DNA of 64,000 bases, from the NCBI RefSeq assembly GCF_014841125.1, contig NZ_JACYTQ010000001.1, forward strand, positions 806,001 through 870,000, written 5' to 3'. Positions 1 to 64,000 of the stretch are shown in pieces; positions within the stretch are counted from its first letter, which is position 1, and every line of letters begins with the position of its first letter. A program made the position numbers and the translations under genes. The stretch comes from Echinicola arenosa (GTDB lineage Bacteria > Bacteroidota > Bacteroidia > Cytophagales > Cyclobacteriaceae). The notes below the pieces were generated by a model. That model had not been told where the DNA came from. It searched no databases and saw nothing but the letters and a program-made list of their open reading frames with translations.

Positions 1-2
1 AC

Positions 3-215
3 CGAAGTTCTATTATCGGTAGCACATGGGAATATAGACCTAACACAGATACTTGGCACGAAAAAACTGATTTTGAAGGCACATTTAGAACTGGGGCTTC
101 AGCCTTCTCTGTCAACAATGAAAGAGCCTATGTGCTTTTAGGCAAAAGCTCCAGCCTAAGGTTTGATGATATTTGGGAATTGGAACCGCTTGTTGACTAT
201 GATGAAGAGGATTAA
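3..215 (+). CDS. Kelch/beta-propeller protein, C-terminal end only
   Basis: An open frame enters from the left edge and ends at TAA 213-215, giving about 70 residues. The peptide contains a Kelch-like blade: a TWEYRPNTDTWHE strand pair, then an aromatic/glycine-rich stretch and a repeated DIWEL ending, finishing in an acidic tail (DYDEED). Kelch blades build beta-propellers that usually act in binding or, in galactose-oxidase relatives, in catalysis; the visible part cannot separate these. It ends 12 bases before the sensor kinase start, so the two may be co-transcribed. The start and the domain count lie outside the window. Confidence 0.6.
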   Translation, partial: RSSIIGSTWEYRPNTDTWHEKTDFEGTFRTGASAFSVNNERAYVLLGKSSSLRFDDIWELEPLVDYDEED

Positions 216-227
216 TGTAACAACAGC

Positions 228-1280
228 ATGCTAAAGATCAAACAGCGGAATTTCTTAAAAACTACAATTCATATTTTAATACTGGGGATAATTTTATCCC
301 CAGCTTTTTCTTTTATCATTGATGAGCACAGCAGCCCCTTTTCCCTCTTCTATTTCAGCATCACCAATATTAGTATCATTCTTTTTTACCTGATCAATGT
401 AATTTGGCTTGTCCCCTATTACATCCTAAAAAGGAAATACCTTCACTACACAATATTTCTTCTGATTTTCATGGCCATTTTTATAGGGCTTCAACATTAC
501 TTCAAGGAAATACCTCCTGAATTAGCTGATATTCCTGAGAGAAAGGGTTTTGGCAGATCCAATATTCATTTCCTAATATTCAACCCTTCCTTATTCAAGT
601 TTTTTATGATCATGGGTCTGGGAACTTCCATAGAATTGATCCTTCAGTTTGAGGAGCAGAAAAAGAAATTCGAAGAGCTAGAAAAACAAAAGATCATCAA
701 GGAGTTAAACTTTCTTAAAAACCAGCTCAATCCGCACTTTTTGTTTAATGCTTTGAATAATATTTATTCTCTTGCAAGAAAAAAATCAGAGGACACCACG
801 CCTGCTATTCTCTTGCTTTCAGACATGCTTCGATATGTACTTTATGAATCAGGCAAGGATAAGGTGACTTTAGGGCAGGAAGTGGAATTTATCAAAAACT
901 ATGTGAATTTGGAAAAATTAAAGTACAGTCCAGAAAGTGCCCCCAAGATCAGTTCCTCTTTCTCCATTACCAATGATAAATTCCCTATAGAACCTTTATT
1001 ATTTGTAACATTGATTGAAAATGCTTTCAAACACGGGATCAGTTATTTATCCCCTTCCTTTATCATGATTGCCATTAAAGAAAATGATGAGGAAATCATG
1101 CTTTCCGTCATCAACAGTGTAGGAAGGCAAAAAGATGGGGTTTTCACCAACAACAATCCCGAAGGAGTCGGTATTGCCAACTTAAGAAAACGAATGGAGC
1201 TTTTGTACCCAAGCAGACATAGTTTCAAACAGCTCTATGAAAACAGTACTTTTAAGAGCTTCCTAACCATCAAGAAATGA
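228..1280 (+). CDS. LytS-type sensor histidine kinase (His_kinase family)
   Basis: A 350-residue inner-membrane sensor kinase. Residues 1-140 hold about four hydrophobic segments (roughly 12-31, 40-62, 70-88 and 120-140) with no extracellular sensor domain, followed by a coiled-coil linker rich in E/K. The His_kinase motif NPHFLFN places the phospho-acceptor at His170. The ATPase domain shows an N-box (TLIENAFKHG, Asn265) and a G-box (GVGIANLRKRM, about 313-323). This is the Bacteroidota LytS/LytTR architecture that phosphorylates a partner response regulator. The stop codon overlaps the next gene in an ATGA arrangement, so the regulator at 1277 is almost certainly its partner. The signal is unknown. 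Confidence 0.93.
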   Translation: MLKIKQRNFLKTTIHILILGIILSPAFSFIIDEHSSPFSLFYFSITNISIILFYLINVIWLVPYYILKRKYLHYTIFLLIFMAIFIGLQHYFKEIPPELADIPERKGFGRSNIHFLIFNPSLFKFFMIMGLGTSIELILQFEEQKKKFEELEKQKIIKELNFLKNQLNPHFLFNALNNIYSLARKKSEDTTPAILLLSDMLRYVLYESGKDKVTLGQEVEFIKNYVNLEKLKYSPESAPKISSSFSITNDKFPIEPLLFVTLIENAFKHGISYLSPSFIMIAIKENDEEIMLSVINSVGRQKDGVFTNNNPEGVGIANLRKRMELLYPSRHSFKQLYENSTFKSFLTIKK

Positions 1281-2020
1281 AATCCAACTGTATCATCATA
1301 GACGATGAGGCCCTGGCCTTGGATATTTTAGAAGATTATATTTCCAAAATCCCCATGCTCGAACTCGTGGGGAAATTTGACTCTGCCATTAAAGCCATGG
1401 ATTGTATTATGAGGGAAAAAGTAGATTTGGTTTTTCTCGACATCAATATGCCTGACATCAATGGCATCAAGTTTTATGAGGGGCTGCCTATAAAACCCAA
1501 GGTTATTTTCACTACTGCTTATAGTGAATATGCCGTCAAAGGATTTGAGATCAATGCCGTGGATTACCTATTAAAGCCCATCAGCTTTGATCGCTTCTTC
1601 CAAGCAGTAAGCAAAACCTTCAACGTAGCCTCTTCATCCACTGCCATCATTCAGTCAAATCAACAAACAGAGACTTCCATAAAGGAAAGCCAAGGGTTTA
1701 TTTTTGTAAAAGTAGAACACAGTACGGTTAAAATTAACCTAAAAGAAATTTCCTATTTTGAGGGATACAAAGACTATGTGAAGATTCATCTCATCCATGA
1801 AGCAAAACCTATTCTTACACTTAATTCCATCAAGCATTATGAAATGAGTCTTTTTTCCAAAGGCTTTATCAGGATCCATAAATCCTACGTAGTTTCCATT
1901 GATCAAATCGAAAATATCAGCAGGAATAAAGTAAAACTGGACAACAAGGAGGTTTTCATCACCATTGGAGAAAGCTATAAGGATTTCTTCTATGAGTTGG
2001 TGGTTAAGAAAAATCTATAA
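1277..2020 (+). CDS. LytTR-family response regulator
   Basis: A 247-residue regulator. The N-terminal receiver domain (about 1-120) has the acidic pair at residues 9-10 and the phospho-acceptor Asp55 in VFLDINMPD; the conserved Thr/Ala (FTTAYSEYA) and Lys (LLKPISF) follow. After a Ser/Gln-rich linker, residues about 145-245 form a LytTR DNA-binding domain (FVKVEHSTVKINLKEI, FIRIHKSYVVS). It overlaps the kinase gene by 4 bases, indicating translational coupling. Its targets are not visible here. The hairpin at 2033-2061 closes the operon. Confidence 0.94.
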   Translation: MKSNCIIIDDEALALDILEDYISKIPMLELVGKFDSAIKAMDCIMREKVDLVFLDINMPDINGIKFYEGLPIKPKVIFTTAYSEYAVKGFEINAVDYLLKPISFDRFFQAVSKTFNVASSSTAIIQSNQQTETSIKESQGFIFVKVEHSTVKINLKEISYFEGYKDYVKIHLIHEAKPILTLNSIKHYEMSLFSKGFIRIHKSYVVSIDQIENISRNKVKLDNKEVFITIGESYKDFFYELVVKKNL

Positions 2021-2032
2021 AAAGTGTATAAA

Positions 2033-2061
2033 AAAAGCACCAGTTAAAAACCGGTGCTTTT
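2033..2061. terminator. Bidirectional intrinsic terminator
   Basis: Stem AAAAGCACC pairs with GGTGCTTTT around a short loop, with A and T runs on either side. It lies 12 bases after the response-regulator stop and 22 bases beyond the stop of the convergent PepSY-like gene, so it can end transcription from both sides. Confidence 0.85.
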
Positions 2062-2083
2062 CGTCATGAATAAAAAGAAACTA

Positions 2084-2395
2084 CTACTCCTCTACTATTT
2101 CGTTTCCTTCTGCATCATACTCTTTTGTGATGCTTTCCTCTTCCATTCCAAATTTGACTTTATAAGTCACATTACCTTCCGCGTCTGTCAATTGGTAGGC
2201 ATTGGAAATGGTTAAGTCCTTGGTCTCATCATTCTCCACAATTGTATCTTTAATTGCTTGAGGAAGATCCTCTGGAGCGATTTCGATCTTATCTTGAATT
2301 ACTTTAGTCACGTTTAACTGCGGCATCAGGACAGAGGCCTGAGCCCCTGCCACTGTAAATGCACATAGGGCGAATATTAAAGCTAACTTTTTCAT
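2084..2395 (-). CDS. Secreted PepSY-like small protein
   Basis: A 103-residue protein with an N-terminal signal peptide (MKKLALIFALCAFTVAGAQA). The mature part carries the LPQAIKDTI helix and a final two-stranded element ending YDAEGNEIVEE, a pattern typical of PepSY-like/DUF2874-type periplasmic proteins of Bacteroidota. It is acidic and has no cysteines in the mature part. It follows the lipoprotein gene by 28 bases and is probably its co-transcribed partner; both share the LP-A-(hydrophobic)-K helix, so they look like diverged relatives. Function is unknown; PepSY domains are often proposed to inhibit or bind proteases. Confidence 0.75.
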   Translation of the reverse strand: MKKLALIFALCAFTVAGAQASVLMPQLNVTKVIQDKIEIAPEDLPQAIKDTIVENDETKDLTISNAYQLTDAEGNVTYKVKFGMEEESITKEYDAEGNEIVEE

Positions 2396-2423
2396 AATAA
2401 TAGTTATAGTGGTTTAGTGCTCA

Positions 2424-2804
2424 TTAATGTTCAATAACATTTCCATCACTGTCAATTGACACCATTAGCTCCTCACTATCTTCTGTTTTGAATGTCAGGT
2501 CATAGTAAACCTTTTCTCCAATGGTAACCTTAGAAGCTTTCTTCATCTCCATCAATGACAGTAAAGAATCTTCTTTAACTTTCTTTGTCACTGCTTCAGG
2601 AAGTTCTTCAAAAGACACCTCCATTTGTTCAACCTCTTCTGATGGTGTCTGCAATTCACTCATTCCATCTATATCAGGCATCGGTTCTATCACTTCATTG
2701 GCCACTGCATCATCTTCCTTTTCCTCTCCACTTTGTTGCCCTCCACAAGACGTGATCATGCAGACGGGAACAATCATTAAATACAATAGCTTCTTCATTT
2801 TCAT
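2424..2804 (-). CDS. PepSY-like lipoprotein
   Basis: A 126-residue predicted lipoprotein. The signal peptide ends in a lipobox (MITSC, Cys20), followed by an acidic, low-complexity tether of about 40 residues rich in E and D. The C-terminal half contains LPEAVTKKVKED and strands ending DSDGNVIEH, the same fold signature as its downstream neighbour. The start codon overlaps the stop of the 59-codon gene upstream (ATGA), so translation is likely coupled. Function is unknown; a cell-envelope binding or inhibitory role is a guess from the PepSY-like fold. Confidence 0.75.
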   Translation of the reverse strand: MKMKKLLYLMIVPVCMITSCGGQQSGEEKEDDAVANEVIEPMPDIDGMSELQTPSEEVEQMEVSFEELPEAVTKKVKEDSLLSLMEMKKASKVTIGEKVYYDLTFKTEDSEELMVSIDSDGNVIEH

Positions 2805-2980
2805 TTATCTATCTTTTTAGGTTGGTAAAAGATACTTGCTGGTCTCGCTTCTATAGCCGTTCTGTAATTTGATTCTCCGAGTTGGCTCTTGATACTATAA
2901 CCTACTAACCCAACTAAGACCAAAATAACAAAACTGATAATCGTTAACATGACCAAAATCAGTTTTCTAAACTCACTCAT
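2801..2980 (-). CDS. Small single-pass membrane protein, 59 residues
   Basis: A short frame with ATG at 2980-2978 and TGA at 2803-2801. It encodes a basic N-terminus (MSEFRK), one strong hydrophobic helix from about residue 7 to 28 (LILVMLTIISFVILVLVGLV), then a polar 30-residue tail ending in FYQPKKIDK. The stop overlaps the lipoprotein start (ATGA), which is good evidence for real translation and coupling. It is the first gene of a three-gene operon with two PepSY-like proteins. I recognise no family. The tail is predicted outside the cytoplasm by the positive-inside rule. Confidence 0.65.
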   Translation of the reverse strand: MSEFRKLILVMLTIISFVILVLVGLVGYSIKSQLGESNYRTAIEARPASIFYQPKKIDK

Positions 2981-3149
2981 TCAATCTTACTTGTTTGATT
3001 AATATTGGATCACAAGTCATGCCATTAGAAAAAAATAACCTCAAAGGGCATTTGAGAGGACACTCCAGAATGAACTTGTAGCATTATTACCCAAACTGTG
3101 GAATTCTGTTAAAAATTGGGGATAGACACTTTCAATTCCATAAAAAGCA

Positions 3150-3180
3150 AAAAAGCGCGATCCATTAGACCGCGCTTAAA
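3150..3180 (-). terminator. Terminator after dsbD
   Basis: On the minus strand AAGCGCG and CGCGCTT pair around a loop containing TCTAATGGA, followed by a run of six T. The stem has one A/C mismatch near the loop. It lies about 40 bases after the dsbD stop. A closely related sequence, hairpin and flanks included, recurs at 19541-19602. Confidence 0.85.
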
Positions 3181-3217
3181 TTTATGTACAATAAACCCAT
3201 TCGATTCTTATAACGAG

Positions 3218-5377
3218 TTAATGCCTAAAAACATTCACTCCATCCAATAAATATTGGTGATATTTTTCTACATCGTAAATGGCACCTACTGGTTTAATCA
3301 AAGGTTGCTCCTCTTCTCCCAAGACCACATAATATGGCTGGGAATTAGAATTGAAGTTTGCTGCCTGAAAATCTGACCACTTTTTACCGATTGTTTTGAT
3401 TGTCTTCCCACTATAATCTGAGACTTCCCATTCAGATTCCGGTAATTCAGTCTTGTCATCCACATACAGCTGGATCAATACATAATCGTTTTTCAATGTC
3501 TCCAACACCTTAGGATCAGACCAGATACTTGCTTCCATCTTACGGCAGTTTACGCAGGCATGTCCTGTAAAATCGATCAGCACAGGCTTTCCTACCTCTT
3601 TGGCATAGGCCATTCCCTCATCATAATCAAAGAAGGGTTCTAGATTTAAAGGAGCATGAAATAGCTCACCGTACTTTCTATTTGCCTTTTCATGTTTATC
3701 CTGCGAAGAAAAACCTCCATTTAGGCTTGCAGTGTACAGATCAAAATCCTGGGTATGCTGAGGTGGCAAAAAGGCAGAAATTGCTTTCAAAGGTGCTCCC
3801 CAAAGTCCAGGAATCATATAAATGGTAAAGGAAATGATAATCACACTCAAGAAAACCCGTGGTGTGGACAAATATTTCAACTCACTGTCATGCGCAAACT
3901 TGATCTTGCCCAATAGGTAAAGTCCCATCAAACCAAAGATCACAATCCACAAAGTTAAGAATACTTCCCGATCGAAAATATCCCAGTGATAAGCCAAATC
4001 TACATTGGAAAGGAACTTCATCGCCAAAGCCAATTCCAAGAAGCCCAATACCACCTTTACACTGTTCAACCAACCTCCAGATTTTGGAAGGGATTGCATC
4101 CAAGAAGGAAAAATTGCAAACAAGGTAAACGGGATTGCAAGTGCTATTGAAAAGCCCAACATCCCTACTGCTGGACCTAAATAGGCTCCAGAACTAGCTG
4201 CCTGTACCAACAAGGTTCCAATGATCGGCCCCGTACAGGAAAAGGAAACCAATGAAAGGGTAGCTGCCATAAAGAAAAGTCCCAATAGTCCTCCCTTATC
4301 AGATTTGCTGTCCAGCTTGTTGGACCAGCTGTGCGGAAGTGTCAATTCAAATGCCCCAAAGAAAGAAGCCGCAAAAACCACCAAAAGCAAAAAGAACAGG
4401 AAGTTAAAGATCCCGTTTGTCGACAGTGCATTCAAAGCATCAGCACCGAAGATAATGGTGATGATCATCCCCAGCCCCACATAGATAAAGATGATGGAAA
4501 GACCGTAAAAAGCAGCTTTCCCGATACCAGAAGCCCTGCTTTCTGACTGCTTGGTAAAATAGCTGATCGTCAAAGGAAGCATGGGAAAAATACATGGCAT
4601 CAACAATGCCGCAAAGCCCCCAAGAAGGCCAGCAATAAATATCCCCCATATAGAACTCGCCTCCTTTTCCTCAGTTTCTTTTACGACAGGCTTTACTTCT
4701 TCTTGTTTTACGACAACAGCTTCTGCTACCTTTTCTGTTTCAGGTTCACTTATTACTATCTCTAGAGGAGCTCCTTCTTCAGCGACTTTTTGTGGTTCAG
4801 GCTGTTTCTTAGGAGCATTTTTCACCTCAGTTTTTGCCGTTTCCACTTTAGCAATAGGCTTTTTCTCCACCTGTTTTTGTGCTGCTGGTTCAGCCACCTT
4901 TTTTTCTTCTTTTTTGACAGGAAGATTTGCTTCAAAAGGAATGCTCAACTCTACCTCATTGGGAGGAAGGCATTGAGTATCGTCACAGACCATAAAGGCT
5001 ACTGTACCTTCAACACTTCCTTTTGCCTCTTTGGCTTTGATCACTTGTTTGAAAATTGCCTTGTCACTGAAATACCGAACATCCATCAAGAACATATCGT
5101 CATATTTCTCAGTAGGTTCAGTTACTTCCTTCATCTCCCCTTCAAGTTCAAACGCAGGGCTTTCATTGAAAGTAAAGCTAGTTGGTACAGGACCTCCCTC
5201 ATCAATATGCTGGGAATACAGGTGCCATCCAGCATCGATTTTGGCTGTGATGATCAGCTCCACCTTACCACCTTCTTTCGCATGGCTCTCAACTTTCCAG
5301 CTTACAGGTTCAAGGATCTGCGCTTCACTGATGAAGGCTGTAAAGAGCAGGAGTAGTAGTAATTGTATCTTCTTCAT
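3218..5377 (-). CDS. dsbD: Thiol:disulfide interchange protein DsbD
   Basis: A 719-residue inner-membrane reductase that passes electrons from cytoplasmic thioredoxin to periplasmic thioredoxin-fold proteins. After a signal peptide (about 1-19) comes an N-terminal DsbD-alpha-like domain with Cys131 and Cys136 (VCDDTQC). Next is a long Lys/Glu/Pro/Val-rich linker (about 150-240), unusually extended. The transmembrane domain follows, with the two reactive cysteines in LMPCIFPML (Cys262) and SFSCTGPI (Cys381). The C-terminal thioredoxin domain has CVNC at 608-611. All three cysteine pairs are present, so it should be a complete relay. It starts 4 bases after the cysM stop: one operon. The thioredoxins encoded just upstream are natural clients. 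Confidence 0.96.
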   Translation of the reverse strand: MKKIQLLLLLLFTAFISEAQILEPVSWKVESHAKEGGKVELIITAKIDAGWHLYSQHIDEGGPVPTSFTFNESPAFELEGEMKEVTEPTEKYDDMFLMDVRYFSDKAIFKQVIKAKEAKGSVEGTVAFMVCDDTQCLPPNEVELSIPFEANLPVKKEEKKVAEPAAQKQVEKKPIAKVETAKTEVKNAPKKQPEPQKVAEEGAPLEIVISEPETEKVAEAVVVKQEEVKPVVKETEEKEASSIWGIFIAGLLGGFAALLMPCIFPMLPLTISYFTKQSESRASGIGKAAFYGLSIIFIYVGLGMIITIIFGADALNALSTNGIFNFLFFLLLVVFAASFFGAFELTLPHSWSNKLDSKSDKGGLLGLFFMAATLSLVSFSCTGPIIGTLLVQAASSGAYLGPAVGMLGFSIALAIPFTLFAIFPSWMQSLPKSGGWLNSVKVVLGFLELALAMKFLSNVDLAYHWDIFDREVFLTLWIVIFGLMGLYLLGKIKFAHDSELKYLSTPRVFLSVIIISFTIYMIPGLWGAPLKAISAFLPPQHTQDFDLYTASLNGGFSSQDKHEKANRKYGELFHAPLNLEPFFDYDEGMAYAKEVGKPVLIDFTGHACVNCRKMEASIWSDPKVLETLKNDYVLIQLYVDDKTELPESEWEVSDYSGKTIKTIGKKWSDFQAANFNSNSQPYYVVLGEEEQPLIKPVGAIYDVEKYHQYLLDGVNVFRH

Positions 5378-5381
5378 TGAA

Positions 5382-6440
5382 TCAACTTTTTTTCGTTCTA
5401 GGTATCGGCTTAAAATCTATGAGTGACACATCTGGACTGATATATCCTTCTTTGATAGGTTCTTCCTTTACCAAATCCGTACTCAAGTATTTTTTATTAC
5501 TATCTGCAAATACAGTCACTACAGTAGCCTCACCACCCATTTTTTGCTGCTGTTTGATTGCCGCAATCAAGTTGGCGCCAGAGGAAATTCCTACGGCCAA
5601 ACCTAAAGTTGTCGCTAGCTTCTGTGCCATTAAAATAGCATCACCATCGTTTACCTGGATGATTTCATCCATCTCCTCCAACTTCACGATACTTGGAATA
5701 AACTCATCCGAAATCCCTTGGATTCTATGACTCCCTACCTTATACCCTGTAGTCAACGTCGGAGACTCAGCTGGTTCCATAGGGTGAATTTTGATCGATG
5801 GTTTGACTGCTTTGAGGTAGCGCCCAACTCCACCGACTGTTCCACCTGTACCCACACCGGCTACAAAAGCATCTACCTCTTTATTGATATTCTGAAGTTG
5901 TTTGATGATTTCCGGGGCAGTAGTCTTTTGATGAGCCTCCAGATTATAGTGATTGTCAAACTGTCTTGGTAAAAACACATTCGGATCAGCAGCTCCCATT
6001 TCCTCCGCCATTTGGATGCTTCTCAAAAAGCCCCCTTCCTCTTTGCTCACAAGGATGATCTCTGCTCCAAGAGACCTGATGATATCCACTCGCTCTTTAC
6101 TCAGCCAGTTGGGCATGATAATCTTCACCGGGTGACCAAGGCTTCTACCTATGGCTGCAAAAGCAATACCTGTATTACCTGAAGTGGCTTCCACTATGGT
6201 ATCTCCAGCTTTGATGTTACCTGTTTCGTATGCACGTTGGATGGTATAAAGCGCCATCCTATCCTTAATGCTTCCTGTAAGATTATAGTGCTCACATTTT
6301 ACATGAACAGTACCTTCATTCCCCTTATAGTTATAATTCAGGGCGATCATTGGCGTGTCTCCTACCATTGCCCATAGCTCACTGATCTTAAGACATGGAA
6401 GGCATTCTGTTTGATTAAATTCTTCTACTGCTATATTCAT
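5382..6440 (-). CDS. cysM: PLP-dependent cysteine synthase family protein
   Basis: A 352-residue fold-type II PLP enzyme of the CysK/CysM/cystathionine beta-synthase family, expected to make cysteine from an activated serine and sulfide or thiosulfate. PLP lysine is Lys59 in LTGSIKDRM; the substrate loop is EATSGNTG; the phosphate-binding glycine loop is GVGTGGTVGG; the C-terminal SSGAN motif is present. I start at ATG 6440 (MNIAVEEF). The frame can be extended to a TTG at 6464, but that falls inside the terminator hairpin at 6461-6490, so it is unlikely. An N-terminal CLPC (Cys13, Cys16) is not a usual feature of the family. It is co-directional with dsbD, 4 bases away. CysK versus CysM specificity cannot be settled from sequence alone. 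Confidence 0.88.
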   Translation of the reverse strand: MNIAVEEFNQTECLPCLKISELWAMVGDTPMIALNYNYKGNEGTVHVKCEHYNLTGSIKDRMALYTIQRAYETGNIKAGDTIVEATSGNTGIAFAAIGRSLGHPVKIIMPNWLSKERVDIIRSLGAEIILVSKEEGGFLRSIQMAEEMGAADPNVFLPRQFDNHYNLEAHQKTTAPEIIKQLQNINKEVDAFVAGVGTGGTVGGVGRYLKAVKPSIKIHPMEPAESPTLTTGYKVGSHRIQGISDEFIPSIVKLEEMDEIIQVNDGDAILMAQKLATTLGLAVGISSGANLIAAIKQQQKMGGEATVVTVFADSNKKYLSTDLVKEEPIKEGYISPDVSLIDFKPIPRTKKS

Positions 6441-6460
6441 GGGTATATATTCTGTGAAAA

Positions 6461-6490
6461 TCAAAAATAGTCCTAACGGACTATTTTTGA
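6461..6490 (-). terminator. Terminator after tlpA-like gene A
   Basis: Perfect 13-bp inverted repeat (TCAAAAATAGTCC / GGACTATTTTTGA) around a TAAC loop, T-rich on the minus strand. It starts 16 bases after the stop of the TlpA-like gene and separates cassette A from the cysM-dsbD operon. Confidence 0.85.
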
Positions 6491-6506
6491 TTAAGTTGCA
6501 AAGGTA

Positions 6507-7895
6507 TTACTTTTTAAGCAATTCTAGAAGTTGCCCTTTTAATTCTGGGCTTGAAGGCCTTACCGCGTCTGTGGTAACAATATTTCCGTCCTTATCAAAG
6601 ATCATAAATCTCGGGATTCCCTTGATTCCATAGTTTTTTACCAAGCCCGACTGCCAAGCTTTATCAGCCACCAACTGAACCCCTTTAAGCTCTTTGTCTT
6701 TGACAAATTTTTTCCACTTCTCTTTGTCTTTTTCCGCATCAATGGAGATGCTCAAAAACACAATATCCTCTCCATGTAGCTCCTCTTCCAGCTCTTTTAA
6801 ATAAGGAATTTGCTTGATACATGGTCCACACCAAGTTGCCCAAATGTCCAAATAAACAATCTTTCCTTTAAAAGAATCAAATGAAACCAAATTACCATCA
6901 ATATCCTCGTATTCGAACTGGAACCCAGGCTGTCCTACTTCACTGAACAAGTCTTTTTCTAATTCTACGATAAGTGCTTTGCTCTTCTCTGAAGTCATGT
7001 AAGGTCTCGCGTAAGACATGGCCTTTTCATACTGACCACTTTGGAAACGTGTGGTTGAGAAATAATTTCTGAAATAAACATCCCTAAGTTGTGGGTCTTG
7101 AACTCTTGTCACAATTCGACTCAAGTCATATGGGTCACTAATTCTATCTTGTGGTTCAGAAAGCAAATAATCGTATACAAAAGTATAGCTAGACATGTAA
7201 GATTGCCCATTCCATAGTTTCAAAATATCAGGATTTGTAAACTTCTCTTCCTTTTTCCAGTTTTGATAAAAATCAGGATATTCTTCCTTGGTAGGGTGAT
7301 AGGTTCTGGGAATTCTGAAAAAATTAAATGATTGCTCTTCCACATCAGTTTGTACTGAAAGTTCCATCAATTCATCAAATTTCTCATCACCCGTATTGAT
7401 CTTCTTTTTGAACTCTCCAGCCTTCGCCAACACTTCATCTTCCATCAATGGAAAAAAATCCTTATAACCTTTCATATTACTTCTGTTGTTGATCTCCAAC
7501 ATTTTGGTAACCGTTTCATTCCACTCAGTAACCAATTCATTATGTCCTAAATGATCACCAGCCAGGTCATAGCTTGTCTTATCAATGGTCAAGTCTAATT
7601 CCACTCCATTCTCCAAGTAGAACCTCAACATGTTAGCATTGGCGGTGATGCTGAGGTGATAGAAACCAGCCTCCTCTATGGGAAGAATAAAACCAAACTC
7701 CCCGTTCTCATCCATTTTGGTCATGGAAACGGTTTCAAGTTTTCCTTCTACTACTTTTTGAAGATTAATTTCTTTGAACTTAAGGTCATAATCCACTTTG
7801 CCTTTGATCATGGCGAAGCCCTCTATTTCATTGGACCAAGCAACAGAGCTCGCTATGAAATAAAGGAGGGTGAAAATACAAATCAGTCTTTTCAT
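6507..7895 (-). CDS. TlpA-family thioredoxin with N-terminal DUF4369-like domain (copy A)
   Basis: A 462-residue exported protein and the last gene of cassette A. The signal peptide is about residues 1-20. The N-terminal beta-rich part (about 25-115) resembles the DUF4369/transthyretin-like domain found before TlpA domains in Bacteroidota. A helical middle follows, then the C-terminal AhpC-TSA/TlpA domain with WATWCGPC (Cys356, Cys359) and the cis-proline loop KGIPRFM. It should act as a periplasmic or surface disulfide reductase, with DsbD (encoded downstream) as a plausible electron donor. It lies 34 bases after the protease gene stop. Its paralogue in copy B (19840-21252) has the same layout and a nearly identical thioredoxin domain. 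Substrate unknown. Confidence 0.92.
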   Translation of the reverse strand: MKRLICIFTLLYFIASSVAWSNEIEGFAMIKGKVDYDLKFKEINLQKVVEGKLETVSMTKMDENGEFGFILPIEEAGFYHLSITANANMLRFYLENGVELDLTIDKTSYDLAGDHLGHNELVTEWNETVTKMLEINNRSNMKGYKDFFPLMEDEVLAKAGEFKKKINTGDEKFDELMELSVQTDVEEQSFNFFRIPRTYHPTKEEYPDFYQNWKKEEKFTNPDILKLWNGQSYMSSYTFVYDYLLSEPQDRISDPYDLSRIVTRVQDPQLRDVYFRNYFSTTRFQSGQYEKAMSYARPYMTSEKSKALIVELEKDLFSEVGQPGFQFEYEDIDGNLVSFDSFKGKIVYLDIWATWCGPCIKQIPYLKELEEELHGEDIVFLSISIDAEKDKEKWKKFVKDKELKGVQLVADKAWQSGLVKNYGIKGIPRFMIFDKDGNIVTTDAVRPSSPELKGQLLELLKK

Positions 7896-7929
7896 AAATT
7901 TACTTTTAACAAATTGTTGAATATTCTAT

Positions 7930-9540
7930 TTAGTTGCTGAGAGTTACCTGTCTCATCTGATCTCCTGTAAGAATCCTTAAAAGAAAATCTTGGTCTTTTT
8001 CATTGATCAAATCATTTATATTCTCCACAAGCATTAGTTCATCGGTGGTATAATCATTGATCATCATAATTTTGTACCCCGGCTTGATTCCTTCTGTACT
8101 TGCCATCGTACCGCCGATCACTTGTTTTACTTCCAATTCATTTTGATCATTGAATTGAAGTATCATTCCTGCCAGTACGAAGTCCGTAGGCCTGTCATAA
8201 TTTTCATTAGCCTCCAAATAAAGCTTGTGATGTAAGCGGTCTATGGTCACATTGAACTTTTGGATAAGTTCCAATCCAAAGGAGCCGGCATCACTATTCC
8301 ATTCCCCTTTATCAGGATCATGTGCTTGCAGGGAAACCAATATATTTTGCAATTCAAAATCTCCCAATTTGGCATAATCCATATATCCCATTTTGGTGGG
8401 AGTCGCCATGCCCATGCTGTAATTGGTGGAATAGAACTCAGCCTTAAAGCCCTCTTCTAGATTTTCTTTGCCCACATAAGGTCCAAAAAAGATCATATTA
8501 TAGCCTGCCCCCGTATCAAAAACCATATTAGCGGTAAGCTCTTCAGCCTTATTGGCCAAATGATAATTCACAGGTATCACCGGTAAGCCAGAATTGAAAT
8601 CTACTGGAACCACTTCTACTTCTTTTGAAGGGGTGTAGGAATTAAAATCATACAGTTCGATCACTCCTTTATCAAAATCTATCCGGGTCGTAAAGCTCCG
8701 AAGGATTCCCCCTCCTATCAAACCATCAGCTCTTCCTGCCAAACCTGGAAAGATCACCAAATTTTGATTATCCAAATCAAGGCTATCATTGATATGAACG
8801 GTATTGTTCTTGGAAAACTGCACACTGGTTTTCCCGCCCACCACGGCGGTTTCCCGCTCTTGGGTATTTTTGATACCAATTCTTTGTGAAGCACTTGGGC
8901 TCAATGCCATTCCATCTGCCCCAGTATCAAAGATCATCGTAAGCAAATCAGGGCTGTCATTTAACCTTAGCTTGATAAAAATCTTTCCTTCGGCCAACTC
9001 AAATGGAATGGAAGCTACCAATCCCCTGTCAGTGTAGCGGTCGAGTTTGTAAAGTCGATCAAAAAAGTCAGTATAAATTAATAGGCCATTTTTTTCATAA
9101 GCAAAATTGCCTCGATCTTCTCCACCATCACTATCTTTTAGGATTACCTCCGCCAAAGTGATGTCTTTCCGACTCTCTTTTTTCACAAAAACAATGTCAT
9201 TGATTTTGGGGTACACTTTCACAATACTCTCCAATAGGTAATCGCGAGTATCTCCCCCATACACCCCAATCATAAAATCAGGTGCAATCAAGGCCTTCAT
9301 TGCTTCTATGTCACGCGACTTCATCGCAACTTCAAAGGCCTCCACCGATTTTTTAATTTCTTTTTTACTCTGGGCATTTCCAGAGTATCCAAATTGAAAA
9401 ACACATAAAAAGAGAAAGATAACTCTAGTTAAATTATATTTAAATTTATTGCCTACAATAAATTTCAGTGCATCAATTGGCTTTATATTGGTCGTATTAA
9501 TCATTCTTGCGTTGGTCAACATGGACGTTTGAAAGAGCAT
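7930..9540 (-). CDS. Exported two-DTG aspartyl protease with NTF2-like and PDZ domains (copy A)
   Basis: A 536-residue protein. An NTF2/DUF4440-like segment (about 60-165, with APDFMIGVYGGD) precedes two retropepsin-like lobes. Lobe 1 has Asp205-Thr-Gly in FDTGADGMALS and a matching LIGGGIL; lobe 2 has Asp342-Thr-Gly in FDTGAGYNMIFFG and GSFGLEL. A C-terminal PDZ-like domain (about 455-535) carries GIKPGYKIMMIND. Two DTG motifs in one chain suggest a self-contained, pepsin-like active site. The signal helix (TRVIFLFLCVFQF) begins only at about residue 38, so ATG 9540 gives an unusually long n-region; ATG 9522 and 9504 are alternatives. The copy B paralogue begins directly at its signal peptide. 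The target is unknown; peptides or envelope proteins are inferred from neighbours. Confidence 0.85.
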   Translation of the reverse strand: MLFQTSMLTNARMINTTNIKPIDALKFIVGNKFKYNLTRVIFLFLCVFQFGYSGNAQSKKEIKKSVEAFEVAMKSRDIEAMKALIAPDFMIGVYGGDTRDYLLESIVKVYPKINDIVFVKKESRKDITLAEVILKDSDGGEDRGNFAYEKNGLLIYTDFFDRLYKLDRYTDRGLVASIPFELAEGKIFIKLRLNDSPDLLTMIFDTGADGMALSPSASQRIGIKNTQERETAVVGGKTSVQFSKNNTVHINDSLDLDNQNLVIFPGLAGRADGLIGGGILRSFTTRIDFDKGVIELYDFNSYTPSKEVEVVPVDFNSGLPVIPVNYHLANKAEELTANMVFDTGAGYNMIFFGPYVGKENLEEGFKAEFYSTNYSMGMATPTKMGYMDYAKLGDFELQNILVSLQAHDPDKGEWNSDAGSFGLELIQKFNVTIDRLHHKLYLEANENYDRPTDFVLAGMILQFNDQNELEVKQVIGGTMASTEGIKPGYKIMMINDYTTDELMLVENINDLINEKDQDFLLRILTGDQMRQVTLSN

Positions 9541-9698
9541 TTATTGAAATCTCGATTTACCTTAAACACTTGATTGAATTCCACAAAAAATAAAGGCTAA
9601 ATCGCTTAGCATTTTTATACAGTTTATTTAGAAATGATTTGATCCAATCCGCTGTTTTATCCATCAAAGCAAACTTGGGCCAATAATTCATAATTTAT

Positions 9699-9742
9699 AA
9701 CCAGAAGAAGTTGACACATTAGTAATCCTACTTCTTCTGGTT
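9699..9742. repeat. Perfect 13-bp inverted repeat
   Basis: AACCAGAAGAAGT and ACTTCTTCTGGTT are separated by 18 bases. There is no strong T run next to it, so it may be a structured leader or operator rather than a terminator. Confidence 0.6.
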
Positions 9743-9774
9743 TAATCCTGCTTATATCATTGAAGATTAAAGAA

Positions 9775-9834
9775 AGCCCCTCCTTAGTTCCGCATATGAA
9801 GAAAGAAACTAAAACCATTTTTTACAGAGGGGCT
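9775..9834 (-). terminator. Hairpin directly after PKD-like gene A
   Basis: AGCCCCTC pairs with GAGGGGCT, with an inner TTAGTT/AACTAA pairing and a large loop. It begins 12 bases after the PKD-like stop. Copy B has a hairpin in the same place with a different sequence, so it is probably a terminator or attenuator limiting read-through to the protease genes. Confidence 0.6.
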
Positions 9835-9846
9835 ATTAATCATCTA

Positions 9847-11310
9847 TTACCTTCTTCTAAAAGTAATGCCTGTAATCTTTCCGAAACCTTCCAATTTGGA
9901 GTTAAAGACAATTTGTCCGTTTACAGAAGGCACTTCATAGAATTCCAAACTACCAGTACTTCCTGCTGGCTTGGAAGGGTCATTTACTCCCACAATCAAC
10001 TGGCTACCCACCGGAGAATCAGAGTTAAATTCCATATGGGTGATTTCCCTATCAGCCATGTCCAGCATTTCAATGGCCGTTTTCGTCACTACATCATATT
10101 CATAGACCTTATTGCCAATATTGAAAAACAGGTAGCCATAGTCAGGCTGAATGGCAAAATTCTCTGCCTGCTCAAATCCAGGAACTGAGATCTCCTCAAA
10201 ATAAACCTGCCTGATATTTCTATTCCTTTGAAGCATTTTGGCGATGTGATAAGTCGCTCCATCATTTAAGATCGCAAATGCCTCTCCGTTATTATAGGTG
10301 GTATAGGTCATATACACCAAGTCCATTCCTATATTATAATCAAACAAAGTCGCATTATTAGGCATTGTAGCTGACTCAAGGTTATTAAGGCTAAGGTGCC
10401 TTACAAATCTTTTATTGTCTTCATCAAAAAAGATGGAGTGGCCCGTAGAGTTGGGCTCTGCGGATATATATTCCGATGCGGTAAAGGTTTCTGTTTCTCC
10501 TGTCACCTTGTTGATGGGTGCTCCATAGCTTACTTGGTAAGATCTATAGTAGTAATAGATATTATGATCACTTACCATATAAGCATGGCTCCCTCTCTTT
10601 TGATAAATTCTATCAGCTTTCATCTTTTCAGGAAAATCGGATATACCCTCATAACTCAAGCGTAAATCCTCTGACCAATCAAAACTTTCAGGATCTACCT
10701 TGGTCGTACCCGTTCCCTCGCTAGTTACATATATACCATATAAGGAAGGATCATAACCGTAACAATACACCAAACCTGGTGCTCCTTCTAATTCTAGGCT
10801 AGAACCAGTATATCTCAAAACATCCGGAATCACCATGTACTCTTCATCAATCAAAGATGCCATGTCCAGTCTAGCCTCACCGCCCACATCGCTCATCACT
10901 ATCCAACCTTCATAAACCGCACTTTTGACCTCTACTTTGAAGTCGGTAATGAATTCCACTCCCGAAGTTTTGTCCAACACCCTATAGTAAGCATCATATT
11001 CACCAGGAGGCACTTTCAAATCTACATCCAGGTCTTTCCCATTGCTAAGAATCTCCTTAACCGTAGTAAAAGGTTTAATCAACACCCATTCATACTCATA
11101 GCTTTCCAAATCCCCAGATTCGTCCAAGGTAAAAGCAAGATCAGGCTCGATTTTGAAATTTTCACCTTGATAGGCTACATAACTGCTATCAATTCCTGTG
11201 ACACCTACTTCATTGATGTCCACATACTCATAGTTTCCCAAATCCTCATAACATGATGTGATTAAAATGGGAAGGGCCAATAAGCATAAATATATAATTA
11301 CTCTTTTCAT
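9847..11310 (-). CDS. PKD-like family lipoprotein (copy A)
   Basis: A 487-residue predicted surface lipoprotein, lipobox LITSC (Cys20), followed by YEDLGNYEY, the usual opening of the Bacteroidota PKD-like (PF16407) family encoded behind SusC/SusD/DUF4843 genes. An immunoglobulin-like PKD segment (about 25-130) is followed by a region with repeated Y-x-Y/D strands that looks like a beta-propeller (about 130-480). No catalytic motif is evident, so a substrate-binding role in the SusCD complex is likely. It starts 12 bases after the DUF4843 stop. The copy B paralogue is clearly homologous along its full length. Confidence 0.88.
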   Translation of the reverse strand: MKRVIIYLCLLALPILITSCYEDLGNYEYVDINEVGVTGIDSSYVAYQGENFKIEPDLAFTLDESGDLESYEYEWVLIKPFTTVKEILSNGKDLDVDLKVPPGEYDAYYRVLDKTSGVEFITDFKVEVKSAVYEGWIVMSDVGGEARLDMASLIDEEYMVIPDVLRYTGSSLELEGAPGLVYCYGYDPSLYGIYVTSEGTGTTKVDPESFDWSEDLRLSYEGISDFPEKMKADRIYQKRGSHAYMVSDHNIYYYYRSYQVSYGAPINKVTGETETFTASEYISAEPNSTGHSIFFDEDNKRFVRHLSLNNLESATMPNNATLFDYNIGMDLVYMTYTTYNNGEAFAILNDGATYHIAKMLQRNRNIRQVYFEEISVPGFEQAENFAIQPDYGYLFFNIGNKVYEYDVVTKTAIEMLDMADREITHMEFNSDSPVGSQLIVGVNDPSKPAGSTGSLEFYEVPSVNGQIVFNSKLEGFGKITGITFRRR

Positions 11311-11322
11311 GTTAATTTTCTT

Positions 11323-12078
11323 TTAGATATAAACACCCATTTCCATTTCTGTCCCATCTTCCTCATAGATGGTATTGCCCAAGGCCTTTTGTTGATCTAG
11401 GTATCTCTTCATCACTACACCAAAATATTGACTTTTAGAAAGTGCGACATCACCCGTATAGATCAAAGGGTCAAAGCCCAACACATCTACCATTAAGAAA
11501 AATTTCTTACTAGAAAATTTACCCAAATAAGGTTCAAACCAGTCTTCGGGTTGTTGAAGCACTCCTGAAAGGTAAATATCAAGACCCACATGACTCAGTT
11601 GTTCTTGTCCGTAACGATCTACATAAGTGGTCATTTCACTTTTGAAATGTTCATCTGCAAGCAGCTTCAATTTGATCACGACGGTATCTTCAGCGATTTC
11701 CTCTGTTTTGATCAATCTGATATCAATAGTGGCAGACACTTCTCCTGCTGGAATAACATGCTCGTTTACAAATTCAAAGTCGGTCCCCTCTTGTGCAGTA
11801 GTCCCTTGGCCGAGTTCGACGGTGAAACTTCTGTCTTCATCTGCAACTCTTCCCAATACTTTCACAGGAATACTGATTAAACTATCGGTAAAAGTGGTAG
11901 GGACTAAACCTACTGAATAAAATAAGCTGTCCATATTGGGATTTTGGGAAGTCCCCTCGGTGGACATTGGAAAGTAAATACTGTCCTCATTTTGAAAAGT
12001 ATTTAACTCATCCTCCACACAGCTCCAACACAATACAACCGTTAGTAATAGGAATATATTTAGAATTGATTTTTTCAT
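11323..12078 (-). CDS. DUF4843 lipoprotein (copy A)
   Basis: A 251-residue lipoprotein (lipobox VLCWSC, Cys20). The body fits DUF4843 (PF16132): SIYFPMSTEG near the start, TDSLISIPVKVLG, a Calx-beta-like AQEGTDFEF segment, and a C-terminal part ending EEDGTEMEMGVYI. Such proteins sit between SusD and PKD-like genes in many Bacteroidota uptake loci and are probably accessory surface binding subunits. It lies 15 bases after the SusD stop, in the same operon. No enzymatic motif is seen. Copy B keeps the same length and motifs with more divergence than SusD. Confidence 0.87.
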   Translation of the reverse strand: MKKSILNIFLLLTVVLCWSCVEDELNTFQNEDSIYFPMSTEGTSQNPNMDSLFYSVGLVPTTFTDSLISIPVKVLGRVADEDRSFTVELGQGTTAQEGTDFEFVNEHVIPAGEVSATIDIRLIKTEEIAEDTVVIKLKLLADEHFKSEMTTYVDRYGQEQLSHVGLDIYLSGVLQQPEDWFEPYLGKFSSKKFFLMVDVLGFDPLIYTGDVALSKSQYFGVVMKRYLDQQKALGNTIYEEDGTEMEMGVYI

Positions 12079-12093
12079 TGTTGTTAGGGATTT

Positions 12094-13548
12094 CTAGTTT
12101 CTAAACTCTAATTCTGACAATGGTAATGGAACCACATAGGTACTTTCATCCATGGTCTTGTTGGCCGTATTGGAAGAGCCATTTGGTATGGAACTTAAAT
12201 TGTGTCTCTTGTAATAGAAAAACAATTGGCCTTCTCCAAAGAACTCCTTGCGATACTCCTTCAGAATCTCCTCTTGAATATCCCCCCCTTCGCTTAAGTC
12301 CTGTAATCCCCTATTGTACCTAACGGTATTCAAGTAGGCCAAGGCTTTTCCCGGGTCTGTCTCTGCTAAAGCTTCTGCAGCGATATAATACATCTCTGAC
12401 ATCCTGATCAGTCCAAGCATATATTTGAAGCTTGGTGTTTCATTATTAATTTTCCCTGGCTCCTTGTACTTGTTGAAAGTTTTAAAGGAATGGTTGCTGC
12501 CCAATACCCATGAAGAATTGAAACGGTAGTCATTTTCGTTATCCTCGAAGGTTTGGTCCAGCCTTCTTGGGCGGGCATAAAGGATTTTATTTTCCTGTAA
12601 GTTATTATTGAACAAGCTATTATACCTTCCATACAAACCCATATTGTAAGTACCGAATAGGATCTCGGACGAAAACACCATATCAGGAGCACTAGGAGTA
12701 GACAATACTGCCAAAGGATCCGTCCAAGGGAACCATTTACTGCCATTGTCAATCACCCATTCTGCCGCTTCCAAGGCGGTCTGCTCATTGCCCGCATATT
12801 GGTTAACCCTGGCTTGCAAAGCTTTTACCGCATATAGGTTCAACCTTAAGCTTCTGAACATATAAAAGGTAACAATTCCACCATCCGGATCTGGAAGCAT
12901 CTTGCCATTTTCAAGGATTGGATCGTTTGACAAATAGTTTTCTGCCATTTCCAAATCTGCCAAGACTTTCTCCAAGAATAGACTCCCTCCAATTAGCGGC
13001 GCCGCTTCTTTTTTGACCTCATCATAATAAGGCAACTGGTAATCATCCAGGCTCACACCCGGAATTCCCCCAAACACCCTCAACATATCAAAATGCAACA
13101 TAGCCCTCAAGGCATAACACTCTCCTTTTACCAAATCTTCTTCATCCTGGGGCAAAACTCCCGGATATTGATCCAGGCCATCCAAAAGCACATTGATATT
13201 CAACATGTTCACATAAGCAGCTGTCCACATACTTTCAAACCTGTTCATCACCGGCGTTTCATCGTAGGCGTAGTTCTGGTACAAGTAAAGTGTTTGATCA
13301 CTGCTAGGTTGGTCATAGCGCTGCGCCAGTCCTTCTATTACTCCCAAGGTAAGGTCCTCACCATATAACCGATTGTTATTCAGCTCCAGATAAATTCCAT
13401 TTAGCGCGTTTTGTATCCCTATTTCGGAGGAAAAAACCTGACTTTCCAGGAATTTATCCATGGGTTGTACATCCAAATAACTGTCGCATGAACTGATCAT
13501 CCATACCGCACAAACCCCAAGTATATATTTTATGATTCTTTTTTTCAT
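12094..13548 (-). CDS. SusD/RagB-family surface binding lipoprotein (copy A)
   Basis: A 484-residue lipoprotein (lipobox MISSC) that forms the lid of the SusCD outer-membrane importer. The N-terminus SYLDVQPMDKF, the tetratricopeptide-type helices, the IRMSEMYYIAAEAL segment and the C-terminal LPLSELEFRN are hallmarks of RagB/SusD proteins. At 484 residues it is compact for the family. It starts 12 bases after the SusC stop. By eye roughly four in five residues match the copy B SusD, with no length change, which argues that both copies bind related cargo. The cargo is not known; the RagAB precedent is oligopeptide import. Confidence 0.95.
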   Translation of the reverse strand: MKKRIIKYILGVCAVWMISSCDSYLDVQPMDKFLESQVFSSEIGIQNALNGIYLELNNNRLYGEDLTLGVIEGLAQRYDQPSSDQTLYLYQNYAYDETPVMNRFESMWTAAYVNMLNINVLLDGLDQYPGVLPQDEEDLVKGECYALRAMLHFDMLRVFGGIPGVSLDDYQLPYYDEVKKEAAPLIGGSLFLEKVLADLEMAENYLSNDPILENGKMLPDPDGGIVTFYMFRSLRLNLYAVKALQARVNQYAGNEQTALEAAEWVIDNGSKWFPWTDPLAVLSTPSAPDMVFSSEILFGTYNMGLYGRYNSLFNNNLQENKILYARPRRLDQTFEDNENDYRFNSSWVLGSNHSFKTFNKYKEPGKINNETPSFKYMLGLIRMSEMYYIAAEALAETDPGKALAYLNTVRYNRGLQDLSEGGDIQEEILKEYRKEFFGEGQLFFYYKRHNLSSIPNGSSNTANKTMDESTYVVPLPLSELEFRN

Positions 13549-13560
13549 GATATAACTTAT

Positions 13561-16500
13561 TTAGAAAGTAGCATTAATGGTAAAGGAAACGGTGCGAGCG
13601 AACGGATAGGTTGTTCCACGCTCTACTTGTACCGTAGAGAGCCTGAAGATATCGTTCATGATCGCATTGACCCTCAATCTGCTTAGCCCCATAGTTTTTA
13701 GGAAATGACTATTGGCATTCCATTGGTACCCTAAGGAAATGGACTCACCAGTCAGGCTATTTTCTTCCTGTACAAATCTGGAAGACATAGGAGAATTACC
13801 CGTTAAGCTGATACTTTTAAATTGGCTGATATCACCAGGCTGTTTCCATCGATCGGTAAGCGCTCGTCTATCCTGGTTTAGTAAAATACCATTTCTGGAA
13901 ATGTTCTCTACTTTGTTATACAAGGCACTATTGAACACATCTGCACCTAAACGGTACCTCATGTATACGTTCAGTAACCAGCCCTTATAAGATACATTGG
14001 TACTTAATATTCCTTGAGAGAATGGTTGGGTATTTCCTACCCTTACGATATCTGCAGGATCATACTCAAAAGTACTTTCCCCATTTTGCTTCAAGAATAC
14101 TTCTTTTCCGGTAGCAGGGTCTATTCCTAAAGATTGCACTGCCCAGATATCTGTTGGACTGTATCCATCCCGATACCTTACGAGACTATTGCTTTCCAAT
14201 TCTTCATTATTCAAGCTCGCCAGTTGGTTATCAAATTCGGCATACTTTTGATTGGTAAAGCTTCCCATCCATGCAATCGTCCAAACTACGCTTTCACTTG
14301 GTCTGAAAATTGGAGAATAGCGAATATTGGTTTCAATACCTTTGGCATCCATTTTACCAATATTCATCGGATAACCTTTGATTCCTGTAGAAGCAGGTTG
14401 GTCAATCACAACGATCAAAGGATCGGTGATTTTTTGGTAGGCATTTAAATACCCGGAAAGTCTATTATTGTAAAGACCAAAATCGATCCCTACACTGATG
14501 TTTTGCGTTCTTTGCCATTCCAAATCAGGATTGCCCAAAGAAGTGAGCGAAATGCCCTGACCAAAAATATTTCTATCATTATCAAAACTATATACAGATA
14601 CTGAGGTGATGTTTCCAAAACTTTGATTGCCTGTCACACCAATATTACCTCTCAATCTTAAGGTACTTATCTTCGAATTAGCTTTCAAAGAGGGTTCATT
14701 ATGTAGGTTCCAACCAGCTCCTACCGCCCAGAATGGGGAATAGGGATTGTTCCTTCCAAAAGTGGTGGAGCCATCAATACGGTAGGTAGCGTCAAATAAA
14801 AACCGCTGATCATAGGCATAGTTGGCACTTACCAAACCATTTACCCTTCTAAAATCCCTGTATGCCGCTGATGGGCTGGAATTTGGCTGATAATTAAAAG
14901 CAAAGGCTGGATTGCCCACTGCACCTATAGGGAAACCTACCGCCGTAAATGATTTCCGCTCATTACTTTGGTTTTGAATTTCTACACGACCATTTGCAGT
15001 AATACTATGCTTACCAGTCACTTTGGAATAAATTGCCATCAAATTCCCTCGATAAGTGAAAGACGAACTTTGACTATTATTATACCTGCCTTTCTCTAAA
15101 AAGTCCGTATTATCAAATGTGGTATTCAGCGGGCTGACGAAAGCTTCCGCTTCATCTTTACCTCCCACCAACTGCCCCATAGCTTGCAACCTAAAGCTCG
15201 GGCTAATGTTGTAACGCATCTGAATATTGTTTTGAACCTGTAGGCCTTTGGTCAAGTCAAACTGGTTATCCAAGAGGGCATTGTATAAAGGATTGATTAC
15301 GTTACCAGAAGTAAGTCCTTGGACATTTCCTTCTTCTAAATACCTGTCCACTCCCCCATCTTCATTGTATTTTCTGAAATAAGGATTGGCGTTAACAAAG
15401 TTCGAAAATTCGCCATAAGGTGTTTCCTTAGCTAAAGAACCATTGACAAAAAGCTTGTTGTTGATATTTAACTTTCCCTTTCTATAGATCAAATCGATCG
15501 CTCCTTGCCAGGTTTCACGGCCTGAACCCTTCATCACTCCTTGCACATTTCTGTAATTGGCCGAAACCCCGAAACGCAATTCGTCCGTTCCACCATTGGC
15601 ATAAATGGTGTGGGAATTGGTGAATCCAGTTTGAACCGGTTCTGACAGCCAATACGTATCCACCCCTCTTCTTACTTCTGCCAATCGAAGGCTATAGAGT
15701 TTGTCCAAATTAATGGCCTGTGTAGGATCGGGTGCCCCACCAGAATTGAAGGGGACATATCTTCCAGAAAGTCTTTCAAATTCCAGTTTTTCAGCGGCAT
15801 TCATCATATTATAATCGCTCAAATCTGGTACATCTACTCTGAAATCACCCGTATAGGAAAGTAGGATCTTACCCGCTTCTGGTTTTTTGGTTTCTACTAC
15901 AATCACACCGTTGGCGGCATTTGAGCCATAAAGGGCCGTAGAAGCAGCATCTTTCAAAATGGTAATGGAATTGATTCTATTGACATCCAAATCCACAATT
16001 GTTCTTAGCGTTGTCTCAAAACCATCCAGAATAAATAAGGGCTGGTTTGGATCAGAGCCAAACTCATCACGCAACTCACTGGTTGAAATACTGGTTTTAC
16101 CTCTTACTTCAATGTTAGGAAGCACATTTGGGTTGGAACCCAACTCATTATTTTCCAAAACCGCAATGGAAGGGTCCAAAGACCTGATGGCAGTGATGGC
16201 ATTTCCATTGGAAACCTGCTTAAGGTCATCTGTGTCGAAAGTAGCTGCTGCACCGGTGAAGCTATCCTTTTGTCTTTCAACCACCCCAGTAACCACCACT
16301 TCGTCCAATCCTGTCACACTGACTTTCATAGACACATTGATTTTGGTCTGGTTTCCGACAAGGATTTCTTGTGTTTCATACCCTAGCAAACGGAAAACCA
16401 AAACCGACTCTCCATCCGGGACCAGCAACCTGTATTTACCATCGACATCGGTGACATTGGCCTGAGAGGTACCTTTTAGTTGAACAATCACTCCAGGAAG

Positions 16501-16956
16501 ACGTGCACCCGTTTCATCTTTGACAATTCCTGTTATTTCTTCCATATCCCGCTCGACTTTTGTTAAACCGGTCATCACAGGAGCTGCACTATTGGTAGTA
16601 TTACTTACTTTTGGTTTGAGTACAATTGTTTCATCTACAATTTCAAATGTTAATTCAGTTGACTTTAATTGTTTGTTCAGTAGTGCTTCTACCGAAATCG
16701 ACTTTTCATCTACTTTCAGCCCTTTTACAGCTTCGATATCATCAGGGCTATAAAAGAACTGGTAATTCGTTCTCTTTTCTATCTCCTTGATCAGAGATTT
16801 GAGCTCAATATTTTTGAAATGAACGTCTTTTAGCACTTGTGAATTCACAGCTGCCGACACATTTACACAAAACACCAAGGTTAGAATAGCAGTTAACTTC
16901 ATAACTTTTGGCCATAAATCCCCCTTTAAGGGATAATCCTTTAAATTTTTCTTCAT
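13561..16956 (-). CDS. SusC/RagA-family TonB-dependent transporter with STN domain (copy A)
   Basis: A 1131-residue outer-membrane transporter. After the leader (to about residue 40) comes an STN domain (about 42-115), the part that contacts the periplasmic anti-sigma factor. A carboxypeptidase-regulatory-like domain (about 140-220, ITGIVKDETG start) follows, then the plug with the SusC signature SDPNQPLFILDGFE and TILKDAASTALYG, then a 22-strand barrel ending in an aromatic residue (TINATF). It is the energised channel beneath the SusD lid. The STN domain together with fecR and an ECF sigma gene upstream predicts cargo-dependent self-induction. The copy B paralogue has exactly the same length. 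Confidence 0.96.
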   Translation of the reverse strand: MKKNLKDYPLKGDLWPKVMKLTAILTLVFCVNVSAAVNSQVLKDVHFKNIELKSLIKEIEKRTNYQFFYSPDDIEAVKGLKVDEKSISVEALLNKQLKSTELTFEIVDETIVLKPKVSNTTNSAAPVMTGLTKVERDMEEITGIVKDETGARLPGVIVQLKGTSQANVTDVDGKYRLLVPDGESVLVFRLLGYETQEILVGNQTKINVSMKVSVTGLDEVVVTGVVERQKDSFTGAAATFDTDDLKQVSNGNAITAIRSLDPSIAVLENNELGSNPNVLPNIEVRGKTSISTSELRDEFGSDPNQPLFILDGFETTLRTIVDLDVNRINSITILKDAASTALYGSNAANGVIVVETKKPEAGKILLSYTGDFRVDVPDLSDYNMMNAAEKLEFERLSGRYVPFNSGGAPDPTQAINLDKLYSLRLAEVRRGVDTYWLSEPVQTGFTNSHTIYANGGTDELRFGVSANYRNVQGVMKGSGRETWQGAIDLIYRKGKLNINNKLFVNGSLAKETPYGEFSNFVNANPYFRKYNEDGGVDRYLEEGNVQGLTSGNVINPLYNALLDNQFDLTKGLQVQNNIQMRYNISPSFRLQAMGQLVGGKDEAEAFVSPLNTTFDNTDFLEKGRYNNSQSSSFTYRGNLMAIYSKVTGKHSITANGRVEIQNQSNERKSFTAVGFPIGAVGNPAFAFNYQPNSSPSAAYRDFRRVNGLVSANYAYDQRFLFDATYRIDGSTTFGRNNPYSPFWAVGAGWNLHNEPSLKANSKISTLRLRGNIGVTGNQSFGNITSVSVYSFDNDRNIFGQGISLTSLGNPDLEWQRTQNISVGIDFGLYNNRLSGYLNAYQKITDPLIVVIDQPASTGIKGYPMNIGKMDAKGIETNIRYSPIFRPSESVVWTIAWMGSFTNQKYAEFDNQLASLNNEELESNSLVRYRDGYSPTDIWAVQSLGIDPATGKEVFLKQNGESTFEYDPADIVRVGNTQPFSQGILSTNVSYKGWLLNVYMRYRLGADVFNSALYNKVENISRNGILLNQDRRALTDRWKQPGDISQFKSISLTGNSPMSSRFVQEENSLTGESISLGYQWNANSHFLKTMGLSRLRVNAIMNDIFRLSTVQVERGTTYPFARTVSFTINATF

Positions 16957-16995
16957 AAATTGTTAGTGGAATGTTATTGAACATTTAATTAAACG

Positions 16996-17025
16996 GGGTG
17001 GGGATTGTTGCAGCAATCAACACCC
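16996..17025 (-). promoter_or_regulatory. Conserved hairpin between fecR and susC (copy A)
   Basis: On the minus strand GGGTG and GATTG pair with CAATC and CACCC around an internal 2-by-2 bulge and a six-base loop. It starts 7 bases after the FecR stop and ends 39 bases before the SusC start. The same 30-base structure is present in copy B (31359-31388), with changes only in the bulge and loop. It may be a terminator-attenuator or an RNA processing signal separating regulator and transporter expression. Confidence 0.65.
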
Positions 17026-17032
17026 TTTCTTT

Positions 17033-18193
17033 TTAACTGATAATTAGTTTTTTACCATTTCGTTCTATTTTTATTTTGTTAGTGATTTCCATTATTTCAA
17101 GTATGGGATCCAATTCCTCATAGCGGTTAATCCACCCTTCAAAACGAACCTCCTTGAGCCCTTGACTGCTGTACTTTGCTTCGAAATCATACCACCTTGC
17201 GAGGTCTTTCATGATGTCTTCTAACCTGGCATTGTTGAAGTAATATTTGCCATCTACCCAAGCAGTTGCTCTTGATGCGTCAATTTCGCTCACTTCAATT
17301 TCTTTGGATAGCTTGTTTAATACTCCTATTTCATCTGGGCTAAGCGTGGTTTCAACCAAGCTTTCATTGATGAGTTTAACTTTTCCTTCTACCAAAACGG
17401 TTTCTGTAGTAGCTTCATTGGCGTAAGCTTTTACATTAAACGAAGTCCCTAAAACCTGCACTTTCATCCCCTCTACTTCCACATAAAAAGGGCGTTCCTG
17501 ATCGTGGCTTACCTCAAAGTATCCTTCCCCTTCTAGCTTTACAGTTCTGGATTTATCTGAAAATGCAACAGGAAAAACCAATTTGGATTGGGCATTTAAA
17601 AAAACCTTGGTACCATCTGAAAGTCGAAGTTTGTATTCATTCCCTACTCGGGTTTCGATGGTATTAAAAATTTCTTTATCTGCACCCTCACCCTCGTTCT
17701 GATAAATCAATTCATCCTGAACAAGCATCAATTTCTCACCAGACTTTTCTTCAATCTGCAAATCATCCTTTTCTTCCAAATTGATCTGGCTGCCATCACT
17801 TAAAGTAAGCATTGCCCCATTCCCCCCAGGCATTAGCGAACCAGTCTCATTCCCCACATAATATTGACTATATAAAATCACCCCTAGAGACAAAGGGATT
17901 ATGATGATAGCGGCCCATTTCAGGGTCATTAGAAAACTGATGCTTTTATTAGGCCGAATACTCTTCTCTATTTTCTGCCATGCTTTTTCCTTGTCCAAGC
18001 CAGTTTTTGCGTGTGCTTGAATATCTTCCCAGCTCTCCTTCTCCAATTTGGAAACCAAGTGTTGGTTCATATCAGACTTGTCCCGCCAAGCATGTAATAT
18101 TTTTAATTCATTGGGTTCAAGAGCATCTTCCCCTTTCAGTTTGCTCTTGGCCAATACCTTTGAAATATCAAATAAATGATTTATCGATTTCAT
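17033..18193 (-). CDS. FecR-family anti-sigma factor (copy A)
   Basis: A 386-residue single-pass inner-membrane protein. The cytoplasmic N-terminus (about 1-85) would bind the ECF sigma factor; one transmembrane helix (WAAIIIIPLSLGVILY, about 88-105) follows. The periplasmic FecR domain has TRVGNEYKLRLSDGTKVFLN and VQVLGTSFNVKAYA; the C-terminal DUF4974-type domain (WVDGKYYFNNARLEDIMKDL) would touch the SusC STN domain. It is downstream of the sigma gene but separated from it by 459 bases, compared with 140 in copy B. Sequence identity to its copy B relative is clearly lower than that of SusC or SusD. Confidence 0.94.
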   Translation of the reverse strand: MKSINHLFDISKVLAKSKLKGEDALEPNELKILHAWRDKSDMNQHLVSKLEKESWEDIQAHAKTGLDKEKAWQKIEKSIRPNKSISFLMTLKWAAIIIIPLSLGVILYSQYYVGNETGSLMPGGNGAMLTLSDGSQINLEEKDDLQIEEKSGEKLMLVQDELIYQNEGEGADKEIFNTIETRVGNEYKLRLSDGTKVFLNAQSKLVFPVAFSDKSRTVKLEGEGYFEVSHDQERPFYVEVEGMKVQVLGTSFNVKAYANEATTETVLVEGKVKLINESLVETTLSPDEIGVLNKLSKEIEVSEIDASRATAWVDGKYYFNNARLEDIMKDLARWYDFEAKYSSQGLKEVRFEGWINRYEELDPILEIMEITNKIKIERNGKKLIIS

Positions 18194-18652
18194 CCTTTAG
18201 TTTTAAACTTTATGGAAGCAGTCATTCTAGACCCTTCGCCCTATTAAAACTCAAAACCCAAAAAGTGGGTGAATGATATTTTAAAAAAATTTTACCAAAC
18301 TGTTAATTTCCTTAAAGAATCTCATGTATTTATCACCAATCCTGTAGGAATCGTATCAAAATTCAACAGAATTTAATTTTAAATTAACTTACATTATTCA
18401 ATATTTTAAAACATAATAATGCAAATAATAAAAAAATAGAATTTACAGAACGCTTAACGCTATAACACAAATCGATATCCATCTAAAAAAAGGAAGCAAT
18501 GATATTAAAAAAATTAAAGGTTTTTATTGAGTGAAATGATTTATGGAATCGAAAAGTAATGTCAAGCATTTGACTCCCAGTCCTCCGAAAGGCAGGTACT
18601 CCGACTGCATGTATCAAAATGATTTACCTCTTCCAATAACGATCTGTCGATT
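18194..18652. other. Intergenic region between sigma and anti-sigma genes (copy A)
   Basis: 459 bases with no supportable gene. Most is very A+T-rich. A short G+C-richer insert at about 18566-18610 carries AGTCGGAG-type words on the minus strand, resembling the element at 50961-51005. The corresponding gap in copy B is only 140 bases, so about 300 bases were gained here or lost there. Confidence 0.6.
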
Positions 18653-19207
18653 TTAGATTTCCAAAAGCAGCACTGCTAATACCCCAATGGCCTCTCTAAG
18701 ATTTTTGTAGGCATTCTTCTTCAATGTTTTCACCGTATTGATAGAAACATTCAATTCATCGGCAATCTCCTGATTTTTTAAGCCATCCAAATGAAGCTGA
18801 ATAATTTTTCTAGATTGATCAGGCAGTTCCTTAATCCCCTTCTCCAATAAGCGGTAAGTTTCTTCCTCTACCACATTCGCATCATAAAACATCTCCGTAA
18901 ACAAATCACTTCCCTCAAATAGTTGGTTTTTGCGAGCGTCATTTTTTAAAAAGGTAAGGCATTTGTTTTTTGTAACGGTGTAGAGGAAACTTTTCAGGGA
19001 TGAATAGGACAGCATGTCCTTTCTGTAATCCCAAACAGTAATGAAAACTTCTTGGACAATGTCCTCTGCATTGTCAAAATCCTTAAGGTATTTATTGGCA
19101 AAAAGACATAAGCTATCATAGAACTCATCAAAAAAAGTCCTGTAAGCATCGACATTTCCTTTTCTCAGCTTTTCTATTAACCCACTATCTCTATAGGATG
19201 ATCTCAA
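18653..19207 (-). CDS. ECF RNA polymerase sigma factor (copy A)
   Basis: A 184-residue sigma-70 family factor of the FecI-like Bacteroidota type. Region 2 is at about 22-90 (FANKYLKDFDNAEDIVQEVF) and region 4 at about 125-175 (LPDQSRKIIQLHL, then INTVKTLKKNAY). The start is TTG at 19207: an in-frame TAA lies immediately upstream and no ATG is available before region 2. The paralogue in copy B also starts with TTG at the same alignment position. It should direct transcription of the SusC operon of its own cassette once released by the FecR protein. Confidence 0.93.
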   Translation of the reverse strand: MRSSYRDSGLIEKLRKGNVDAYRTFFDEFYDSLCLFANKYLKDFDNAEDIVQEVFITVWDYRKDMLSYSSLKSFLYTVTKNKCLTFLKNDARKNQLFEGSDLFTEMFYDANVVEEETYRLLEKGIKELPDQSRKIIQLHLDGLKNQEIADELNVSINTVKTLKKNAYKNLREAIGVLAVLLLEI

Positions 19208-19306
19208 TTAACTTATTGAAGTTCAAGGATATTATATTTGATTACAGCCTCGAAAATTAAGACAAAAAAGAGATAAATAAAACCGAACTTATTTAAGACA
19301 AAATTT

Positions 19307-19334
19307 CAAATCTAACTTGATCACTCAAAAACAA
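19307..19334 (-). promoter_or_regulatory. Candidate Bacteroidota housekeeping promoter for sigma gene A
   Basis: TAGATTTG at 19314-19307 matches the TAnnTTTG -7 consensus, and a TTG lies 17 bases upstream (19334-19332). The spacing is slightly shorter than the usual 19 or so. The predicted leader before the TTG start is about 95 bases. Confidence 0.35.
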
Positions 19335-19547
19335 TCCAATAACTTAACTATTAAAGCATAAAATATTGTATTTATAACACTATACGTAAATAATTGAATT
19401 TTTTCATCACTAATATAATTATCGAAAAATATTAAATCATTAGGTTGTTTGGACTAAAATTGCATTTCTCACAAGAAAAAAAGTCAATAATCATGACTGA
19501 AACATATGGTATTGTCAAAAAATTATGTGACACTTATTTAAGCAAAT

Positions 19548-19572
19548 AAGCGTGGTCCATTAGACCACGCTT
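19548..19572 (-). terminator. Terminator-like hairpin downstream of cassette B
   Basis: Perfect 10-bp stem AAGCGTGGTC/GACCACGCTT with a five-base loop (TAATG on the minus strand), followed by ATTTGCTTAAAT. It lies 268 bases after the tlpA-like B stop, unusually far for a dedicated terminator. Sequence and flanks match the terminator after dsbD. Confidence 0.7.
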
Positions 19573-19839
19573 ATAAATCAAATAAACCGCATTTAATTTC
19601 TTATAAACCATCCACTCTACTTATTAAGACAATCAGGGAGATGGACTTTAACATCATAAATAAAAGATGTTGCTATGCCATTAAGATAGAGACCTTGATT
19701 TTCTTAACATAAAGTCTGTTTTTATAAAACTACTTTATCCCAAATGGGGTGATAACTTTTGAAATAATTTTAAAAATTATTCTTTTTTAGAAATCCGAGA
19801 ACTCATTAAATAAAAGACAGCGTTTCTCTTATCAGCCTT

Positions 19840-21252
19840 TTATTTTTTCAACAATTCAACCAATTGCTCCTTCAGGCCTTCTTGCGATGGTCTCATGGCA
19901 TCTGTGGTTACAATATTCCCTTGTTTATCAAAAATCATAAATCTTGGAATCCCTTTGATTTCATAGTTCTTCACCAAGCCAGACTCCCAAGCCTTATCAG
20001 CCATCAACTGCACTCCTTTGAGGTCTTTCTCTTTTACAAAATTCTTCCACTTTTGTTTATCCTTTAAGGCATCGATAGAAACACTAAGGAACACAATATC
20101 TTCTCCATGAAGCTCTTCTTCCAATTTTTTCAAGGAAGGGATTTGTTTGATACATGGACCACACCAAGTTGCCCAAATGTCCAAGTAAACGACCTTACCT
20201 TTAAAGGAATCAAAAGATACCATATTGCCTTCAACATCTTCATATTCAAATTTAAATCCTGGTTGACCGGCTTCAGTAAAATATTTCTTTTCTAATTCTA
20301 CAATCAAAGCTTTGCTTTCCTCAGAAGTCATATAGGGTCTTGCTATAGCAATCTCTCTCTCAAATTGCCCCCCCTTAAACCTTCTGGTAGAGAAATAATC
20401 CCTAAGGAAAACATCCAATAAGGCTGGATCATCAAAGCTTGGAATCATCCCTGAGAGAGGTTTAGAGCTAACTGGCTTTGGGTTCTCTAAAAACAGATAG
20501 TAAGTCATGAAATAATTATCCATATAAGATTTACCATTCCACAGCTTCAAAAGATCAGCATCGGTAAATTTCACATCCTTCTCCCATTGTTGATAGAAAT
20601 CAGGGTATTCTTCAGGGCTGGCATGCATTGTCCTTGGAAACCTGAAAAAAGAAAAAGACTGTTCTTCCAAATCCGTTTGCACAGATAACTTCATCAAGGC
20701 ATCAAATTGCTCATCGCCCGTATTGATGCGATTTTTAAAGTCTTGGGCTTCATCAATCATTTCATTCTTAACTAGCGGGAAAAACTCCTTATAGGTTTTC
20801 ACAGAACCCACTCTATTGATATCCAACATCTTTTCAACAGACTTGTTCCAATCAGTCACTAGCTCATTATGCCCTAAGTCTTCACCGGCCAACACATAAC
20901 CATCTTCCTGAATGGTCACTTTTAGTTCCACTCCACTTTCCAAGTAAAAGCGAAGCATGTGACTATACCTTCTTGGCGCTATTTCTAGATGATAAAATGC
21001 TGCTTCATCCACAGGATACATAAAGGCAAACTCTCCCTTCTCATTGGTGCTACTTGTAGCCACTGTCTCCAGTGCTCCATCTACTACTTGCTGAAGTTTG
21101 ACCTCTCCAAATGGATTTTCAAAATCGACTTTTCCACTAATGATCGCGTATCCTTCAATACCTTTGGCCATTAAGGCTGTTTGGGTCAGTACCGTCAATA
21201 CGAGCAGTACTTTACAAAATTTCTTCATTTCTGATTTCATTTTTATGTTCAA
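19840..21252 (-). CDS. TlpA-family thioredoxin with N-terminal DUF4369-like domain (copy B)
   Basis: A 470-residue exported disulfide reductase, paralogue of 6507-7895. The active site WATWCGPC has Cys364 and Cys367; the loop KGIPRFM carries the cis-proline. The N-terminal domain contains KGIEGYAIISGKVDFENPFG, matching the copy A start EIEGFAMIKGKVDYD. ATG 21252 leaves 6 bases after the protease stop; ATG 21240 and 21228 are also possible, and the latter (MKKFCKVLL) looks most like a normal signal peptide start. It is the last gene of cassette B, with no cysM-dsbD behind it. Confidence 0.92.
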   Translation of the reverse strand: MNIKMKSEMKKFCKVLLVLTVLTQTALMAKGIEGYAIISGKVDFENPFGEVKLQQVVDGALETVATSSTNEKGEFAFMYPVDEAAFYHLEIAPRRYSHMLRFYLESGVELKVTIQEDGYVLAGEDLGHNELVTDWNKSVEKMLDINRVGSVKTYKEFFPLVKNEMIDEAQDFKNRINTGDEQFDALMKLSVQTDLEEQSFSFFRFPRTMHASPEEYPDFYQQWEKDVKFTDADLLKLWNGKSYMDNYFMTYYLFLENPKPVSSKPLSGMIPSFDDPALLDVFLRDYFSTRRFKGGQFEREIAIARPYMTSEESKALIVELEKKYFTEAGQPGFKFEYEDVEGNMVSFDSFKGKVVYLDIWATWCGPCIKQIPSLKKLEEELHGEDIVFLSVSIDALKDKQKWKNFVKEKDLKGVQLMADKAWESGLVKNYEIKGIPRFMIFDKQGNIVTTDAMRPSQEGLKEQLVELLKK

Positions 21253-21258
21253 TAATTT

Positions 21259-22776
21259 TTATATCTCTAAATCTAATTGCATCATCTGTTCACCATACAA
21301 TACCCTTACTGTAATGCTTCCCGCCGCTTTATCCAAAAGTTGACCGAGACCATCTGACAATAAGTCTTCCGATGTAAAATCGTCTATCATTGTAATTTTG
21401 CTCCCCACCTTCAAGCCTTCCCTGTTTGCGGCAGAACCCTGGATCACCTGTTTGATTTCCAGTTCATCATCCTCATTAAAATGCAGTACCATTCCACCAA
21501 TAGCGAAATCCGAAGGTTTGGCAAAAACTTGATTGGGTTCCATGTAAAGTTTCTTATGCAATCGATCTATCGTCACATGAAACTTCTTGATCAATGCTAT
21601 CCCAAAAGAACCCGAACTGGTAATCCAATCCTTGTTTTGAGGGTCGTATTGCTGTAATGACACAAGGATATTTTCCATTTTATGGTCTCCGATACGCGCA
21701 TAGTCTATGTATCCAATTTGGATGGGGGTGGCCATGCCCATACTGTAATTGGTGGAGTGAAAGGCTGCCTCAAACCCATCGGACAATTGTTCCTGCCCAA
21801 CGTAGGGGCCAAAAAATATCATACTGTATCCAGCTCCTGTATCAAACACCATCTCTGCTGTCAACTCCTCTTCTTTGTTGGCCAAATAATAGCTGATCGG
21901 TATCTCAGGCACCCCCGAACTGAAGTCTACATCCAAAACTGCTGCCTCAGGATTGGGCTGAAAAGAATTAAAATCATACAATTCTATCACTTTTCTATCA
22001 AAGTCGAATTGGGTCGTATACTTCCGCAAAATTCCTCCTCCAATTAGCCCATCCACCTGACTGTCCATACCTGGAAAAATCACCAGATTTTGCTTGTCCA
22101 GAGACAATTCTTCTGCTAGATGGACCGTATTGCCACTGGAGAATTTCACGGTAGTCTTCCCTCCTACGACAGCTGTCTCATGGTCTCTGATATGCTTTAC
22201 CTGCACTTCTTCTGCCGCCTCTGGACTCAGGGCCATTCCATCAGCCCCTGTATCAAAAATGAAACGTAAGACTTTTTCACTATCATTCATTGTGGCCTTA
22301 ATGATGATCTTATTGTTTTCCATTACAAAAGGTATGGTGGCCACGAGGCCATGATCAGAATACCGGTCCAAATCATAGAAACCGTCAAAAAGATCGACAT
22401 AAGTAAGCTGCGCATCTTTGTTAAAAGCCAAATTGGTAGTTATTTCTTCCCCTTTCTCAAGTTGAATTTTCACATTTGCCAGCACCAGCTCCCCATGCTT
22501 CTTATTACCTTGAAAAGTAATCGACTCAATGGCGTAATACTGTTTTACAAGGCCTTCCAACAGGTAATTCATTTCATCTCCATCATACACTCCAATCATA
22601 AAATCAGGAGCAAGCAGTTCCTTTACAGCTTCTGCATCTCTTGATATCATGGCCTTTTCGAAAGCTCCTACCCCTTGCTCTAGTTGCTTTTTACTTTGCG
22701 CAAAGGAAGGAATCACGCTGAATCCCAGGCAAAGGCCTAAGAGGAATATTTTTGTAATCTTTTGAAAACGCATCAT
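21259..22776 (-). CDS. Exported two-DTG aspartyl protease with NTF2-like and PDZ domains (copy B)
   Basis: A 505-residue paralogue of 7930-9540. The signal peptide (about 1-27) is followed by the NTF2-like segment (APDFMIGVYDGDE). The two lobes have Asp175 (FDTGADGMALS) and Asp312 (FDTGAGYSMIFFG), exactly 137 residues apart as in copy A, with LIGGGIL in lobe 1. The C-terminal PDZ-like region contains GLKVGSKITMIDDF. Conserved spacing and identical motifs in both copies argue that both lobes are needed. The start overlaps the stop of the thioredoxin gene (ATGA), so the two are translationally coupled, tying protease to reductase. Peptidase activity is predicted, not shown. Confidence 0.87.
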   Translation of the reverse strand: MMRFQKITKIFLLGLCLGFSVIPSFAQSKKQLEQGVGAFEKAMISRDAEAVKELLAPDFMIGVYDGDEMNYLLEGLVKQYYAIESITFQGNKKHGELVLANVKIQLEKGEEITTNLAFNKDAQLTYVDLFDGFYDLDRYSDHGLVATIPFVMENNKIIIKATMNDSEKVLRFIFDTGADGMALSPEAAEEVQVKHIRDHETAVVGGKTTVKFSSGNTVHLAEELSLDKQNLVIFPGMDSQVDGLIGGGILRKYTTQFDFDRKVIELYDFNSFQPNPEAAVLDVDFSSGVPEIPISYYLANKEEELTAEMVFDTGAGYSMIFFGPYVGQEQLSDGFEAAFHSTNYSMGMATPIQIGYIDYARIGDHKMENILVSLQQYDPQNKDWITSSGSFGIALIKKFHVTIDRLHKKLYMEPNQVFAKPSDFAIGGMVLHFNEDDELEIKQVIQGSAANREGLKVGSKITMIDDFTSEDLLSDGLGQLLDKAAGSITVRVLYGEQMMQLDLEI

Positions 22777-23978
22777 TGTAAAACCGGGATCTCTTTGATC
22801 AATTCTTTAGGCTGGTATCCGGCCATGCTTCCACTGGCTATTGCCTTCGATAGTAACTCCACATCCTGGGCAGTTAAGTTGCTATCATTATCTTTCAATT
22901 GGATTTTATCCAATTCCGATTGTGCTCCACTTGCTTTATCCATCAGGGCCAATATCAAACTGTAGTTATATAGTTGTTCTGCATCAGGCTGCTCCGTCAA
23001 TACACTTTCTTCATACCATTCCTTCATGGCATTTAGGGTGGCTTCATCTTCAGGAAGATGCTGCAAAACCCCGCTGATTACATTAAAAACCTGATCCCTG
23101 CTATCAATATCCAATTTTCTATATTCCTGTAAGTACCAAAGGTGTTGGGGGTCTTCTTTATAATACCTGTTCAGCAAAAAAGGTGTGAAGCGATTGACAT
23201 CCTTTTCATTCATAAAATCCTTGATAATATTTATGGTGCCTTGTGCACGCTTGATTTGTTTGGCCGCCGCAAACTGATTTATTTGAGAGGTGGCAATTCC
23301 AAACATTCTTTTGCTCACAATCCCATAGCCATACTGTTCTCCAAGCGACTCTGCGTTGGTCCAATAGTACTGATCATATTGACCACCTCTTGCAAAGGTG
23401 CTCAATACCATAAAAGGAACCTCCTGGTTCCAGTCAGTTTGAGATGCCATATATTGCTTGATCTCCTCCCCATCAAGCTTACGGTTCTGACTGATAAAAA
23501 ATTCTGAGTAAAAAGCAGGATAATCCAAGTCCAAACTAGGGTCGAATGCTGTAAAATCTCCTTCCTCCGCCTTGACCATCATTTCTTTCAAAGCGCTCAC
23601 CATCCCATTGACATTTAGGTATCCGGATGCTACATCAAGCACTTTTCCTTCATGATTCAAAAAAACAAAAGAGGGGAATCCTGTCGCGCCGAATTTCCTG
23701 CTCAACAAAGCTCCATCTTCTTCCTTGAATACGTCTGACTTAAAACTGATAAAATCAGATTCCAGCAATTTACTTACCTCAGGATGTGGAAAAACCTCTT
23801 TGGCCATTTTTTCACAAGGCATGCATCCCTCAAAATAAAGGTCCACAAAAATAAGCTTCTTTTGTTCCTTGGCTTCATCCAATACTTCCTTCCAGCTTCC
23901 CTGGAAAAATGGATCCTGGGCATATCCAGAAAATATGACCAGAATAAGGGCCATTAACGTTAAACTAAATCTTTTCAT
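22773..23978 (-). CDS. Exported thioredoxin-fold protein with helical C-terminal domain (copy B only)
   Basis: A 401-residue protein. The signal peptide (about 1-20) is followed by a thioredoxin fold (about 25-140) with active site GCMPC and a cis-proline loop ATGFPSF. This resembles the thioredoxin_7/DUF255-like group. Residues about 150-401 are helical with repeated aromatic positions, perhaps a tetratricopeptide-like scaffold; I do not recognise that part. It begins about 200 bases after the PKD-like gene and overlaps the protease gene by 4 bases. Copy A lacks an intact equivalent. A role in reducing or isomerising substrates of the coupled protease is inferred from position. Confidence 0.85.
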   Translation of the reverse strand: MKRFSLTLMALILVIFSGYAQDPFFQGSWKEVLDEAKEQKKLIFVDLYFEGCMPCEKMAKEVFPHPEVSKLLESDFISFKSDVFKEEDGALLSRKFGATGFPSFVFLNHEGKVLDVASGYLNVNGMVSALKEMMVKAEEGDFTAFDPSLDLDYPAFYSEFFISQNRKLDGEEIKQYMASQTDWNQEVPFMVLSTFARGGQYDQYYWTNAESLGEQYGYGIVSKRMFGIATSQINQFAAAKQIKRAQGTINIIKDFMNEKDVNRFTPFLLNRYYKEDPQHLWYLQEYRKLDIDSRDQVFNVISGVLQHLPEDEATLNAMKEWYEESVLTEQPDAEQLYNYSLILALMDKASGAQSELDKIQLKDNDSNLTAQDVELLSKAIASGSMAGYQPKELIKEIPVLQ

Positions 23979-24096
23979 CTTACATAATTGGGTTTTATAT
24001 TCTCAAAAGGGTATACAAGATTAGGAAAGGACTTATATTTCCCTTCTAGGCAATTCTCAAGGTTTGATCAGTAAAGAAAAAAGGCAGTGAGTTTAA

Positions 24097-24162
24097 AAAG
24101 CCCCTCCCCATAACATCGTCCGTGAAGAAAATGTCAATCAAAAAAATTGGGGAGGGTGCTTT
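24097..24162 (-). terminator. Hairpin directly after PKD-like gene B
   Basis: AAAGCCCCTCCCCA pairs with TGGGGAGGGTGCTTT (one bulged base) across a loop of about 36 bases, 14 bases after the PKD-like stop. Same position as the copy A hairpin; a terminator or attenuator between the SusCD part and the thioredoxin-protease part is likely. Confidence 0.6.
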
Positions 24163-24176
24163 CTAATTACCAATAC

Positions 24177-25682
24177 TTATCTCTCTCTATAAGCAACACT
24201 TACAATTTTACCGAAGCCTTCCAGCTCACTATCCAAAGTAATCTGACCGTTTACCGGCGGCACGTTATAGAATTCCAGCTTTCCTGAACTTTCAGCAGGC
24301 AATGAGGAATCATTAGAAGCCACCATCAACTGCTTTTCAAAATCAGCGGTATGCGCTCTAGGAAAAGCCAAGTTATAAAATTCAAGGTGCGTCACTTCTT
24401 TGGAGCCATAATCCAGCATCTCATAAGCTACCTTAGTAGATAGATCATATTCATAGACTTTTGAACCAATATTAAAGAACAGGAAGCCGAAATCTGGATG
24501 AACCGCAAAGTTTTCTGCTTGATCAAATCCATCTACATTAATGGCTTCAAAATACACCTGCTGTAATGTGGTAAAAGTCTGCGCTATACGGGCTATATAA
24601 TACTGTCCATTATCATTAAGAACTGCCAAGGCCTCCCCTCCATTATATTCGTTATACCCCATATATACTAAGTCCATACCGATATTATAGTCGAACAAAG
24701 TTCCGTTAGGCATCAAGTCAGACTCTTCCTTATTGACACCCATATGTCGAAGAAAACGTTTGTTATCTTCATCAAATAAAATGGATTGATCAGCTACAAA
24801 GAAAGGATTGACACTAATAAAAGGAGAAGGTGTATAGGGTGCTGCCTCTCCACTGACCATATTGATCGGCACACCATAAGCTATTCCATAAGTTCTAAAA
24901 TAATAATACACCTTTCCTTCACTTAGCATTAAGGATGAGTTCCCTCCTCTATCGTAGATTTGATCGGCTCTCCAATCTTCAGGAAAAGTACCAGTAGCCT
25001 CATAAGTCAACCTTAAATCTTCTGACCATCCAAAAGAATCCGGATCAATTTTAGTAGTTCCTGTGCCCTCACTGGTCACATAGATCCCGTATAGGGTAGG
25101 GTCATAATCATAGCAGAAAACCATACCAGGAGCGCCTTCCAATTTCAAGGAAGAGCCAGTATAGTTCAAGACATCTGGAATCACCATATAATCTTCCTCT
25201 ATTCTAGAAGCCATATCCAATCTCGCTTTACCATTGACATCACTCATCACCATCCAGCCTTCATACACCGAACTGATGACTTCCATAGCAAATTTTGTAG
25301 CAAACTGCACCCCTGTAGTCATATCACGCACGCGATAATAACCATTATAAATACCTGGGGCAACTGAAAGCTGAATATCCAGCACCCTTTGGTCACTTAA
25401 GAATTTTTCTTTGTCATTTGGCAAAGCCCCTGGCTTTTGTAAAAACCACTCGTATTCATAATTCTCTGGATTATCAGATTCATCCAGAGTAAAGGCTAAA
25501 TTAGGTTCAATTTTGAACTGTTCTCCTTGATAAGCCACATAACTGCTATCAATGCCCTCAAAATCTATTTCATTGATTTCTTGATATTGGTAGTTGCCCA
25601 AATCCTCCATACATGCCGGCAACAAGATGGGGAGTAACCCCAAGCATATGTATATTAATATTTTTTTCATCGTTTGTTTCAT
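24177..25682 (-). CDS. PKD-like family lipoprotein (copy B)
   Basis: A 501-residue paralogue of 9847-11310. Lipobox LLPAC, then MEDLGNYQYQ, the family opening. The PKD-like segment contains LAFTLDESDNPENYEYEW; the propeller-like remainder repeats motifs seen in copy A (YGIYVTSEGTGTTKID, LFDYNIGMDLVYM). The frame starts at ATG 25682, overlapping the DUF4843 stop by one base. ATG 25670 (MKKILIYICLG) aligns better with the copy A start and may be the true one. Predicted outer-surface accessory of the SusCD complex; no enzyme motif. Confidence 0.88.
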   Translation of the reverse strand: MKQTMKKILIYICLGLLPILLPACMEDLGNYQYQEINEIDFEGIDSSYVAYQGEQFKIEPNLAFTLDESDNPENYEYEWFLQKPGALPNDKEKFLSDQRVLDIQLSVAPGIYNGYYRVRDMTTGVQFATKFAMEVISSVYEGWMVMSDVNGKARLDMASRIEEDYMVIPDVLNYTGSSLKLEGAPGMVFCYDYDPTLYGIYVTSEGTGTTKIDPDSFGWSEDLRLTYEATGTFPEDWRADQIYDRGGNSSLMLSEGKVYYYFRTYGIAYGVPINMVSGEAAPYTPSPFISVNPFFVADQSILFDEDNKRFLRHMGVNKEESDLMPNGTLFDYNIGMDLVYMGYNEYNGGEALAVLNDNGQYYIARIAQTFTTLQQVYFEAINVDGFDQAENFAVHPDFGFLFFNIGSKVYEYDLSTKVAYEMLDYGSKEVTHLEFYNLAFPRAHTADFEKQLMVASNDSSLPAESSGKLEFYNVPPVNGQITLDSELEGFGKIVSVAYRER

Positions 25683-26440
25683 TAAAAGTAAGCACCCATT
25701 TCCATTTCCGTTCCATCTTCCTCATAAACCGTATTCCCTGCAGCTCTTTGAAGATCCAGATACCGCTTCATCGCCTTTCCAAAGTACATCATTTTGGAAA
25801 TTTCAAGACGCCCTTTTGAAAATGTAAGTGGATCTATACCCAAAACTTCATTCATCAACATCAATTTTTTCAAAGAAAACGGTCCCAGAAATGGAGCAAA
25901 CCAATTCTGTGGTTCTGAAACAGTACCAGTCAAGTACAGTTCAAAGTTGACATGGCTTACCTCTATCTCACCAAACTCATTGACATAGTTTTTCATTTCG
26001 GTATTGAAATACTCATTGGGCAGTAAATCAAAACCTATCATCACAGTATCCTCTGCGATATCCGGGGTCTTGAACAACCTGATCTGAATGGCTGATTCCA
26101 CAGCACCAGCGGGAATCACCAATTCATTTTCAATTTTAAAGTTAGTTCCTTCCACCGCTGTGGACTTTTCTGACAATTCCACTGAAAAAGCTCGGTCATA
26201 ATCCTTTTTATTCCCCATAATCTTCACCGGGATGCTGACCAAGGAATCCGTAAAATCAGCAGGCACCAAACCTACTGAATAATATATACTGTCAAAGGGT
26301 ATTGCAGGCTCTTCTTTTTTTGAAAAGGTAAAGTAAATGCTGTCTGTGCTACTGGTATAGGTCATCAACTCATCCTCCACACAGCTCCAGCACATCACTA
26401 TCACTATAAATAGAAATATATTTCGAATTGTATTTTTCAT
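25682..26440 (-). CDS. DUF4843 lipoprotein (copy B)
   Basis: A 252-residue paralogue of 11323-12078 with the same lipobox (MCWSC) and ending (EEDGTEMEMGAYF). The motifs YYSVGLVPADFTDSL and AVEGTNFKIENE match copy A. It follows SusD by 15 bases in the same operon. More diverged from its partner than SusD is, which fits a surface-exposed accessory. Confidence 0.87.
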   Translation of the reverse strand: MKNTIRNIFLFIVIVMCWSCVEDELMTYTSSTDSIYFTFSKKEEPAIPFDSIYYSVGLVPADFTDSLVSIPVKIMGNKKDYDRAFSVELSEKSTAVEGTNFKIENELVIPAGAVESAIQIRLFKTPDIAEDTVMIGFDLLPNEYFNTEMKNYVNEFGEIEVSHVNFELYLTGTVSEPQNWFAPFLGPFSLKKLMLMNEVLGIDPLTFSKGRLEISKMMYFGKAMKRYLDLQRAAGNTVYEEDGTEMEMGAYF

Positions 26441-26455
26441 AGTTGTTAGGGATTT

Positions 26456-27910
26456 CTAGTTTCTAAACTCTAATTCTGATAGTGGTAATGGCACCACGTA
26501 GGTATTTTCTCCCATGGTCATATTCGCTGTATTGGAAGACCCATTGGGTATAGAACTGAAATTGTGCCGCTTATAGTAGAAGAACAGCTGTCCCTCACCG
26601 AAGAACTCTTTCCTATACTCTTTGAGGATCTCTGCATGGAGGTCTACCCCTTCGCCCAAGTCTTGCAACCCACGGTTATACCGTACTGTATTCAAATAGG
26701 TCAAGGCCTTACCTGGATCTGAATCTACTAAAGCTTCAGCTGCGATATAATACATCTCCGACATCCTGATCAGTCCCAGTATAAACTTAAAAGTTGGTGT
26801 CACATTATTGATTTTACCGGGCTCTTTGTACTTGTTGAAAGTCTTGAAAGAATGGTTGCTACTCAATACCCAAGAGGAATTGAAACGGTAATCGTTTTCA
26901 TTGTTTTCAAAGGTTTGATTCAATCTTCTAGGCCTTGCATACAGGATCTTGTTTTCATTTAAACTACTGTTGAAAAGGTTATTATGTCTACCATACAAGC
27001 TCATATTGTAAGTACCAAAAAGGATTTCAGAGGAGAACACCATATCCGGAGCATTTGGAGTAGACAGTATTGCTAAAGGATCTGTCCAAGGGAACCACTT
27101 ACTTCCATTTTCAATCACCCATTCTGCCGCTTCCAGAGCCGCTTGGTCATTGCCTCCATATTGGTTCACCCTGGCCTGCAAAGCTTTCACTGCATATAGG
27201 TTCATCCTAAAGTTTCTGCACATATAGAATGTAACCACACCGTCATCAGGATCTGGAAGCATTTTACCATTTTCTACGATTGGATCGTTCGCCAAAAAGC
27301 TTTCAGCCATTTCCAAATCCTCCAACACCTGATCCAAAAACAGACTACCTGCAATCAGGGGAGCCGCTTCTCTTTTGACTTCATCGTAGTAAGGTAGTTT
27401 ATATTGGTCCATGCTCTCACCAGGAATACCACCAAATAACCTCAACATATCAAAGTGTAAAAAGGCCCTCAAAGCATGGCATTCCCCTCTAATGATTTCT
27501 TCTTCATCCTGCGGCAAAACTCCCGGATATTTATCCAAACCATCCAGCAGTGCATTGATGTTCAAAATATTCACATAAGCTCTGGTCCATACTCCTTCAA
27601 ACCTATTCATTACACTTTCCTCTTTGTAGGAGTAGTTCTGAAAAAAGTAAAGAATATAATCATCATTTGGCTGGTTATACCGTTGAGCCAGTCCTTCCAC
27701 CGCTCCCAAGGTAAGGTCTTCACCATATAACCTGTTGTTATTCAAATCCAGGTAAATTCCATTTAGCGCATTTTGTATCCCTATCTGGGATGAGAACACC
27801 TGGTTTTCCAAGAATTTATCCATGGGCTTTACGTCCAGATAGTCTTCACATGAACTGGTCATCCACACCGCACAAACCCCTAGTATATATTTTATGATTG
27901 TTTTTTTCAT
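26456..27910 (-). CDS. SusD/RagB-family surface binding lipoprotein (copy B)
   Basis: A 484-residue paralogue of 12094-13548, lipobox MTSSC, then EDYLDVKPMDKF. Long stretches are unchanged, for example SSNHSFKTFNKYKEPGKINN and the end VVPLPLSELEFRN. Differences cluster at scattered positions rather than in insertions. It partners the SusC of copy B, 12 bases upstream. Function as in copy A: surface capture of cargo and closure of the SusC channel. Confidence 0.95.
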   Translation of the reverse strand: MKKTIIKYILGVCAVWMTSSCEDYLDVKPMDKFLENQVFSSQIGIQNALNGIYLDLNNNRLYGEDLTLGAVEGLAQRYNQPNDDYILYFFQNYSYKEESVMNRFEGVWTRAYVNILNINALLDGLDKYPGVLPQDEEEIIRGECHALRAFLHFDMLRLFGGIPGESMDQYKLPYYDEVKREAAPLIAGSLFLDQVLEDLEMAESFLANDPIVENGKMLPDPDDGVVTFYMCRNFRMNLYAVKALQARVNQYGGNDQAALEAAEWVIENGSKWFPWTDPLAILSTPNAPDMVFSSEILFGTYNMSLYGRHNNLFNSSLNENKILYARPRRLNQTFENNENDYRFNSSWVLSSNHSFKTFNKYKEPGKINNVTPTFKFILGLIRMSEMYYIAAEALVDSDPGKALTYLNTVRYNRGLQDLGEGVDLHAEILKEYRKEFFGEGQLFFYYKRHNFSSIPNGSSNTANMTMGENTYVVPLPLSELEFRN

Positions 27911-27922
27911 CTTTGTTCGGAT

Positions 27923-30900
27923 TTAGAAAGTAGCGTTTACAGATAAAGAAACCGTTCTTGCAAAAGGATATTGAATCCCACGCTCCACTTGGACAGAGGA
28001 CAACCTGAAAATGTCATTCATCAGCGCGTTTAGTCTTAATCTTTGTAAGCCGATGCTTTTCAAGAAATGACTGTTGGCATTCCATTGGTATCCCACGGAA
28101 ATGGATTCTCCAATCAAACTATTTTCTTCCTGTACAAATCGGGAAGACATATTGGTTTTTTCAGTTAAGCTGATCCCTTTAAACTGACTGATATCACCAG
28201 GTTGTTTCCATCTTTCAGTCAAGGCTCTTTTGTCTTGGTTAAGCGTGATCCCTTGCGCATTTATGTTCTCCACTTTGTTATACACGGCGCTATTAAAGAC
28301 CTCTGCACCGATTCTGTACCTTAGGTAAACATTCATCAACCATCCTTTGTAAGAGAGGTTTGTGCTCAAAACACCTTCTGAAAATGGTCTGGTATTACCT
28401 ACCCGTACGATATCCGCTGGATCATACTCAAAAGTTCTCTCTCCGTTCTTCTTCAAGAAAATTTCTTCGCCCGTGGCTGGGTCAATTCCCAATGACTGGA
28501 CAGCCCAAATATCTGAAGGACTGTACCCATCCTTATAGCGGACCAAGCTATTACTTTCTTGTTCCTCTTCATTTAATTTGCTGAGCTTATCATCGAACTC
28601 ATCATACTGATCCACGATGAAATTACCCATCCATCCGATAGTCCATACTACACCTTGCTGAGGCTTAAAAACAGGAGAATATCTGATATTTGTTTCCACA
28701 CCTCGGGTTTCCAATAGGCCGACATTCAAAGGAAGTCCTACAATTCCAGTAGAGGAGGGTTGATCCAACACCACAATCAACGGATTGGTGATATTCCGAT
28801 AAGCATTGACAAAACCTGAGATTCTGTTTTTCAAGAAACCGAAGTCAATGCCCACGCTGTAATTCTTGGTTCTTTGCCATTCCAAATTTGGATTGCCCAG
28901 GGTAGATAGGGAAGTTCCCTGTCCGAAAATATTGAGATTCTGGAAGTAATCGTAAACCGAAACAGAAGTGATGTTACCAAAGCTCTGATTACCGGTTATC
29001 CCCACGTTCCCCCTCAATCTAAGACTACTCAAAACCGGGCTATTTTTCAAACTTGGTTCATTGTGGAGATTCCAGCCAGCCCCTACCGCCCAAAACGGTG
29101 AGAAGGGATTATTTCTTCCGAATGCCGTAGAGCCATCGATGCGGTAAGTGGCATCGAATAAAAATCGCTGGTCATAGGCATAGTTGACACTGGCCAATCC
29201 ATTTACGCGTCGATAATCTTTATAGGCCGCAGAAGGCTTACTGTTTTCCTGATAGGAAAAAGCAAAAGCAGGGTTTCCGACTGCTCCTATTGGAAAGCCT
29301 GTTGCTACAAAGCTTTTTCTTTCATTCTGTTCATTTTGTATTTCTCCCCTCAGGTTCCCCGTGATGCTGTGCTTCCCAATCACCTTGGAATATACTGCCA
29401 TCACATTTCCTCGATACAAAAACTGAGAAGATTGGCTATTGTTATATCGGCCTCTCTTCAATATATCTACACCATCAAACTCCGTATTCAGTGGATTGGC
29501 AAAAGCCTCGCTTTCGTTTTTAGCTCCCAGAATCTGCGTCATGGCCTGGATTCTAAAAGAAGGGCTGATATTGTACCTTAACTGCAGGTTATTCTGCACA
29601 TTCAGGTTGCGTGTTTCATCATATTGATTCTCCAACAAGGCATTATAAAGTGGATTGGGCACACCCGTTTTAGGATAAACAACCAGTCCACTTACAAGCC
29701 CCTCTTCCAGGTATTTGTCCACCCCACCATCTTCATTGTACTTTCTGAAATATGGGTTTGCATTGACAAACGTAGAGAAATTTCCATAAGGTGACTCAGT
29801 AGCTAAATATCCATTGACAAAAAGCTTGTTGCTGATATTGATTTTTCCTTTTCGGTAATTGATATCCACGGATCCTTGCCAAGTTTCACGTCCTGAGCCT
29901 TTCATCACTCCCTGAACATTTCTGTAATTGGCAGAGACTCCAAAGCGCAATTCATCAGACCCGCCATCTGCATAAAGCGTATGGGAATTGGTGAAGCCTA
30001 CTTGGGTCGGCTCAGAAAGCCAATAAGTATCCACCCCTCTTCTTACTTCGGCAAGCCGCTGATTGTATAACTCATCAAGGGGCAATTGAAATTCAGGGTC
30101 TATTGAGTAATAGTCATACCTTCCAGAAAGTCTTTCAAACTCCAGCTTCTCAGCAGCATTCATCATATTATAAACGCTCAAGTCAGGAGCATTTACACGA
30201 TAATCTCCCGTGTAAGACAGCATGATCTTACCCACTTCCGGTCTTTTGGTTTCGACCACAATGACACCATTGGCCGCTACAGAACCGTAAAGGGCAGTGG
30301 AAGCAGCATCTTTCAGAATAGTGATGGACTTGATCCTATTAATATCCAAATCCACGATAGTCTGTAAAGTAGTTTCAAATCCATCCAGGATAAACAGCGG
30401 CTGGTTGGGATCAGAACCAAATTCATCACGAAGTTCACTGGTAGAAATACTGGTCTTCCCTCTCACCTCGATATTGGGCATGACATTGGGATTGGAACCG
30501 AATTGGTTGTTTTCAAAGATCACTACGGAAGGATCCAATGTTTTCAAAGCCTCTACCGCGTTTCCATTGGTAATTTGCTTTAGGTCAGCGCCAGTAAAAG
30601 AAGAAGCTGCACCTGTAAAGCTCTCCTTGTCCCTTTCTACGACCCCCGTAACGATGAACTCTTCCATCCCCGTTACACTGATCTTTAGCTTTACATTGAT
30701 CTTTTGTTGGTTGCCCACTGGAATTTCTTGGGTTTCAAAGCCCAATAGTCGAAAGACCAAAATGGCATCAGAATCCGGAACCAGCACTTTGTACCTACCA
30801 TCGGCATCCGTCACATTGGCTTGACTGGCACCTTTCAGCTGAACAATTACTCCCGGCAGGGGTTCTCCACCTTCATCGGTTACCACGCCGGAGATTTCTT

Positions 30901-31318
30901 CCATGTCACGACTAAAAATTGTAAGACCGTTTTGGCTCGAAAGTGAAGTTGAGTTTTGTGAATGATTGGTTTTGTGCTTTAGTACAATTGTTTCATCTAT
31001 AATCTCAAAAGTTAAGGGTGTTTGTTTCAGTTGTTTCTCAAGAAGGTCCTCTACCGAGATAACCTCCTCTTTTACGGTCAGGTCTTTGATGGTCCGTACA
31101 TCATTCAGGTTGTAAAAGAATTTGTAGTTCGTTTGTTTCTCGATTTCCCTAATCAGTTTTTTCAATTCTACTTTCTCATAATTCAAATCCTTAAGGGTCT
31201 GAGAAATGGAAGCAGCGGACAAGTTAAAACACAGGGCGAGTGTCAGGATTGCAGTGAGTTTCATGACTTTTGGCCATAAATATCCCCTTAAGAGATATCT
31301 CTTTAAATTTTTCTTCAT
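27923..31318 (-). CDS. SusC/RagA-family TonB-dependent transporter with STN domain (copy B)
   Basis: A 1131-residue paralogue of 13561-16956 with the same domains: STN (LKDLNYEKVELKKLIREIEK), carboxypeptidase-regulatory-like (EEISGVVTDEGGEPLPGV), plug (SDPNQPLFILDGFE, TILKDAASTALYG) and barrel ending SVNATF. The STN domain differs more from copy A than the plug and barrel do, in step with the diverged FecR and sigma proteins. It should import related cargo under separate control. Confidence 0.96.
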   Translation of the reverse strand: MKKNLKRYLLRGYLWPKVMKLTAILTLALCFNLSAASISQTLKDLNYEKVELKKLIREIEKQTNYKFFYNLNDVRTIKDLTVKEEVISVEDLLEKQLKQTPLTFEIIDETIVLKHKTNHSQNSTSLSSQNGLTIFSRDMEEISGVVTDEGGEPLPGVIVQLKGASQANVTDADGRYKVLVPDSDAILVFRLLGFETQEIPVGNQQKINVKLKISVTGMEEFIVTGVVERDKESFTGAASSFTGADLKQITNGNAVEALKTLDPSVVIFENNQFGSNPNVMPNIEVRGKTSISTSELRDEFGSDPNQPLFILDGFETTLQTIVDLDINRIKSITILKDAASTALYGSVAANGVIVVETKRPEVGKIMLSYTGDYRVNAPDLSVYNMMNAAEKLEFERLSGRYDYYSIDPEFQLPLDELYNQRLAEVRRGVDTYWLSEPTQVGFTNSHTLYADGGSDELRFGVSANYRNVQGVMKGSGRETWQGSVDINYRKGKINISNKLFVNGYLATESPYGNFSTFVNANPYFRKYNEDGGVDKYLEEGLVSGLVVYPKTGVPNPLYNALLENQYDETRNLNVQNNLQLRYNISPSFRIQAMTQILGAKNESEAFANPLNTEFDGVDILKRGRYNNSQSSQFLYRGNVMAVYSKVIGKHSITGNLRGEIQNEQNERKSFVATGFPIGAVGNPAFAFSYQENSKPSAAYKDYRRVNGLASVNYAYDQRFLFDATYRIDGSTAFGRNNPFSPFWAVGAGWNLHNEPSLKNSPVLSSLRLRGNVGITGNQSFGNITSVSVYDYFQNLNIFGQGTSLSTLGNPNLEWQRTKNYSVGIDFGFLKNRISGFVNAYRNITNPLIVVLDQPSSTGIVGLPLNVGLLETRGVETNIRYSPVFKPQQGVVWTIGWMGNFIVDQYDEFDDKLSKLNEEEQESNSLVRYKDGYSPSDIWAVQSLGIDPATGEEIFLKKNGERTFEYDPADIVRVGNTRPFSEGVLSTNLSYKGWLMNVYLRYRIGAEVFNSAVYNKVENINAQGITLNQDKRALTERWKQPGDISQFKGISLTEKTNMSSRFVQEENSLIGESISVGYQWNANSHFLKSIGLQRLRLNALMNDIFRLSSVQVERGIQYPFARTVSLSVNATF

Positions 31319-31358
31319 AAATTGTTAGTGGTTTGTTGAACTGTTGTTTGACATTTCA

Positions 31359-31388
31359 GGGTGGAGATTGTTGCCGCAATCGACACCC
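31359..31388 (-). promoter_or_regulatory. Conserved hairpin between fecR and susC (copy B)
   Basis: Same 30-base structure as at 16996-17025: GGGTG..GATTG paired with CAATC..CACCC, changed only in the bulge and loop. It starts 5 bases after the FecR stop. Confidence 0.65.
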
Positions 31389-31393
31389 TTTTT

Positions 31394-32545
31394 TTACTTC
31401 ACGATCAAGGTTTTTCCATTCTTTTCTATTTTTATGTGATTCGTATGTTCTATTATTTTTAACACGGGGTCTAATTCCTCGTATTTGTTAATGTACCCTT
31501 CAAAGCGTTGATCCCTTAGTTCTGGGCGGTCGTATACAACTTCAAACTCATACCACCTGGAGAGGTCCTTCAAAATATCCTCTAAGGTGGCATCCTCAAA
31601 AAAGTAGAATCCTTCCACCCATGAGGTAGCGCGCTTGGCGTCTACTTCTGAGACATCAAATGAGCCTATTGATTTATCCAAAACCACCTTGTGGTCTGGG
31701 GTTAGCAATGCTTGCTCTACTCCCCTTTCATCCACAATTTTCACTTTTCCTTCCACCAAAACCGTCTCAGCAAATCCCTCATCCTCATATGACCTTACAC
31801 TAAAGGAGGTTCCCAAAACCTGGACTTTCATACCATCCACCGTCACATAGAAGGGACGAGAGGCATCATGACTCACTTTAAAAAAAGCCTCTCCAGAAAG
31901 CTCAACCATCCGTTCCTTTTTATCAAAAGCGATAGGAAAGGTCATTTTGGTTAGCGGATTAAGGTACACTTCTGTTCCATCAGAGAGCTTTAACCCAAAC
32001 TCCTTTCCTATTGAAGTTTCCACAGTGTTAAAAACCTTTTCTTTATTATCACTGTAATCATCTGTATAAACCAGCTTATCCGACTCTTTAGACAGCACCC
32101 CCCCTTCAAGTGCGGCTATATTATCAAGCTCTTCCAAGTTTACCTTCTCTCCATTGCTCAGGGTCAACATGGCCCCATTGCTTCCCGGGCTTATGACTTC
32201 ATCGGCATCGGGACGAAGTAATGAAAAGAGGACAATACCTACAGCCAAGGGAATCAATAGAACAGCCGCCCATTTAACCCACTGGGATTTCGGGGACTTC
32301 GTTGACTTCCTGCTGCGAGCGTAGGCTTCCAATCTTTCCCACCCATTTTGCTGGTTGATTGCCAACTGCTCTCTTTCCAAGAGTTCCTCGACAGACTTTT
32401 CCTGAAGCTTTGCATATAAGATCCTGTTCTCTTCAGATTTTTTAAGCCAATCTTCCAAAAACAAAAGCTCTTTATCATTGGGCTTATTGTTATTACCTAA
32501 CTTATGTTTGAGGACAATACGAGCCACCTCGAAAAGTTCCTTCAT
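31394..32545 (-). CDS. FecR-family anti-sigma factor (copy B)
   Basis: A 383-residue membrane anti-sigma factor. The transmembrane helix is WAAVLLIPLAVGIVLFSL (about 90-107). The FecR domain contains SIGKEFGLKLSDGTEVYLN and VQVLGTSFSVRSY; the C-terminal domain contains WVEGFYFFEDATLEDIL. The N-terminal sigma-binding part is poorly conserved with copy A, consistent with a private sigma-anti-sigma pair that avoids cross-talk. It lies 140 bases after the sigma gene. Confidence 0.94.
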   Translation of the reverse strand: MKELFEVARIVLKHKLGNNNKPNDKELLFLEDWLKKSEENRILYAKLQEKSVEELLEREQLAINQQNGWERLEAYARSRKSTKSPKSQWVKWAAVLLIPLAVGIVLFSLLRPDADEVISPGSNGAMLTLSNGEKVNLEELDNIAALEGGVLSKESDKLVYTDDYSDNKEKVFNTVETSIGKEFGLKLSDGTEVYLNPLTKMTFPIAFDKKERMVELSGEAFFKVSHDASRPFYVTVDGMKVQVLGTSFSVRSYEDEGFAETVLVEGKVKIVDERGVEQALLTPDHKVVLDKSIGSFDVSEVDAKRATSWVEGFYFFEDATLEDILKDLSRWYEFEVVYDRPELRDQRFEGYINKYEELDPVLKIIEHTNHIKIEKNGKTLIVK

Positions 32546-32685
32546 AGTTTTGCTTTATTTTGTATATAAAACAAGTAACCAAAAAAAACGGGTGACCAAA
32601 TTGTTAAAAAAGTTTTAAAAAAATGTGATTATTTGATTTTGCAGTATCTTACGCAAGCTCATAACTTCATTTCAACACACTTCCA

Positions 32686-33252
32686 TCAGCTTACCACTTG
32701 ATTCATCACTATTGCCAAAAACCAGATCAGCATGTCAGATCGAATAGCCTTATAAGCACTCTTTTTTAATGTTTTCACGGTATTCAAAGAAATCCCAAGC
32801 TGATCTGCTATTTCTTGGTTCTTCATGCCTTTAAGGTTAAGCCGGACGATTTTCTGGGATTGTTCTGGGAGCTTTTCTATGGATTTGTATAATGCCCTAT
32901 ACATTTCTTCCTCCACTACATTTTCTTCAAAAAATTGCTGGGAAAACAAATAATCTCCTTCTAGAATCCGCTTTCTATTTGAGCTTACACTCAAGAGATT
33001 GATGCATTTATTTTTCGTCACCGTGTAGAGAAAACTCTTCACCGTTGGTAAAGACTGAAACTCTTCCCTTTTGTCCCATAAGACCATAAATGTCTCCTGT
33101 ACTACGTCCTCAGCATCATCTTTATCCCCTAGGTATTTATGGGCAAAGTGACAAAGTCCACTGTAATACCTATCAAAAATCTCCCGGTAAGCAGATACGA
33201 TTCCACCCCTTAGTTTTTCAATTATTTCAATATCGTCGAAATTTACCCGCAA
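32686..33252 (-). CDS. ECF RNA polymerase sigma factor (copy B)
   Basis: A 188-residue ECF sigma factor; region 2 FAHKYLGDKDDAEDVVQETF, region 4 LPEQSQKIVRLNLKG then LNTVKTLKKSAY. About half the residues match copy A by eye. TTG at 33252 is the only usable start: no ATG occurs between the upstream in-frame stop and region 2, and the codon aligns with the TTG of copy A. Predicted to switch on cassette B. Confidence 0.93.
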   Translation of the reverse strand: MRVNFDDIEIIEKLRGGIVSAYREIFDRYYSGLCHFAHKYLGDKDDAEDVVQETFMVLWDKREEFQSLPTVKSFLYTVTKNKCINLLSVSSNRKRILEGDYLFSQQFFEENVVEEEMYRALYKSIEKLPEQSQKIVRLNLKGMKNQEIADQLGISLNTVKTLKKSAYKAIRSDMLIWFLAIVMNQVVS

Positions 33253-33450
33253 AGATTCTAATCTGATTACTTTATTAAAGCTGGAGATGATCTTGAAAAA
33301 TAATGCTTATAAAGCAATTAAGTAAGTTAATTACTTAAAAAAAACGTGTCTCCAACAATTATTACTTAAAAAAATATAAATTATACAATTATCCTTACCT
33401 CTTTGCGCTTAGGGTCAATCAAAAAAAGACCAATTGACCTAAAACAATGA

Positions 33451-33480
33451 CATCAACCTCAATCGAAACTGAGGCTGATG
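33451..33480 (-). terminator. Terminator after the fucosidase gene
   Basis: CATCAACCTCA pairs with TGAGGCTGATG (one mismatch) around an eight-base loop, 12 bases after the GH29 stop. It closes the GH2-GH29 operon just before cassette B starts. Confidence 0.75.
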
Positions 33481-33491
33481 TCCAGTTTCAA

Positions 33492-34949
33492 TCAAGTTTT
33501 CGCTTTCTGATATTCAGTGCCCTCTTGCTGCTTTTCCTTTGTCGGCTCAATGACGATTACTACGGGGCCCTTAGACGTTTTACTTTCTTTGAGATGGATG
33601 AAGTACTCATCTTTATGAACTTCTTCTGGCTCATAAGTAACACTAGGCTCCTTCAAAGAATATACTTTTTCCAATCCAATTTTTGAAGGTGTTTTCACCC
33701 TTAAAGCCCCATTCAAAGGTCTATTAAACACAACCATGTAGACCTTTCCGGTTTCTCTATTTTTGGTATAATATCCCCAATCCTGCTTTTTCCAATCAAG
33801 GTAACCACAGCCATATATGGCTTCATGGTTTACGTCCATCCAGTCTCCTATTTCAGCTGCCAGTTTGGTTTCTTCTTCCCGAATCGAACCTTGTCCGTCT
33901 GGGCCGAAGTTCATCACAAAGTTTCCATTCAATGAAACTGACTTTACCAACATCTCAATCAGTTCAAAACTGGTTTTCACATGGCCTCTCCAATCGGAAT
34001 GGTATCCCCATTGGTTTTCCGGCACGGTCATCACACAGTCCCAATCATTTCCTTTGGTATCTTCAAAGGTTTCTGGCAGTTTTCGTTCCCAGCCTTGTTC
34101 GTAATCCCCCATCAGGTCGCCATTGCTATCAAAATGTCGATTACCATAATCATCCGGGCGAAAGCGGCTTCCAATGATCAAGCCCGGTATTTTTTCTCTC
34201 ATTTCTGTTTCCAGCTTATCTGCAAAAGCGGCCTGTTCCTTCCATGCCGCATCCCAAGTACCATCAAACCATAAGCCTTTTGTGGTGGGATACAAATCCA
34301 AAAGTTCCAAAAGTTGATTTCTAGTGAACTCTTTGAAGCCCTCGTATGCTTCCCTGTCTTCCTCTGTCTCCAATTTACTCCTGTACCCAAGGTGATTCCA
34401 GTCCATTACAGAAAAATAGAGGTACACATCAATCCCTTCCGCATCATAGGCCTCCACTAACGGACCAATGATGTCCTTGCCATAGGGTGAATTGGTCACG
34501 TCATAATCGGTGTATTCACTTGGCCATAAGCAAAATCCATCATGGTGTTTTGTAGTAATGATCATATACTTTGCTCCCAAGGATTTGGCTTGTTTTGCCC
34601 AAGCTCTTGGGTCAAAATTTTGAGGGTCAAATTCCTTGTACAATTCATCATATGCCTCATTGGGCATATCCTTCCAAGAACGAATCCACTCTGCTGCTCC
34701 TCCATAATACTTCCCTTCCCAATGCCCACCTGGAATGGCGTATAAGCCCCAATGGATAAATTGCCCCAGACCATAATTTCTCCATGTCTGCATCATCTCA
34801 TCAGTTCTTTTTCCCAATCGATGAGATCCATGCTCCAAGGCTATTGAGGTTCTAGGTGTATTGTCCGGTGCTTTTTGGGCTATTACTGAACCTAGTCCTG
34901 CACCAGTCAATGTTACTGCCAATACGGCACCACGTAAAATGCTTTTCAT
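33492..34949 (-). CDS. GH29-family alpha-L-fucosidase
   Basis: A 485-residue exported glycosidase that should release alpha-linked L-fucose. The signal peptide is about 1-24. Family hallmarks: FIHWGLYAIPGGHWEG (His66), TTKHHDGFCLW (His134, His135) and the nucleophile Asp229 in GLWFDGTW. A C-terminal beta-sandwich follows the barrel from about residue 370 and the end is Lys/Gln-rich. It lies 23 bases after the GH2 stop and shares that operon, so both act on the same glycan. The acid/base residue of GH29 is variable and I cannot assign it by eye. Confidence 0.93.
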   Translation of the reverse strand: MKSILRGAVLAVTLTGAGLGSVIAQKAPDNTPRTSIALEHGSHRLGKRTDEMMQTWRNYGLGQFIHWGLYAIPGGHWEGKYYGGAAEWIRSWKDMPNEAYDELYKEFDPQNFDPRAWAKQAKSLGAKYMIITTKHHDGFCLWPSEYTDYDVTNSPYGKDIIGPLVEAYDAEGIDVYLYFSVMDWNHLGYRSKLETEEDREAYEGFKEFTRNQLLELLDLYPTTKGLWFDGTWDAAWKEQAAFADKLETEMREKIPGLIIGSRFRPDDYGNRHFDSNGDLMGDYEQGWERKLPETFEDTKGNDWDCVMTVPENQWGYHSDWRGHVKTSFELIEMLVKSVSLNGNFVMNFGPDGQGSIREEETKLAAEIGDWMDVNHEAIYGCGYLDWKKQDWGYYTKNRETGKVYMVVFNRPLNGALRVKTPSKIGLEKVYSLKEPSVTYEPEEVHKDEYFIHLKESKTSKGPVVIVIEPTKEKQQEGTEYQKAKT

Positions 34950-34972
34950 GTGTTTATATCTTTAAATTCTAT

Positions 34973-37138
34973 TTAATTTAATTTCCATCTTATTTCATCC
35001 AAGAGTACTTCACCCGTTTCGCTTACTCCTTCCGCTTTGATGATGTTTTCTCCTTTTGTAAGCTGTATATTGTAAAGCCAATGGTGTTCATTTACTCCTT
35101 CTAATTTCTTTTCCACTAATGCTCCATTTACATAAAGTTTAACTGCATCAAGATTGGTAAAAACCTGCACTACTGTACTTGAAGCTGTACGTTTGTTATC
35201 TCTTCTATTAGCCAGATAGATCATGGGCGCTGGGTTCCAATTGGCCTTATACCAATAGAAACTATCCTTCTTCCTTTTCCTGTCAAAGGTGATCAAGCCT
35301 TTAAGATTTCTCGCATTGACTCCTCCACGATTCCACATCGGTACCGCAAACTCAAACATGTTCCATAAATAAGAGGCCGTAATATAAGGGTGATCTTCTA
35401 TGATAGCCCATTGCTGGATATGCGTTTCTGTCTGGTAATTTTCCGGAAAGAACTTCCCACTAACAGGGTTTCTGTTCTCAGGTAACATTTCAGCTCCCTG
35501 ATCCATATTACCATCCGCCCCATATTCAGTTAGCATCACAATATGATCGGGATATTTATTTTCCAATCCACTTACCCATTGCTCCAGGTCACCTATCTCT
35601 CCCTCATACCAACCATAATAACGGTTCATACCTTGCACATCCCCGGCAAGATTGGCTGGCCGATCCATTTCCCCATAACCACTTACCGCTCCTGTAAGTC
35701 GATCGGGGTCATTGGTTTTGGCAATATCATTCAGCTCTCTTGATAAAACTGCTACATGCTCATCAGGTGTCTTTGAATATACCTCATTATGAATGCCCCA
35801 TATATATATTGAGGGATGATTGAAGTTTTGTCGGATCAGTTCGGTCATTTGCTGTTTGGCATTCTCAGTCTCTTCACCTGAACTTCTATTGATAAAGGGA
35901 ATTTCAGCCCAAATCAAAAAACCCAGGCTATCTGCCAAAGCATACATATCTTCTGCCTGCTGATAATGGGCCAGTCTGATGGTCGTGGCACCAATTTCCT
36001 TGATCAGCATCATATCTTCCAAATGTTGGGCATGGGTCAAAGCATTTCCAAAAGCCCAACGATCCTGATGACGTGTCACTCCATACATCGGATAGGGTCG
36101 ATCATTCAAAAAAAACCCTTCTCCTGCTTTCACTTCCACTTTTCTTAGACCTAAAGGCTGGGTCACGTCATCTAGAACTTTACCATTATCAACCAAAGAA
36201 ACGGTTACGGAATAGAGATAGGGATCTTTTACCCCTTGCCAAAGATGCGGTCTTTTGAGGACAAGCTCCTGCTCTTTCAATGTCTCCCCTTGAGGGCTAA
36301 TTGGCACCTTTTCTGAGGCCTTCTTTATTGACTTTCCTTCTGCGTCCTTAATTTCTGTCACCAACTCCATTGACCTTATCTCTTTGCCTTGGTTTTCCAA
36401 TTTAGCTTTGATCTTGACATGGGCTTGCTTGGCGGAGACATTGTTTTGAGTAATGTAAATACCTTGTGAAGCGTGGTCAGTAACTTTTATATTCACTTTA
36501 TCTGTGACAATCAGAGAAACAGGTCTATAAATCCCTCCATATAATGGAAACAAAAAATGATTAATCGGAATGACATCTGGCCTGGCCACATTATTTGCTT
36601 TGACCAAAATGCTATTTTCTTCACCATAATTGACTGAATGGGTCAGCTCCAATGCAAAAGCAGAAAAGCTGCCCTTGTGCTCTCCCAAAAATCGACCATT
36701 GACATAAACCTCTGCCACTGAGCCTACCCCTTCAAACCGAATAAACAAGCGCCTATTGCGTAAAGAATCGGCTACAAAAAAATCTTTTTTATAAAAACCA
36801 TCACCAGTATAAAAGTCCTTGCCCAATTGCATATCCTCTCTATTATAGGTATGAGGAACAGTGACTTTTTCCCATTTTTCGTCCAAAAAGCCTATATCTT
36901 TCTGATAATCATTCGCCCCCTTTTTGAATCGCCATCCTTCATTAAAAGAGATCTCATTTCTACCTTGTGCATACCCTTGATTGGCAAAACAGCATAGTAG
37001 AGTTGCTATAAGAAGCCAATTATATCCAAGTACTCTAATGCTGCTTATTAACAAAACTGAAGGAATGAATTTCACACAATGAATTAACGCTGCTGGCAAC
37101 CTAAGTAGTAAATTTGAATTATTTTTCACAATACACAC
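34973..37138 (-). CDS. GH2-family glycosidase (beta-galactosidase-like)
   Basis: A 721-residue exported enzyme. Domain order is the GH2 one: jelly-roll sugar-binding domain (about 60-210, SFNEGWRFKKG), immunoglobulin-like domain (about 215-330), then TIM barrel. The acid/base is Glu452 in WGIHNEVYSKT and the nucleophile Glu538 in MLTEYGADG. At this length it lacks the long C-terminal domain of LacZ. No ATG is available: the frame begins with GTG at 37138 or GTG at 37129, and the hydrophobic signal segment (WLLIATLLCCFAN) only comes at about residues 41-53. Beta-galactosidase is the commonest activity; beta-glucuronidase and others are possible. Confidence 0.9.
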   Translation of the reverse strand: MCIVKNNSNLLLRLPAALIHCVKFIPSVLLISSIRVLGYNWLLIATLLCCFANQGYAQGRNEISFNEGWRFKKGANDYQKDIGFLDEKWEKVTVPHTYNREDMQLGKDFYTGDGFYKKDFFVADSLRNRRLFIRFEGVGSVAEVYVNGRFLGEHKGSFSAFALELTHSVNYGEENSILVKANNVARPDVIPINHFLFPLYGGIYRPVSLIVTDKVNIKVTDHASQGIYITQNNVSAKQAHVKIKAKLENQGKEIRSMELVTEIKDAEGKSIKKASEKVPISPQGETLKEQELVLKRPHLWQGVKDPYLYSVTVSLVDNGKVLDDVTQPLGLRKVEVKAGEGFFLNDRPYPMYGVTRHQDRWAFGNALTHAQHLEDMMLIKEIGATTIRLAHYQQAEDMYALADSLGFLIWAEIPFINRSSGEETENAKQQMTELIRQNFNHPSIYIWGIHNEVYSKTPDEHVAVLSRELNDIAKTNDPDRLTGAVSGYGEMDRPANLAGDVQGMNRYYGWYEGEIGDLEQWVSGLENKYPDHIVMLTEYGADGNMDQGAEMLPENRNPVSGKFFPENYQTETHIQQWAIIEDHPYITASYLWNMFEFAVPMWNRGGVNARNLKGLITFDRKRKKDSFYWYKANWNPAPMIYLANRRDNKRTASSTVVQVFTNLDAVKLYVNGALVEKKLEGVNEHHWLYNIQLTKGENIIKAEGVSETGEVLLDEIRWKLN

Positions 37139-37176
37139 TAATATTCAATGGATTAGACATTTATAACTAGCCATAT

Positions 37177-37217
37177 AATTTCAAGGGAGGGAGCAAAAAG
37201 TCCCCTCTCTTGAAATT
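37177..37217 (-). terminator. Hairpin between SusD and GH2 genes
   Basis: A stem of about 15 bp (AATTTCAAGGGAGGG with CCCTCTCTTGAAATT, one mismatch), 39 bases after the SusD stop. It probably attenuates transcription so that SusCD is made in excess of the enzymes. Confidence 0.7.
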
Positions 37218-37256
37218 ACCATTCAAAAATTCAGTAATTGGCTCAGTGAAGAAATC

Positions 37257-39038
37257 TTAGTTAGACTCCCAGCCTGGGTTTTGGTCCAAATTGGGGTTCA
37301 ACACCAAATCTTCAATTGGAATGGGGAACAAATATTGCTTTTCCTCATCAAAAGCCCTTCCATTTGGAAGTGTCTCAAAATAAGGTAGGATATACCCTTC
37401 TTCGCTCAAGAAAACATCTTTACCAATTTCCACTCCCGGGAATTGTTCTTGGACAAACTTGATTCCTTCTACTGGTATCTCCAAAAATCGTCCTGCTTTC
37501 CAACGCATCAAATCATCCCATCTAAAGCTCTCAAATGCCAGTTCCACACGGCGTTCTCTTCGAATTTCTCGCAATACTGGCTCAGGCATGTAGCTACAAT
37601 AAGTGGCATAATTTGACTCCATTATAGGATCTGCCGAAATAGCTCCCATGACCAATGGTGGCATATTTACCCGTGCCCTGATCAAGTTTATGGTTTCATC
37701 CAATACTGTCTGGTTGAGTTCACCAAGTTCATATTTGGCTTCAGCATAGTTCAATAACGTTTCTGCGTATCTAAAAACAATGGCTGCTTGCATTCCATTG
37801 GTTACTCTATCCCAGTCAGCTGGGTCGTTTAAGAACCATTTTGCTACCCGGTAACCTGTTGGGCATTTATTTCCGCTAAGTCCAGGAATATTAGGAAGTG
37901 GGGCATTATTGGCTCCTTGAACGCCGGCCTGTAAATTATAAGTACCGAAGTTGGCAATCGTTTGGCTCAAGCGAGGATCTCGGTTTTGCATTTCGGTTTG
38001 AATGGAACTTTTACCCAAAAACAAATCACTTTCAGAAATGGGCTGACCATCAACACAAAGGTACTCGTCCACCAAAGATCTGGTTGCGCCATGCTGATGG
38101 CGCAAATTCTGGGCATAATATCTGCTAAAAGCCACCCCAAGATTGAGATCTGCGGCGTATTCCTTCCATAGTATCACCTCTGGATTCCCATCATAGCTAT
38201 AGGTAGCAAAAAAATCATTATAATCATTATCAATATCACCCGTACTATAAAGACTATAACGTCCATCCATTAACTGTTCAGATGCCGCCGCTGCTTCTTT
38301 TAGGAATTCCGTTCCATCAAGCCCTAACTCAGAATGGTACTTTCTATAAGTTCCCTCATAAAGACATATTCTACTCTTAAGGTGTAATGCCATGTCCTTA
38401 TTCAAACGATCTGTTTTTTCAGCACCTTTTTCTGGCAAATAACTGATCGCTTTATCGAGGATATAGATCACTGAATCCATTACCTCTTCCCTAGGAGTTC
38501 TTGGTGCCAGTAACTCTGGTGAGTTAGTTTGAACGACGTGTGTCAACCAAGGCACATCTCCAAATGTTTTGACTTTTTTGAAATAGTCCCATGCTTTAAA
38601 GAAATAGATCTCACCAGCATAGACATTGCGAACCTCAGTAGCTACATCCCCTCTCTGGTAATTATCCAAGAAATAATTCAAATCTCTGATATTACTCCAG
38701 TTCCATCCGCCACTACCACTACCACCAGAAATATGGCCGTTATATTGATCAGCGGCAACCTTAGAATAGGTCTGAGGAGCGCCGTTATCGGAAATGACAT
38801 CTCCATAAGCAATCGCTTCATTGTAACCATAAGGAGAAACGGTACTGGTACCCCAGCCAGACCCAAAACCTGTAATATAGGTTGAATAAAAACTATTGCA
38901 ATACAATTCTAAATCCTGTTCGGTTTTCCAGAAGTTTTCATCACTAATTTGATCTAAAGGGTATCTTTCCATAAACTCATCGTTACAACCGGAAAGAAGT
39001 CCTATAAGACAAGCTATTGTTATATATATTTTTTTCAT
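37257..39038 (-). CDS. SusD/RagB-family glycan-binding lipoprotein
   Basis: A 593-residue lipoprotein (lipobox LLSGC). The N-terminus NDEFMERYPLDQISDENFWKTE and the helical repeats with VRNVYAGEIYFFKAWDYF are characteristic of RagB/SusD proteins. The C-terminus EEKQYLFPIPIEDLVLNPNL fits the family. It is paired with the SusC gene 17 bases upstream. It is longer than the cassette A and B SusD proteins and only distantly related to them, as expected for a glycan-binding lid. Confidence 0.95.
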   Translation of the reverse strand: MKKIYITIACLIGLLSGCNDEFMERYPLDQISDENFWKTEQDLELYCNSFYSTYITGFGSGWGTSTVSPYGYNEAIAYGDVISDNGAPQTYSKVAADQYNGHISGGSGSGGWNWSNIRDLNYFLDNYQRGDVATEVRNVYAGEIYFFKAWDYFKKVKTFGDVPWLTHVVQTNSPELLAPRTPREEVMDSVIYILDKAISYLPEKGAEKTDRLNKDMALHLKSRICLYEGTYRKYHSELGLDGTEFLKEAAAASEQLMDGRYSLYSTGDIDNDYNDFFATYSYDGNPEVILWKEYAADLNLGVAFSRYYAQNLRHQHGATRSLVDEYLCVDGQPISESDLFLGKSSIQTEMQNRDPRLSQTIANFGTYNLQAGVQGANNAPLPNIPGLSGNKCPTGYRVAKWFLNDPADWDRVTNGMQAAIVFRYAETLLNYAEAKYELGELNQTVLDETINLIRARVNMPPLVMGAISADPIMESNYATYCSYMPEPVLREIRRERRVELAFESFRWDDLMRWKAGRFLEIPVEGIKFVQEQFPGVEIGKDVFLSEEGYILPYFETLPNGRAFDEEKQYLFPIPIEDLVLNPNLDQNPGWESN

Positions 39039-39055
39039 GATAGATCTTTTGAAGA

Positions 39056-42000
39056 TTAAAATGTGATTTGTAATCCTGCAGCTATAGAACGAAGCATAGG
39101 ATAAGCCCCGCTCAATGCCTCTGGATCAAATGTATCAGGCACGCTGGTTGCTTCCCAAATGTTATAAGCAGAAGTATAAACCCTTACTTTGTCCAAACTG
39201 ATTTGATCCGTCAGGTTTGTAGGCAAGGTATACCCTAGTGTTAAATTCTTTAGCCTGATGTAAGAAGCGTCTTGTAAATACCTCGTTTGGGTTTGTCTGT
39301 TGGAACTGCTTGAACGATATGCTGGAAAGTATGCATCTGTTCTTTCCGGTGCCCATGAGTCATTGTAAACCTCATATGTTCCGGTTCCTCCTGCGATACC
39401 TCCCCAAAAAAGATTATTCCCGATCCAAACATCCCTTTTACCAACACCTTGGAAGAATATATTCAGGTCAAAGCCCTTCCAAAAAGCGTTCATATTCAAC
39501 CCAAACTGGTAACTAGGTGTACTATTACCAATAATCTTTCGATCTCCTGAATCATCTAATGTACTTGCACCAGGACCTACTTCTCCATCCTGGTTGAGAT
39601 CGGTGTATTGAACATCACCGGGATACCATAAACCAGAATTGATAAGTTCTTGACTGGGGGCATTATCAATTTGTTCTTGCGTCTGAAATAAACCTACCGT
39701 CTGATATCCCCAAATTTCCCCCATGGACTGGCCTACATAAAGTCCACTTAAAAGATTATTGGGATTTCCATCAAACTTCGTTATTTCACTGGAATAATCT
39801 GAAAGATTTAAAGCTATATCATAGCGTATTCCATTCTGAAGTTGGTCTCTCCACTTGGCCGTCACTTCCCAGCCAGTCGTCTTCATTTCTCCGGAATTTT
39901 TGGTCGGCGCACTCGTTCCCAGTACCGCCGGAAACTTATCTCCATCTACCAAGATATCTGATGTAGTTCTTTGATACCAATCAAAAGAGACATCCAGCTT
40001 ATTAAACATGGATACATCGAACCCAAAATCTATAGTAGTGGCGGTTTCCCAAGTCAAATCTGCATCCACTAAACCAGGAGGAGTAATCCCCACCGGACGA
40101 TTTCCATCAAAAAGATAACTCACTTCAGCCGTGGTGCCATAAGAAGGGATATAGATGTAATTACTTACATTTTGATTTCCAAGACTACCATAAGAAGCCC
40201 TTAGTTTTAACTCATTGACCGCAGGTTTGATGGCAGAAGCCCAATCCTCTTCCGAAATCCTCCATGCTCCTGAAAGAGAAGGAAAAAACCTAAACCGACT
40301 GTCAGTTGGAAAACGTGAGGTTCCATCATACCGACCATTTGATTCCAAAAGATATCGGTTATCATAATTATAAGTAAATCTGTAGAAAGCTCCTCTGATT
40401 GCCCAGTCAGACTCACTATCATAAGCGTATTCATTGCCCAATGTTTGGCTTATTACTGGAACATTTGGCGTCAGCAATTGTTCTCCCCTACCTCCCAAAT
40501 ATTCATATTTGTAAGATTCCTGATTAAACCCTCCAAGGATATAAAATTCATGTCTATCCACGGCCAAAGAATAATCTGAAAACACATTGATCGTAAATTG
40601 ATCAGAGTGCTGATTCCATCTCTGAACAGAGCTGGGGTTGGTATGCACTGTGGTAGGGGCATCCCATCTATTTTCAATTCTTTCTAATTCCGGAATAATT
40701 TGCTTTCTCCGGAAGTTGTATGATTTATAAGAAATATTGGCTTTTAAATCCCATCCTTTCAGCAAGTGTACTGTTGGTGCAATCCCCAATAGTATATGCT
40801 CTTTGGTTTCGTCATTTCTGGATCCGTAGTCCATAAATGATAGGATATTATCCGTGTACATCTCTCCTACTGGAGACGATGCCGGAGTCAACATGGGCAT
40901 ATTTACATTCCTTCCAGGCTCTTGAGACATGGCCGTCCACCATCCACCTTTTCCGGCAGGACTGACCGGCTCTGTATAATTTGATTGGCTATATGATGAC
41001 CTAAAGTCTACAGAGAACCAATCTGAAACCTCATTGGTCACATTTAGCATCATGTTATAACGTTTGAATTGATCGGTATTGATCTTATAGAGACCTTCTT
41101 GCCCTTGATACCCCAAGGAAGCATAATAAGAGCTTTTCTTAGTTCCTCCAGACAGATTAAGGTTATGCTTTTGCATTGGTGTGTAATCTTTAAGGGCTTG
41201 CTCATAAGGGCGGGTGTTGCCAACCCATATGATATTGTCACCTGCATCCATGTAGTAAGGCAGCTCAGTATCAGGATTAGCCATGTACCTTTCAATATTT
41301 TCCAACTTCTCATACATATCAGAAGAAGGCGTTTGGTTCTGGAGCTCCACTGATTTAATGGCCGCTTCCTGAATGGTTCTGGCATCTAATAAATCAGGCA
41401 CAGCTGAAGGCTTGTTCCATTGGAATGCATTGCTGTAGGTAATTTTGGTTCCCTCTGTTTTTGCACCTTTCTTAGTCGTCACGAGCATTACCCCATAAGC
41501 AGCTCGTGCCCCGTAAATCGCTGCTGACGCTGCATCCTTCAAAACTGATACACTTTCAATATCCTCAGGATTGAGCTGATTGATGTCCATTTCTACCCCA
41601 TCCACCAATATAAGTGGGCTTCCTGTTTGAAAAGAGCCACCTGAAAATGAAGTTCCCCCACGAACATTAAAGGAGGGTACGGTATTAGGGCTACCATTTG
41701 AAATCCCTACATTTAAATTTGCAATAGTTCCTTGGAGGGCTTGCCCTATATTGGCCACTGGACGATTTTCAAGCATTTCAGAAGTTACCTGGCTCACAGC
41801 TCCCGTGAGATTTACTTTCTTTTGGGTACCGTATCCAACTACCACCACTTCATCCAGTGCTTGGGTGTCCTCTTCAAGTTTTACATCAATTATAGTTTGA
41901 TCGCCTACAGTCACTTCGGTTGTTTTATAACCAATGGAACTTATGACTAAAACGGCACTTCCATCCGGCACTTCAATGGTAAACTTTCCATCAATATCTG

Positions 42001-42493
42001 TCACTGTTCCCGTATTTCCTCCCTTCACACGAACTGTCACCCCTGGTATGCCCTGAGGCTCGTTGGTAGAGGTAATCTGTCCCTTGACTGTTTGGGCTAT
42101 TTTAATCAATTCATGATTTTCATTAACCGCTCTATTATTGACATTGATGACATAATTAATCTGACGGAATTTTAAATCTGCTTCCTTTGATATCTCCCGT
42201 AAAACATCCGTCAGGGAACCATTCTCTTTATCAAGGTTAAGTTTTTTGGTGATGTCAATCACTTTTTCATCATAGAAAAAATGAAAGTCAGTTTTTGATT
42301 CGATTTCCTCAAAGACATCCTTCAAGGCACTGTTCTGCTTATGAAGAGAGATAAATACCTCATCCATATCCAATCCTCCCTGGGCTCTGGCTGCAGCATT
42401 TACCATATGGCTCCCCCCTGTGATCGTAATCAACAGAAGTATAAGCACACTTCTACAAAAAAGGCTCTTGCCCTTTGGTACATTTTGTTTCAT
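39056..42493 (-). CDS. SusC/RagA-family TonB-dependent transporter with STN domain
   Basis: A 1145-residue outer-membrane transporter. Leader to about residue 36; STN domain about 40-115 (SALKDVFEEIESKTDFHFFYDE); carboxypeptidase-regulatory-like domain about 130-215 (VKGQITSTNEPQGIPGV); the classical SusC box DEVVVVGYGTQKK at about 215-227; plug with VLKDAASAAIYGARAAYG; barrel ending AAGLQITF. The STN domain and the upstream fecR/sigma genes indicate substrate-triggered sigma signalling. It is the import channel for products released by the GH2, GH29 and possibly neighbouring-locus enzymes. Confidence 0.96.
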   Translation of the reverse strand: MKQNVPKGKSLFCRSVLILLLITITGGSHMVNAAARAQGGLDMDEVFISLHKQNSALKDVFEEIESKTDFHFFYDEKVIDITKKLNLDKENGSLTDVLREISKEADLKFRQINYVINVNNRAVNENHELIKIAQTVKGQITSTNEPQGIPGVTVRVKGGNTGTVTDIDGKFTIEVPDGSAVLVISSIGYKTTEVTVGDQTIIDVKLEEDTQALDEVVVVGYGTQKKVNLTGAVSQVTSEMLENRPVANIGQALQGTIANLNVGISNGSPNTVPSFNVRGGTSFSGGSFQTGSPLILVDGVEMDINQLNPEDIESVSVLKDAASAAIYGARAAYGVMLVTTKKGAKTEGTKITYSNAFQWNKPSAVPDLLDARTIQEAAIKSVELQNQTPSSDMYEKLENIERYMANPDTELPYYMDAGDNIIWVGNTRPYEQALKDYTPMQKHNLNLSGGTKKSSYYASLGYQGQEGLYKINTDQFKRYNMMLNVTNEVSDWFSVDFRSSYSQSNYTEPVSPAGKGGWWTAMSQEPGRNVNMPMLTPASSPVGEMYTDNILSFMDYGSRNDETKEHILLGIAPTVHLLKGWDLKANISYKSYNFRRKQIIPELERIENRWDAPTTVHTNPSSVQRWNQHSDQFTINVFSDYSLAVDRHEFYILGGFNQESYKYEYLGGRGEQLLTPNVPVISQTLGNEYAYDSESDWAIRGAFYRFTYNYDNRYLLESNGRYDGTSRFPTDSRFRFFPSLSGAWRISEEDWASAIKPAVNELKLRASYGSLGNQNVSNYIYIPSYGTTAEVSYLFDGNRPVGITPPGLVDADLTWETATTIDFGFDVSMFNKLDVSFDWYQRTTSDILVDGDKFPAVLGTSAPTKNSGEMKTTGWEVTAKWRDQLQNGIRYDIALNLSDYSSEITKFDGNPNNLLSGLYVGQSMGEIWGYQTVGLFQTQEQIDNAPSQELINSGLWYPGDVQYTDLNQDGEVGPGASTLDDSGDRKIIGNSTPSYQFGLNMNAFWKGFDLNIFFQGVGKRDVWIGNNLFWGGIAGGTGTYEVYNDSWAPERTDAYFPAYRSSSSNRQTQTRYLQDASYIRLKNLTLGYTLPTNLTDQISLDKVRVYTSAYNIWEATSVPDTFDPEALSGAYPMLRSIAAGLQITF

Positions 42494-42515
42494 AGTGTAA
42501 GTGGTTTATGATTAT

Positions 42516-43577
42516 TTATTGATTGTTTTTTATTCTAATAGTCACCTTATTTCCATTAATTTGATAGTCGATGTTTCTGGCATACCTCACTCCCTCTAGC
42601 ACATTTACCAGATTCTCATTCTTAAATATGCCATTGATTTTCCACGAATCTTTAACCTTTCCTTCCACTTCAATTTCAACATCAAACCACCTCTCTAGTC
42701 TTTTGATCAATGTTTCCATGGTGGCCCTTTTAAACACCAACTTACCTTCTTGCCATCCTAGCATTTCCTCAAAATCAAATTGACTTATTACCGCAGTCTC
42801 GAAGTCTTTCGATACCGTGATCATTTCTCCAGGTTTCAAGTATTGAGGAATGGTTGGCTGACCAGCTAAGGCCGGATATACCGAAACCAAACCCCGCTGA
42901 AGCGCTATACTTACTGGTTCTCCTGAATAGGCCTGTACATTGAAAGCGGTGCCATGGACCTCCGTAACCACCTCTCCGGACCTTACCAAAAATTTTCTAT
43001 TGGCATCATGTGTCACATCAAAAAAGGCCTCTCCCTCCAAAAACACCTCGCGTGAATTGGCATTAAATTCCTCTGGAAAACTGATTTGACTTGCGGCATT
43101 TAAAATCACCTTTGTTTTATCAGGGAGAAAAAAAATACTTTTTTGTCCCTTAGGATTGCTCTTCGTTCTAAAAGCAACTGTTTGGACTTCTCCGGGATAA
43201 TTTTTAACCGGAAACTCAGAAAATAGATAGGTCGCCATCAAAATAACCACCACACAAGCAGCTGCTAAGCGAAAGAGTGTTGGCAGAAGTTTTAAAACCA
43301 AAGTCTTTTTACTTTCTCCTTCTACATAATGTTGGCTTTTCCTTTCCCGAAGTATTAAATCCAACAATTCCTCCTTACGCTCCCCTATTCGCTGATCTCC
43401 TTGGAAGTTGATGCGCAATATAATTGCCTGTGCTTTTTTAAACTCCTCATGGCTTTCTGGATGGTTCTTCAACCATCTTTGCCAAAAAATATCACTTTCT
43501 TCAGTTGGTTTTTTTACCCAACTCACAAAGTATTTATTAGATAAGAAATAATCGATATTGTAATTACTGTCTTTCAA
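42516..43577 (-). CDS. FecR-family anti-sigma factor (glycan locus)
   Basis: A 353-residue membrane anti-sigma factor. N-terminal part about 1-105; transmembrane helix about 106-124 (FRLAAACVVVILMATYLF); FecR domain with QKSIFFLPDKTKVILNAAS and TEVHGTAFNVQAY; C-terminal domain WQEGKLVFKRATMETLIKRLERWFDVEIE. The start is TTG 43577; no ATG precedes the conserved YFLSNKYFVSWVKKP. It would sequester the sigma factor encoded upstream until the SusC STN domain signals. Confidence 0.92.
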   Translation of the reverse strand: MKDSNYNIDYFLSNKYFVSWVKKPTEESDIFWQRWLKNHPESHEEFKKAQAIILRINFQGDQRIGERKEELLDLILRERKSQHYVEGESKKTLVLKLLPTLFRLAAACVVVILMATYLFSEFPVKNYPGEVQTVAFRTKSNPKGQKSIFFLPDKTKVILNAASQISFPEEFNANSREVFLEGEAFFDVTHDANRKFLVRSGEVVTEVHGTAFNVQAYSGEPVSIALQRGLVSVYPALAGQPTIPQYLKPGEMITVSKDFETAVISQFDFEEMLGWQEGKLVFKRATMETLIKRLERWFDVEIEVEGKVKDSWKINGIFKNENLVNVLEGVRYARNIDYQINGNKVTIRIKNNQ

Positions 43578-43699
43578 TGTTACTTGTCCTTTACTCCATA
43601 GACAAGCCTATCACCAAAATGACATCACGTGAAAGTGAAAAAATAAAAATAAATTAACATTCTAATAAAAGTGAGGTTTAAATCAACCTAGAAGAAGGT

Positions 43700-44344
43700 C
43701 TATAAAGGCCAGCACAAAACTACCATTACAAAAACCTTTTGTAGGCTTTTTATTATCCTGTACACCATATTCCTTGCTGACTTTACATGATCATAGCCCA
43801 TCATATTTTGTACCTCCTCATAACTCATCCCCTTATAAAAAAAATAGTAAACCACTTCTCGCTGTTTCTCATTAAGCCCTCTTAAGGCTTGATCAAGTCG
43901 GCTTAACTTATCTTTCTGAGATTGATTGATGATCAATAGAGATTCATGAGGAGGAATCACTTCAAAAGGGTATTGGGACAAATCATCAGAAAACATAGGT
44001 TTCTTTTTCTTGAGCACATTGAGAATCCTTCTTTTTAATGCCTGAAATAAATACAACCTTATAGCATGTTTGATATCGGGTAATTGTCCCCTTTTTCCCC
44101 TTAAGCTAACGAACATATCCTGAATACAATCTTCGACAATTGGCAATTGCGCATATTGGACCCCAAAATGACACAAATCTTCAAAATAGGTGTTATAGAT
44201 ATAGACGAATGCGCTCTCATCCCCATCTTTAAACTTCTGCCAGATCAGGATATCCTCCGCACCATTCAAGCCCTTCGCTACATTTGAGCGAGCCTCGAAT
44301 CTGGCTAGGTGATTTTCATAAGTTTGCGAACTTCCCTTTGACAT
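43700..44344 (-). CDS. ECF RNA polymerase sigma factor (glycan locus)
   Basis: A 214-residue ECF sigma factor, somewhat longer than those of the two cassettes because of about 30 extra N-terminal residues. Region 2 is YFEDLCHFGVQYAQLPIVED with CIQDMFVSL; region 4 is LNEKQREVVYYFFYKGMSYEEV followed by SARNMVYRII. ATG 44344 is the start. It is divergent from the + strand gene at 44715 and heads the operon sigma, FecR, SusC, SusD, GH2, GH29. Confidence 0.92.
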   Translation of the reverse strand: MSKGSSQTYENHLARFEARSNVAKGLNGAEDILIWQKFKDGDESAFVYIYNTYFEDLCHFGVQYAQLPIVEDCIQDMFVSLRGKRGQLPDIKHAIRLYLFQALKRRILNVLKKKKPMFSDDLSQYPFEVIPPHESLLIINQSQKDKLSRLDQALRGLNEKQREVVYYFFYKGMSYEEVQNMMGYDHVKSARNMVYRIIKSLQKVFVMVVLCWPL

Positions 44345-44714
44345 TGATTTCGTTTTAGATGTATCTACTGGATATTTAAGTCACAAAAGACAAAGAGCAT
44401 TAATAAATCATCATTACTGCAAAGTTTCCAATGATCTTGAAATATATAAAACGAAAACAAAAAGAAGCAAAACGAAATCAATATAAGGTAATATTTTCGT
44501 GTCATTCGTTAAAATAGTATTCATATAACCCACAGTCTTTCGAATCCTATACATTTGTCCTAAAAAATACCCCATCTGATTGATCCCCTTACCTTTTAGA
44601 TTGAAGTCTCATAATATTTGCCAACATTCCATCATTATTGGCAATCCTAAAAATGGCTGGTCTTACTTCACTGCACTCACTTTGTAAATTGCCTCAAACA
44701 AAACCACATCAAAA
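44345..44714. other. Divergent intergenic region
   Basis: 370 bases between the sigma gene (leftward) and the helical protein gene (rightward). It should hold both promoters. A TACATTTG at 44550-44557 on the + strand fits the TAnnTTTG -7 consensus, but no TTG lies at the right distance upstream. I see no gene here. Confidence 0.5.
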
Positions 44715-45191
44715 ATGAAAAACCTTAAACGCTTACTATTCGCATTTGTACTATTTGCTCCTTTCTTCTCCCAAGCTCAAGTATCAGAGGATGATGAACT
44801 CCAACTGATTCAGGCCGAATTTGGCATGGATAAAAAGAAACTGATCGATGCCTACATGGATCTTCCTGAATCTGTTTCTCCATCTTTCTGGACTGTTTAT
44901 CAAGCCTATGAAGAGAACAGAAAGGCTATCGCACGCGAACGTATTTTGCTGATGGAAGAGTACCTGGAAAAATACGAATCCCTCGATGAAGAAACCGCTG
45001 ATGATCTGGCCAAAAGAACCCTTCAAAACACCCTTAAAAGAGATAAGCTTCATGCCAGCTATTACAAGAAATTCAAAAAAGCCACCTCCGCCATTGATGC
45101 CGCAAAATTCTTACAATTAGACGACTACATCCATTCCACCATTAGGAGTGCCATGCAAGAGGAATTACCCTTCATCGGTGAAATCAAATAG
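44715..45191 (+). CDS. Exported helical protein, Spy/LTXXQ-like in character
   Basis: A 158-residue protein with a signal peptide (KNLKRLLFAFVLFAPFFSQA). The mature part is predicted almost wholly helical and charged, with LMEEYLEKYESLDEE, KRTLQNTLKRDKLHASYYKK and SAIDAAKFLQLDDYIHSTIR. Layout and length recall periplasmic Spy/CpxP-type helical proteins and related Bacteroidota sensors, where a similar KFLQLD motif occurs, but I cannot name a family firmly. It lies 55 bases before the outer-membrane barrel gene and may be co-transcribed with it. Confidence 0.75.
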   Translation: MKNLKRLLFAFVLFAPFFSQAQVSEDDELQLIQAEFGMDKKKLIDAYMDLPESVSPSFWTVYQAYEENRKAIARERILLMEEYLEKYESLDEETADDLAKRTLQNTLKRDKLHASYYKKFKKATSAIDAAKFLQLDDYIHSTIRSAMQEELPFIGEIK

Positions 45192-45246
45192 TCCCATTGC
45201 CTCAAAATAGTTTTTCCATTCAGTCGCTCTTTTAAGTTATTGAAAT

Positions 45247-46356
45247 TTGAAACGCTCGATTTTTCTTCTGTTTATCCTATTCCTTCTAAGCTCTAGGCTA
45301 TTTGGGCAGGAGAACATGAAGCCTTACTTTAAGGACTCACTAGATGGCCAATTTGATCTAAGTGATTGGGTCATCAACGCTCACGGCTTTGTTCCCTTTC
45401 CAAGTTTGATCACAGAACCAGCTGTGGGCGGTTTTGGTGGCTTATTGGGCTTGGCCTTCTTGACTCCTGTAGCGGGAGCTCCGCCTAACATCACCGCGGG
45501 CTTTGGGGGATACACCGCCAACAACAGCTGGATTCTGGGAGGAATACAAACCAAGAATATTACCAACAAAGGACTAAAGCTCAGGTATGGCCTTTTCTAT
45601 TACCATATCAATATTTCATTATACAGGGAAGTCCCATTGATTGGAGAAAAAGAGTTTGCTTTCACTTTTAAATCCCTGCCCGTATTTATTGAAGCCACTA
45701 AAAAAATAGGAGATAGTGATTTTTCAGTAGGCTTAAATTACCGATTTAGCAGTGTAAAAGTCAATCCCCATTTTGAGTCGATACCAGAGTCCATCCAACC
45801 TGAAGATTTTAAAGGCAATATCTCAAAACTCTCTCCGGTCCTAATTTATGACACCAGAGACAATGTGTTTTCTCCAAATAAAGGCACCATGTCCAGGGTG
45901 ATGTTTTCTGTATCCAATGAATTTATCTTTAGCGACTTTAACTATACGGAGCTGGAGGCAGGCCTCTACAAATACCTCCCCATCAATCCAAAATGGGTCA
46001 TGGGCATCCGGGCAGAGTACCAACAGGTTTTTAACGATCCGCCTTTCTATGAGTTGCCAAGCGTAAATTTAAGGGGAGTGCCAGCAGCCAGGTACCAGAA
46101 CAATCAAATCACAACTACTGAAATGGAAAACAGGTTTGACCTGAATCAAAGGTGGAGTATCATGGCCTTTGGAGGACTAGCAAAAGCGTTTGATGGATTT
46201 CAAGAATTTGGAGATGAAAAATTGGTGTACAATGTGGGAACAGGATTTCGATATCTCTTGGCAAGAAAGTTTGGCTTAAGAATGGGAGTTGATGTAGCCA
46301 AAGGTCCAGACAGTTGGGGATATTATATCGTTTTTGGAAGTAATTGGCTAAGGTGA
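45247..46356 (+). CDS. Outer-membrane beta-barrel protein, BamA/TamA surface-antigen-like
   Basis: A 369-residue protein with a signal peptide (RSIFLLFILFLLSSRLFG) and a beta-barrel of the surface-antigen (PF01103) type. Typical motifs are SPVLIYDTRDNVFSPNKGT, the LRGVPAARYQNNQ loop followed by TTEMENRFDL, and a C-terminal aromatic-Gly-Ser-Asn-Trp-Leu-Arg end. No POTRA domains are present, so it is not BamA itself; a lipid- or solute-related outer-membrane role is possible. The start is TTG 45247: an in-frame TGA lies two codons upstream and the next ATG is beyond the signal peptide. Confidence 0.85.
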   Translation: MKRSIFLLFILFLLSSRLFGQENMKPYFKDSLDGQFDLSDWVINAHGFVPFPSLITEPAVGGFGGLLGLAFLTPVAGAPPNITAGFGGYTANNSWILGGIQTKNITNKGLKLRYGLFYYHINISLYREVPLIGEKEFAFTFKSLPVFIEATKKIGDSDFSVGLNYRFSSVKVNPHFESIPESIQPEDFKGNISKLSPVLIYDTRDNVFSPNKGTMSRVMFSVSNEFIFSDFNYTELEAGLYKYLPINPKWVMGIRAEYQQVFNDPPFYELPSVNLRGVPAARYQNNQITTTEMENRFDLNQRWSIMAFGGLAKAFDGFQEFGDEKLVYNVGTGFRYLLARKFGLRMGVDVAKGPDSWGYYIVFGSNWLR

Positions 46357-46366
46357 TTTGAAAATA

Positions 46367-46414
46367 TTGTTTCCTGCCTTTATTCCAATAACCTAAAACC
46401 CTTTGCTCAAGTGG
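46367..46414 (-). repeat. Dispersed repeat, copy 1 (left of lyase gene)
   Basis: Starts CCACTTGAGCAAAGG on the minus strand at 46414 and continues with TTTnnGGTTnnTGG and an AGGAA block. It matches 51285-51333 in the same orientation: 15 bases exact, then about two thirds identity. The two copies lie on either side of the PL8 gene. Confidence 0.55.
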
Positions 46415-46534
46415 CATGATGTACGAAGTCCGAGGATCTAAGTAATTGATCTCTTAATCAAAATGATCATTTTGGTGCATTGTCCCATCTTTCCGTTTTA
46501 ATATGCGGAAATAGATTTTGGTTATTATAAATGC

Positions 46535-46565
46535 AAAGAGGTTGATGAAAACATCAACCTCCTTT
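46535..46565. terminator. Bidirectional terminator between barrel and lyase genes
   Basis: Perfect 10-bp stem GAGGTTGATG/CATCAACCTC with an AAAA loop and A/T flanks. It lies 29 bases after the lyase stop (minus strand) and about 180 bases after the barrel stop. Confidence 0.85.
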
Positions 46566-46593
46566 ATTTCAACCATGCTCGAGTTATTGCTCT

Positions 46594-49500
46594 TTAATTT
46601 CTTTTAATGGCCTTTTTGGTTTCCACGAAATCCTCTCCTATAATCATCAGGTAATACATCCCATTTTTGAATCCACTGAGATTTAATTCATAAATATTGG
46701 TATTTAGACCAGTTTCCTCCAACATCACTTCTCCTCTATGGTCGCGGATAACCAGGGAATGGAAAGGCAATTCAGTTTTGACAGTGGCCATACCTACTAA
46801 AGGATTAGGATAGAGCAACACTTTGTTATTAGGTAAATCTTTTCCCACCAAACCTTTGGGACTTTTTGCAGTCAACTCCTCACTTGGAGTGGCTACTTCG
46901 CTCTCTTCTTCTGAAACAAATGGAATCAGTTGAGGTCTAAACTCTGCCGTTTCATGTTCCCTTGGCGTAAACCTTACGTCTATGTTCCCTCCAAAAGCTG
47001 TTGAGGTGACTTTTACTGAAAGCCAATTACCTAAAGAAACTTCCTGCAATAAAGAGTCACTGATAGTCAGGTAAACATAGTTTCCTCCTCCAATACCAGA
47101 AACCTCCCCAAGCAATACATTTCCACTAGGCTTTGTGGCATAAGTAAGGCTAGTTTCTGTCCAAGTAGTATCACTTACCGCATGAAACGCCCAATTGGTA
47201 TTGGTCACATCCGTATTGGCACTTTGCACATACATCCTCAATTGAACACTATCCAGCATGCTTGGCAATTCACTTAAGTCAAACTTCAGGTATGCCTCCC
47301 TTTCATAAGCCCCATTGGCTTGTTTTACATACAGGTTTTCAGTAGGATAATTGGTGTTTTCATAAGTACCCCCTCTTACAAATGCATCTGCTATAGCCTC
47401 TACACCTAAAGGAAGTATTACTTCTGGCTCTTCTGGTTCTTCTTCTGGTTCAGTACCATAAGGAATCAGTTGTGGTCTAAAATCCGGATTTGCATCCTCT
47501 CTAGGTGAAAACCTACCGTCCGTTTGCCCACCTAACACGGTTGAAGTCATTTTTAGAGATAACCACTGACCCACAGCGATTTCTTGCAACAATGAATCTG
47601 TAATGGTTAAATGGATATAACTTCCAGTGGTAGCGCCTTGGATCTCCCCAATTTTGACACCAGATTCTGGCTTGGTCGCGTACGTTATACCTGTTTCAGT
47701 CCAGGTTGTATCCAGCACCGAAAAGACTTCCCAAATTGTAGAGGTTACTTCTGTTCCCCCTGTGGTGACATACATCCTCAGCTGTACACTGTCCAATGCG
47801 CTAGGCAACTCACTTAAATCAAACTTCAAATAAGATTCTCTATCATATGCTCCATTACCGTGCTTTACGTATAAGTCCTGTGTTGGATAATTATTGTTCT
47901 CATATTCACCACCCCGTACAAAAGCATCTGCAACCGCTTCAACTCCGGCAGGGATGACTACTTCTTCCGCTTCCTTAATGATCAGTTGAGGTTTTTTGTA
48001 AACATCGGTTTCTTCTCTTGAAGCAAACTGCCCATCAGTTTCTCCCCCTAGCACTGTAGAGATTATTTTGAGAGAAAAAGTACTATTCCCTGCTGACTTA
48101 GCAGCCATAACCGCACTTGAAGCATCTAGCTGAACATAGCTGCCCGCTGGCATTCCCTGAACTTCTCCGATCTTTGTAATTCCTGCTGGTTTGTTCAAAT
48201 AGGTGATGCCTGTTTCTGACCAAGTACTGTCTTCCACCGTATAAAACTCCCAATTGGTATCCGTCACTGTGGTATTGGCAAATTTCACATACAATCTCAC
48301 CCAAACACTGTCTGTATTGCTTGGAAGATCACTGATATCAAACTTAATATAGGATTCCCTGTCATAGGCATTATTTCCTTTTTTTACTACTAGGGTTCCC
48401 GTGGGGAAATTATCCGATTCATATGAACCTCCTCTCACATAAGCATCCGCTATCGCGATTGAGCCAAGGGGAATTTCTATCTCTTCATAATCGGGTGAAT
48501 TATTATCAATGGTTCCTGACACGGTACTTCCCGCCATTAAGCCTGAAGGAAATTCCAGGTCCAACATTTTCATGCCATCAAATCCATCTGCCTCCAGACC
48601 AATACGGGCAGATATGCCAGCACTTTGGGTTGGTTCAGCAGCAAACACCTCAACCTCCCCAGAAGACACTCCTTTAAGCTGCAAAACCAAAGGTTTGTCC
48701 ACCTTCACTTTTACACCTTCAGCTTCAAAAATCCCTGCTTTGTAAAAGGCCAACTGCCAGATATCCAAAGCAGCATGTTTTACCACCTGAACAGAGTCGG
48801 TATTGGCCAAAACGACGATATTGCTATCATCATAGCTGGACATCGCAGCAGCACTGTTCATTCCTGGTACTACTATATATTCATAATGGTCATTCGATGG
48901 AGACAGGCCATGATCGATCCATAACTTAAACACATCTTTGCTGATCGGGTCATTACTAGAATAATAACTATGGTTGATATCATAGGAATTACCTGTCTGG
49001 ACATCATTACTTAAGCGGATATTTCCACCTTGAGGAAACAGGTATGCTACAGAATCATGCCATACCCAGTCCAAACCGCTACTATAATTGTGAAGTCCTT
49101 CAGATAAAGTTTGTATTGATCCTGATTCAGAAACCACCACATCTCCATCCAATAAGGATTGGTTCATAGTCGTGTTGATCTTTTGACTTGCTGAAGAGCT
49201 AATCCCTGCTCCCAGACACACGATCTCATCATCAAAGAAAAACCATGCCTTTTTGGCTTGGGTATTATAATCATCCATGGCAAAGACATTGGCGCCATAC
49301 TTTCCGTCAGAAACTCCACCCACAAAGGCCGACTTACCTGGATTGGTGCCCCAAGATGACCTAGTGGGATAATTGGTTATTTCCGGAACTGTTGTACCTG
49401 GCACTTTATTCCATTCCCAAGCTGGAAAAATATTGTAATACTCATCACCGTTCACCGCAATGTAGGTAGCTCCTTCCGTTAAATAGGTACCTTTCAAATT

Positions 49501-50643
49501 CTCTCCATTCCCCATCTCAGATTTCATTGTTCGAGTCGAAACAGTCCTGAGACCAAACATATAACCAGGTCGGTGATGGACGGCATAGTCTGTATTCCAA
49601 TAGTTAAAATGTTCAGCTTGAACCCCAAAAGACGGATCTTCACTTCCATTCATTCGACTAATCACGGTATCGTAAAAAGAGGTATAGGCAGGTAGGTCGA
49701 AAAGCTTCACCTTGCTTACCTGAGAGGTATTGGCCCTTCCTGTATTAGGTCTAGAAACCCCTCTACCAAAAACATTAAAGTCCACATATTTGCCCCTTGA
49801 GGTTTTAATAAAACCATTTCTTACAAAATTCGAGAAAATGGCTATTTTTTCCGGAGCGATCTGATATTGGGTCCCCGCCACATAAATGGCTATATTTCTG
49901 ATTCCCTGAATAAACTCAAGACCATATCCATATATGTAAAGTTGCTGACCGTGTGCCGCATAAGACCCGTCTGCCTGAATTCCTTCACCATTAGCTATCA
50001 CTATTGATTCCCCAATAAAGTCAATGGCATTTTGTAGTAAAGTTTGATTCTCTGTCAAACATCCTCGAATGATATAGTGCTGGCCTACATCAGTACGGTT
50101 GGATCCATTCTTTGATGGAGCATTATAAAGTGAAACTCCTTTGGTCATAAGATTTATCAAGTCATTTTCCAAAGATTGAGAAATTCCTTCAGGGGATTTT
50201 CTAAAGCATACCAACATCCTTCCCACAGCATTGGGTATAGTAATTGTTCTGTAGAACCAATTGGTACTACTGGGCTGGGGACTAAGGTTCAACCAGTATT
50301 CCGAAGCTTTAATGATACGGGACTTAAGCAGAGTATCACCATAATAGGCACTGCCTTCACGAGAATAAGCCTTGGCCATCTCGCTCAATCTATTAAAATG
50401 ATAAACAGGTTCCCAGGCCGTTTGACTGTTCGAAGAATAATCAATGTTCGACCAGTACCCAGCTGTATCCAGGGTATTTAACAAATTTCCCACGTTGGCG
50501 TCTAGGGAAGAAGTGGATGTACCAGCTTGAAAATCATCAAAGACCTGATCAATGATTAAATCAAAATCAGTTTGCTGGCGGCCAAAGGACATGGTCGTCC
50601 AGCAGATTAGCGAAATCGCTAAAAGGTAAAATTTAGATTTCAT
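46594..50643 (-). CDS. PL8-family polysaccharide lyase with three DNRLRE domains and type IX sorting domain
   Basis: A 1349-residue secreted lyase. From ATG 50643 (MKSKFYLLAISL) the signal peptide is about 1-22; an ATG 16 codons earlier lacks one. The helical toroid (about 25-340) carries the PL8 catalytic set: Asn182 (SNRTDVGQHY), His231 and Tyr240 (HGQQLYIYGY), and Arg294/Arg298 (GRGVSR); the His-Tyr spacing of nine equals that of known hyaluronate lyases. The beta-sandwich super-domain follows. Three DNRLRE/CBM96-like modules come next, each opening with ADA(F/Y)VRGG.YE. A type A type IX secretion sorting domain (LLYPNPLVGMATVK to the end) is last. PL8 members cleave chondroitin, hyaluronan or xanthan; the substrate here is open. 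Confidence 0.9.
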   Translation of the reverse strand: MKSKFYLLAISLICWTTMSFGRQQTDFDLIIDQVFDDFQAGTSTSSLDANVGNLLNTLDTAGYWSNIDYSSNSQTAWEPVYHFNRLSEMAKAYSREGSAYYGDTLLKSRIIKASEYWLNLSPQPSSTNWFYRTITIPNAVGRMLVCFRKSPEGISQSLENDLINLMTKGVSLYNAPSKNGSNRTDVGQHYIIRGCLTENQTLLQNAIDFIGESIVIANGEGIQADGSYAAHGQQLYIYGYGLEFIQGIRNIAIYVAGTQYQIAPEKIAIFSNFVRNGFIKTSRGKYVDFNVFGRGVSRPNTGRANTSQVSKVKLFDLPAYTSFYDTVISRMNGSEDPSFGVQAEHFNYWNTDYAVHHRPGYMFGLRTVSTRTMKSEMGNGENLKGTYLTEGATYIAVNGDEYYNIFPAWEWNKVPGTTVPEITNYPTRSSWGTNPGKSAFVGGVSDGKYGANVFAMDDYNTQAKKAWFFFDDEIVCLGAGISSSASQKINTTMNQSLLDGDVVVSESGSIQTLSEGLHNYSSGLDWVWHDSVAYLFPQGGNIRLSNDVQTGNSYDINHSYYSSNDPISKDVFKLWIDHGLSPSNDHYEYIVVPGMNSAAAMSSYDDSNIVVLANTDSVQVVKHAALDIWQLAFYKAGIFEAEGVKVKVDKPLVLQLKGVSSGEVEVFAAEPTQSAGISARIGLEADGFDGMKMLDLEFPSGLMAGSTVSGTIDNNSPDYEEIEIPLGSIAIADAYVRGGSYESDNFPTGTLVVKKGNNAYDRESYIKFDISDLPSNTDSVWVRLYVKFANTTVTDTNWEFYTVEDSTWSETGITYLNKPAGITKIGEVQGMPAGSYVQLDASSAVMAAKSAGNSTFSLKIISTVLGGETDGQFASREETDVYKKPQLIIKEAEEVVIPAGVEAVADAFVRGGEYENNNYPTQDLYVKHGNGAYDRESYLKFDLSELPSALDSVQLRMYVTTGGTEVTSTIWEVFSVLDTTWTETGITYATKPESGVKIGEIQGATTGSYIHLTITDSLLQEIAVGQWLSLKMTSTVLGGQTDGRFSPREDANPDFRPQLIPYGTEPEEEPEEPEVILPLGVEAIADAFVRGGTYENTNYPTENLYVKQANGAYEREAYLKFDLSELPSMLDSVQLRMYVQSANTDVTNTNWAFHAVSDTTWTETSLTYATKPSGNVLLGEVSGIGGGNYVYLTISDSLLQEVSLGNWLSVKVTSTAFGGNIDVRFTPREHETAEFRPQLIPFVSEEESEVATPSEELTAKSPKGLVGKDLPNNKVLLYPNPLVGMATVKTELPFHSLVIRDHRGEVMLEETGLNTNIYELNLSGFKNGMYYLMIIGEDFVETKKAIKRN

Positions 50644-50721
50644 AGTATATTGTTTAAGGTTAGTCCACTGTTGAAAATTCAAAAGCCTCACACAAAAGGC
50701 CTAAAGGCCTATTTAGATCCC

Positions 50722-50749
50722 AAAAAAAAGACCCTGAGGTCTCTTTTTT
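50722..50749 (-). terminator. Terminator-like hairpin in the lyase leader
   Basis: On the minus strand GACC-TCAG-GGTC is followed by eight T and preceded by A-rich sequence that can extend the stem. It lies 79-106 bases upstream of the lyase ATG, where it could attenuate transcription from an upstream promoter. Confidence 0.5.
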
Positions 50750-50960
50750 CTAAGGTAATCCCAAGAAAGGCAATATTTGAGTCCTAGCAATCATCACGAA
50801 TAATTACCATAACTATCTGAGCAATATAGTAATTATAATAACCAACAGCTCTCATTTAATCAAAAAATTAGAGCAATTTGATGGTATTTTATAAAATAAT
50901 ACATTTTATAAAATTGCTAAATCGATATTTTAAATATTTTCAATAATATCGAGAAATGGT

Positions 50961-51005
50961 GAGTCGGAGACTCAGTTCTAGTAGTCCCGCAGTGCAACTG
51001 ACGGG
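50961..51005. repeat. G+C-richer hairpin island
   Basis: GAGTC-GGA-GACTC (50961-50973) is followed by CCCGCAGT-GCA-ACTG-A-CGGG (50986-51005). The surrounding sequence is A+T-rich. A related AGTCGGAG word occurs on the minus strand at about 18590. Possibly a REP-like element. Confidence 0.4.
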
Positions 51006-51060
51006 CCAACGGGAGATGGTTTTTGGTTGCAAATTCTGAGAAATATGCTCTAAGGTCTAC

Positions 51061-51148
51061 TTTAACCCAGCTTTACCCCAACTTTACCCCAGCTTTACCC
51101 CAGCTTTGATATAGCTTTACCCTAGCTTTGCTACTACTTTATCGGGAG
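51061..51148. repeat. Tandem repeat, eight units of exactly 11 bp
   Basis: Reading from 51061 the sequence breaks into eight 11-mers, each starting TTT: TTTAACCCAGC, TTTACCCCAAC, TTTACCCCAGC (twice), TTTGATATAGC, TTTACCCTAGC, TTTGCTACTAC, TTTATCGGGAG. The last units are degenerate. Confidence 0.85.
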
Positions 51149-51284
51149 TAGGAAGGATCCTAGTGAGTGGATATTTCCAAGTCAACAATTCTGACGGGAA
51201 AACGGATGCTCAATATCTGTAAGGCGAATCTACCTATGTATTTTAGGAATTCTTAAGGGATATAGATAAGATATTGTTGGACAT

Positions 51285-51333
51285 CTGATTCCTCGCTATG
51301 ATACCAGAAACCATAAATCCTTTGCTCAAGTGG
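51285..51333 (-). repeat. Dispersed repeat, copy 2 (right of lyase gene)
   Basis: Same minus-strand start CCACTTGAGCAAAGG as copy 1 at 46367-46414, then similar sequence with one extra base. Directly oriented relative to copy 1. Confidence 0.55.
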
Positions 51334-51507
51334 TCTAAAGACCAAAGCAGTTGATACTTTTATCAAAAAATCCTATTCACTTCGCTTTTAATCTTTACTG
51401 GTAAAATTGAGGATATACATATAAAACCAACAAAATAAGGGATCAAACAATCCGTCTTGGGACCAATATATTGTTTACCCCAAAATGATCTACTCAAGTT
51501 TTCACAA

Positions 51508-51541
51508 AAAAATCCCCGAGACATAAATCTCGGGGATTTTT
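51508..51541. terminator. Strong bidirectional terminator
   Basis: Perfect 14-bp stem AAAAATCCCCGAGA/TCTCGGGGATTTTT with a six-base loop. It is 247 bases beyond the stop of the gene at 51788, the only nearby gene it could serve. Confidence 0.85.
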
Positions 51542-51787
51542 ACCTTACAAACCCTAATTAAAACCCATTAAATGATTGTAAAATTTTAACCCTACAATAA
51601 TTTAGATGATGGCAAGTAAGTTAAAAATAAGGGCATATGCACTATATTATTCAACCAATATCCATACTATTTTTGCATTTCATCCTTATCTTCAAGCTTT
51701 TTGACTCAAACGATATCCAAATTTCTTCCGTAATCTAAAATCGTAATTTATTTCCGAGCTTAAGGAGGCAAATTAAGTATGGGAAGT

Positions 51788-52852
51788 TTAATATTTTAAA
51801 GGAATAGTTATCACAAAAGAGTCATTTCCTTGCTTGGCTGCCAAGCCCAACATGATTACTTTTCCATTTTCTTCATAGACAAAAGGGCGTTCAAGGCGAT
51901 CAGGCTTAAGGATTGATCCGTCTTCCATTTTGATCTCTTTTGGCATTACCTGATATTCAGAAGCTTTCTTCCATTTCACCCCATCCACTGAACTCACCAG
52001 GCCAATAAATCCTTCAGGAGTATGAAATATTCCGTAATACCTACTCCTGCTTTCATCAAACCAAAGTGACATATCCTCGGTATCAATATAATCAATTACT
52101 GGGTCAGGTTGAATCTCGTATGGACCATCAGGGTGATCGCTAATGGCCATCGCTTGATTTCGAATAAACCTGGTTTCATTGGGTTTGTCCCCTTTGACAA
52201 TCATATAATAGCGATCATCCTTACCTTGATCAACAGCCGGGTTGACGGTTAAAGTAGTGATTGGGCCTGATGGCTCTATCAATGGCTGGTTTTGTCTGAT
52301 CCATGGTCCGTTCAAGGATGTAGCCACAGCAACCCCGGTTCGTTGGTTTGATCTGGCAGCTTTCCTGCCCGGATGACTCATGCGAGAATGGCTGATCTCT
52401 CTTAAATCATCTTCTGTATAATCCTCATTTTCTCCCAAATTGGTCGAAATATAGTATAAGTAAAACTTTCCTTCGAAACACTTAATTTTCGGGTTATGAG
52501 CAGTGATGGCATCCCAATAACCTTTCCCCCTACCTTCTAGCACTGTTTCTTTATATTCCCAAGGACCAGTAGGCTGGTCGGACACTGCATGGGCTATTTC
52601 TGAATAAACCATCCAACCGGAAAATTGGGTTGACTTTGGCCATCTGGAATAAAAGAGATGGTATTTGCCATCTTCTCCTTTCACCACTGATCCGCCCCAA
52701 TTATAGTATCCTTCTGTCTTGAAAATATTTTCTTGTCTAGCAGGCTGAATGTACTTTGATAAACTCAGCGAGTCTTGACCTTTACTTGTGGAAACACACA
52801 GTGTTAAAAGGGTTACGCTCAATAGTGTAATCTTTAGTTCTTTATTGATCAA
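51788..52852 (-). CDS. Five-bladed beta-propeller glycosidase-like protein (GH43-type superfamily)
   Basis: A 354-residue exported protein with a signal peptide ending STSKGQD. The blades show the superfamily pattern: DGKYHLFYSRWP, WDAITAHNPKIKCFEGKFYLYY, and a late acidic residue in RLERPFVYEENGKVIMLG. Length and motifs fit GH43/GH32/GH117-like propeller enzymes that hydrolyse exo-linked sugars; I cannot choose a family. The start is TTG 52852: an in-frame TAG lies two codons upstream. It stands alone, 321 bases after the beta-helix gene, and probably trims oligosaccharides in this locus. Confidence 0.78.
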   Translation of the reverse strand: MINKELKITLLSVTLLTLCVSTSKGQDSLSLSKYIQPARQENIFKTEGYYNWGGSVVKGEDGKYHLFYSRWPKSTQFSGWMVYSEIAHAVSDQPTGPWEYKETVLEGRGKGYWDAITAHNPKIKCFEGKFYLYYISTNLGENEDYTEDDLREISHSRMSHPGRKAARSNQRTGVAVATSLNGPWIRQNQPLIEPSGPITTLTVNPAVDQGKDDRYYMIVKGDKPNETRFIRNQAMAISDHPDGPYEIQPDPVIDYIDTEDMSLWFDESRSRYYGIFHTPEGFIGLVSSVDGVKWKKASEYQVMPKEIKMEDGSILKPDRLERPFVYEENGKVIMLGLAAKQGNDSFVITIPLKY

Positions 52853-53173
52853 ATCTATCTAATTTTTAGTTGTTACTACTTCTTAAACTAGTTGTATATT
52901 TTGAAAAATTATTGTTTTTAAATATTGGCAATTGAAAATGATTTTTCTAGCAATTAAGTCTGTTTCCTAGGCTTTACTCTTCATTTCTTTTCCTTAGATG
53001 AAAAGAAACGAAGCAAAGAAAAATCAAGACACAGCTAAAGCTTCTTCCCACAAGGCCACCCCCGCCCCGCAGCTGTGTCGACCTCCCCGCAATAATAACC
53101 TTTCAAAGTTATAAAGTCTTTAACTTACAAGTACAAGGAGGGGGATAATTAACAAGTACAGATGTCAATAATA
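52853..53173. other. Non-coding region with two nested inverted repeats
   Basis: 321 bases. No gene seen. It carries the structured element described at 52980-53078 plus A+T-rich flanks. Confidence 0.6.
52980..53078. repeat. Structured repeat element: two inverted repeats
   Basis: TTCATTTCTTTTC (52980-52992) pairs with GAAAAGAAACGAA (53000-53012) with one mismatch and a seven-base loop. ACACAGCT (53029-53036) pairs with AGCTGTGT (53071-53078) around a C-rich loop. The composition (a CCACCCCCGCCCCGC run) is unlike the neighbourhood. From memory, similar sequence is dispersed in Bacteroidota genomes; this needs a search. Confidence 0.55.
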
Positions 53174-54814
53174 TCACTCAGGCTTTATTGCACCAATAAA
53201 ATTGATCCCGTTTATTTCTTGTCCTAGAAAATCGGTCTTCATTTGCAAGCCTCTAACCAAACCAAAAGGATCTCCTTCTATTCTTTTTACTTCAATCCCT
53301 TGCTTTACCAAATTCGTGTTGGAAGGGATATAATCTGATGGTTTTTCTCCTCCTGCATTGGCAAATTGGGGATTTCCATAAATCGGAGATTGGTCGTAAA
53401 TCATGGCTTCTTTTGGCCAATTGTTCTTGTCATAGAAGAGATTGTTTTCAAAAGTCACATTTTCCAAGCTTACATTACCCTTCCCATCATCAGGGTTGTA
53501 CTGATCTCCCAATACATATTTGCTTTCCCCTTCGATACAGAAGATATTATTGGCGATCAAAATCCCACTGGAGTTATTCTCAATGGCTATTTTGGCCGTA
53601 TGGTCTTTACTTACATAGATGGTGTTATTGTAGAAATAGGAATTAATAGGCCCCTTTCTGGCTTTCTCACCCTGATAGCCGCTTAGCCAAAATATTTTCC
53701 CTTCCTGAAAAGCTCCAGCCACACCTTTGTCTCTGTGTCCATCATTGACACTGATATTAAAGCGGTAGGAACAATTAAAATTATTTCCTAAAATCTCACA
53801 AAAACCTCCAGCATTAAAAGCACTGAAGTTGTATTGCATGACCACATTGTCACAATTGAAGTCTATATGCGCCCCAGCAGAATCTGCGGGCCCATTGGCA
53901 TGCATAAACTGATTGTGCTCGATCATCACCTGTGAAGATCCCCAAGTCCAAAGTCCGCTACCTCGCCCCCACTTTCTGCTATCATCTGGACTTCCTGAGT
54001 ATTGCACAATATTGTTCAATACATGAACAAAGCGCACCCCGGACATTTGAATCCCGGGCCCTCCCGGTCGGCTCACCTCATTATTGCTGATTTTGACTTG
54101 CTGGATATTGTGATTTTTTCCGGTTAGTTTGATGCCTGTGTGCGCTACATTTTCAACCTTACAGTTACTGATCTTCACCTCCTGAATCATCAGATCTGGG
54201 TTACTATTGATGACCCTGATCCCCCAGCCATATGCTTGGGTACCATTTGCTGTTTTTATTTCATTCTCTCCGCGACTAATTCCTGGATTAGCAAAAAATA
54301 CATCATGGATAAAAACGTTATCAATTTCGATACCCTGTACTTTTTCAGCTTCTTGGTTTGTCACCAAAATCCCACAGCGCATTTTTGCATTTTGCTCAAT
54401 ACCTTCATCAAAACCATCTGCTTGGATTTCCAAACCTTTAATGCTTATCCAAGAGCAGTCCTTCAGTAATATTCCTGCATCTTGGCTTTTCGCATTGATC
54501 ACGGCCTTATCACTCTTTGACCCCTCCCAAGGGAAGGAATGAAAAACGATTGGAGATTGCTTTGTACCTTTTACACCTTTTAAGCTAATGGCGCCTTGAA
54601 ATACTTCACCAGCGGCCAATAAAACCCTGTCGCCAGCTTCTAATCTCAAGCTATTGATCTTGTCCAAACTTTGGAGTGCAGTGGATTGGCTGGAACCGGA
54701 ATTGGTATCCTTTCCCTTAGTAGGATGGACATAATAATCCTTGGCATGCCCTCCCCAGCTCATGATCATGCACAACACATGTAATACACTTATTTTAAAT
54801 AACTTTCCTGTCAT
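53174..54814 (-). CDS. Exported right-handed parallel beta-helix protein
   Basis: A 546-residue protein. The signal peptide (about 1-24) precedes YYVHPTKGKDTNSGSS, the usual opening of secreted beta-helix proteins. About ten coils follow, with repeated short strands and asparagine/glycine turns, for example VHVLNNIVQYSG, VMIEHNQFMHANG and VMQYNFSAFNAGG. Beta-helix proteins include polysaccharide lyases (PL6-like), epimerases and hydrolases; I see no diagnostic catalytic motif, so the activity is undecided. It is the third gene of an operon, 36 bases after a sulfatase. Confidence 0.85.
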   Translation of the reverse strand: MTGKLFKISVLHVLCMIMSWGGHAKDYYVHPTKGKDTNSGSSQSTALQSLDKINSLRLEAGDRVLLAAGEVFQGAISLKGVKGTKQSPIVFHSFPWEGSKSDKAVINAKSQDAGILLKDCSWISIKGLEIQADGFDEGIEQNAKMRCGILVTNQEAEKVQGIEIDNVFIHDVFFANPGISRGENEIKTANGTQAYGWGIRVINSNPDLMIQEVKISNCKVENVAHTGIKLTGKNHNIQQVKISNNEVSRPGGPGIQMSGVRFVHVLNNIVQYSGSPDDSRKWGRGSGLWTWGSSQVMIEHNQFMHANGPADSAGAHIDFNCDNVVMQYNFSAFNAGGFCEILGNNFNCSYRFNISVNDGHRDKGVAGAFQEGKIFWLSGYQGEKARKGPINSYFYNNTIYVSKDHTAKIAIENNSSGILIANNIFCIEGESKYVLGDQYNPDDGKGNVSLENVTFENNLFYDKNNWPKEAMIYDQSPIYGNPQFANAGGEKPSDYIPSNTNLVKQGIEVKRIEGDPFGLVRGLQMKTDFLGQEINGINFIGAIKPE

Positions 54815-54850
54815 TTGAATAATTTTAGAGTTAACGCCATTCCACTCGCT

Positions 54851-56389
54851 TTAGTCAATCCACCAAAGTTGCTTCCACTTCTTCTCCCCATCATTTTCCT
54901 GAGCAATTCCTGGTGTACTTCTACCCTCCAAAACATATTTTGTCAAAAGTTCCTGAAGCTCCTGTACTTTTTCTGGATGTTCCGCCTCAAGGTTCTTGGT
55001 TTCGGAAGGGTCTTCTTTCATATTATACAGCTGAACTGGTGGTAAAGAATCCATTTCTGCAACTTCTTGAGGAGTTGGGTAACTCCATCCTCCTGATCCT
55101 CCACACATAATCAATTTCCATTCTCCTTTTCGAATCGCAAAGGAGCCATTCACTGAGTGATGGACGGTTGCTTCACGAAACTCTTCTTTTAAAGTCTCAC
55201 CTTGTAGCAGAGGCAGGATATTATAGCTGTCCTCGCCCTCATTGTCCTTCAATTCATAACCAACCAAGGCTGCACAGGTGGCCAATAAATCAGTGGTACA
55301 GATGGTCTGTTCGCTGACACTTCCAGCTTTGACCGTCTTAGGCCACTTGACTATAAACGGCACACGGTGGCCTCCTTCGTAGATATCTGCCTTATGACCG
55401 CGGTAAATCCCGCTTGGATGATGCCCTGCTTCTATCAGTTCATCAATTTTAGAAGCTGGGGCACAGCCATTATCCGTCACAAATATGATCATGGTATCAT
55501 CTTCTATTCCCGATTCATTTACCGCGGAAATCAACTGTCCCATATAATCATCAATCATCATCACAAAGTCACCATAAGGATTCAACCCACTTTTGCCTTG
55601 CCATTTTTCCGATGGAAGAATTGGAGAGTGTGGGGAAGGGAGTGCCAAATAAAGAAAAAAGGGCTGATCTGTCTTTGCTCTTTCCTTCACATAGGCAATC
55701 GATCTTCTAAAGAAATTTGGCGTTACATCTTCATGCTCAAAATCAGGAGCTGTCATACCCTTTCTCCACCAACCATATTTGTCTTTGCTTTCTGTCGAGT
55801 CGGTGGGAATTGCTGTCACCTTTCCATTTTCCACATACACATAAGGTGGAATATCCAATGAAGCCACATGTCCATAAGCATAGTCAAAACCATTGTCATT
55901 TGGGTTATGGGTTACTTCTTTGGTAAAGTCTATATTTCCTTCCTCATCATGCCCCCAGTTCCAACCCAAATGCCACTTCCCTAAATAAGCAGTATGGTAG
56001 CCATGGTCCTTCAGCAGAGAGGGTACTGTAGTTCTTGAAGTGTCTATCAATCCTTTGTCATCACTCCACAAGACTCCTTCTTTTAATCTAGAGCGCCAGT
56101 TATAACGTCCAGTTAAAATGCTGTACCGTGTGGGCGTACAAACAGCAGATGATGTATGGGCATCTGTAAAACGCATCCCATCTGCAGCCATTTGATCAAG
56201 GTTTGGCGTGGCTATTTTCCCTTCGGGGTAAAATGCTTGGATATCACCAATGCCCATGTCATCGGCCAACACATATATGATATTCGGGCGTCTGGGTTCT
56301 TCTTGCTGCCTTTTTTCAGCACATGAAAATTGAAGTAAACAAGAGCTAATTAAAGCTGCTTTTAAAAGATCTAGGGATATAAATTTCAT
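54851..56389 (-). CDS. Formylglycine-dependent sulfatase lipoprotein (tandem copy 1)
   Basis: A 512-residue S1-type sulfatase. Lipobox QFSC suggests membrane anchoring. Metal site LADDMGIGD near the N-terminus; the formylglycine signature CTPTRYSILTGRY holds the Cys to be converted by a maturation enzyme not encoded in this window; GKWHLGW and FVTDNGC supply further active-site residues. It removes ester sulfate from glycan, probably before or after lyase cleavage. It is 6 bases downstream of a very similar sulfatase, with shared stretches such as PPYVYVENGKVTA and KDKYGWWRKGMT, so the pair arose by tandem duplication. Confidence 0.95.
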   Translation of the reverse strand: MKFISLDLLKAALISSCLLQFSCAEKRQQEEPRRPNIIYVLADDMGIGDIQAFYPEGKIATPNLDQMAADGMRFTDAHTSSAVCTPTRYSILTGRYNWRSRLKEGVLWSDDKGLIDTSRTTVPSLLKDHGYHTAYLGKWHLGWNWGHDEEGNIDFTKEVTHNPNDNGFDYAYGHVASLDIPPYVYVENGKVTAIPTDSTESKDKYGWWRKGMTAPDFEHEDVTPNFFRRSIAYVKERAKTDQPFFLYLALPSPHSPILPSEKWQGKSGLNPYGDFVMMIDDYMGQLISAVNESGIEDDTMIIFVTDNGCAPASKIDELIEAGHHPSGIYRGHKADIYEGGHRVPFIVKWPKTVKAGSVSEQTICTTDLLATCAALVGYELKDNEGEDSYNILPLLQGETLKEEFREATVHHSVNGSFAIRKGEWKLIMCGGSGGWSYPTPQEVAEMDSLPPVQLYNMKEDPSETKNLEAEHPEKVQELQELLTKYVLEGRSTPGIAQENDGEKKWKQLWWID

Positions 56390-56395
56390 AGGTAA

Positions 56396-57943
56396 TTATT
56401 CAGATTCTTGCATCCACCACAGTTGTTCCCAAACTTCCTCCCCATCATTGGATTGAGGTTGGCCAGGCGTACTTCTTCCAGACTCAATGTATTTTGTCAA
56501 AAGCGCTCGAAGTTCACCAACCTTTTCCGGAAACTCTGCCTGAAGGTTCTTTTCTTCTTTCGGGTCATCTTTCAGATTGAACAGCTGCACTTTCGGTAAG
56601 CTGTCCTGCTGGGCCACTTGAGCCGGTGTCGGAAAACTCCAACCACCGGAACCTGCCGTCATGGCCAGCTTCCATTCTCCTTTCCTAATGGCAAAGCTTC
56701 CGTTAATGGAATGATGGACTGTTGCCTCTCGGAAATCCCCTTCCAAGGTTTCACCATGAAACAATGGCAGCATGCTGTAACTGTCTTCTCCTTCATTGTC
56801 TTTTAGCTTATACCCTATCAGGTCAGCACACGTGGCCATCAAGTCTGTCGTACAAATGGTTTGATCACTAACAGAGGAAGCTTTGATTGTTTTGGGCCAC
56901 TTTACGATGAAAGGAACGCGATGTCCCCCTTCAAAAATGTCCGCTTTATGTCCTCTGTAAATGCCATTTGGATAATGTCCTTTTGCTGTTAACTCTTCAA
57001 TTCTTGCAGCGGGAGAACAGCCATTGTCACTGGTAAAAACAATCATGGTATTTTCTTCAATGCCCGCTTCTTTTACTGCAGCCATTAATTGTCCCATATA
57101 ATCATCGATCATCATGACAAAATCCCCATAAGGGTTTAAGCCACTTTTGCCTTGGTACTCCTGTGAAGGTAAAATAGGGGTATGCGGAGAAGGCAATGGC
57201 AAGTAAAGGAAAAATGGCTTTCCAGCATGTGCTCTTTCTTTGACATATTGGATGCCTCTCCTGAAAAAATTAGGCGTAACATCCTCATGCTTAAAATCAG
57301 GCCCTGTCATTCCTTTTCTCCACCAACCATACTTATCCTTACTTTGGGTAGAATCTGTCGGAACTGCTGTCACTTTTCCATTTTCCACATAAACATACGG
57401 TGGGATATCCAAAGATGCCACATGACCGTAAGCATAGTCAAAGCCATTGTCGTTTGGGGTATGGGTCACCGGCAAGCTGAAGTCCACTTTTCCAGCAGTG
57501 TCTTTCCCCCAGTTCCAGCTAAGGTGCCACTTGCCTATAAATGCAGTATGATAACCATGCGCACTGAGCATGGAAGCCACCGTTGCTCTGGTTGTATCAA
57601 TCAAAGGTTTACTATACCCACCCAACACTCCTTTTTTCAAGGTTGATCGCCAATTGTATCTACCTGTCAAAATACCGTACCGAGTGGGGGTACACACAGC
57701 AGAAGAAGTATGTGCATCTGTAAAACGCATTCCTTCCTTTGCCAATTGGTCAAGATGAGGAGTTGGGATCTTACTATCAGGGTTATTGGCTCCCAAATCT
57801 CCAAAGCCCATATCATCTGCCAAAATATAAATGATGTTCGGAGGAGTAACCTCTACTTTCTCACTTTCTGTCGATTGATTTTTACAGCTTGTAGCAATAA
57901 AAACCAAGACTATCATAAAAAACCTACACTTTAATATATCCAT
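56396..57943 (-). CDS. Formylglycine-dependent sulfatase lipoprotein (tandem copy 2)
   Basis: A 515-residue paralogue of the preceding entry and the first gene of this operon (sulfatase, sulfatase, beta-helix). Lipobox IATSC; metal site LADDMGFGD; formylglycine signature CTPTRYGILTGRYNWRS; GKWHLSW and FTSDNGC. The region before the signature is less conserved than the rest. The two enzymes may differ in the sulfate position they attack; sequence alone cannot tell. Sulfatase subfamily not assigned. Confidence 0.95.
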   Translation of the reverse strand: MDILKCRFFMIVLVFIATSCKNQSTESEKVEVTPPNIIYILADDMGFGDLGANNPDSKIPTPHLDQLAKEGMRFTDAHTSSAVCTPTRYGILTGRYNWRSTLKKGVLGGYSKPLIDTTRATVASMLSAHGYHTAFIGKWHLSWNWGKDTAGKVDFSLPVTHTPNDNGFDYAYGHVASLDIPPYVYVENGKVTAVPTDSTQSKDKYGWWRKGMTGPDFKHEDVTPNFFRRGIQYVKERAHAGKPFFLYLPLPSPHTPILPSQEYQGKSGLNPYGDFVMMIDDYMGQLMAAVKEAGIEENTMIVFTSDNGCSPAARIEELTAKGHYPNGIYRGHKADIFEGGHRVPFIVKWPKTIKASSVSDQTICTTDLMATCADLIGYKLKDNEGEDSYSMLPLFHGETLEGDFREATVHHSINGSFAIRKGEWKLAMTAGSGGWSFPTPAQVAQQDSLPKVQLFNLKDDPKEEKNLQAEFPEKVGELRALLTKYIESGRSTPGQPQSNDGEEVWEQLWWMQESE

Positions 57944-58049
57944 TTTTTTAGGTTGATTATTTTAAGAAGTTAGCGCAATTTACCTAAAACCTCTACCTTT
58001 TGTTCCATCAATAATTACTTGATTGCATACTTTTTTATCATCTACCAAC

Positions 58050-58078
58050 AAAAAGACCTGGAAAAACCAGGTCTTTTT
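58050..58078 (-). terminator. Terminator after the third sulfatase
   Basis: Perfect 12-bp stem AAAAAGACCTGG/CCAGGTCTTTTT with a five-base loop, 3 bases after the sulfatase stop. Confidence 0.85.
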
Positions 58079-58081
58079 ATA

Positions 58082-59623
58082 TCATTTATTAATTATCTCA
58101 TTTAGCTCCTTTTTCATTTCCTCCATTACCTCAGGAAACTCTTCAGAAACCTCATTGTTTTCAGCTGGATCAATTTTTACATCAAACAGCTGATCCTCTT
58201 TGGAGAATCCAGTTTCAATGATTGGTCCCCAAGGCACCATGTCTGGGCCATTGTTGGCTGGGATATATTTGTACCCATCTCTTCTCACATAAGCCAGGTT
58301 GCTGAACAAGGCTTCCTGTACTAGGCCATATCTGCCTTCTTTATCCTTTCCAACCAAACTTTCCCATGCATTTTCTGTGTCTGCTGCCTGACTGGTATCG
58401 TATACCACATCCAAATAGGCTGCCATAGACCCTAATAAATCTACTTGACTGAATAAAGCATTTGAAATAGTTCCTGGCTGAATTTCTGCAGGCCATTTCA
58501 CAATAAAAGGAACACGAGTTCCTGCCTCAAATGCACTATACTTACCACCCCGCAGCTCACCACCTGGCTGATGGTCCCCCACCAGCTCTCTGGCCTGATC
58601 TACATAACCATCGTCCAATACAGGACCATTATCACTAGAGAAAATAATCATGGTGTTTTTATCCATCCCTTCTGCTTTCAATAATTTCACCAATTCTCCG
58701 ATTGTCCAATCCAACTGAACAATTACATCGCCTCGCGGACCAAACTCAGTCGCTCCTTGAAAGCGTTCATTGGCAATTCGTGGCACATGAATATCATGAG
58801 TGGCAAAATACATAAAAAACGGCTTATCAGAATCCTGCTTGATAAAAGCACTGGCCTTATCCACAAAAGTTTGTGCAAAATCCTCATCTCTCCATAGCGC
58901 AGATTCTCCTCCCGACATATAACCAATACGGCTCACTCCATTGACAATGGTATGGTTATGGCCATGAGACCACATCATCTTCAGCAATTCAGGATGATCT
59001 TTTCCTGTAGGCCTGTCTCCCACTTTCTTGCGGTAACTCACTTCAATAGGATCCTTAGGATCGAGATTAACCACATGGTGATCTTCGACAAATACCGTAG
59101 GCACCCGATCTCCAGTCGCCGGAATGATAAAGGAATAGTCAAATCCAATCTCCAGAGGACCAGGGCTCAACGTTCCATTCCAGTCAGGACCATCTTCTCC
59201 TCCTAGCCCCAAATGCCATTTTCCAATAGCCGCTGTTCTATATCCACCTTTTTGCATCACCAAAGGCAATGTCTCTACACCCGGTTTAATTAAAGCTGAA
59301 GCATCTCCAGGTGCTACGCCACGCCCCTTTGCTCTCCAGGCATACTCCCCGGTAAGCAAGGAATACCTGGACGGAGTACAAGTAGCTGCCGACGCATAGG
59401 CATTCGTAAACAGCAAGCCCTGTTCTGCTAATTTATCAATATTGGGAGTAGGTATTTTTCCTCCATAAGTAGCGATATCCCCATACCCTACATCATCGGT
59501 ATAAATCAAAAGTACATTGGGTTTTCCTTTTTGAGCCTTTCCTGTTTTTTTGGCTACTTGTTTTTGGCTACAAGAAAAACCCAAAAAAAGGATAAGTAGC
59601 CCTATTACATACATTCTTTTCAT
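58082..59623 (-). CDS. Formylglycine-dependent sulfatase lipoprotein, third type
   Basis: A 513-residue sulfatase with lipobox LGFSC, then a Lys-rich linker. Metal site IYTDDVGYGD; signature CTPSRYSLLTGEYAWRA; GKWHLGLGG; FSSDNGPV. It is clearly a different subfamily from the tandem pair: the segment after the signature (KGRGVAPGDASALIKPG) and the C-terminus do not align closely. It lies between two terminator hairpins, so it is probably its own transcription unit or a read-through product of the SusCD operon upstream. Confidence 0.95.
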   Translation of the reverse strand: MKRMYVIGLLILFLGFSCSQKQVAKKTGKAQKGKPNVLLIYTDDVGYGDIATYGGKIPTPNIDKLAEQGLLFTNAYASAATCTPSRYSLLTGEYAWRAKGRGVAPGDASALIKPGVETLPLVMQKGGYRTAAIGKWHLGLGGEDGPDWNGTLSPGPLEIGFDYSFIIPATGDRVPTVFVEDHHVVNLDPKDPIEVSYRKKVGDRPTGKDHPELLKMMWSHGHNHTIVNGVSRIGYMSGGESALWRDEDFAQTFVDKASAFIKQDSDKPFFMYFATHDIHVPRIANERFQGATEFGPRGDVIVQLDWTIGELVKLLKAEGMDKNTMIIFSSDNGPVLDDGYVDQARELVGDHQPGGELRGGKYSAFEAGTRVPFIVKWPAEIQPGTISNALFSQVDLLGSMAAYLDVVYDTSQAADTENAWESLVGKDKEGRYGLVQEALFSNLAYVRRDGYKYIPANNGPDMVPWGPIIETGFSKEDQLFDVKIDPAENNEVSEEFPEVMEEMKKELNEIINK

Positions 59624-59696
59624 CTCTTCGAATTACAATGTTTAAATTGCTAAAATAGTGCAGGCGTACTATTTTGTTATTACCGCAGATAAAAAA

Positions 59697-59716
59697 GGCC
59701 AGTAAAATTACTGGCC
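59697..59716 (-). terminator. Terminator/attenuator after SusD
   Basis: GGCCAGTAA pairs with TTACTGGCC around an AA centre, followed on the minus strand by a T run. It lies 26 bases after the SusD stop, the same position as hairpins after SusCD elsewhere in the window. Confidence 0.75.
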
Positions 59717-59741
59717 CTTTCATCTCAAAAATCATTTATAT

Positions 59742-61505
59742 TTATTCGTAGCCTGGATTCTGAACCCAATTTGGATTATCAGCTATGATCCCTTGATCGA
59801 TGGGAAAGTAGAATCTCTCTGGACCAAACTCCCTAGTTACTGGTTCTGCATTTTTTAATGTGATGATATATCTGTCTTCGTCAAGATCATACTTAAACAC
59901 CAAACCTTTCATCCTAACATTATCCAAATAGTCAGGAGCTGTTCTCCATCTCACTAGATCCCAATATCTATGTGTTTCAAAGCACAATTCAACCTGTCTT
60001 TCTTTTCTCAAGTTTTCCTCAGAAATCTGATCATAAAGAGGCATTCCTGCTCTTTCTCTAATCATGTTAACTGCGTCAAGGGACTCATTCATTTGATTAA
60101 GGTAGTAAGCAGCTTCTGCCAAATTCAAATAGATCTCTCCTAATCTGAAAATCGCAAAATCCTGTCCTGAATCACCGCTAATAGGCAGGTCGAGGTTCTC
60201 GTTTACATTTTTTCTTCTGAGTAAAGCTGTATTTCTTACGTTTCTGGCATGTGCAGAAGCAGGCCAAACCTCGCCATTTCTGTCAAGATTACCTGAACTA
60301 ACTTCTACCTTTTGGCCTTGGCCGTTGGTATAAAGGGTGCTACTATGGAAATAAATCAAACCTCCTTTAAAGGTTGTTTCCGGATAGAATACAGATGCCC
60401 TAAAACGAGGATCTCTGTTTCCAAAGAATTCATCTATATCCCACTTGTTATTGGCGTTAAATTCATCTCTACTAATTGACGTTCCTAAGGTTCCGTCTTG
60501 GAAATCAAACAACTCAACCATATCATACAATACTGGGAAATTGCAGCCCCAACCCGCTCTAAATTCTGCAGGAAAAGCAAGGTTATCGAAACTTGTCCCC
60601 TTGATAATTGGCTCAAACACCTGAGCAAAAATCACCTCACTATTATTATCATCTATAAACAAGTTGATATAATTCTCTACCTTATCACTGTACTCATTAT
60701 AGAGGACAAAATTTCCAGATTCAATGATTTCCTTAGAAGCGTCATAACTCTTTTGGTAATAGCTCTGAGCTAAGGAATTAGGAATTCCAACAACTCCTTC
60801 AATTTGAACCTGTCCAAAATTGGCTATACTTGCTGCATATAATGCTGCTCGGCTTTGAAGAGACAATGCTGCCCATTTGTCAGCACGACCTTGCCCCCCA
60901 ATAGGCTCAGCACTCAAATATGGAATTGCTGAATCCAGTTCAGAAATAATGAAATCATACACTTCTTGCTCCGTATTTCTGCTAGGATAAAGTTCCTCCT
61001 CAGGGTCATTCACATCTTGAACTTTGGTAATCAAAGGTACTCCACCATAACGTTTTACCATTTCAAAATACATATAAGCTCTTAGATACTTAGCTTCAGC
61101 TGCTTTGGCATTGATATAATCCTGGTTAAATGAAGTGCTTTCTACAATATTTTCAATCATGTAATTTACATCTCTAATATTGTTCCATGGATAATATCCA
61201 ACTGGTCCATCACCAGCTGCTGCTGAATATGTCCTTTGGTAGGTGGTATTAGGGTCTTGCCAATCAGCAAAACAAATATGTTCGCCGCCAATCGCAGGTA
61301 TCATACCTATATTTAATCCAGCTTGTCCTCCCCAATTAAAGAATCTTATATCCTGATAAACATTAGCCAAATAGGCTTCAGTCAAAGGTTCTGATTCAAA
61401 CACATTATCCTCCGAAATAAAATCCGGAACCTTAGTCAACTCATCTTCACATGAAAATAGCATGAAGATACAAAGTGGTAATAATATATTTCTTATGTTT
61501 TTCAT
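59742..61505 (-). CDS. SusD/RagB-family glycan-binding lipoprotein
   Basis: A 587-residue lipoprotein (lipobox LFSC). The N-terminus EDELTKVPDFISEDNVFESE and AKAAEAKYLRAYMYFEMVKRYGG are typical of RagB/SusD helices; RKERQVELCFETHRYWDLVRW and the ending YFPIDQGIIADNPNW are the C-terminal family signatures. It is paired with the SusC gene 16 bases upstream and captures oligosaccharides at the cell surface. Confidence 0.95.
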   Translation of the reverse strand: MKNIRNILLPLCIFMLFSCEDELTKVPDFISEDNVFESEPLTEAYLANVYQDIRFFNWGGQAGLNIGMIPAIGGEHICFADWQDPNTTYQRTYSAAAGDGPVGYYPWNNIRDVNYMIENIVESTSFNQDYINAKAAEAKYLRAYMYFEMVKRYGGVPLITKVQDVNDPEEELYPSRNTEQEVYDFIISELDSAIPYLSAEPIGGQGRADKWAALSLQSRAALYAASIANFGQVQIEGVVGIPNSLAQSYYQKSYDASKEIIESGNFVLYNEYSDKVENYINLFIDDNNSEVIFAQVFEPIIKGTSFDNLAFPAEFRAGWGCNFPVLYDMVELFDFQDGTLGTSISRDEFNANNKWDIDEFFGNRDPRFRASVFYPETTFKGGLIYFHSSTLYTNGQGQKVEVSSGNLDRNGEVWPASAHARNVRNTALLRRKNVNENLDLPISGDSGQDFAIFRLGEIYLNLAEAAYYLNQMNESLDAVNMIRERAGMPLYDQISEENLRKERQVELCFETHRYWDLVRWRTAPDYLDNVRMKGLVFKYDLDEDRYIITLKNAEPVTREFGPERFYFPIDQGIIADNPNWVQNPGYE

Positions 61506-61521
61506 TGCTGTCTACTTTAAA

Positions 61522-64000
61522 TTACAATGCTACTTGAACACCAAAAGACATCGTCCTTAACAAAGGCAAATTGAAGGCATTTGGTTGCGAAGCTTCTTCA
61601 GGGTCAAGATTCCCCTTGAAAATCCCCAATTTATTGAAAGAAACTATATTGTCGCCTGACACATAAACAGTGACTCTATCCAAACCTATTCTAGACAGAA
61701 CTTCCTTACTCAAGCTATAGGACAATGTAGCCGTTTTCAATCTCATATAAGTACCATCCTTCATCCAGAAATCTGACTGAAGATCATTCCATGTTCTTGT
61801 ACCATCTCTATTAAATGCAGGCAATTGAGCATTTGGATTGGATCCTACTCCAGGATTCGCAGGATCTTGGGTCCAAGAATACTCTTCATGCAATTTCAAT
61901 GGAACCTGCTCATTATTGAATGGTCCTCTATACGCTCCACTTATAAACACATTAAATTGAGATCCTCCTTGCCATAGCATGGATAAATTGAAATTCTTAT
62001 AGGTAAAGCTTGGGCTTAGACTATAAGTCAATTGAGGATCATTCCCATATCCAATTTCATACCTATCTTCTCTATTGATCACTCCATCACCTGTGATATC
62101 AACATATCGAATGTCACCAGGTTTTGGTGTTCCATTGATATCTTCAAAAGTATAAGTATCCAAATATTCATCAACTTCTGCTTGAGAGTTAAAAAGTCCA
62201 TCAGATTTATACCCAAACACTTGGTTTACCCATCGACCTGTTCTTTTATTAAATTTAACCTGTACAGGATCTGTCTCGTTGATATCTTCTTGGTACTTTT
62301 CATATTTCTCTCTAGTATATCCAACACCTGCCACTACATTATATTGGAAATCTCCAACTGCACCTTTCACACCTAAAGACGCGTCAAAACCTCTATTACT
62401 TCTTGCATCAAGATTAACCTGAGGAAGAGCTGCTCCAAAAGTACCCGGTAATGACTCCAAAGGTAGCCTTAGGAGACCATCACGATATCTGTAAAACCCA
62501 TCAAAGCTACCAAATACACGTCCACCAAATAAAGTATAGTCAACCCCCGCATTATACAATGTTGTTTCTTCCCAAGTAACCAACGCATTTGGTAAACCAC
62601 TCGTTTGGATTTGAGGCACTTGCTGTCCATCAAGAAGATAAATATTACCTGTTCTTTCCTCAAAACCAGATAAATACTCAAAAGAAGTGTTTCCTAAATT
62701 ATTATCAACTCCAGTCTGACTATAGGAAAGTCTCAACTTCAATTGATCAAACACCTCTGCATTTTTCATAAAGTCTTCCCTAGCAATATTCCACCCTGCA
62801 GAAACAGACGGGAAGTAACCCCATCTTACTTTAGGTCCAAACTTAGAGCTGGCATCTGCTCTCAAGGTTGCTTCAAAAAGGTATTTTTCATCAAAGGAAT
62901 AATTCAATCTTCCTGCAAAACTAATACGGGTGTATTCCACATCACGTCCTGTACCTGCTGTTGTGGTCAATTCATTGGCCCCGCTCACTTCAGGGATATC
63001 AGGAGAGAGTAAATCTCTTCTAGTAACTTGCAATCTATTATATACATTGTCCTCTCTTTCTCCAAAAGCCAAAAACGAGATATTATGCTTAGATATGTCT
63101 TTATCATATCTTGCATACCCTCTATAAAGAAATCTACTTCTTGGATCGCTAGGCCCGAATATTTCCTTAGTATACGAATTAATGCCTGCTGAACCTTCAA
63201 GTTGATACCCATCATAAGTATCTGTGATATCGTCAGGATTGTAGGAATAAACTTGATAAAACTTGGTCAATTCTTCTCTTACACCAGTTCTGAACCTAAA
63301 ATTCGTTCTAGCTCCTAATGTCAAGTCTTTAAAGAAAGGCAAATTATAGCTTAGCTCAACGGCACCAGCGGTTGTCTTTTTATTGGTATTCTCATAGCCA
63401 ACGACATCTTTTTGAATTCTAGTTACCGGAGAACGAGCATTAAATCCAGAATATGGATTTTTAGTTGGATCAGGTAAAGAAGTCGGATAAATAGGCTGAG
63501 CTGTCCTTAAATCATTCCATATATCGCCAATAGCAGATGCAGCATAATCCTGCTGCTCATTAATGTGGCTTACATTCAACTTAAGGTCCAATCCTTCTGA
63601 AAGCTTGATATCAGTATTACTGGTGATGGAAAATTTACTATAGTCATAATCTCCATTGAAGATACCAGATTGGTCTTGCATACCTATACTGAAATAATAC
63701 TTCACATCTTCACTTCCACCCCTAAGGCTTAAATTATGATTCTGCAAAGGAGAACCTCCTTTTTTCACAGTTGCGTTTGCCCAATCATAGCTTGGTGCAC
63801 CAGGAGCTGTATATTTTTCTAGATTTTCTTCAGTAAACAATGTTCCATAGGAAATATCTGCGTCAGGATTTGCGGGATCAAATTGTGTATTGAAAACAGC
63901 ATCTCTTCCTAATTTGATAAAGCTTCCAGCATCAACCTGCTCAGGAAAAGTTAATCTTTTCTGAGTTGCAAAGTACCCGTGATATGAAATCTTAGGTTTT
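61522..64000 (-). CDS. SusC/RagA-family TonB-dependent transporter, partial
   Basis: The frame runs open from the right edge to the stop at 61522-61524, about 825 residues. Only the later plug and the barrel are visible: LQNHNLSLRGGSEDVKYYF marks the usual first barrel region, GRLNYSFDEKYLFEATLRAD the middle, and the protein ends in GVQVAL. An internal TTG at 63840 is not the start because the same frame continues upstream (for example SYHGYFATQKRLTFPEQ). Whether it has an STN domain and its own sigma/anti-sigma pair cannot be seen. It is the importer of the sulfatase-lyase locus. Confidence 0.94.
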   Translation of the reverse strand, partial: KPKISYHGYFATQKRLTFPEQVDAGSFIKLGRDAVFNTQFDPANPDADISYGTLFTEENLEKYTAPGAPSYDWANATVKKGGSPLQNHNLSLRGGSEDVKYYFSIGMQDQSGIFNGDYDYSKFSITSNTDIKLSEGLDLKLNVSHINEQQDYAASAIGDIWNDLRTAQPIYPTSLPDPTKNPYSGFNARSPVTRIQKDVVGYENTNKKTTAGAVELSYNLPFFKDLTLGARTNFRFRTGVREELTKFYQVYSYNPDDITDTYDGYQLEGSAGINSYTKEIFGPSDPRSRFLYRGYARYDKDISKHNISFLAFGEREDNVYNRLQVTRRDLLSPDIPEVSGANELTTTAGTGRDVEYTRISFAGRLNYSFDEKYLFEATLRADASSKFGPKVRWGYFPSVSAGWNIAREDFMKNAEVFDQLKLRLSYSQTGVDNNLGNTSFEYLSGFEERTGNIYLLDGQQVPQIQTSGLPNALVTWEETTLYNAGVDYTLFGGRVFGSFDGFYRYRDGLLRLPLESLPGTFGAALPQVNLDARSNRGFDASLGVKGAVGDFQYNVVAGVGYTREKYEKYQEDINETDPVQVKFNKRTGRWVNQVFGYKSDGLFNSQAEVDEYLDTYTFEDINGTPKPGDIRYVDITGDGVINREDRYEIGYGNDPQLTYSLSPSFTYKNFNLSMLWQGGSQFNVFISGAYRGPFNNEQVPLKLHEEYSWTQDPANPGVGSNPNAQLPAFNRDGTRTWNDLQSDFWMKDGTYMRLKTATLSYSLSKEVLSRIGLDRVTVYVSGDNIVSFNKLGIFKGNLDPEEASQPNAFNLPLLRTMSFGVQVAL

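Follow-up and report, generated by a model that had tools for sequence, protein, structure and literature searches.

When a whole operon is duplicated in tandem, do its two copies go on to evolve independently? The question is raised by a 64,000-nucleotide stretch of the Echinicola arenosa genome (contig NZ_JACYTQ010000001.1; hereafter the window), which carries two tandem SusC/SusD-type operons. Judged from their sequences, the copies are not evolving independently, because one component, susD, has been homogenised between them.

Two tandem operons with shared gene order

The operons occupy positions 6507-19207 (copy A) and 19840-33252 (copy B), and their ORF ends agree exactly with those in the preliminary description of this DNA (Table 1). 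That description had reported the same gene families in the same order and orientation. Pfam searches bear this out for sigma, FecR, SusC, SusD, DUF4843, PKD_2, aspartyl protease and TlpA, all on the same strand, but gene content is not identical: copy B has an additional gene for a thioredoxin-fold protein of 401 amino acids, where copy A has a 306-nt gap. The equal lengths noted for SusC (1131 amino acids in each copy) and SusD (484 in each) were also correct, although the SusC alignment has eight gap columns; that of SusD has none. Protein identity between the copies is 48-82% across the eight gene pairs (sigma 53, FecR 48, SusC 74, SusD 82, DUF4843 56, PKD_2 62, aspartyl protease 55 and TlpA 64%).

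Both SusC proteins have plug, barrel and CarbopepD_reg domains (Pfam), and SusC A, the copy compared with NCBIfam, scores 543 bits against TIGR04056 (cut-off 368). The adjoining susD genes both encode PF14322 and PF07980 above cut-off. A search of the E. arenosa genome (E up to 0.001) returned no PKD_2 genes beyond these two, so chance sampling from a large family does not account for the two-copy arrangement there. Gene order and the regulatory genes are kept in both copies, which have otherwise diverged until synonymous sites are saturated; the proposal that a complete system was duplicated with its own regulation is supported.

Table 1. Features of the array and its left edge (positions in the window)
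Feature	Position	Strand	Basis
DsbD-like gene; linked neighbour	3218..5377	(-)	Pfam
Cysteine-synthase-like PLP enzyme, below curated NCBIfam cut-offs; linked neighbour	5382..6464	(-)	Pfam, NCBIfam
Copy A TlpA-like (DUF4369 + redoxin)	6507..7895	(-)	Pfam
Copy A retropepsin-like aspartyl protease	7930..9540	(-)	Pfam
Copy A PKD_2 lipoprotein	9847..11310	(-)	Pfam, predicted structure
Copy A DUF4843 lipoprotein	11323..12078	(-)	Pfam
Copy A SusD	12094..13548	(-)	Pfam
Copy A part of best-scoring alike segment, window A/B	12619..13428	(-)	segment test
Copy A SusC/RagA-family TonB-linked barrel	13561..16956	(-)	Pfam, NCBIfam
Copy A fecR-susC hairpin	16993..17029	(-)	folding, covariation model
Copy A FecR anti-sigma	17033..18193	(-)	Pfam
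Copy A promoter-like site TCACCC-N16-GTTTTA upstream of fecR	18245..18272	(-)	pattern search
Copy A ECF sigma factor	18653..19207	(-)	Pfam, NCBIfam
Third promoter-like site, between copies, not conserved in G008	19725..19752	(-)	pattern search
Copy B TlpA-like	19840..21252	(-)	Pfam
Copy B aspartyl protease; PDZ match below its curated cut-off	21259..22776	(-)	Pfam
Thioredoxin-fold protein, copy B only	22773..23978	(-)	Pfam
Copy B PKD_2 lipoprotein	24177..25682	(-)	Pfam
Copy B DUF4843 lipoprotein	25682..26440	(-)	Pfam
Copy B SusD	26456..27910	(-)	Pfam
Copy B partner of alike segment	26981..27790	(-)	carried over from copy A position; gapless susD alignment
Copy B SusC	27923..31318	(-)	Pfam
Copy B fecR-susC hairpin	31356..31392	(-)	folding, covariation model
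Copy B FecR anti-sigma	31394..32545	(-)	Pfam
Copy B promoter-like site TCACCC-N17-GTTTTA upstream of fecR	32567..32595	(-)	pattern search
Copy B ECF sigma factor	32686..33252	(-)	Pfam, NCBIfam

Origin of the two copies

The only other genome found with the array belongs to a congeneric species (G008), and its two copies are syntenic with those of the window. Copies A and B of both genomes form one clade in the susC, susD, PKD_2, fecR and sigma trees (SH-aLRT 97-100), which were built by a quick method without bootstrap or topology test from 25 rows each, hand-chosen from 39-42 sequences. The preliminary description had named a grouping of each copy with different, unrelated loci as the result that would speak against duplication; none of the five trees contains it. 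Apart from susD, each gene pairs with its counterpart from the same copy, A or B, in the other genome. Sequence comparison thus supports a local tandem duplication that predates the split between E. arenosa and the G008 species.

The operon is patchily distributed (2 of 11 genus genomes, 12 of 295 family genomes) and related operons also occur in other families, as might be expected if two related operons had been acquired independently and came to lie side by side by chance. This is highly improbable, however, given that in all five trees A and B join each other ahead of every other locus sampled and that the best SusD match outside the two array genomes has 48% identity, compared with 82% between A and B. 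Nothing closer emerged when 395 genomes of the class (E up to 1e-70) and 390 of the family (E up to 1e-60) were searched. In the regions fetched, related loci are mostly single-copy, and tandem loci also occur in Aestuariibaculum sp. M13 and G1112. Genomes G1314 and G715 were treated as the same genome and one was retained.

Homogenisation of susD

The history that we consider likely from these comparisons is an old tandem duplication followed by gene conversion that has repeatedly copied susD from one direct repeat to the other, and by replacement of array alleles through homologous recombination. Paralog-specific and concerted site patterns number 6 and 173 in susD, indicating homogenisation in both species. 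The corresponding counts are 110 and 6 for sigma, 223 and 21 for fecR, 325 and 77 for susC, 93 and 19 for DUF4843, 176 and 30 for PKD_2, 261 and 22 for the protease, and 153 and 26 for TlpA. Only susD is kept alike within each genome, together, in G008, with roughly 80 nt at the start of the gene that follows. The susD copies of G008 are 97% identical (dS 0.11), the rest of its operons being mostly 55-80% identical and the other seven genes saturated or at dS >2 between A and B. The two left-edge genes differ more between the window and G008 (dS 0.18-0.20) than do these two susD copies. For susD, pS is 0.10 within G008, 0.64 within the window and 0.74-0.85 between genomes; in the window (A/B dS 1.47) the signal is older and weaker than in G008.

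By eye, the tract in the G008 alignment begins at susD nt 11 and ends near nt 80 of the DUF4843 gene, and a patch at susD nt 1334-1361, containing three of the six paralog-specific sites, remains different between A and B. The edges of the older window tract are blurred. A segment test reached its floor (p = 0.0002) for the G008 pair (13791-12028), where the segment extends into the 3' end of susC, and for the window pair (13428-12619). The same p was obtained for orthologous pairs (A-A, 9414-8987; B-B, 18432-16710), so this test alone shows uneven similarity and not conversion.

Could the likeness of the two SusD proteins reflect stronger purifying selection only? Constraint at the protein level is plausible for a lid that fits its barrel, and yet the explanation is extremely improbable, because third-position identity between A and B is 0.94 for susD in G008 and 0.59 [0.55-0.63] in the window, whereas all other genes lie at 0.35-0.48. 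Furthermore, SusD is generally less conserved than SusC: among 814 other sequence pairs, which are not independent of one another, susC is the more similar gene in 675, and in 172 of the 225 with susC above 45%. The largest excess of susD over susC elsewhere is 5.6 points, compared with 8.3 for A/B in the window and 23.5 in G008. Homogenisation of susD is not general: Aestuariibaculum sp. M13 and G1112 represent the single further tandem lineage that we compared, and there each susD tracks the copy to which it belongs.

An unlikely variant is that a third strain supplied one susD, which took the place of both copies, instead of copying between A and B. Some 150-nt blocks of G008 susD are indeed only 63-65% identical to those of the window, below most A-A blocks. 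Against it, this would require one foreign gene to have entered both copies, and the patch with A/B-specific bases persists inside G008 susD; even if true, the outcome would be the same homogenisation.

Divergence of the array relative to its flanks

The arrays of the window and G008 lie at the same site. We paired 128 of 144 ORFs between the two genomes; the array genes compared comprise eight of copy A and eight of copy B, susD B being unpaired by reciprocal best hit. All 16 have pS of 0.52-0.74, whereas the 62 genes of the left flank, which is about 94% identical between the genomes, have a median pS of 0.21 (maximum 0.33). Thus, diverged array alleles were probably exchanged, and the array pair was probably not simply inherited vertically along with its flanks. 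Across the 42-nt gap between the cysteine-synthase-like gene and the copy A TlpA gene, pS steps from 0.18 to 0.67. A full DNA match to that cysteine-synthase-like gene was found only in the two array-bearing genomes.

Surface importers can undergo diversifying selection, and GC3 of the array is ordinary (0.414, compared with 0.404 for flanking genes), giving no sign of foreign composition. Both observations would suit very fast evolution in place, which is nevertheless very unlikely, since the excess sits at synonymous sites and begins with the abrupt step described above. Allele replacement would not be special to the array: pS exceeds 0.5 in 16 of 112 flanking genes, and other SusCD loci nearby are likewise diverged. 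Such sharp steps suggest that SusCD loci of this genus carry deeply diverged alleles beside a closely similar left flank, which matters for reading SusCD evolution.

Predicted function

From gene content, the operons probably function in peptide import and reductive proteolysis. SusC with its SusD lid, aided by the DUF4843 and PKD_2 surface lipoproteins, would import peptides; thioredoxin-like proteins supplied by DsbD would reduce disulfides of the cargo, and the aspartyl protease would cut it. An M16 peptidase adjoins related operons in all three cases tested, and DsbD-like genes occur in 8 of 34 related regions. The aspartyl protease is present in only 5 of the 34 and is therefore not a core part.

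SusCD systems are known chiefly as importers of glycans, and a fucosidase/GH2 SusCD locus adjoins the array (33492-44344). It is possible, although doubtful, that the array operons, like that locus, serve glycan import. A fucosidase-like gene near 6 of 14 related loci in this order favours glycans; on the other hand, Pfam searches found no glycosidase, lyase or sulfatase within either copy, which instead encode a protease and thioredoxin-fold proteins, and the neighbouring M16 peptidase and DsbD-like genes also argue for peptides. The PKD_2 and DUF4843 proteins of copy A have no PDB sequence match at E up to 0.01, and the other proteins searched match generic SusC/SusD chains. The model of the copy A PKD_2 protein (pLDDT 87.7) is nearest to BT1487 (4r5o; query TM-score 0.45), giving no substrate clue. 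Its strand pattern and fold hits suggest an all-beta protein with an Ig/PKD-like N-terminal part and a propeller-like C-terminal part.

Regulation and a possible common lid

FecI/FecR/TonB-receptor surface signalling is a known type of system. In both copies of the array an ECF sigma gene (TIGR02985), a FecR gene with FecR_C and susC likewise adjoin in this order on one strand. The array differs in having two parallel circuits with similar promoter-like sites and sigma C-terminal helices (19 of 26 residues alike), so that cross-talk between the circuits is possible. An occupied SusC would signal via FecR and free the sigma factor, which would then read the predicted TCACCC-N16/17-GTTTTA sites upstream of fecR. 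The N16 form has two matches in the E. arenosa genome, both within the array; of the 10 other genomes, 4 contain a match (four matches in all), including one in the G008 array. The reversed pattern, used as a control, has nine matches in the 11 genomes, none in either array-bearing genome. We did not rely on the third site, given its lack of conservation in G008.

More tentatively, SusD may be a common lid that can be exchanged: the two SusC barrels, although diverged and each under its own sigma/FecR circuit, would share an interchangeable SusD kept alike by recurrent conversion as receptor and regulators diversify, and two-operon alleles would be swapped between species at a fixed site. SusD would stay common because both barrels take the same class of cargo or can share a lid; sigma, FecR and SusC would hold the two circuits distinct. 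One component alike amid saturated neighbours is a natural experiment on which importer part must stay common, and it allows the exchange of lids between SusC partners to be tested directly.

Comparison with known systems

A tandem arrangement as such is not unusual among SusCD operons. Most of the related loci fetched from other Bacteroidota share the SusCD-DUF4843-PKD_2 core order; they differ in being usually single, the Aestuariibaculum sp. M13 and G1112 pair being tandem without homogenised susD. RagAB, the peptide importer of Porphyromonas gingivalis, is also a SusC/SusD-type pair, and RagA is among ten PDB matches of SusC A. The array differs in comprising two tandem operons with sigma/FecR, DUF4843, PKD_2, protease and TlpA genes, of which susD alone is homogenised. 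Exchange of ragAB types among strains and species is discussed in PMC11817032.

Concerted evolution by gene conversion in prokaryotes, as described in PMC6053082, leaves the paralogs of one species more similar to each other than to their counterparts in other species, including at synonymous sites. The same holds for susD in the window and G008, but here a single gene within a duplicated 13-kb operon is affected and its neighbours are not. The words SusD, SusC, TonB and Bacteroidetes are absent from the main text of that paper, and our literature search of open-licence papers found none that treats concerted evolution of SusD or the present cassette. PMC10434189, PMC7618045 and PMC9723704 give further background.

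The fecR-susC hairpin

The preliminary description had also taken a shared fecR-susC hairpin as a sign of duplication. A hairpin does fold in this gap in both copies, but the same motif occurs in unrelated fecR-susC junctions, so it is not diagnostic of duplication and was ruled out as evidence. Most of 39 folded fecR-susC gaps have a hairpin; those lacking one include the window's third SusCD locus, G1152a and G656. Folding energy barely sets these gaps apart (z at most -2 in 21 of 31, compared with 19 of 31 control gaps, or 15 of 25 after removal of six controls that are themselves fecR-susC gaps). We therefore dropped the claim of a generic junction hairpin and retained the specific motif alone.

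Rfam gave no match at gathering score for the hairpin in the window or in locus L004, and seven matches far below gathering for 16900-17100. As background, FopS sRNAs are reported to repress susC (PMC11697453). Our model of the motif was built from 16 of the folded gaps, picked and trimmed by hand; 9 of its 11 pairs changed on both sides, with no G-U pair, and it exceeded shuffles in four of five measures, further pair types being the exception. In E. arenosa, 5 of 32 other fecR junctions match it (E up to 1, sense strand); 12 of the 47 FecR_C matches in this genome, lying in long SusC-like frames, were set aside. The 11 genus genomes contain 78 matches, opposite-strand matches included. Among the 30 with returned loci, 22 sit between fecR and susC (18 of 26 once the four array hairpins are excluded), and eight lie elsewhere, two of them strong (L079 and L093).

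An old tandem duplication

The preliminary description held that the stretch carries two tandem paralogous copies of one cassette with the same gene families. The shared families are borne out by operons A and B (together, the array), but their content is unequal, B having one gene more.

Features of the array (window coordinates)
Feature	Positions	Strand	Description
Operon A	6507-19207	minus	ECF sigma, FecR, SusC, SusD, DUF4843, PKD_2, aspartyl protease, TlpA-like
Operon B	19840-33252	minus	families as in A, plus one extra thioredoxin-fold gene
fecR-susC hairpin (A)	16993-17029	minus	covarying, semi-conserved loop
fecR-susC hairpin (B)	31356-31392	minus	covarying, semi-conserved loop

The additional gene encodes a 401-aa protein and is placed between the PKD_2 and protease genes. 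Because relatives of it occur in 15/34 related regions, and copy A of the congeneric genome G008 likewise does not carry it, its loss from A before the two species split is the simpler reading. Pairwise protein identities between A and B range from 48% (FecR) to 82% (SusD), and synonymous sites are saturated in all genes except susD.

PKD_2 genes occur in two of the 11 genus genomes, each with two; a whole-genome search found none besides the array's pair. The array is known from two genomes only, this one and G008, where it occupies the same site and has the same cysteine-synthase-like and DsbD-like neighbours (proteins 97-99% identical). A matches A and B matches B between these genomes in all genes except susD. 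In trees of susC, susD, PKD_2, fecR, and sigma (25 of 39-42 sequences each, built by a quick method and with long branches elsewhere), the four copies form one clade (support 97-100), and A copies pair and B copies pair (support 85-100) in every tree except that of susD. Grouping of the copies with different, unrelated loci was therefore not seen, and local duplication holds: on these trees, A and B are one old duplication.

Before copy B the window has a 239-nt gap where G008 has sulfatase-domain sequence, located between a fucosidase and copy B (L021 4804-6000; L003 1-1179). Tandem related operons also occur in Aestuariibaculum sp. M13 and G1112. A single-copy related operon (L042, genome G1308a) looks like a hybrid left by recombination within such a tandem pair: its sigma and FecR cluster with copy 1 of the M13/G1112 pair, its SusC, SusD, and PKD_2 with copy 2.

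Homogenisation of susD

The two susD genes of G008 are 97% identical overall (39 differences; 91-99% per 150-nt block); blocks of the cassette outside susD are mostly 55-80% alike, with extremes of 41 and 87. The alike tract extends from nucleotide 11 of susD to about nt 80 of the DUF4843 gene. It is interrupted close to the susD 3' end by a small patch (nt 1334-1361) that still differs and contains three of the six sites specific to A or B, a pattern that patchy conversion would produce. Since dS between these copies (0.11) is below that of two left-edge genes compared between the window and G008 (0.18-0.20), the exchange would, assuming similar rates, be later than the species split.

Across the four susD copies, 173 sites set the window pair against the G008 pair and six set A against B, whereas all other genes show the reverse (e.g., sigma, 6 within-genome vs 110 A/B-specific; susC, 77 vs 325). 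Conversion in G008 only would not predict so many sites shared by the window pair; hence susD was probably homogenised in the window lineage as well, at an earlier date. Its signal is weaker than that of G008: third-position identity between its susD copies is 0.59 [0.55-0.63], against 0.35-0.46 for other genes. A permutation test on the window pair gave 13428-12619 as the best segment (p = 0.0002); because it also flags segments of the orthologous A-A and B-B pairs, it indicates uneven similarity and is no proof by itself.

That SusD stays alike while SusC, FecR, and sigma diverge is compatible with a lid or a cargo common to both operons. Just as plausibly, conversion may be easiest in the most similar stretch, with selection removing conversions elsewhere. 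SusC is more conserved than SusD in 675 of 814 other sequence pairs. In the M13 and G1112 tandem operons susD is not homogenised, which counts against generality.

Proposed function

As members of their families, SusC and SusD would constitute a TonB-driven importer; the DUF4843 and PKD_2 lipoproteins likely help in surface capture. A structure model predicts the PKD_2 protein to be all-beta. A peptide is the somewhat favoured cargo, because no glycosidase was found within A or B, both operons encode protease and thioredoxin-like proteins, and genes for M16 peptidases (3 tested) and DsbD-like proteins (8/34 related regions) lie near related operons. Against a peptide, the aspartyl protease is present in only 5/34 related regions, and a fucosidase-like gene lies near 6/14 related loci of this taxonomic order. 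DsbD-like and cysteine-synthase-like genes also adjoin the array. In a DNA search that could miss diverged relatives, only the two array-bearing genomes matched this stretch over its full length, the other nine genus genomes giving partial matches (65-73%) in the dsbD part.

Array alleles and flanking divergence

The window-G008 comparison covers 220 kb, with 128 of 144 ORFs paired. Synonymous difference is 0.52-0.74 in the 16 array genes compared, vs a median of 0.21 (maximum 0.33) in the 62 genes to the left, and the step occurs across the 42-nt gap that precedes the copy A TlpA gene. Array GC3 is ordinary. Most simply, recombination in the flanking DNA would have brought a diverged version of the two-operon array into one lineage or both. 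High divergence is not unique to the array, because 16/112 flanking genes also exceed 0.5, many belonging to further sigma/fecR/susC loci on the right-hand side, and the right flank as a whole is more diverged than the left. SusCD-type allele exchange is already discussed for RagAB in the literature (PMC11817032).

One stretch carrying sigma, fecR or susC genes, 39056-44344, has high synonymous divergence from G008 whereas many neighbours do not; two more of this kind, 66884-80554 and 118056-123335, right of the window in its numbering, are likewise diverged. Also outside the window, a 2972-aa ORF at 94807-103725 contains numerous repeats of ~255 nt that align off-register between the two genomes.

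Regulatory elements

The fecR-susC hairpin shows covariation, and its presence in both copies had been taken as a mark of their duplication. That argument falls away: 22 of 30 loci examined among matches to the hairpin model are fecR-susC junctions of unrelated SusC loci. Judged by these matches, the hairpin belongs to the junction and not to the duplication. In the window it had no Rfam match at gathering score, and the model's 16 training sequences contain no G-U pairs; the hairpin could be a DNA dyad or an mRNA element not yet catalogued. An energy control showed that hairpins are common in intergenic gaps of the same genome. The motif occurs at many unrelated SusC loci in the genus (L069-L098) and in related operons from the family of Aestuariibaculum.

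A TCACCC-N16/17-GTTTTA motif lies upstream of fecR in both A and B. A genome-wide search places the only two matches to the N16 form within the array, and the one at 19752 is not conserved in G008; the B site, with a 17-nt spacer, falls outside this search. Ten other genomes gave four N16 matches, one in the array of G008. The background is about one per genome by the backward control (9 matches in 11 genomes), and the evidence for a promoter-like site is position. In the helices presumed to read the promoter, 19/26 residues are common to both sigma factors, which makes cross-activation between the two circuits plausible. Upstream of fecR in related loci, two promoter-like classes were distinguished by eye, CCACCC-type and AAGGGTA/CGTC-type, the latter mostly at loci with a divergently transcribed sigma gene.
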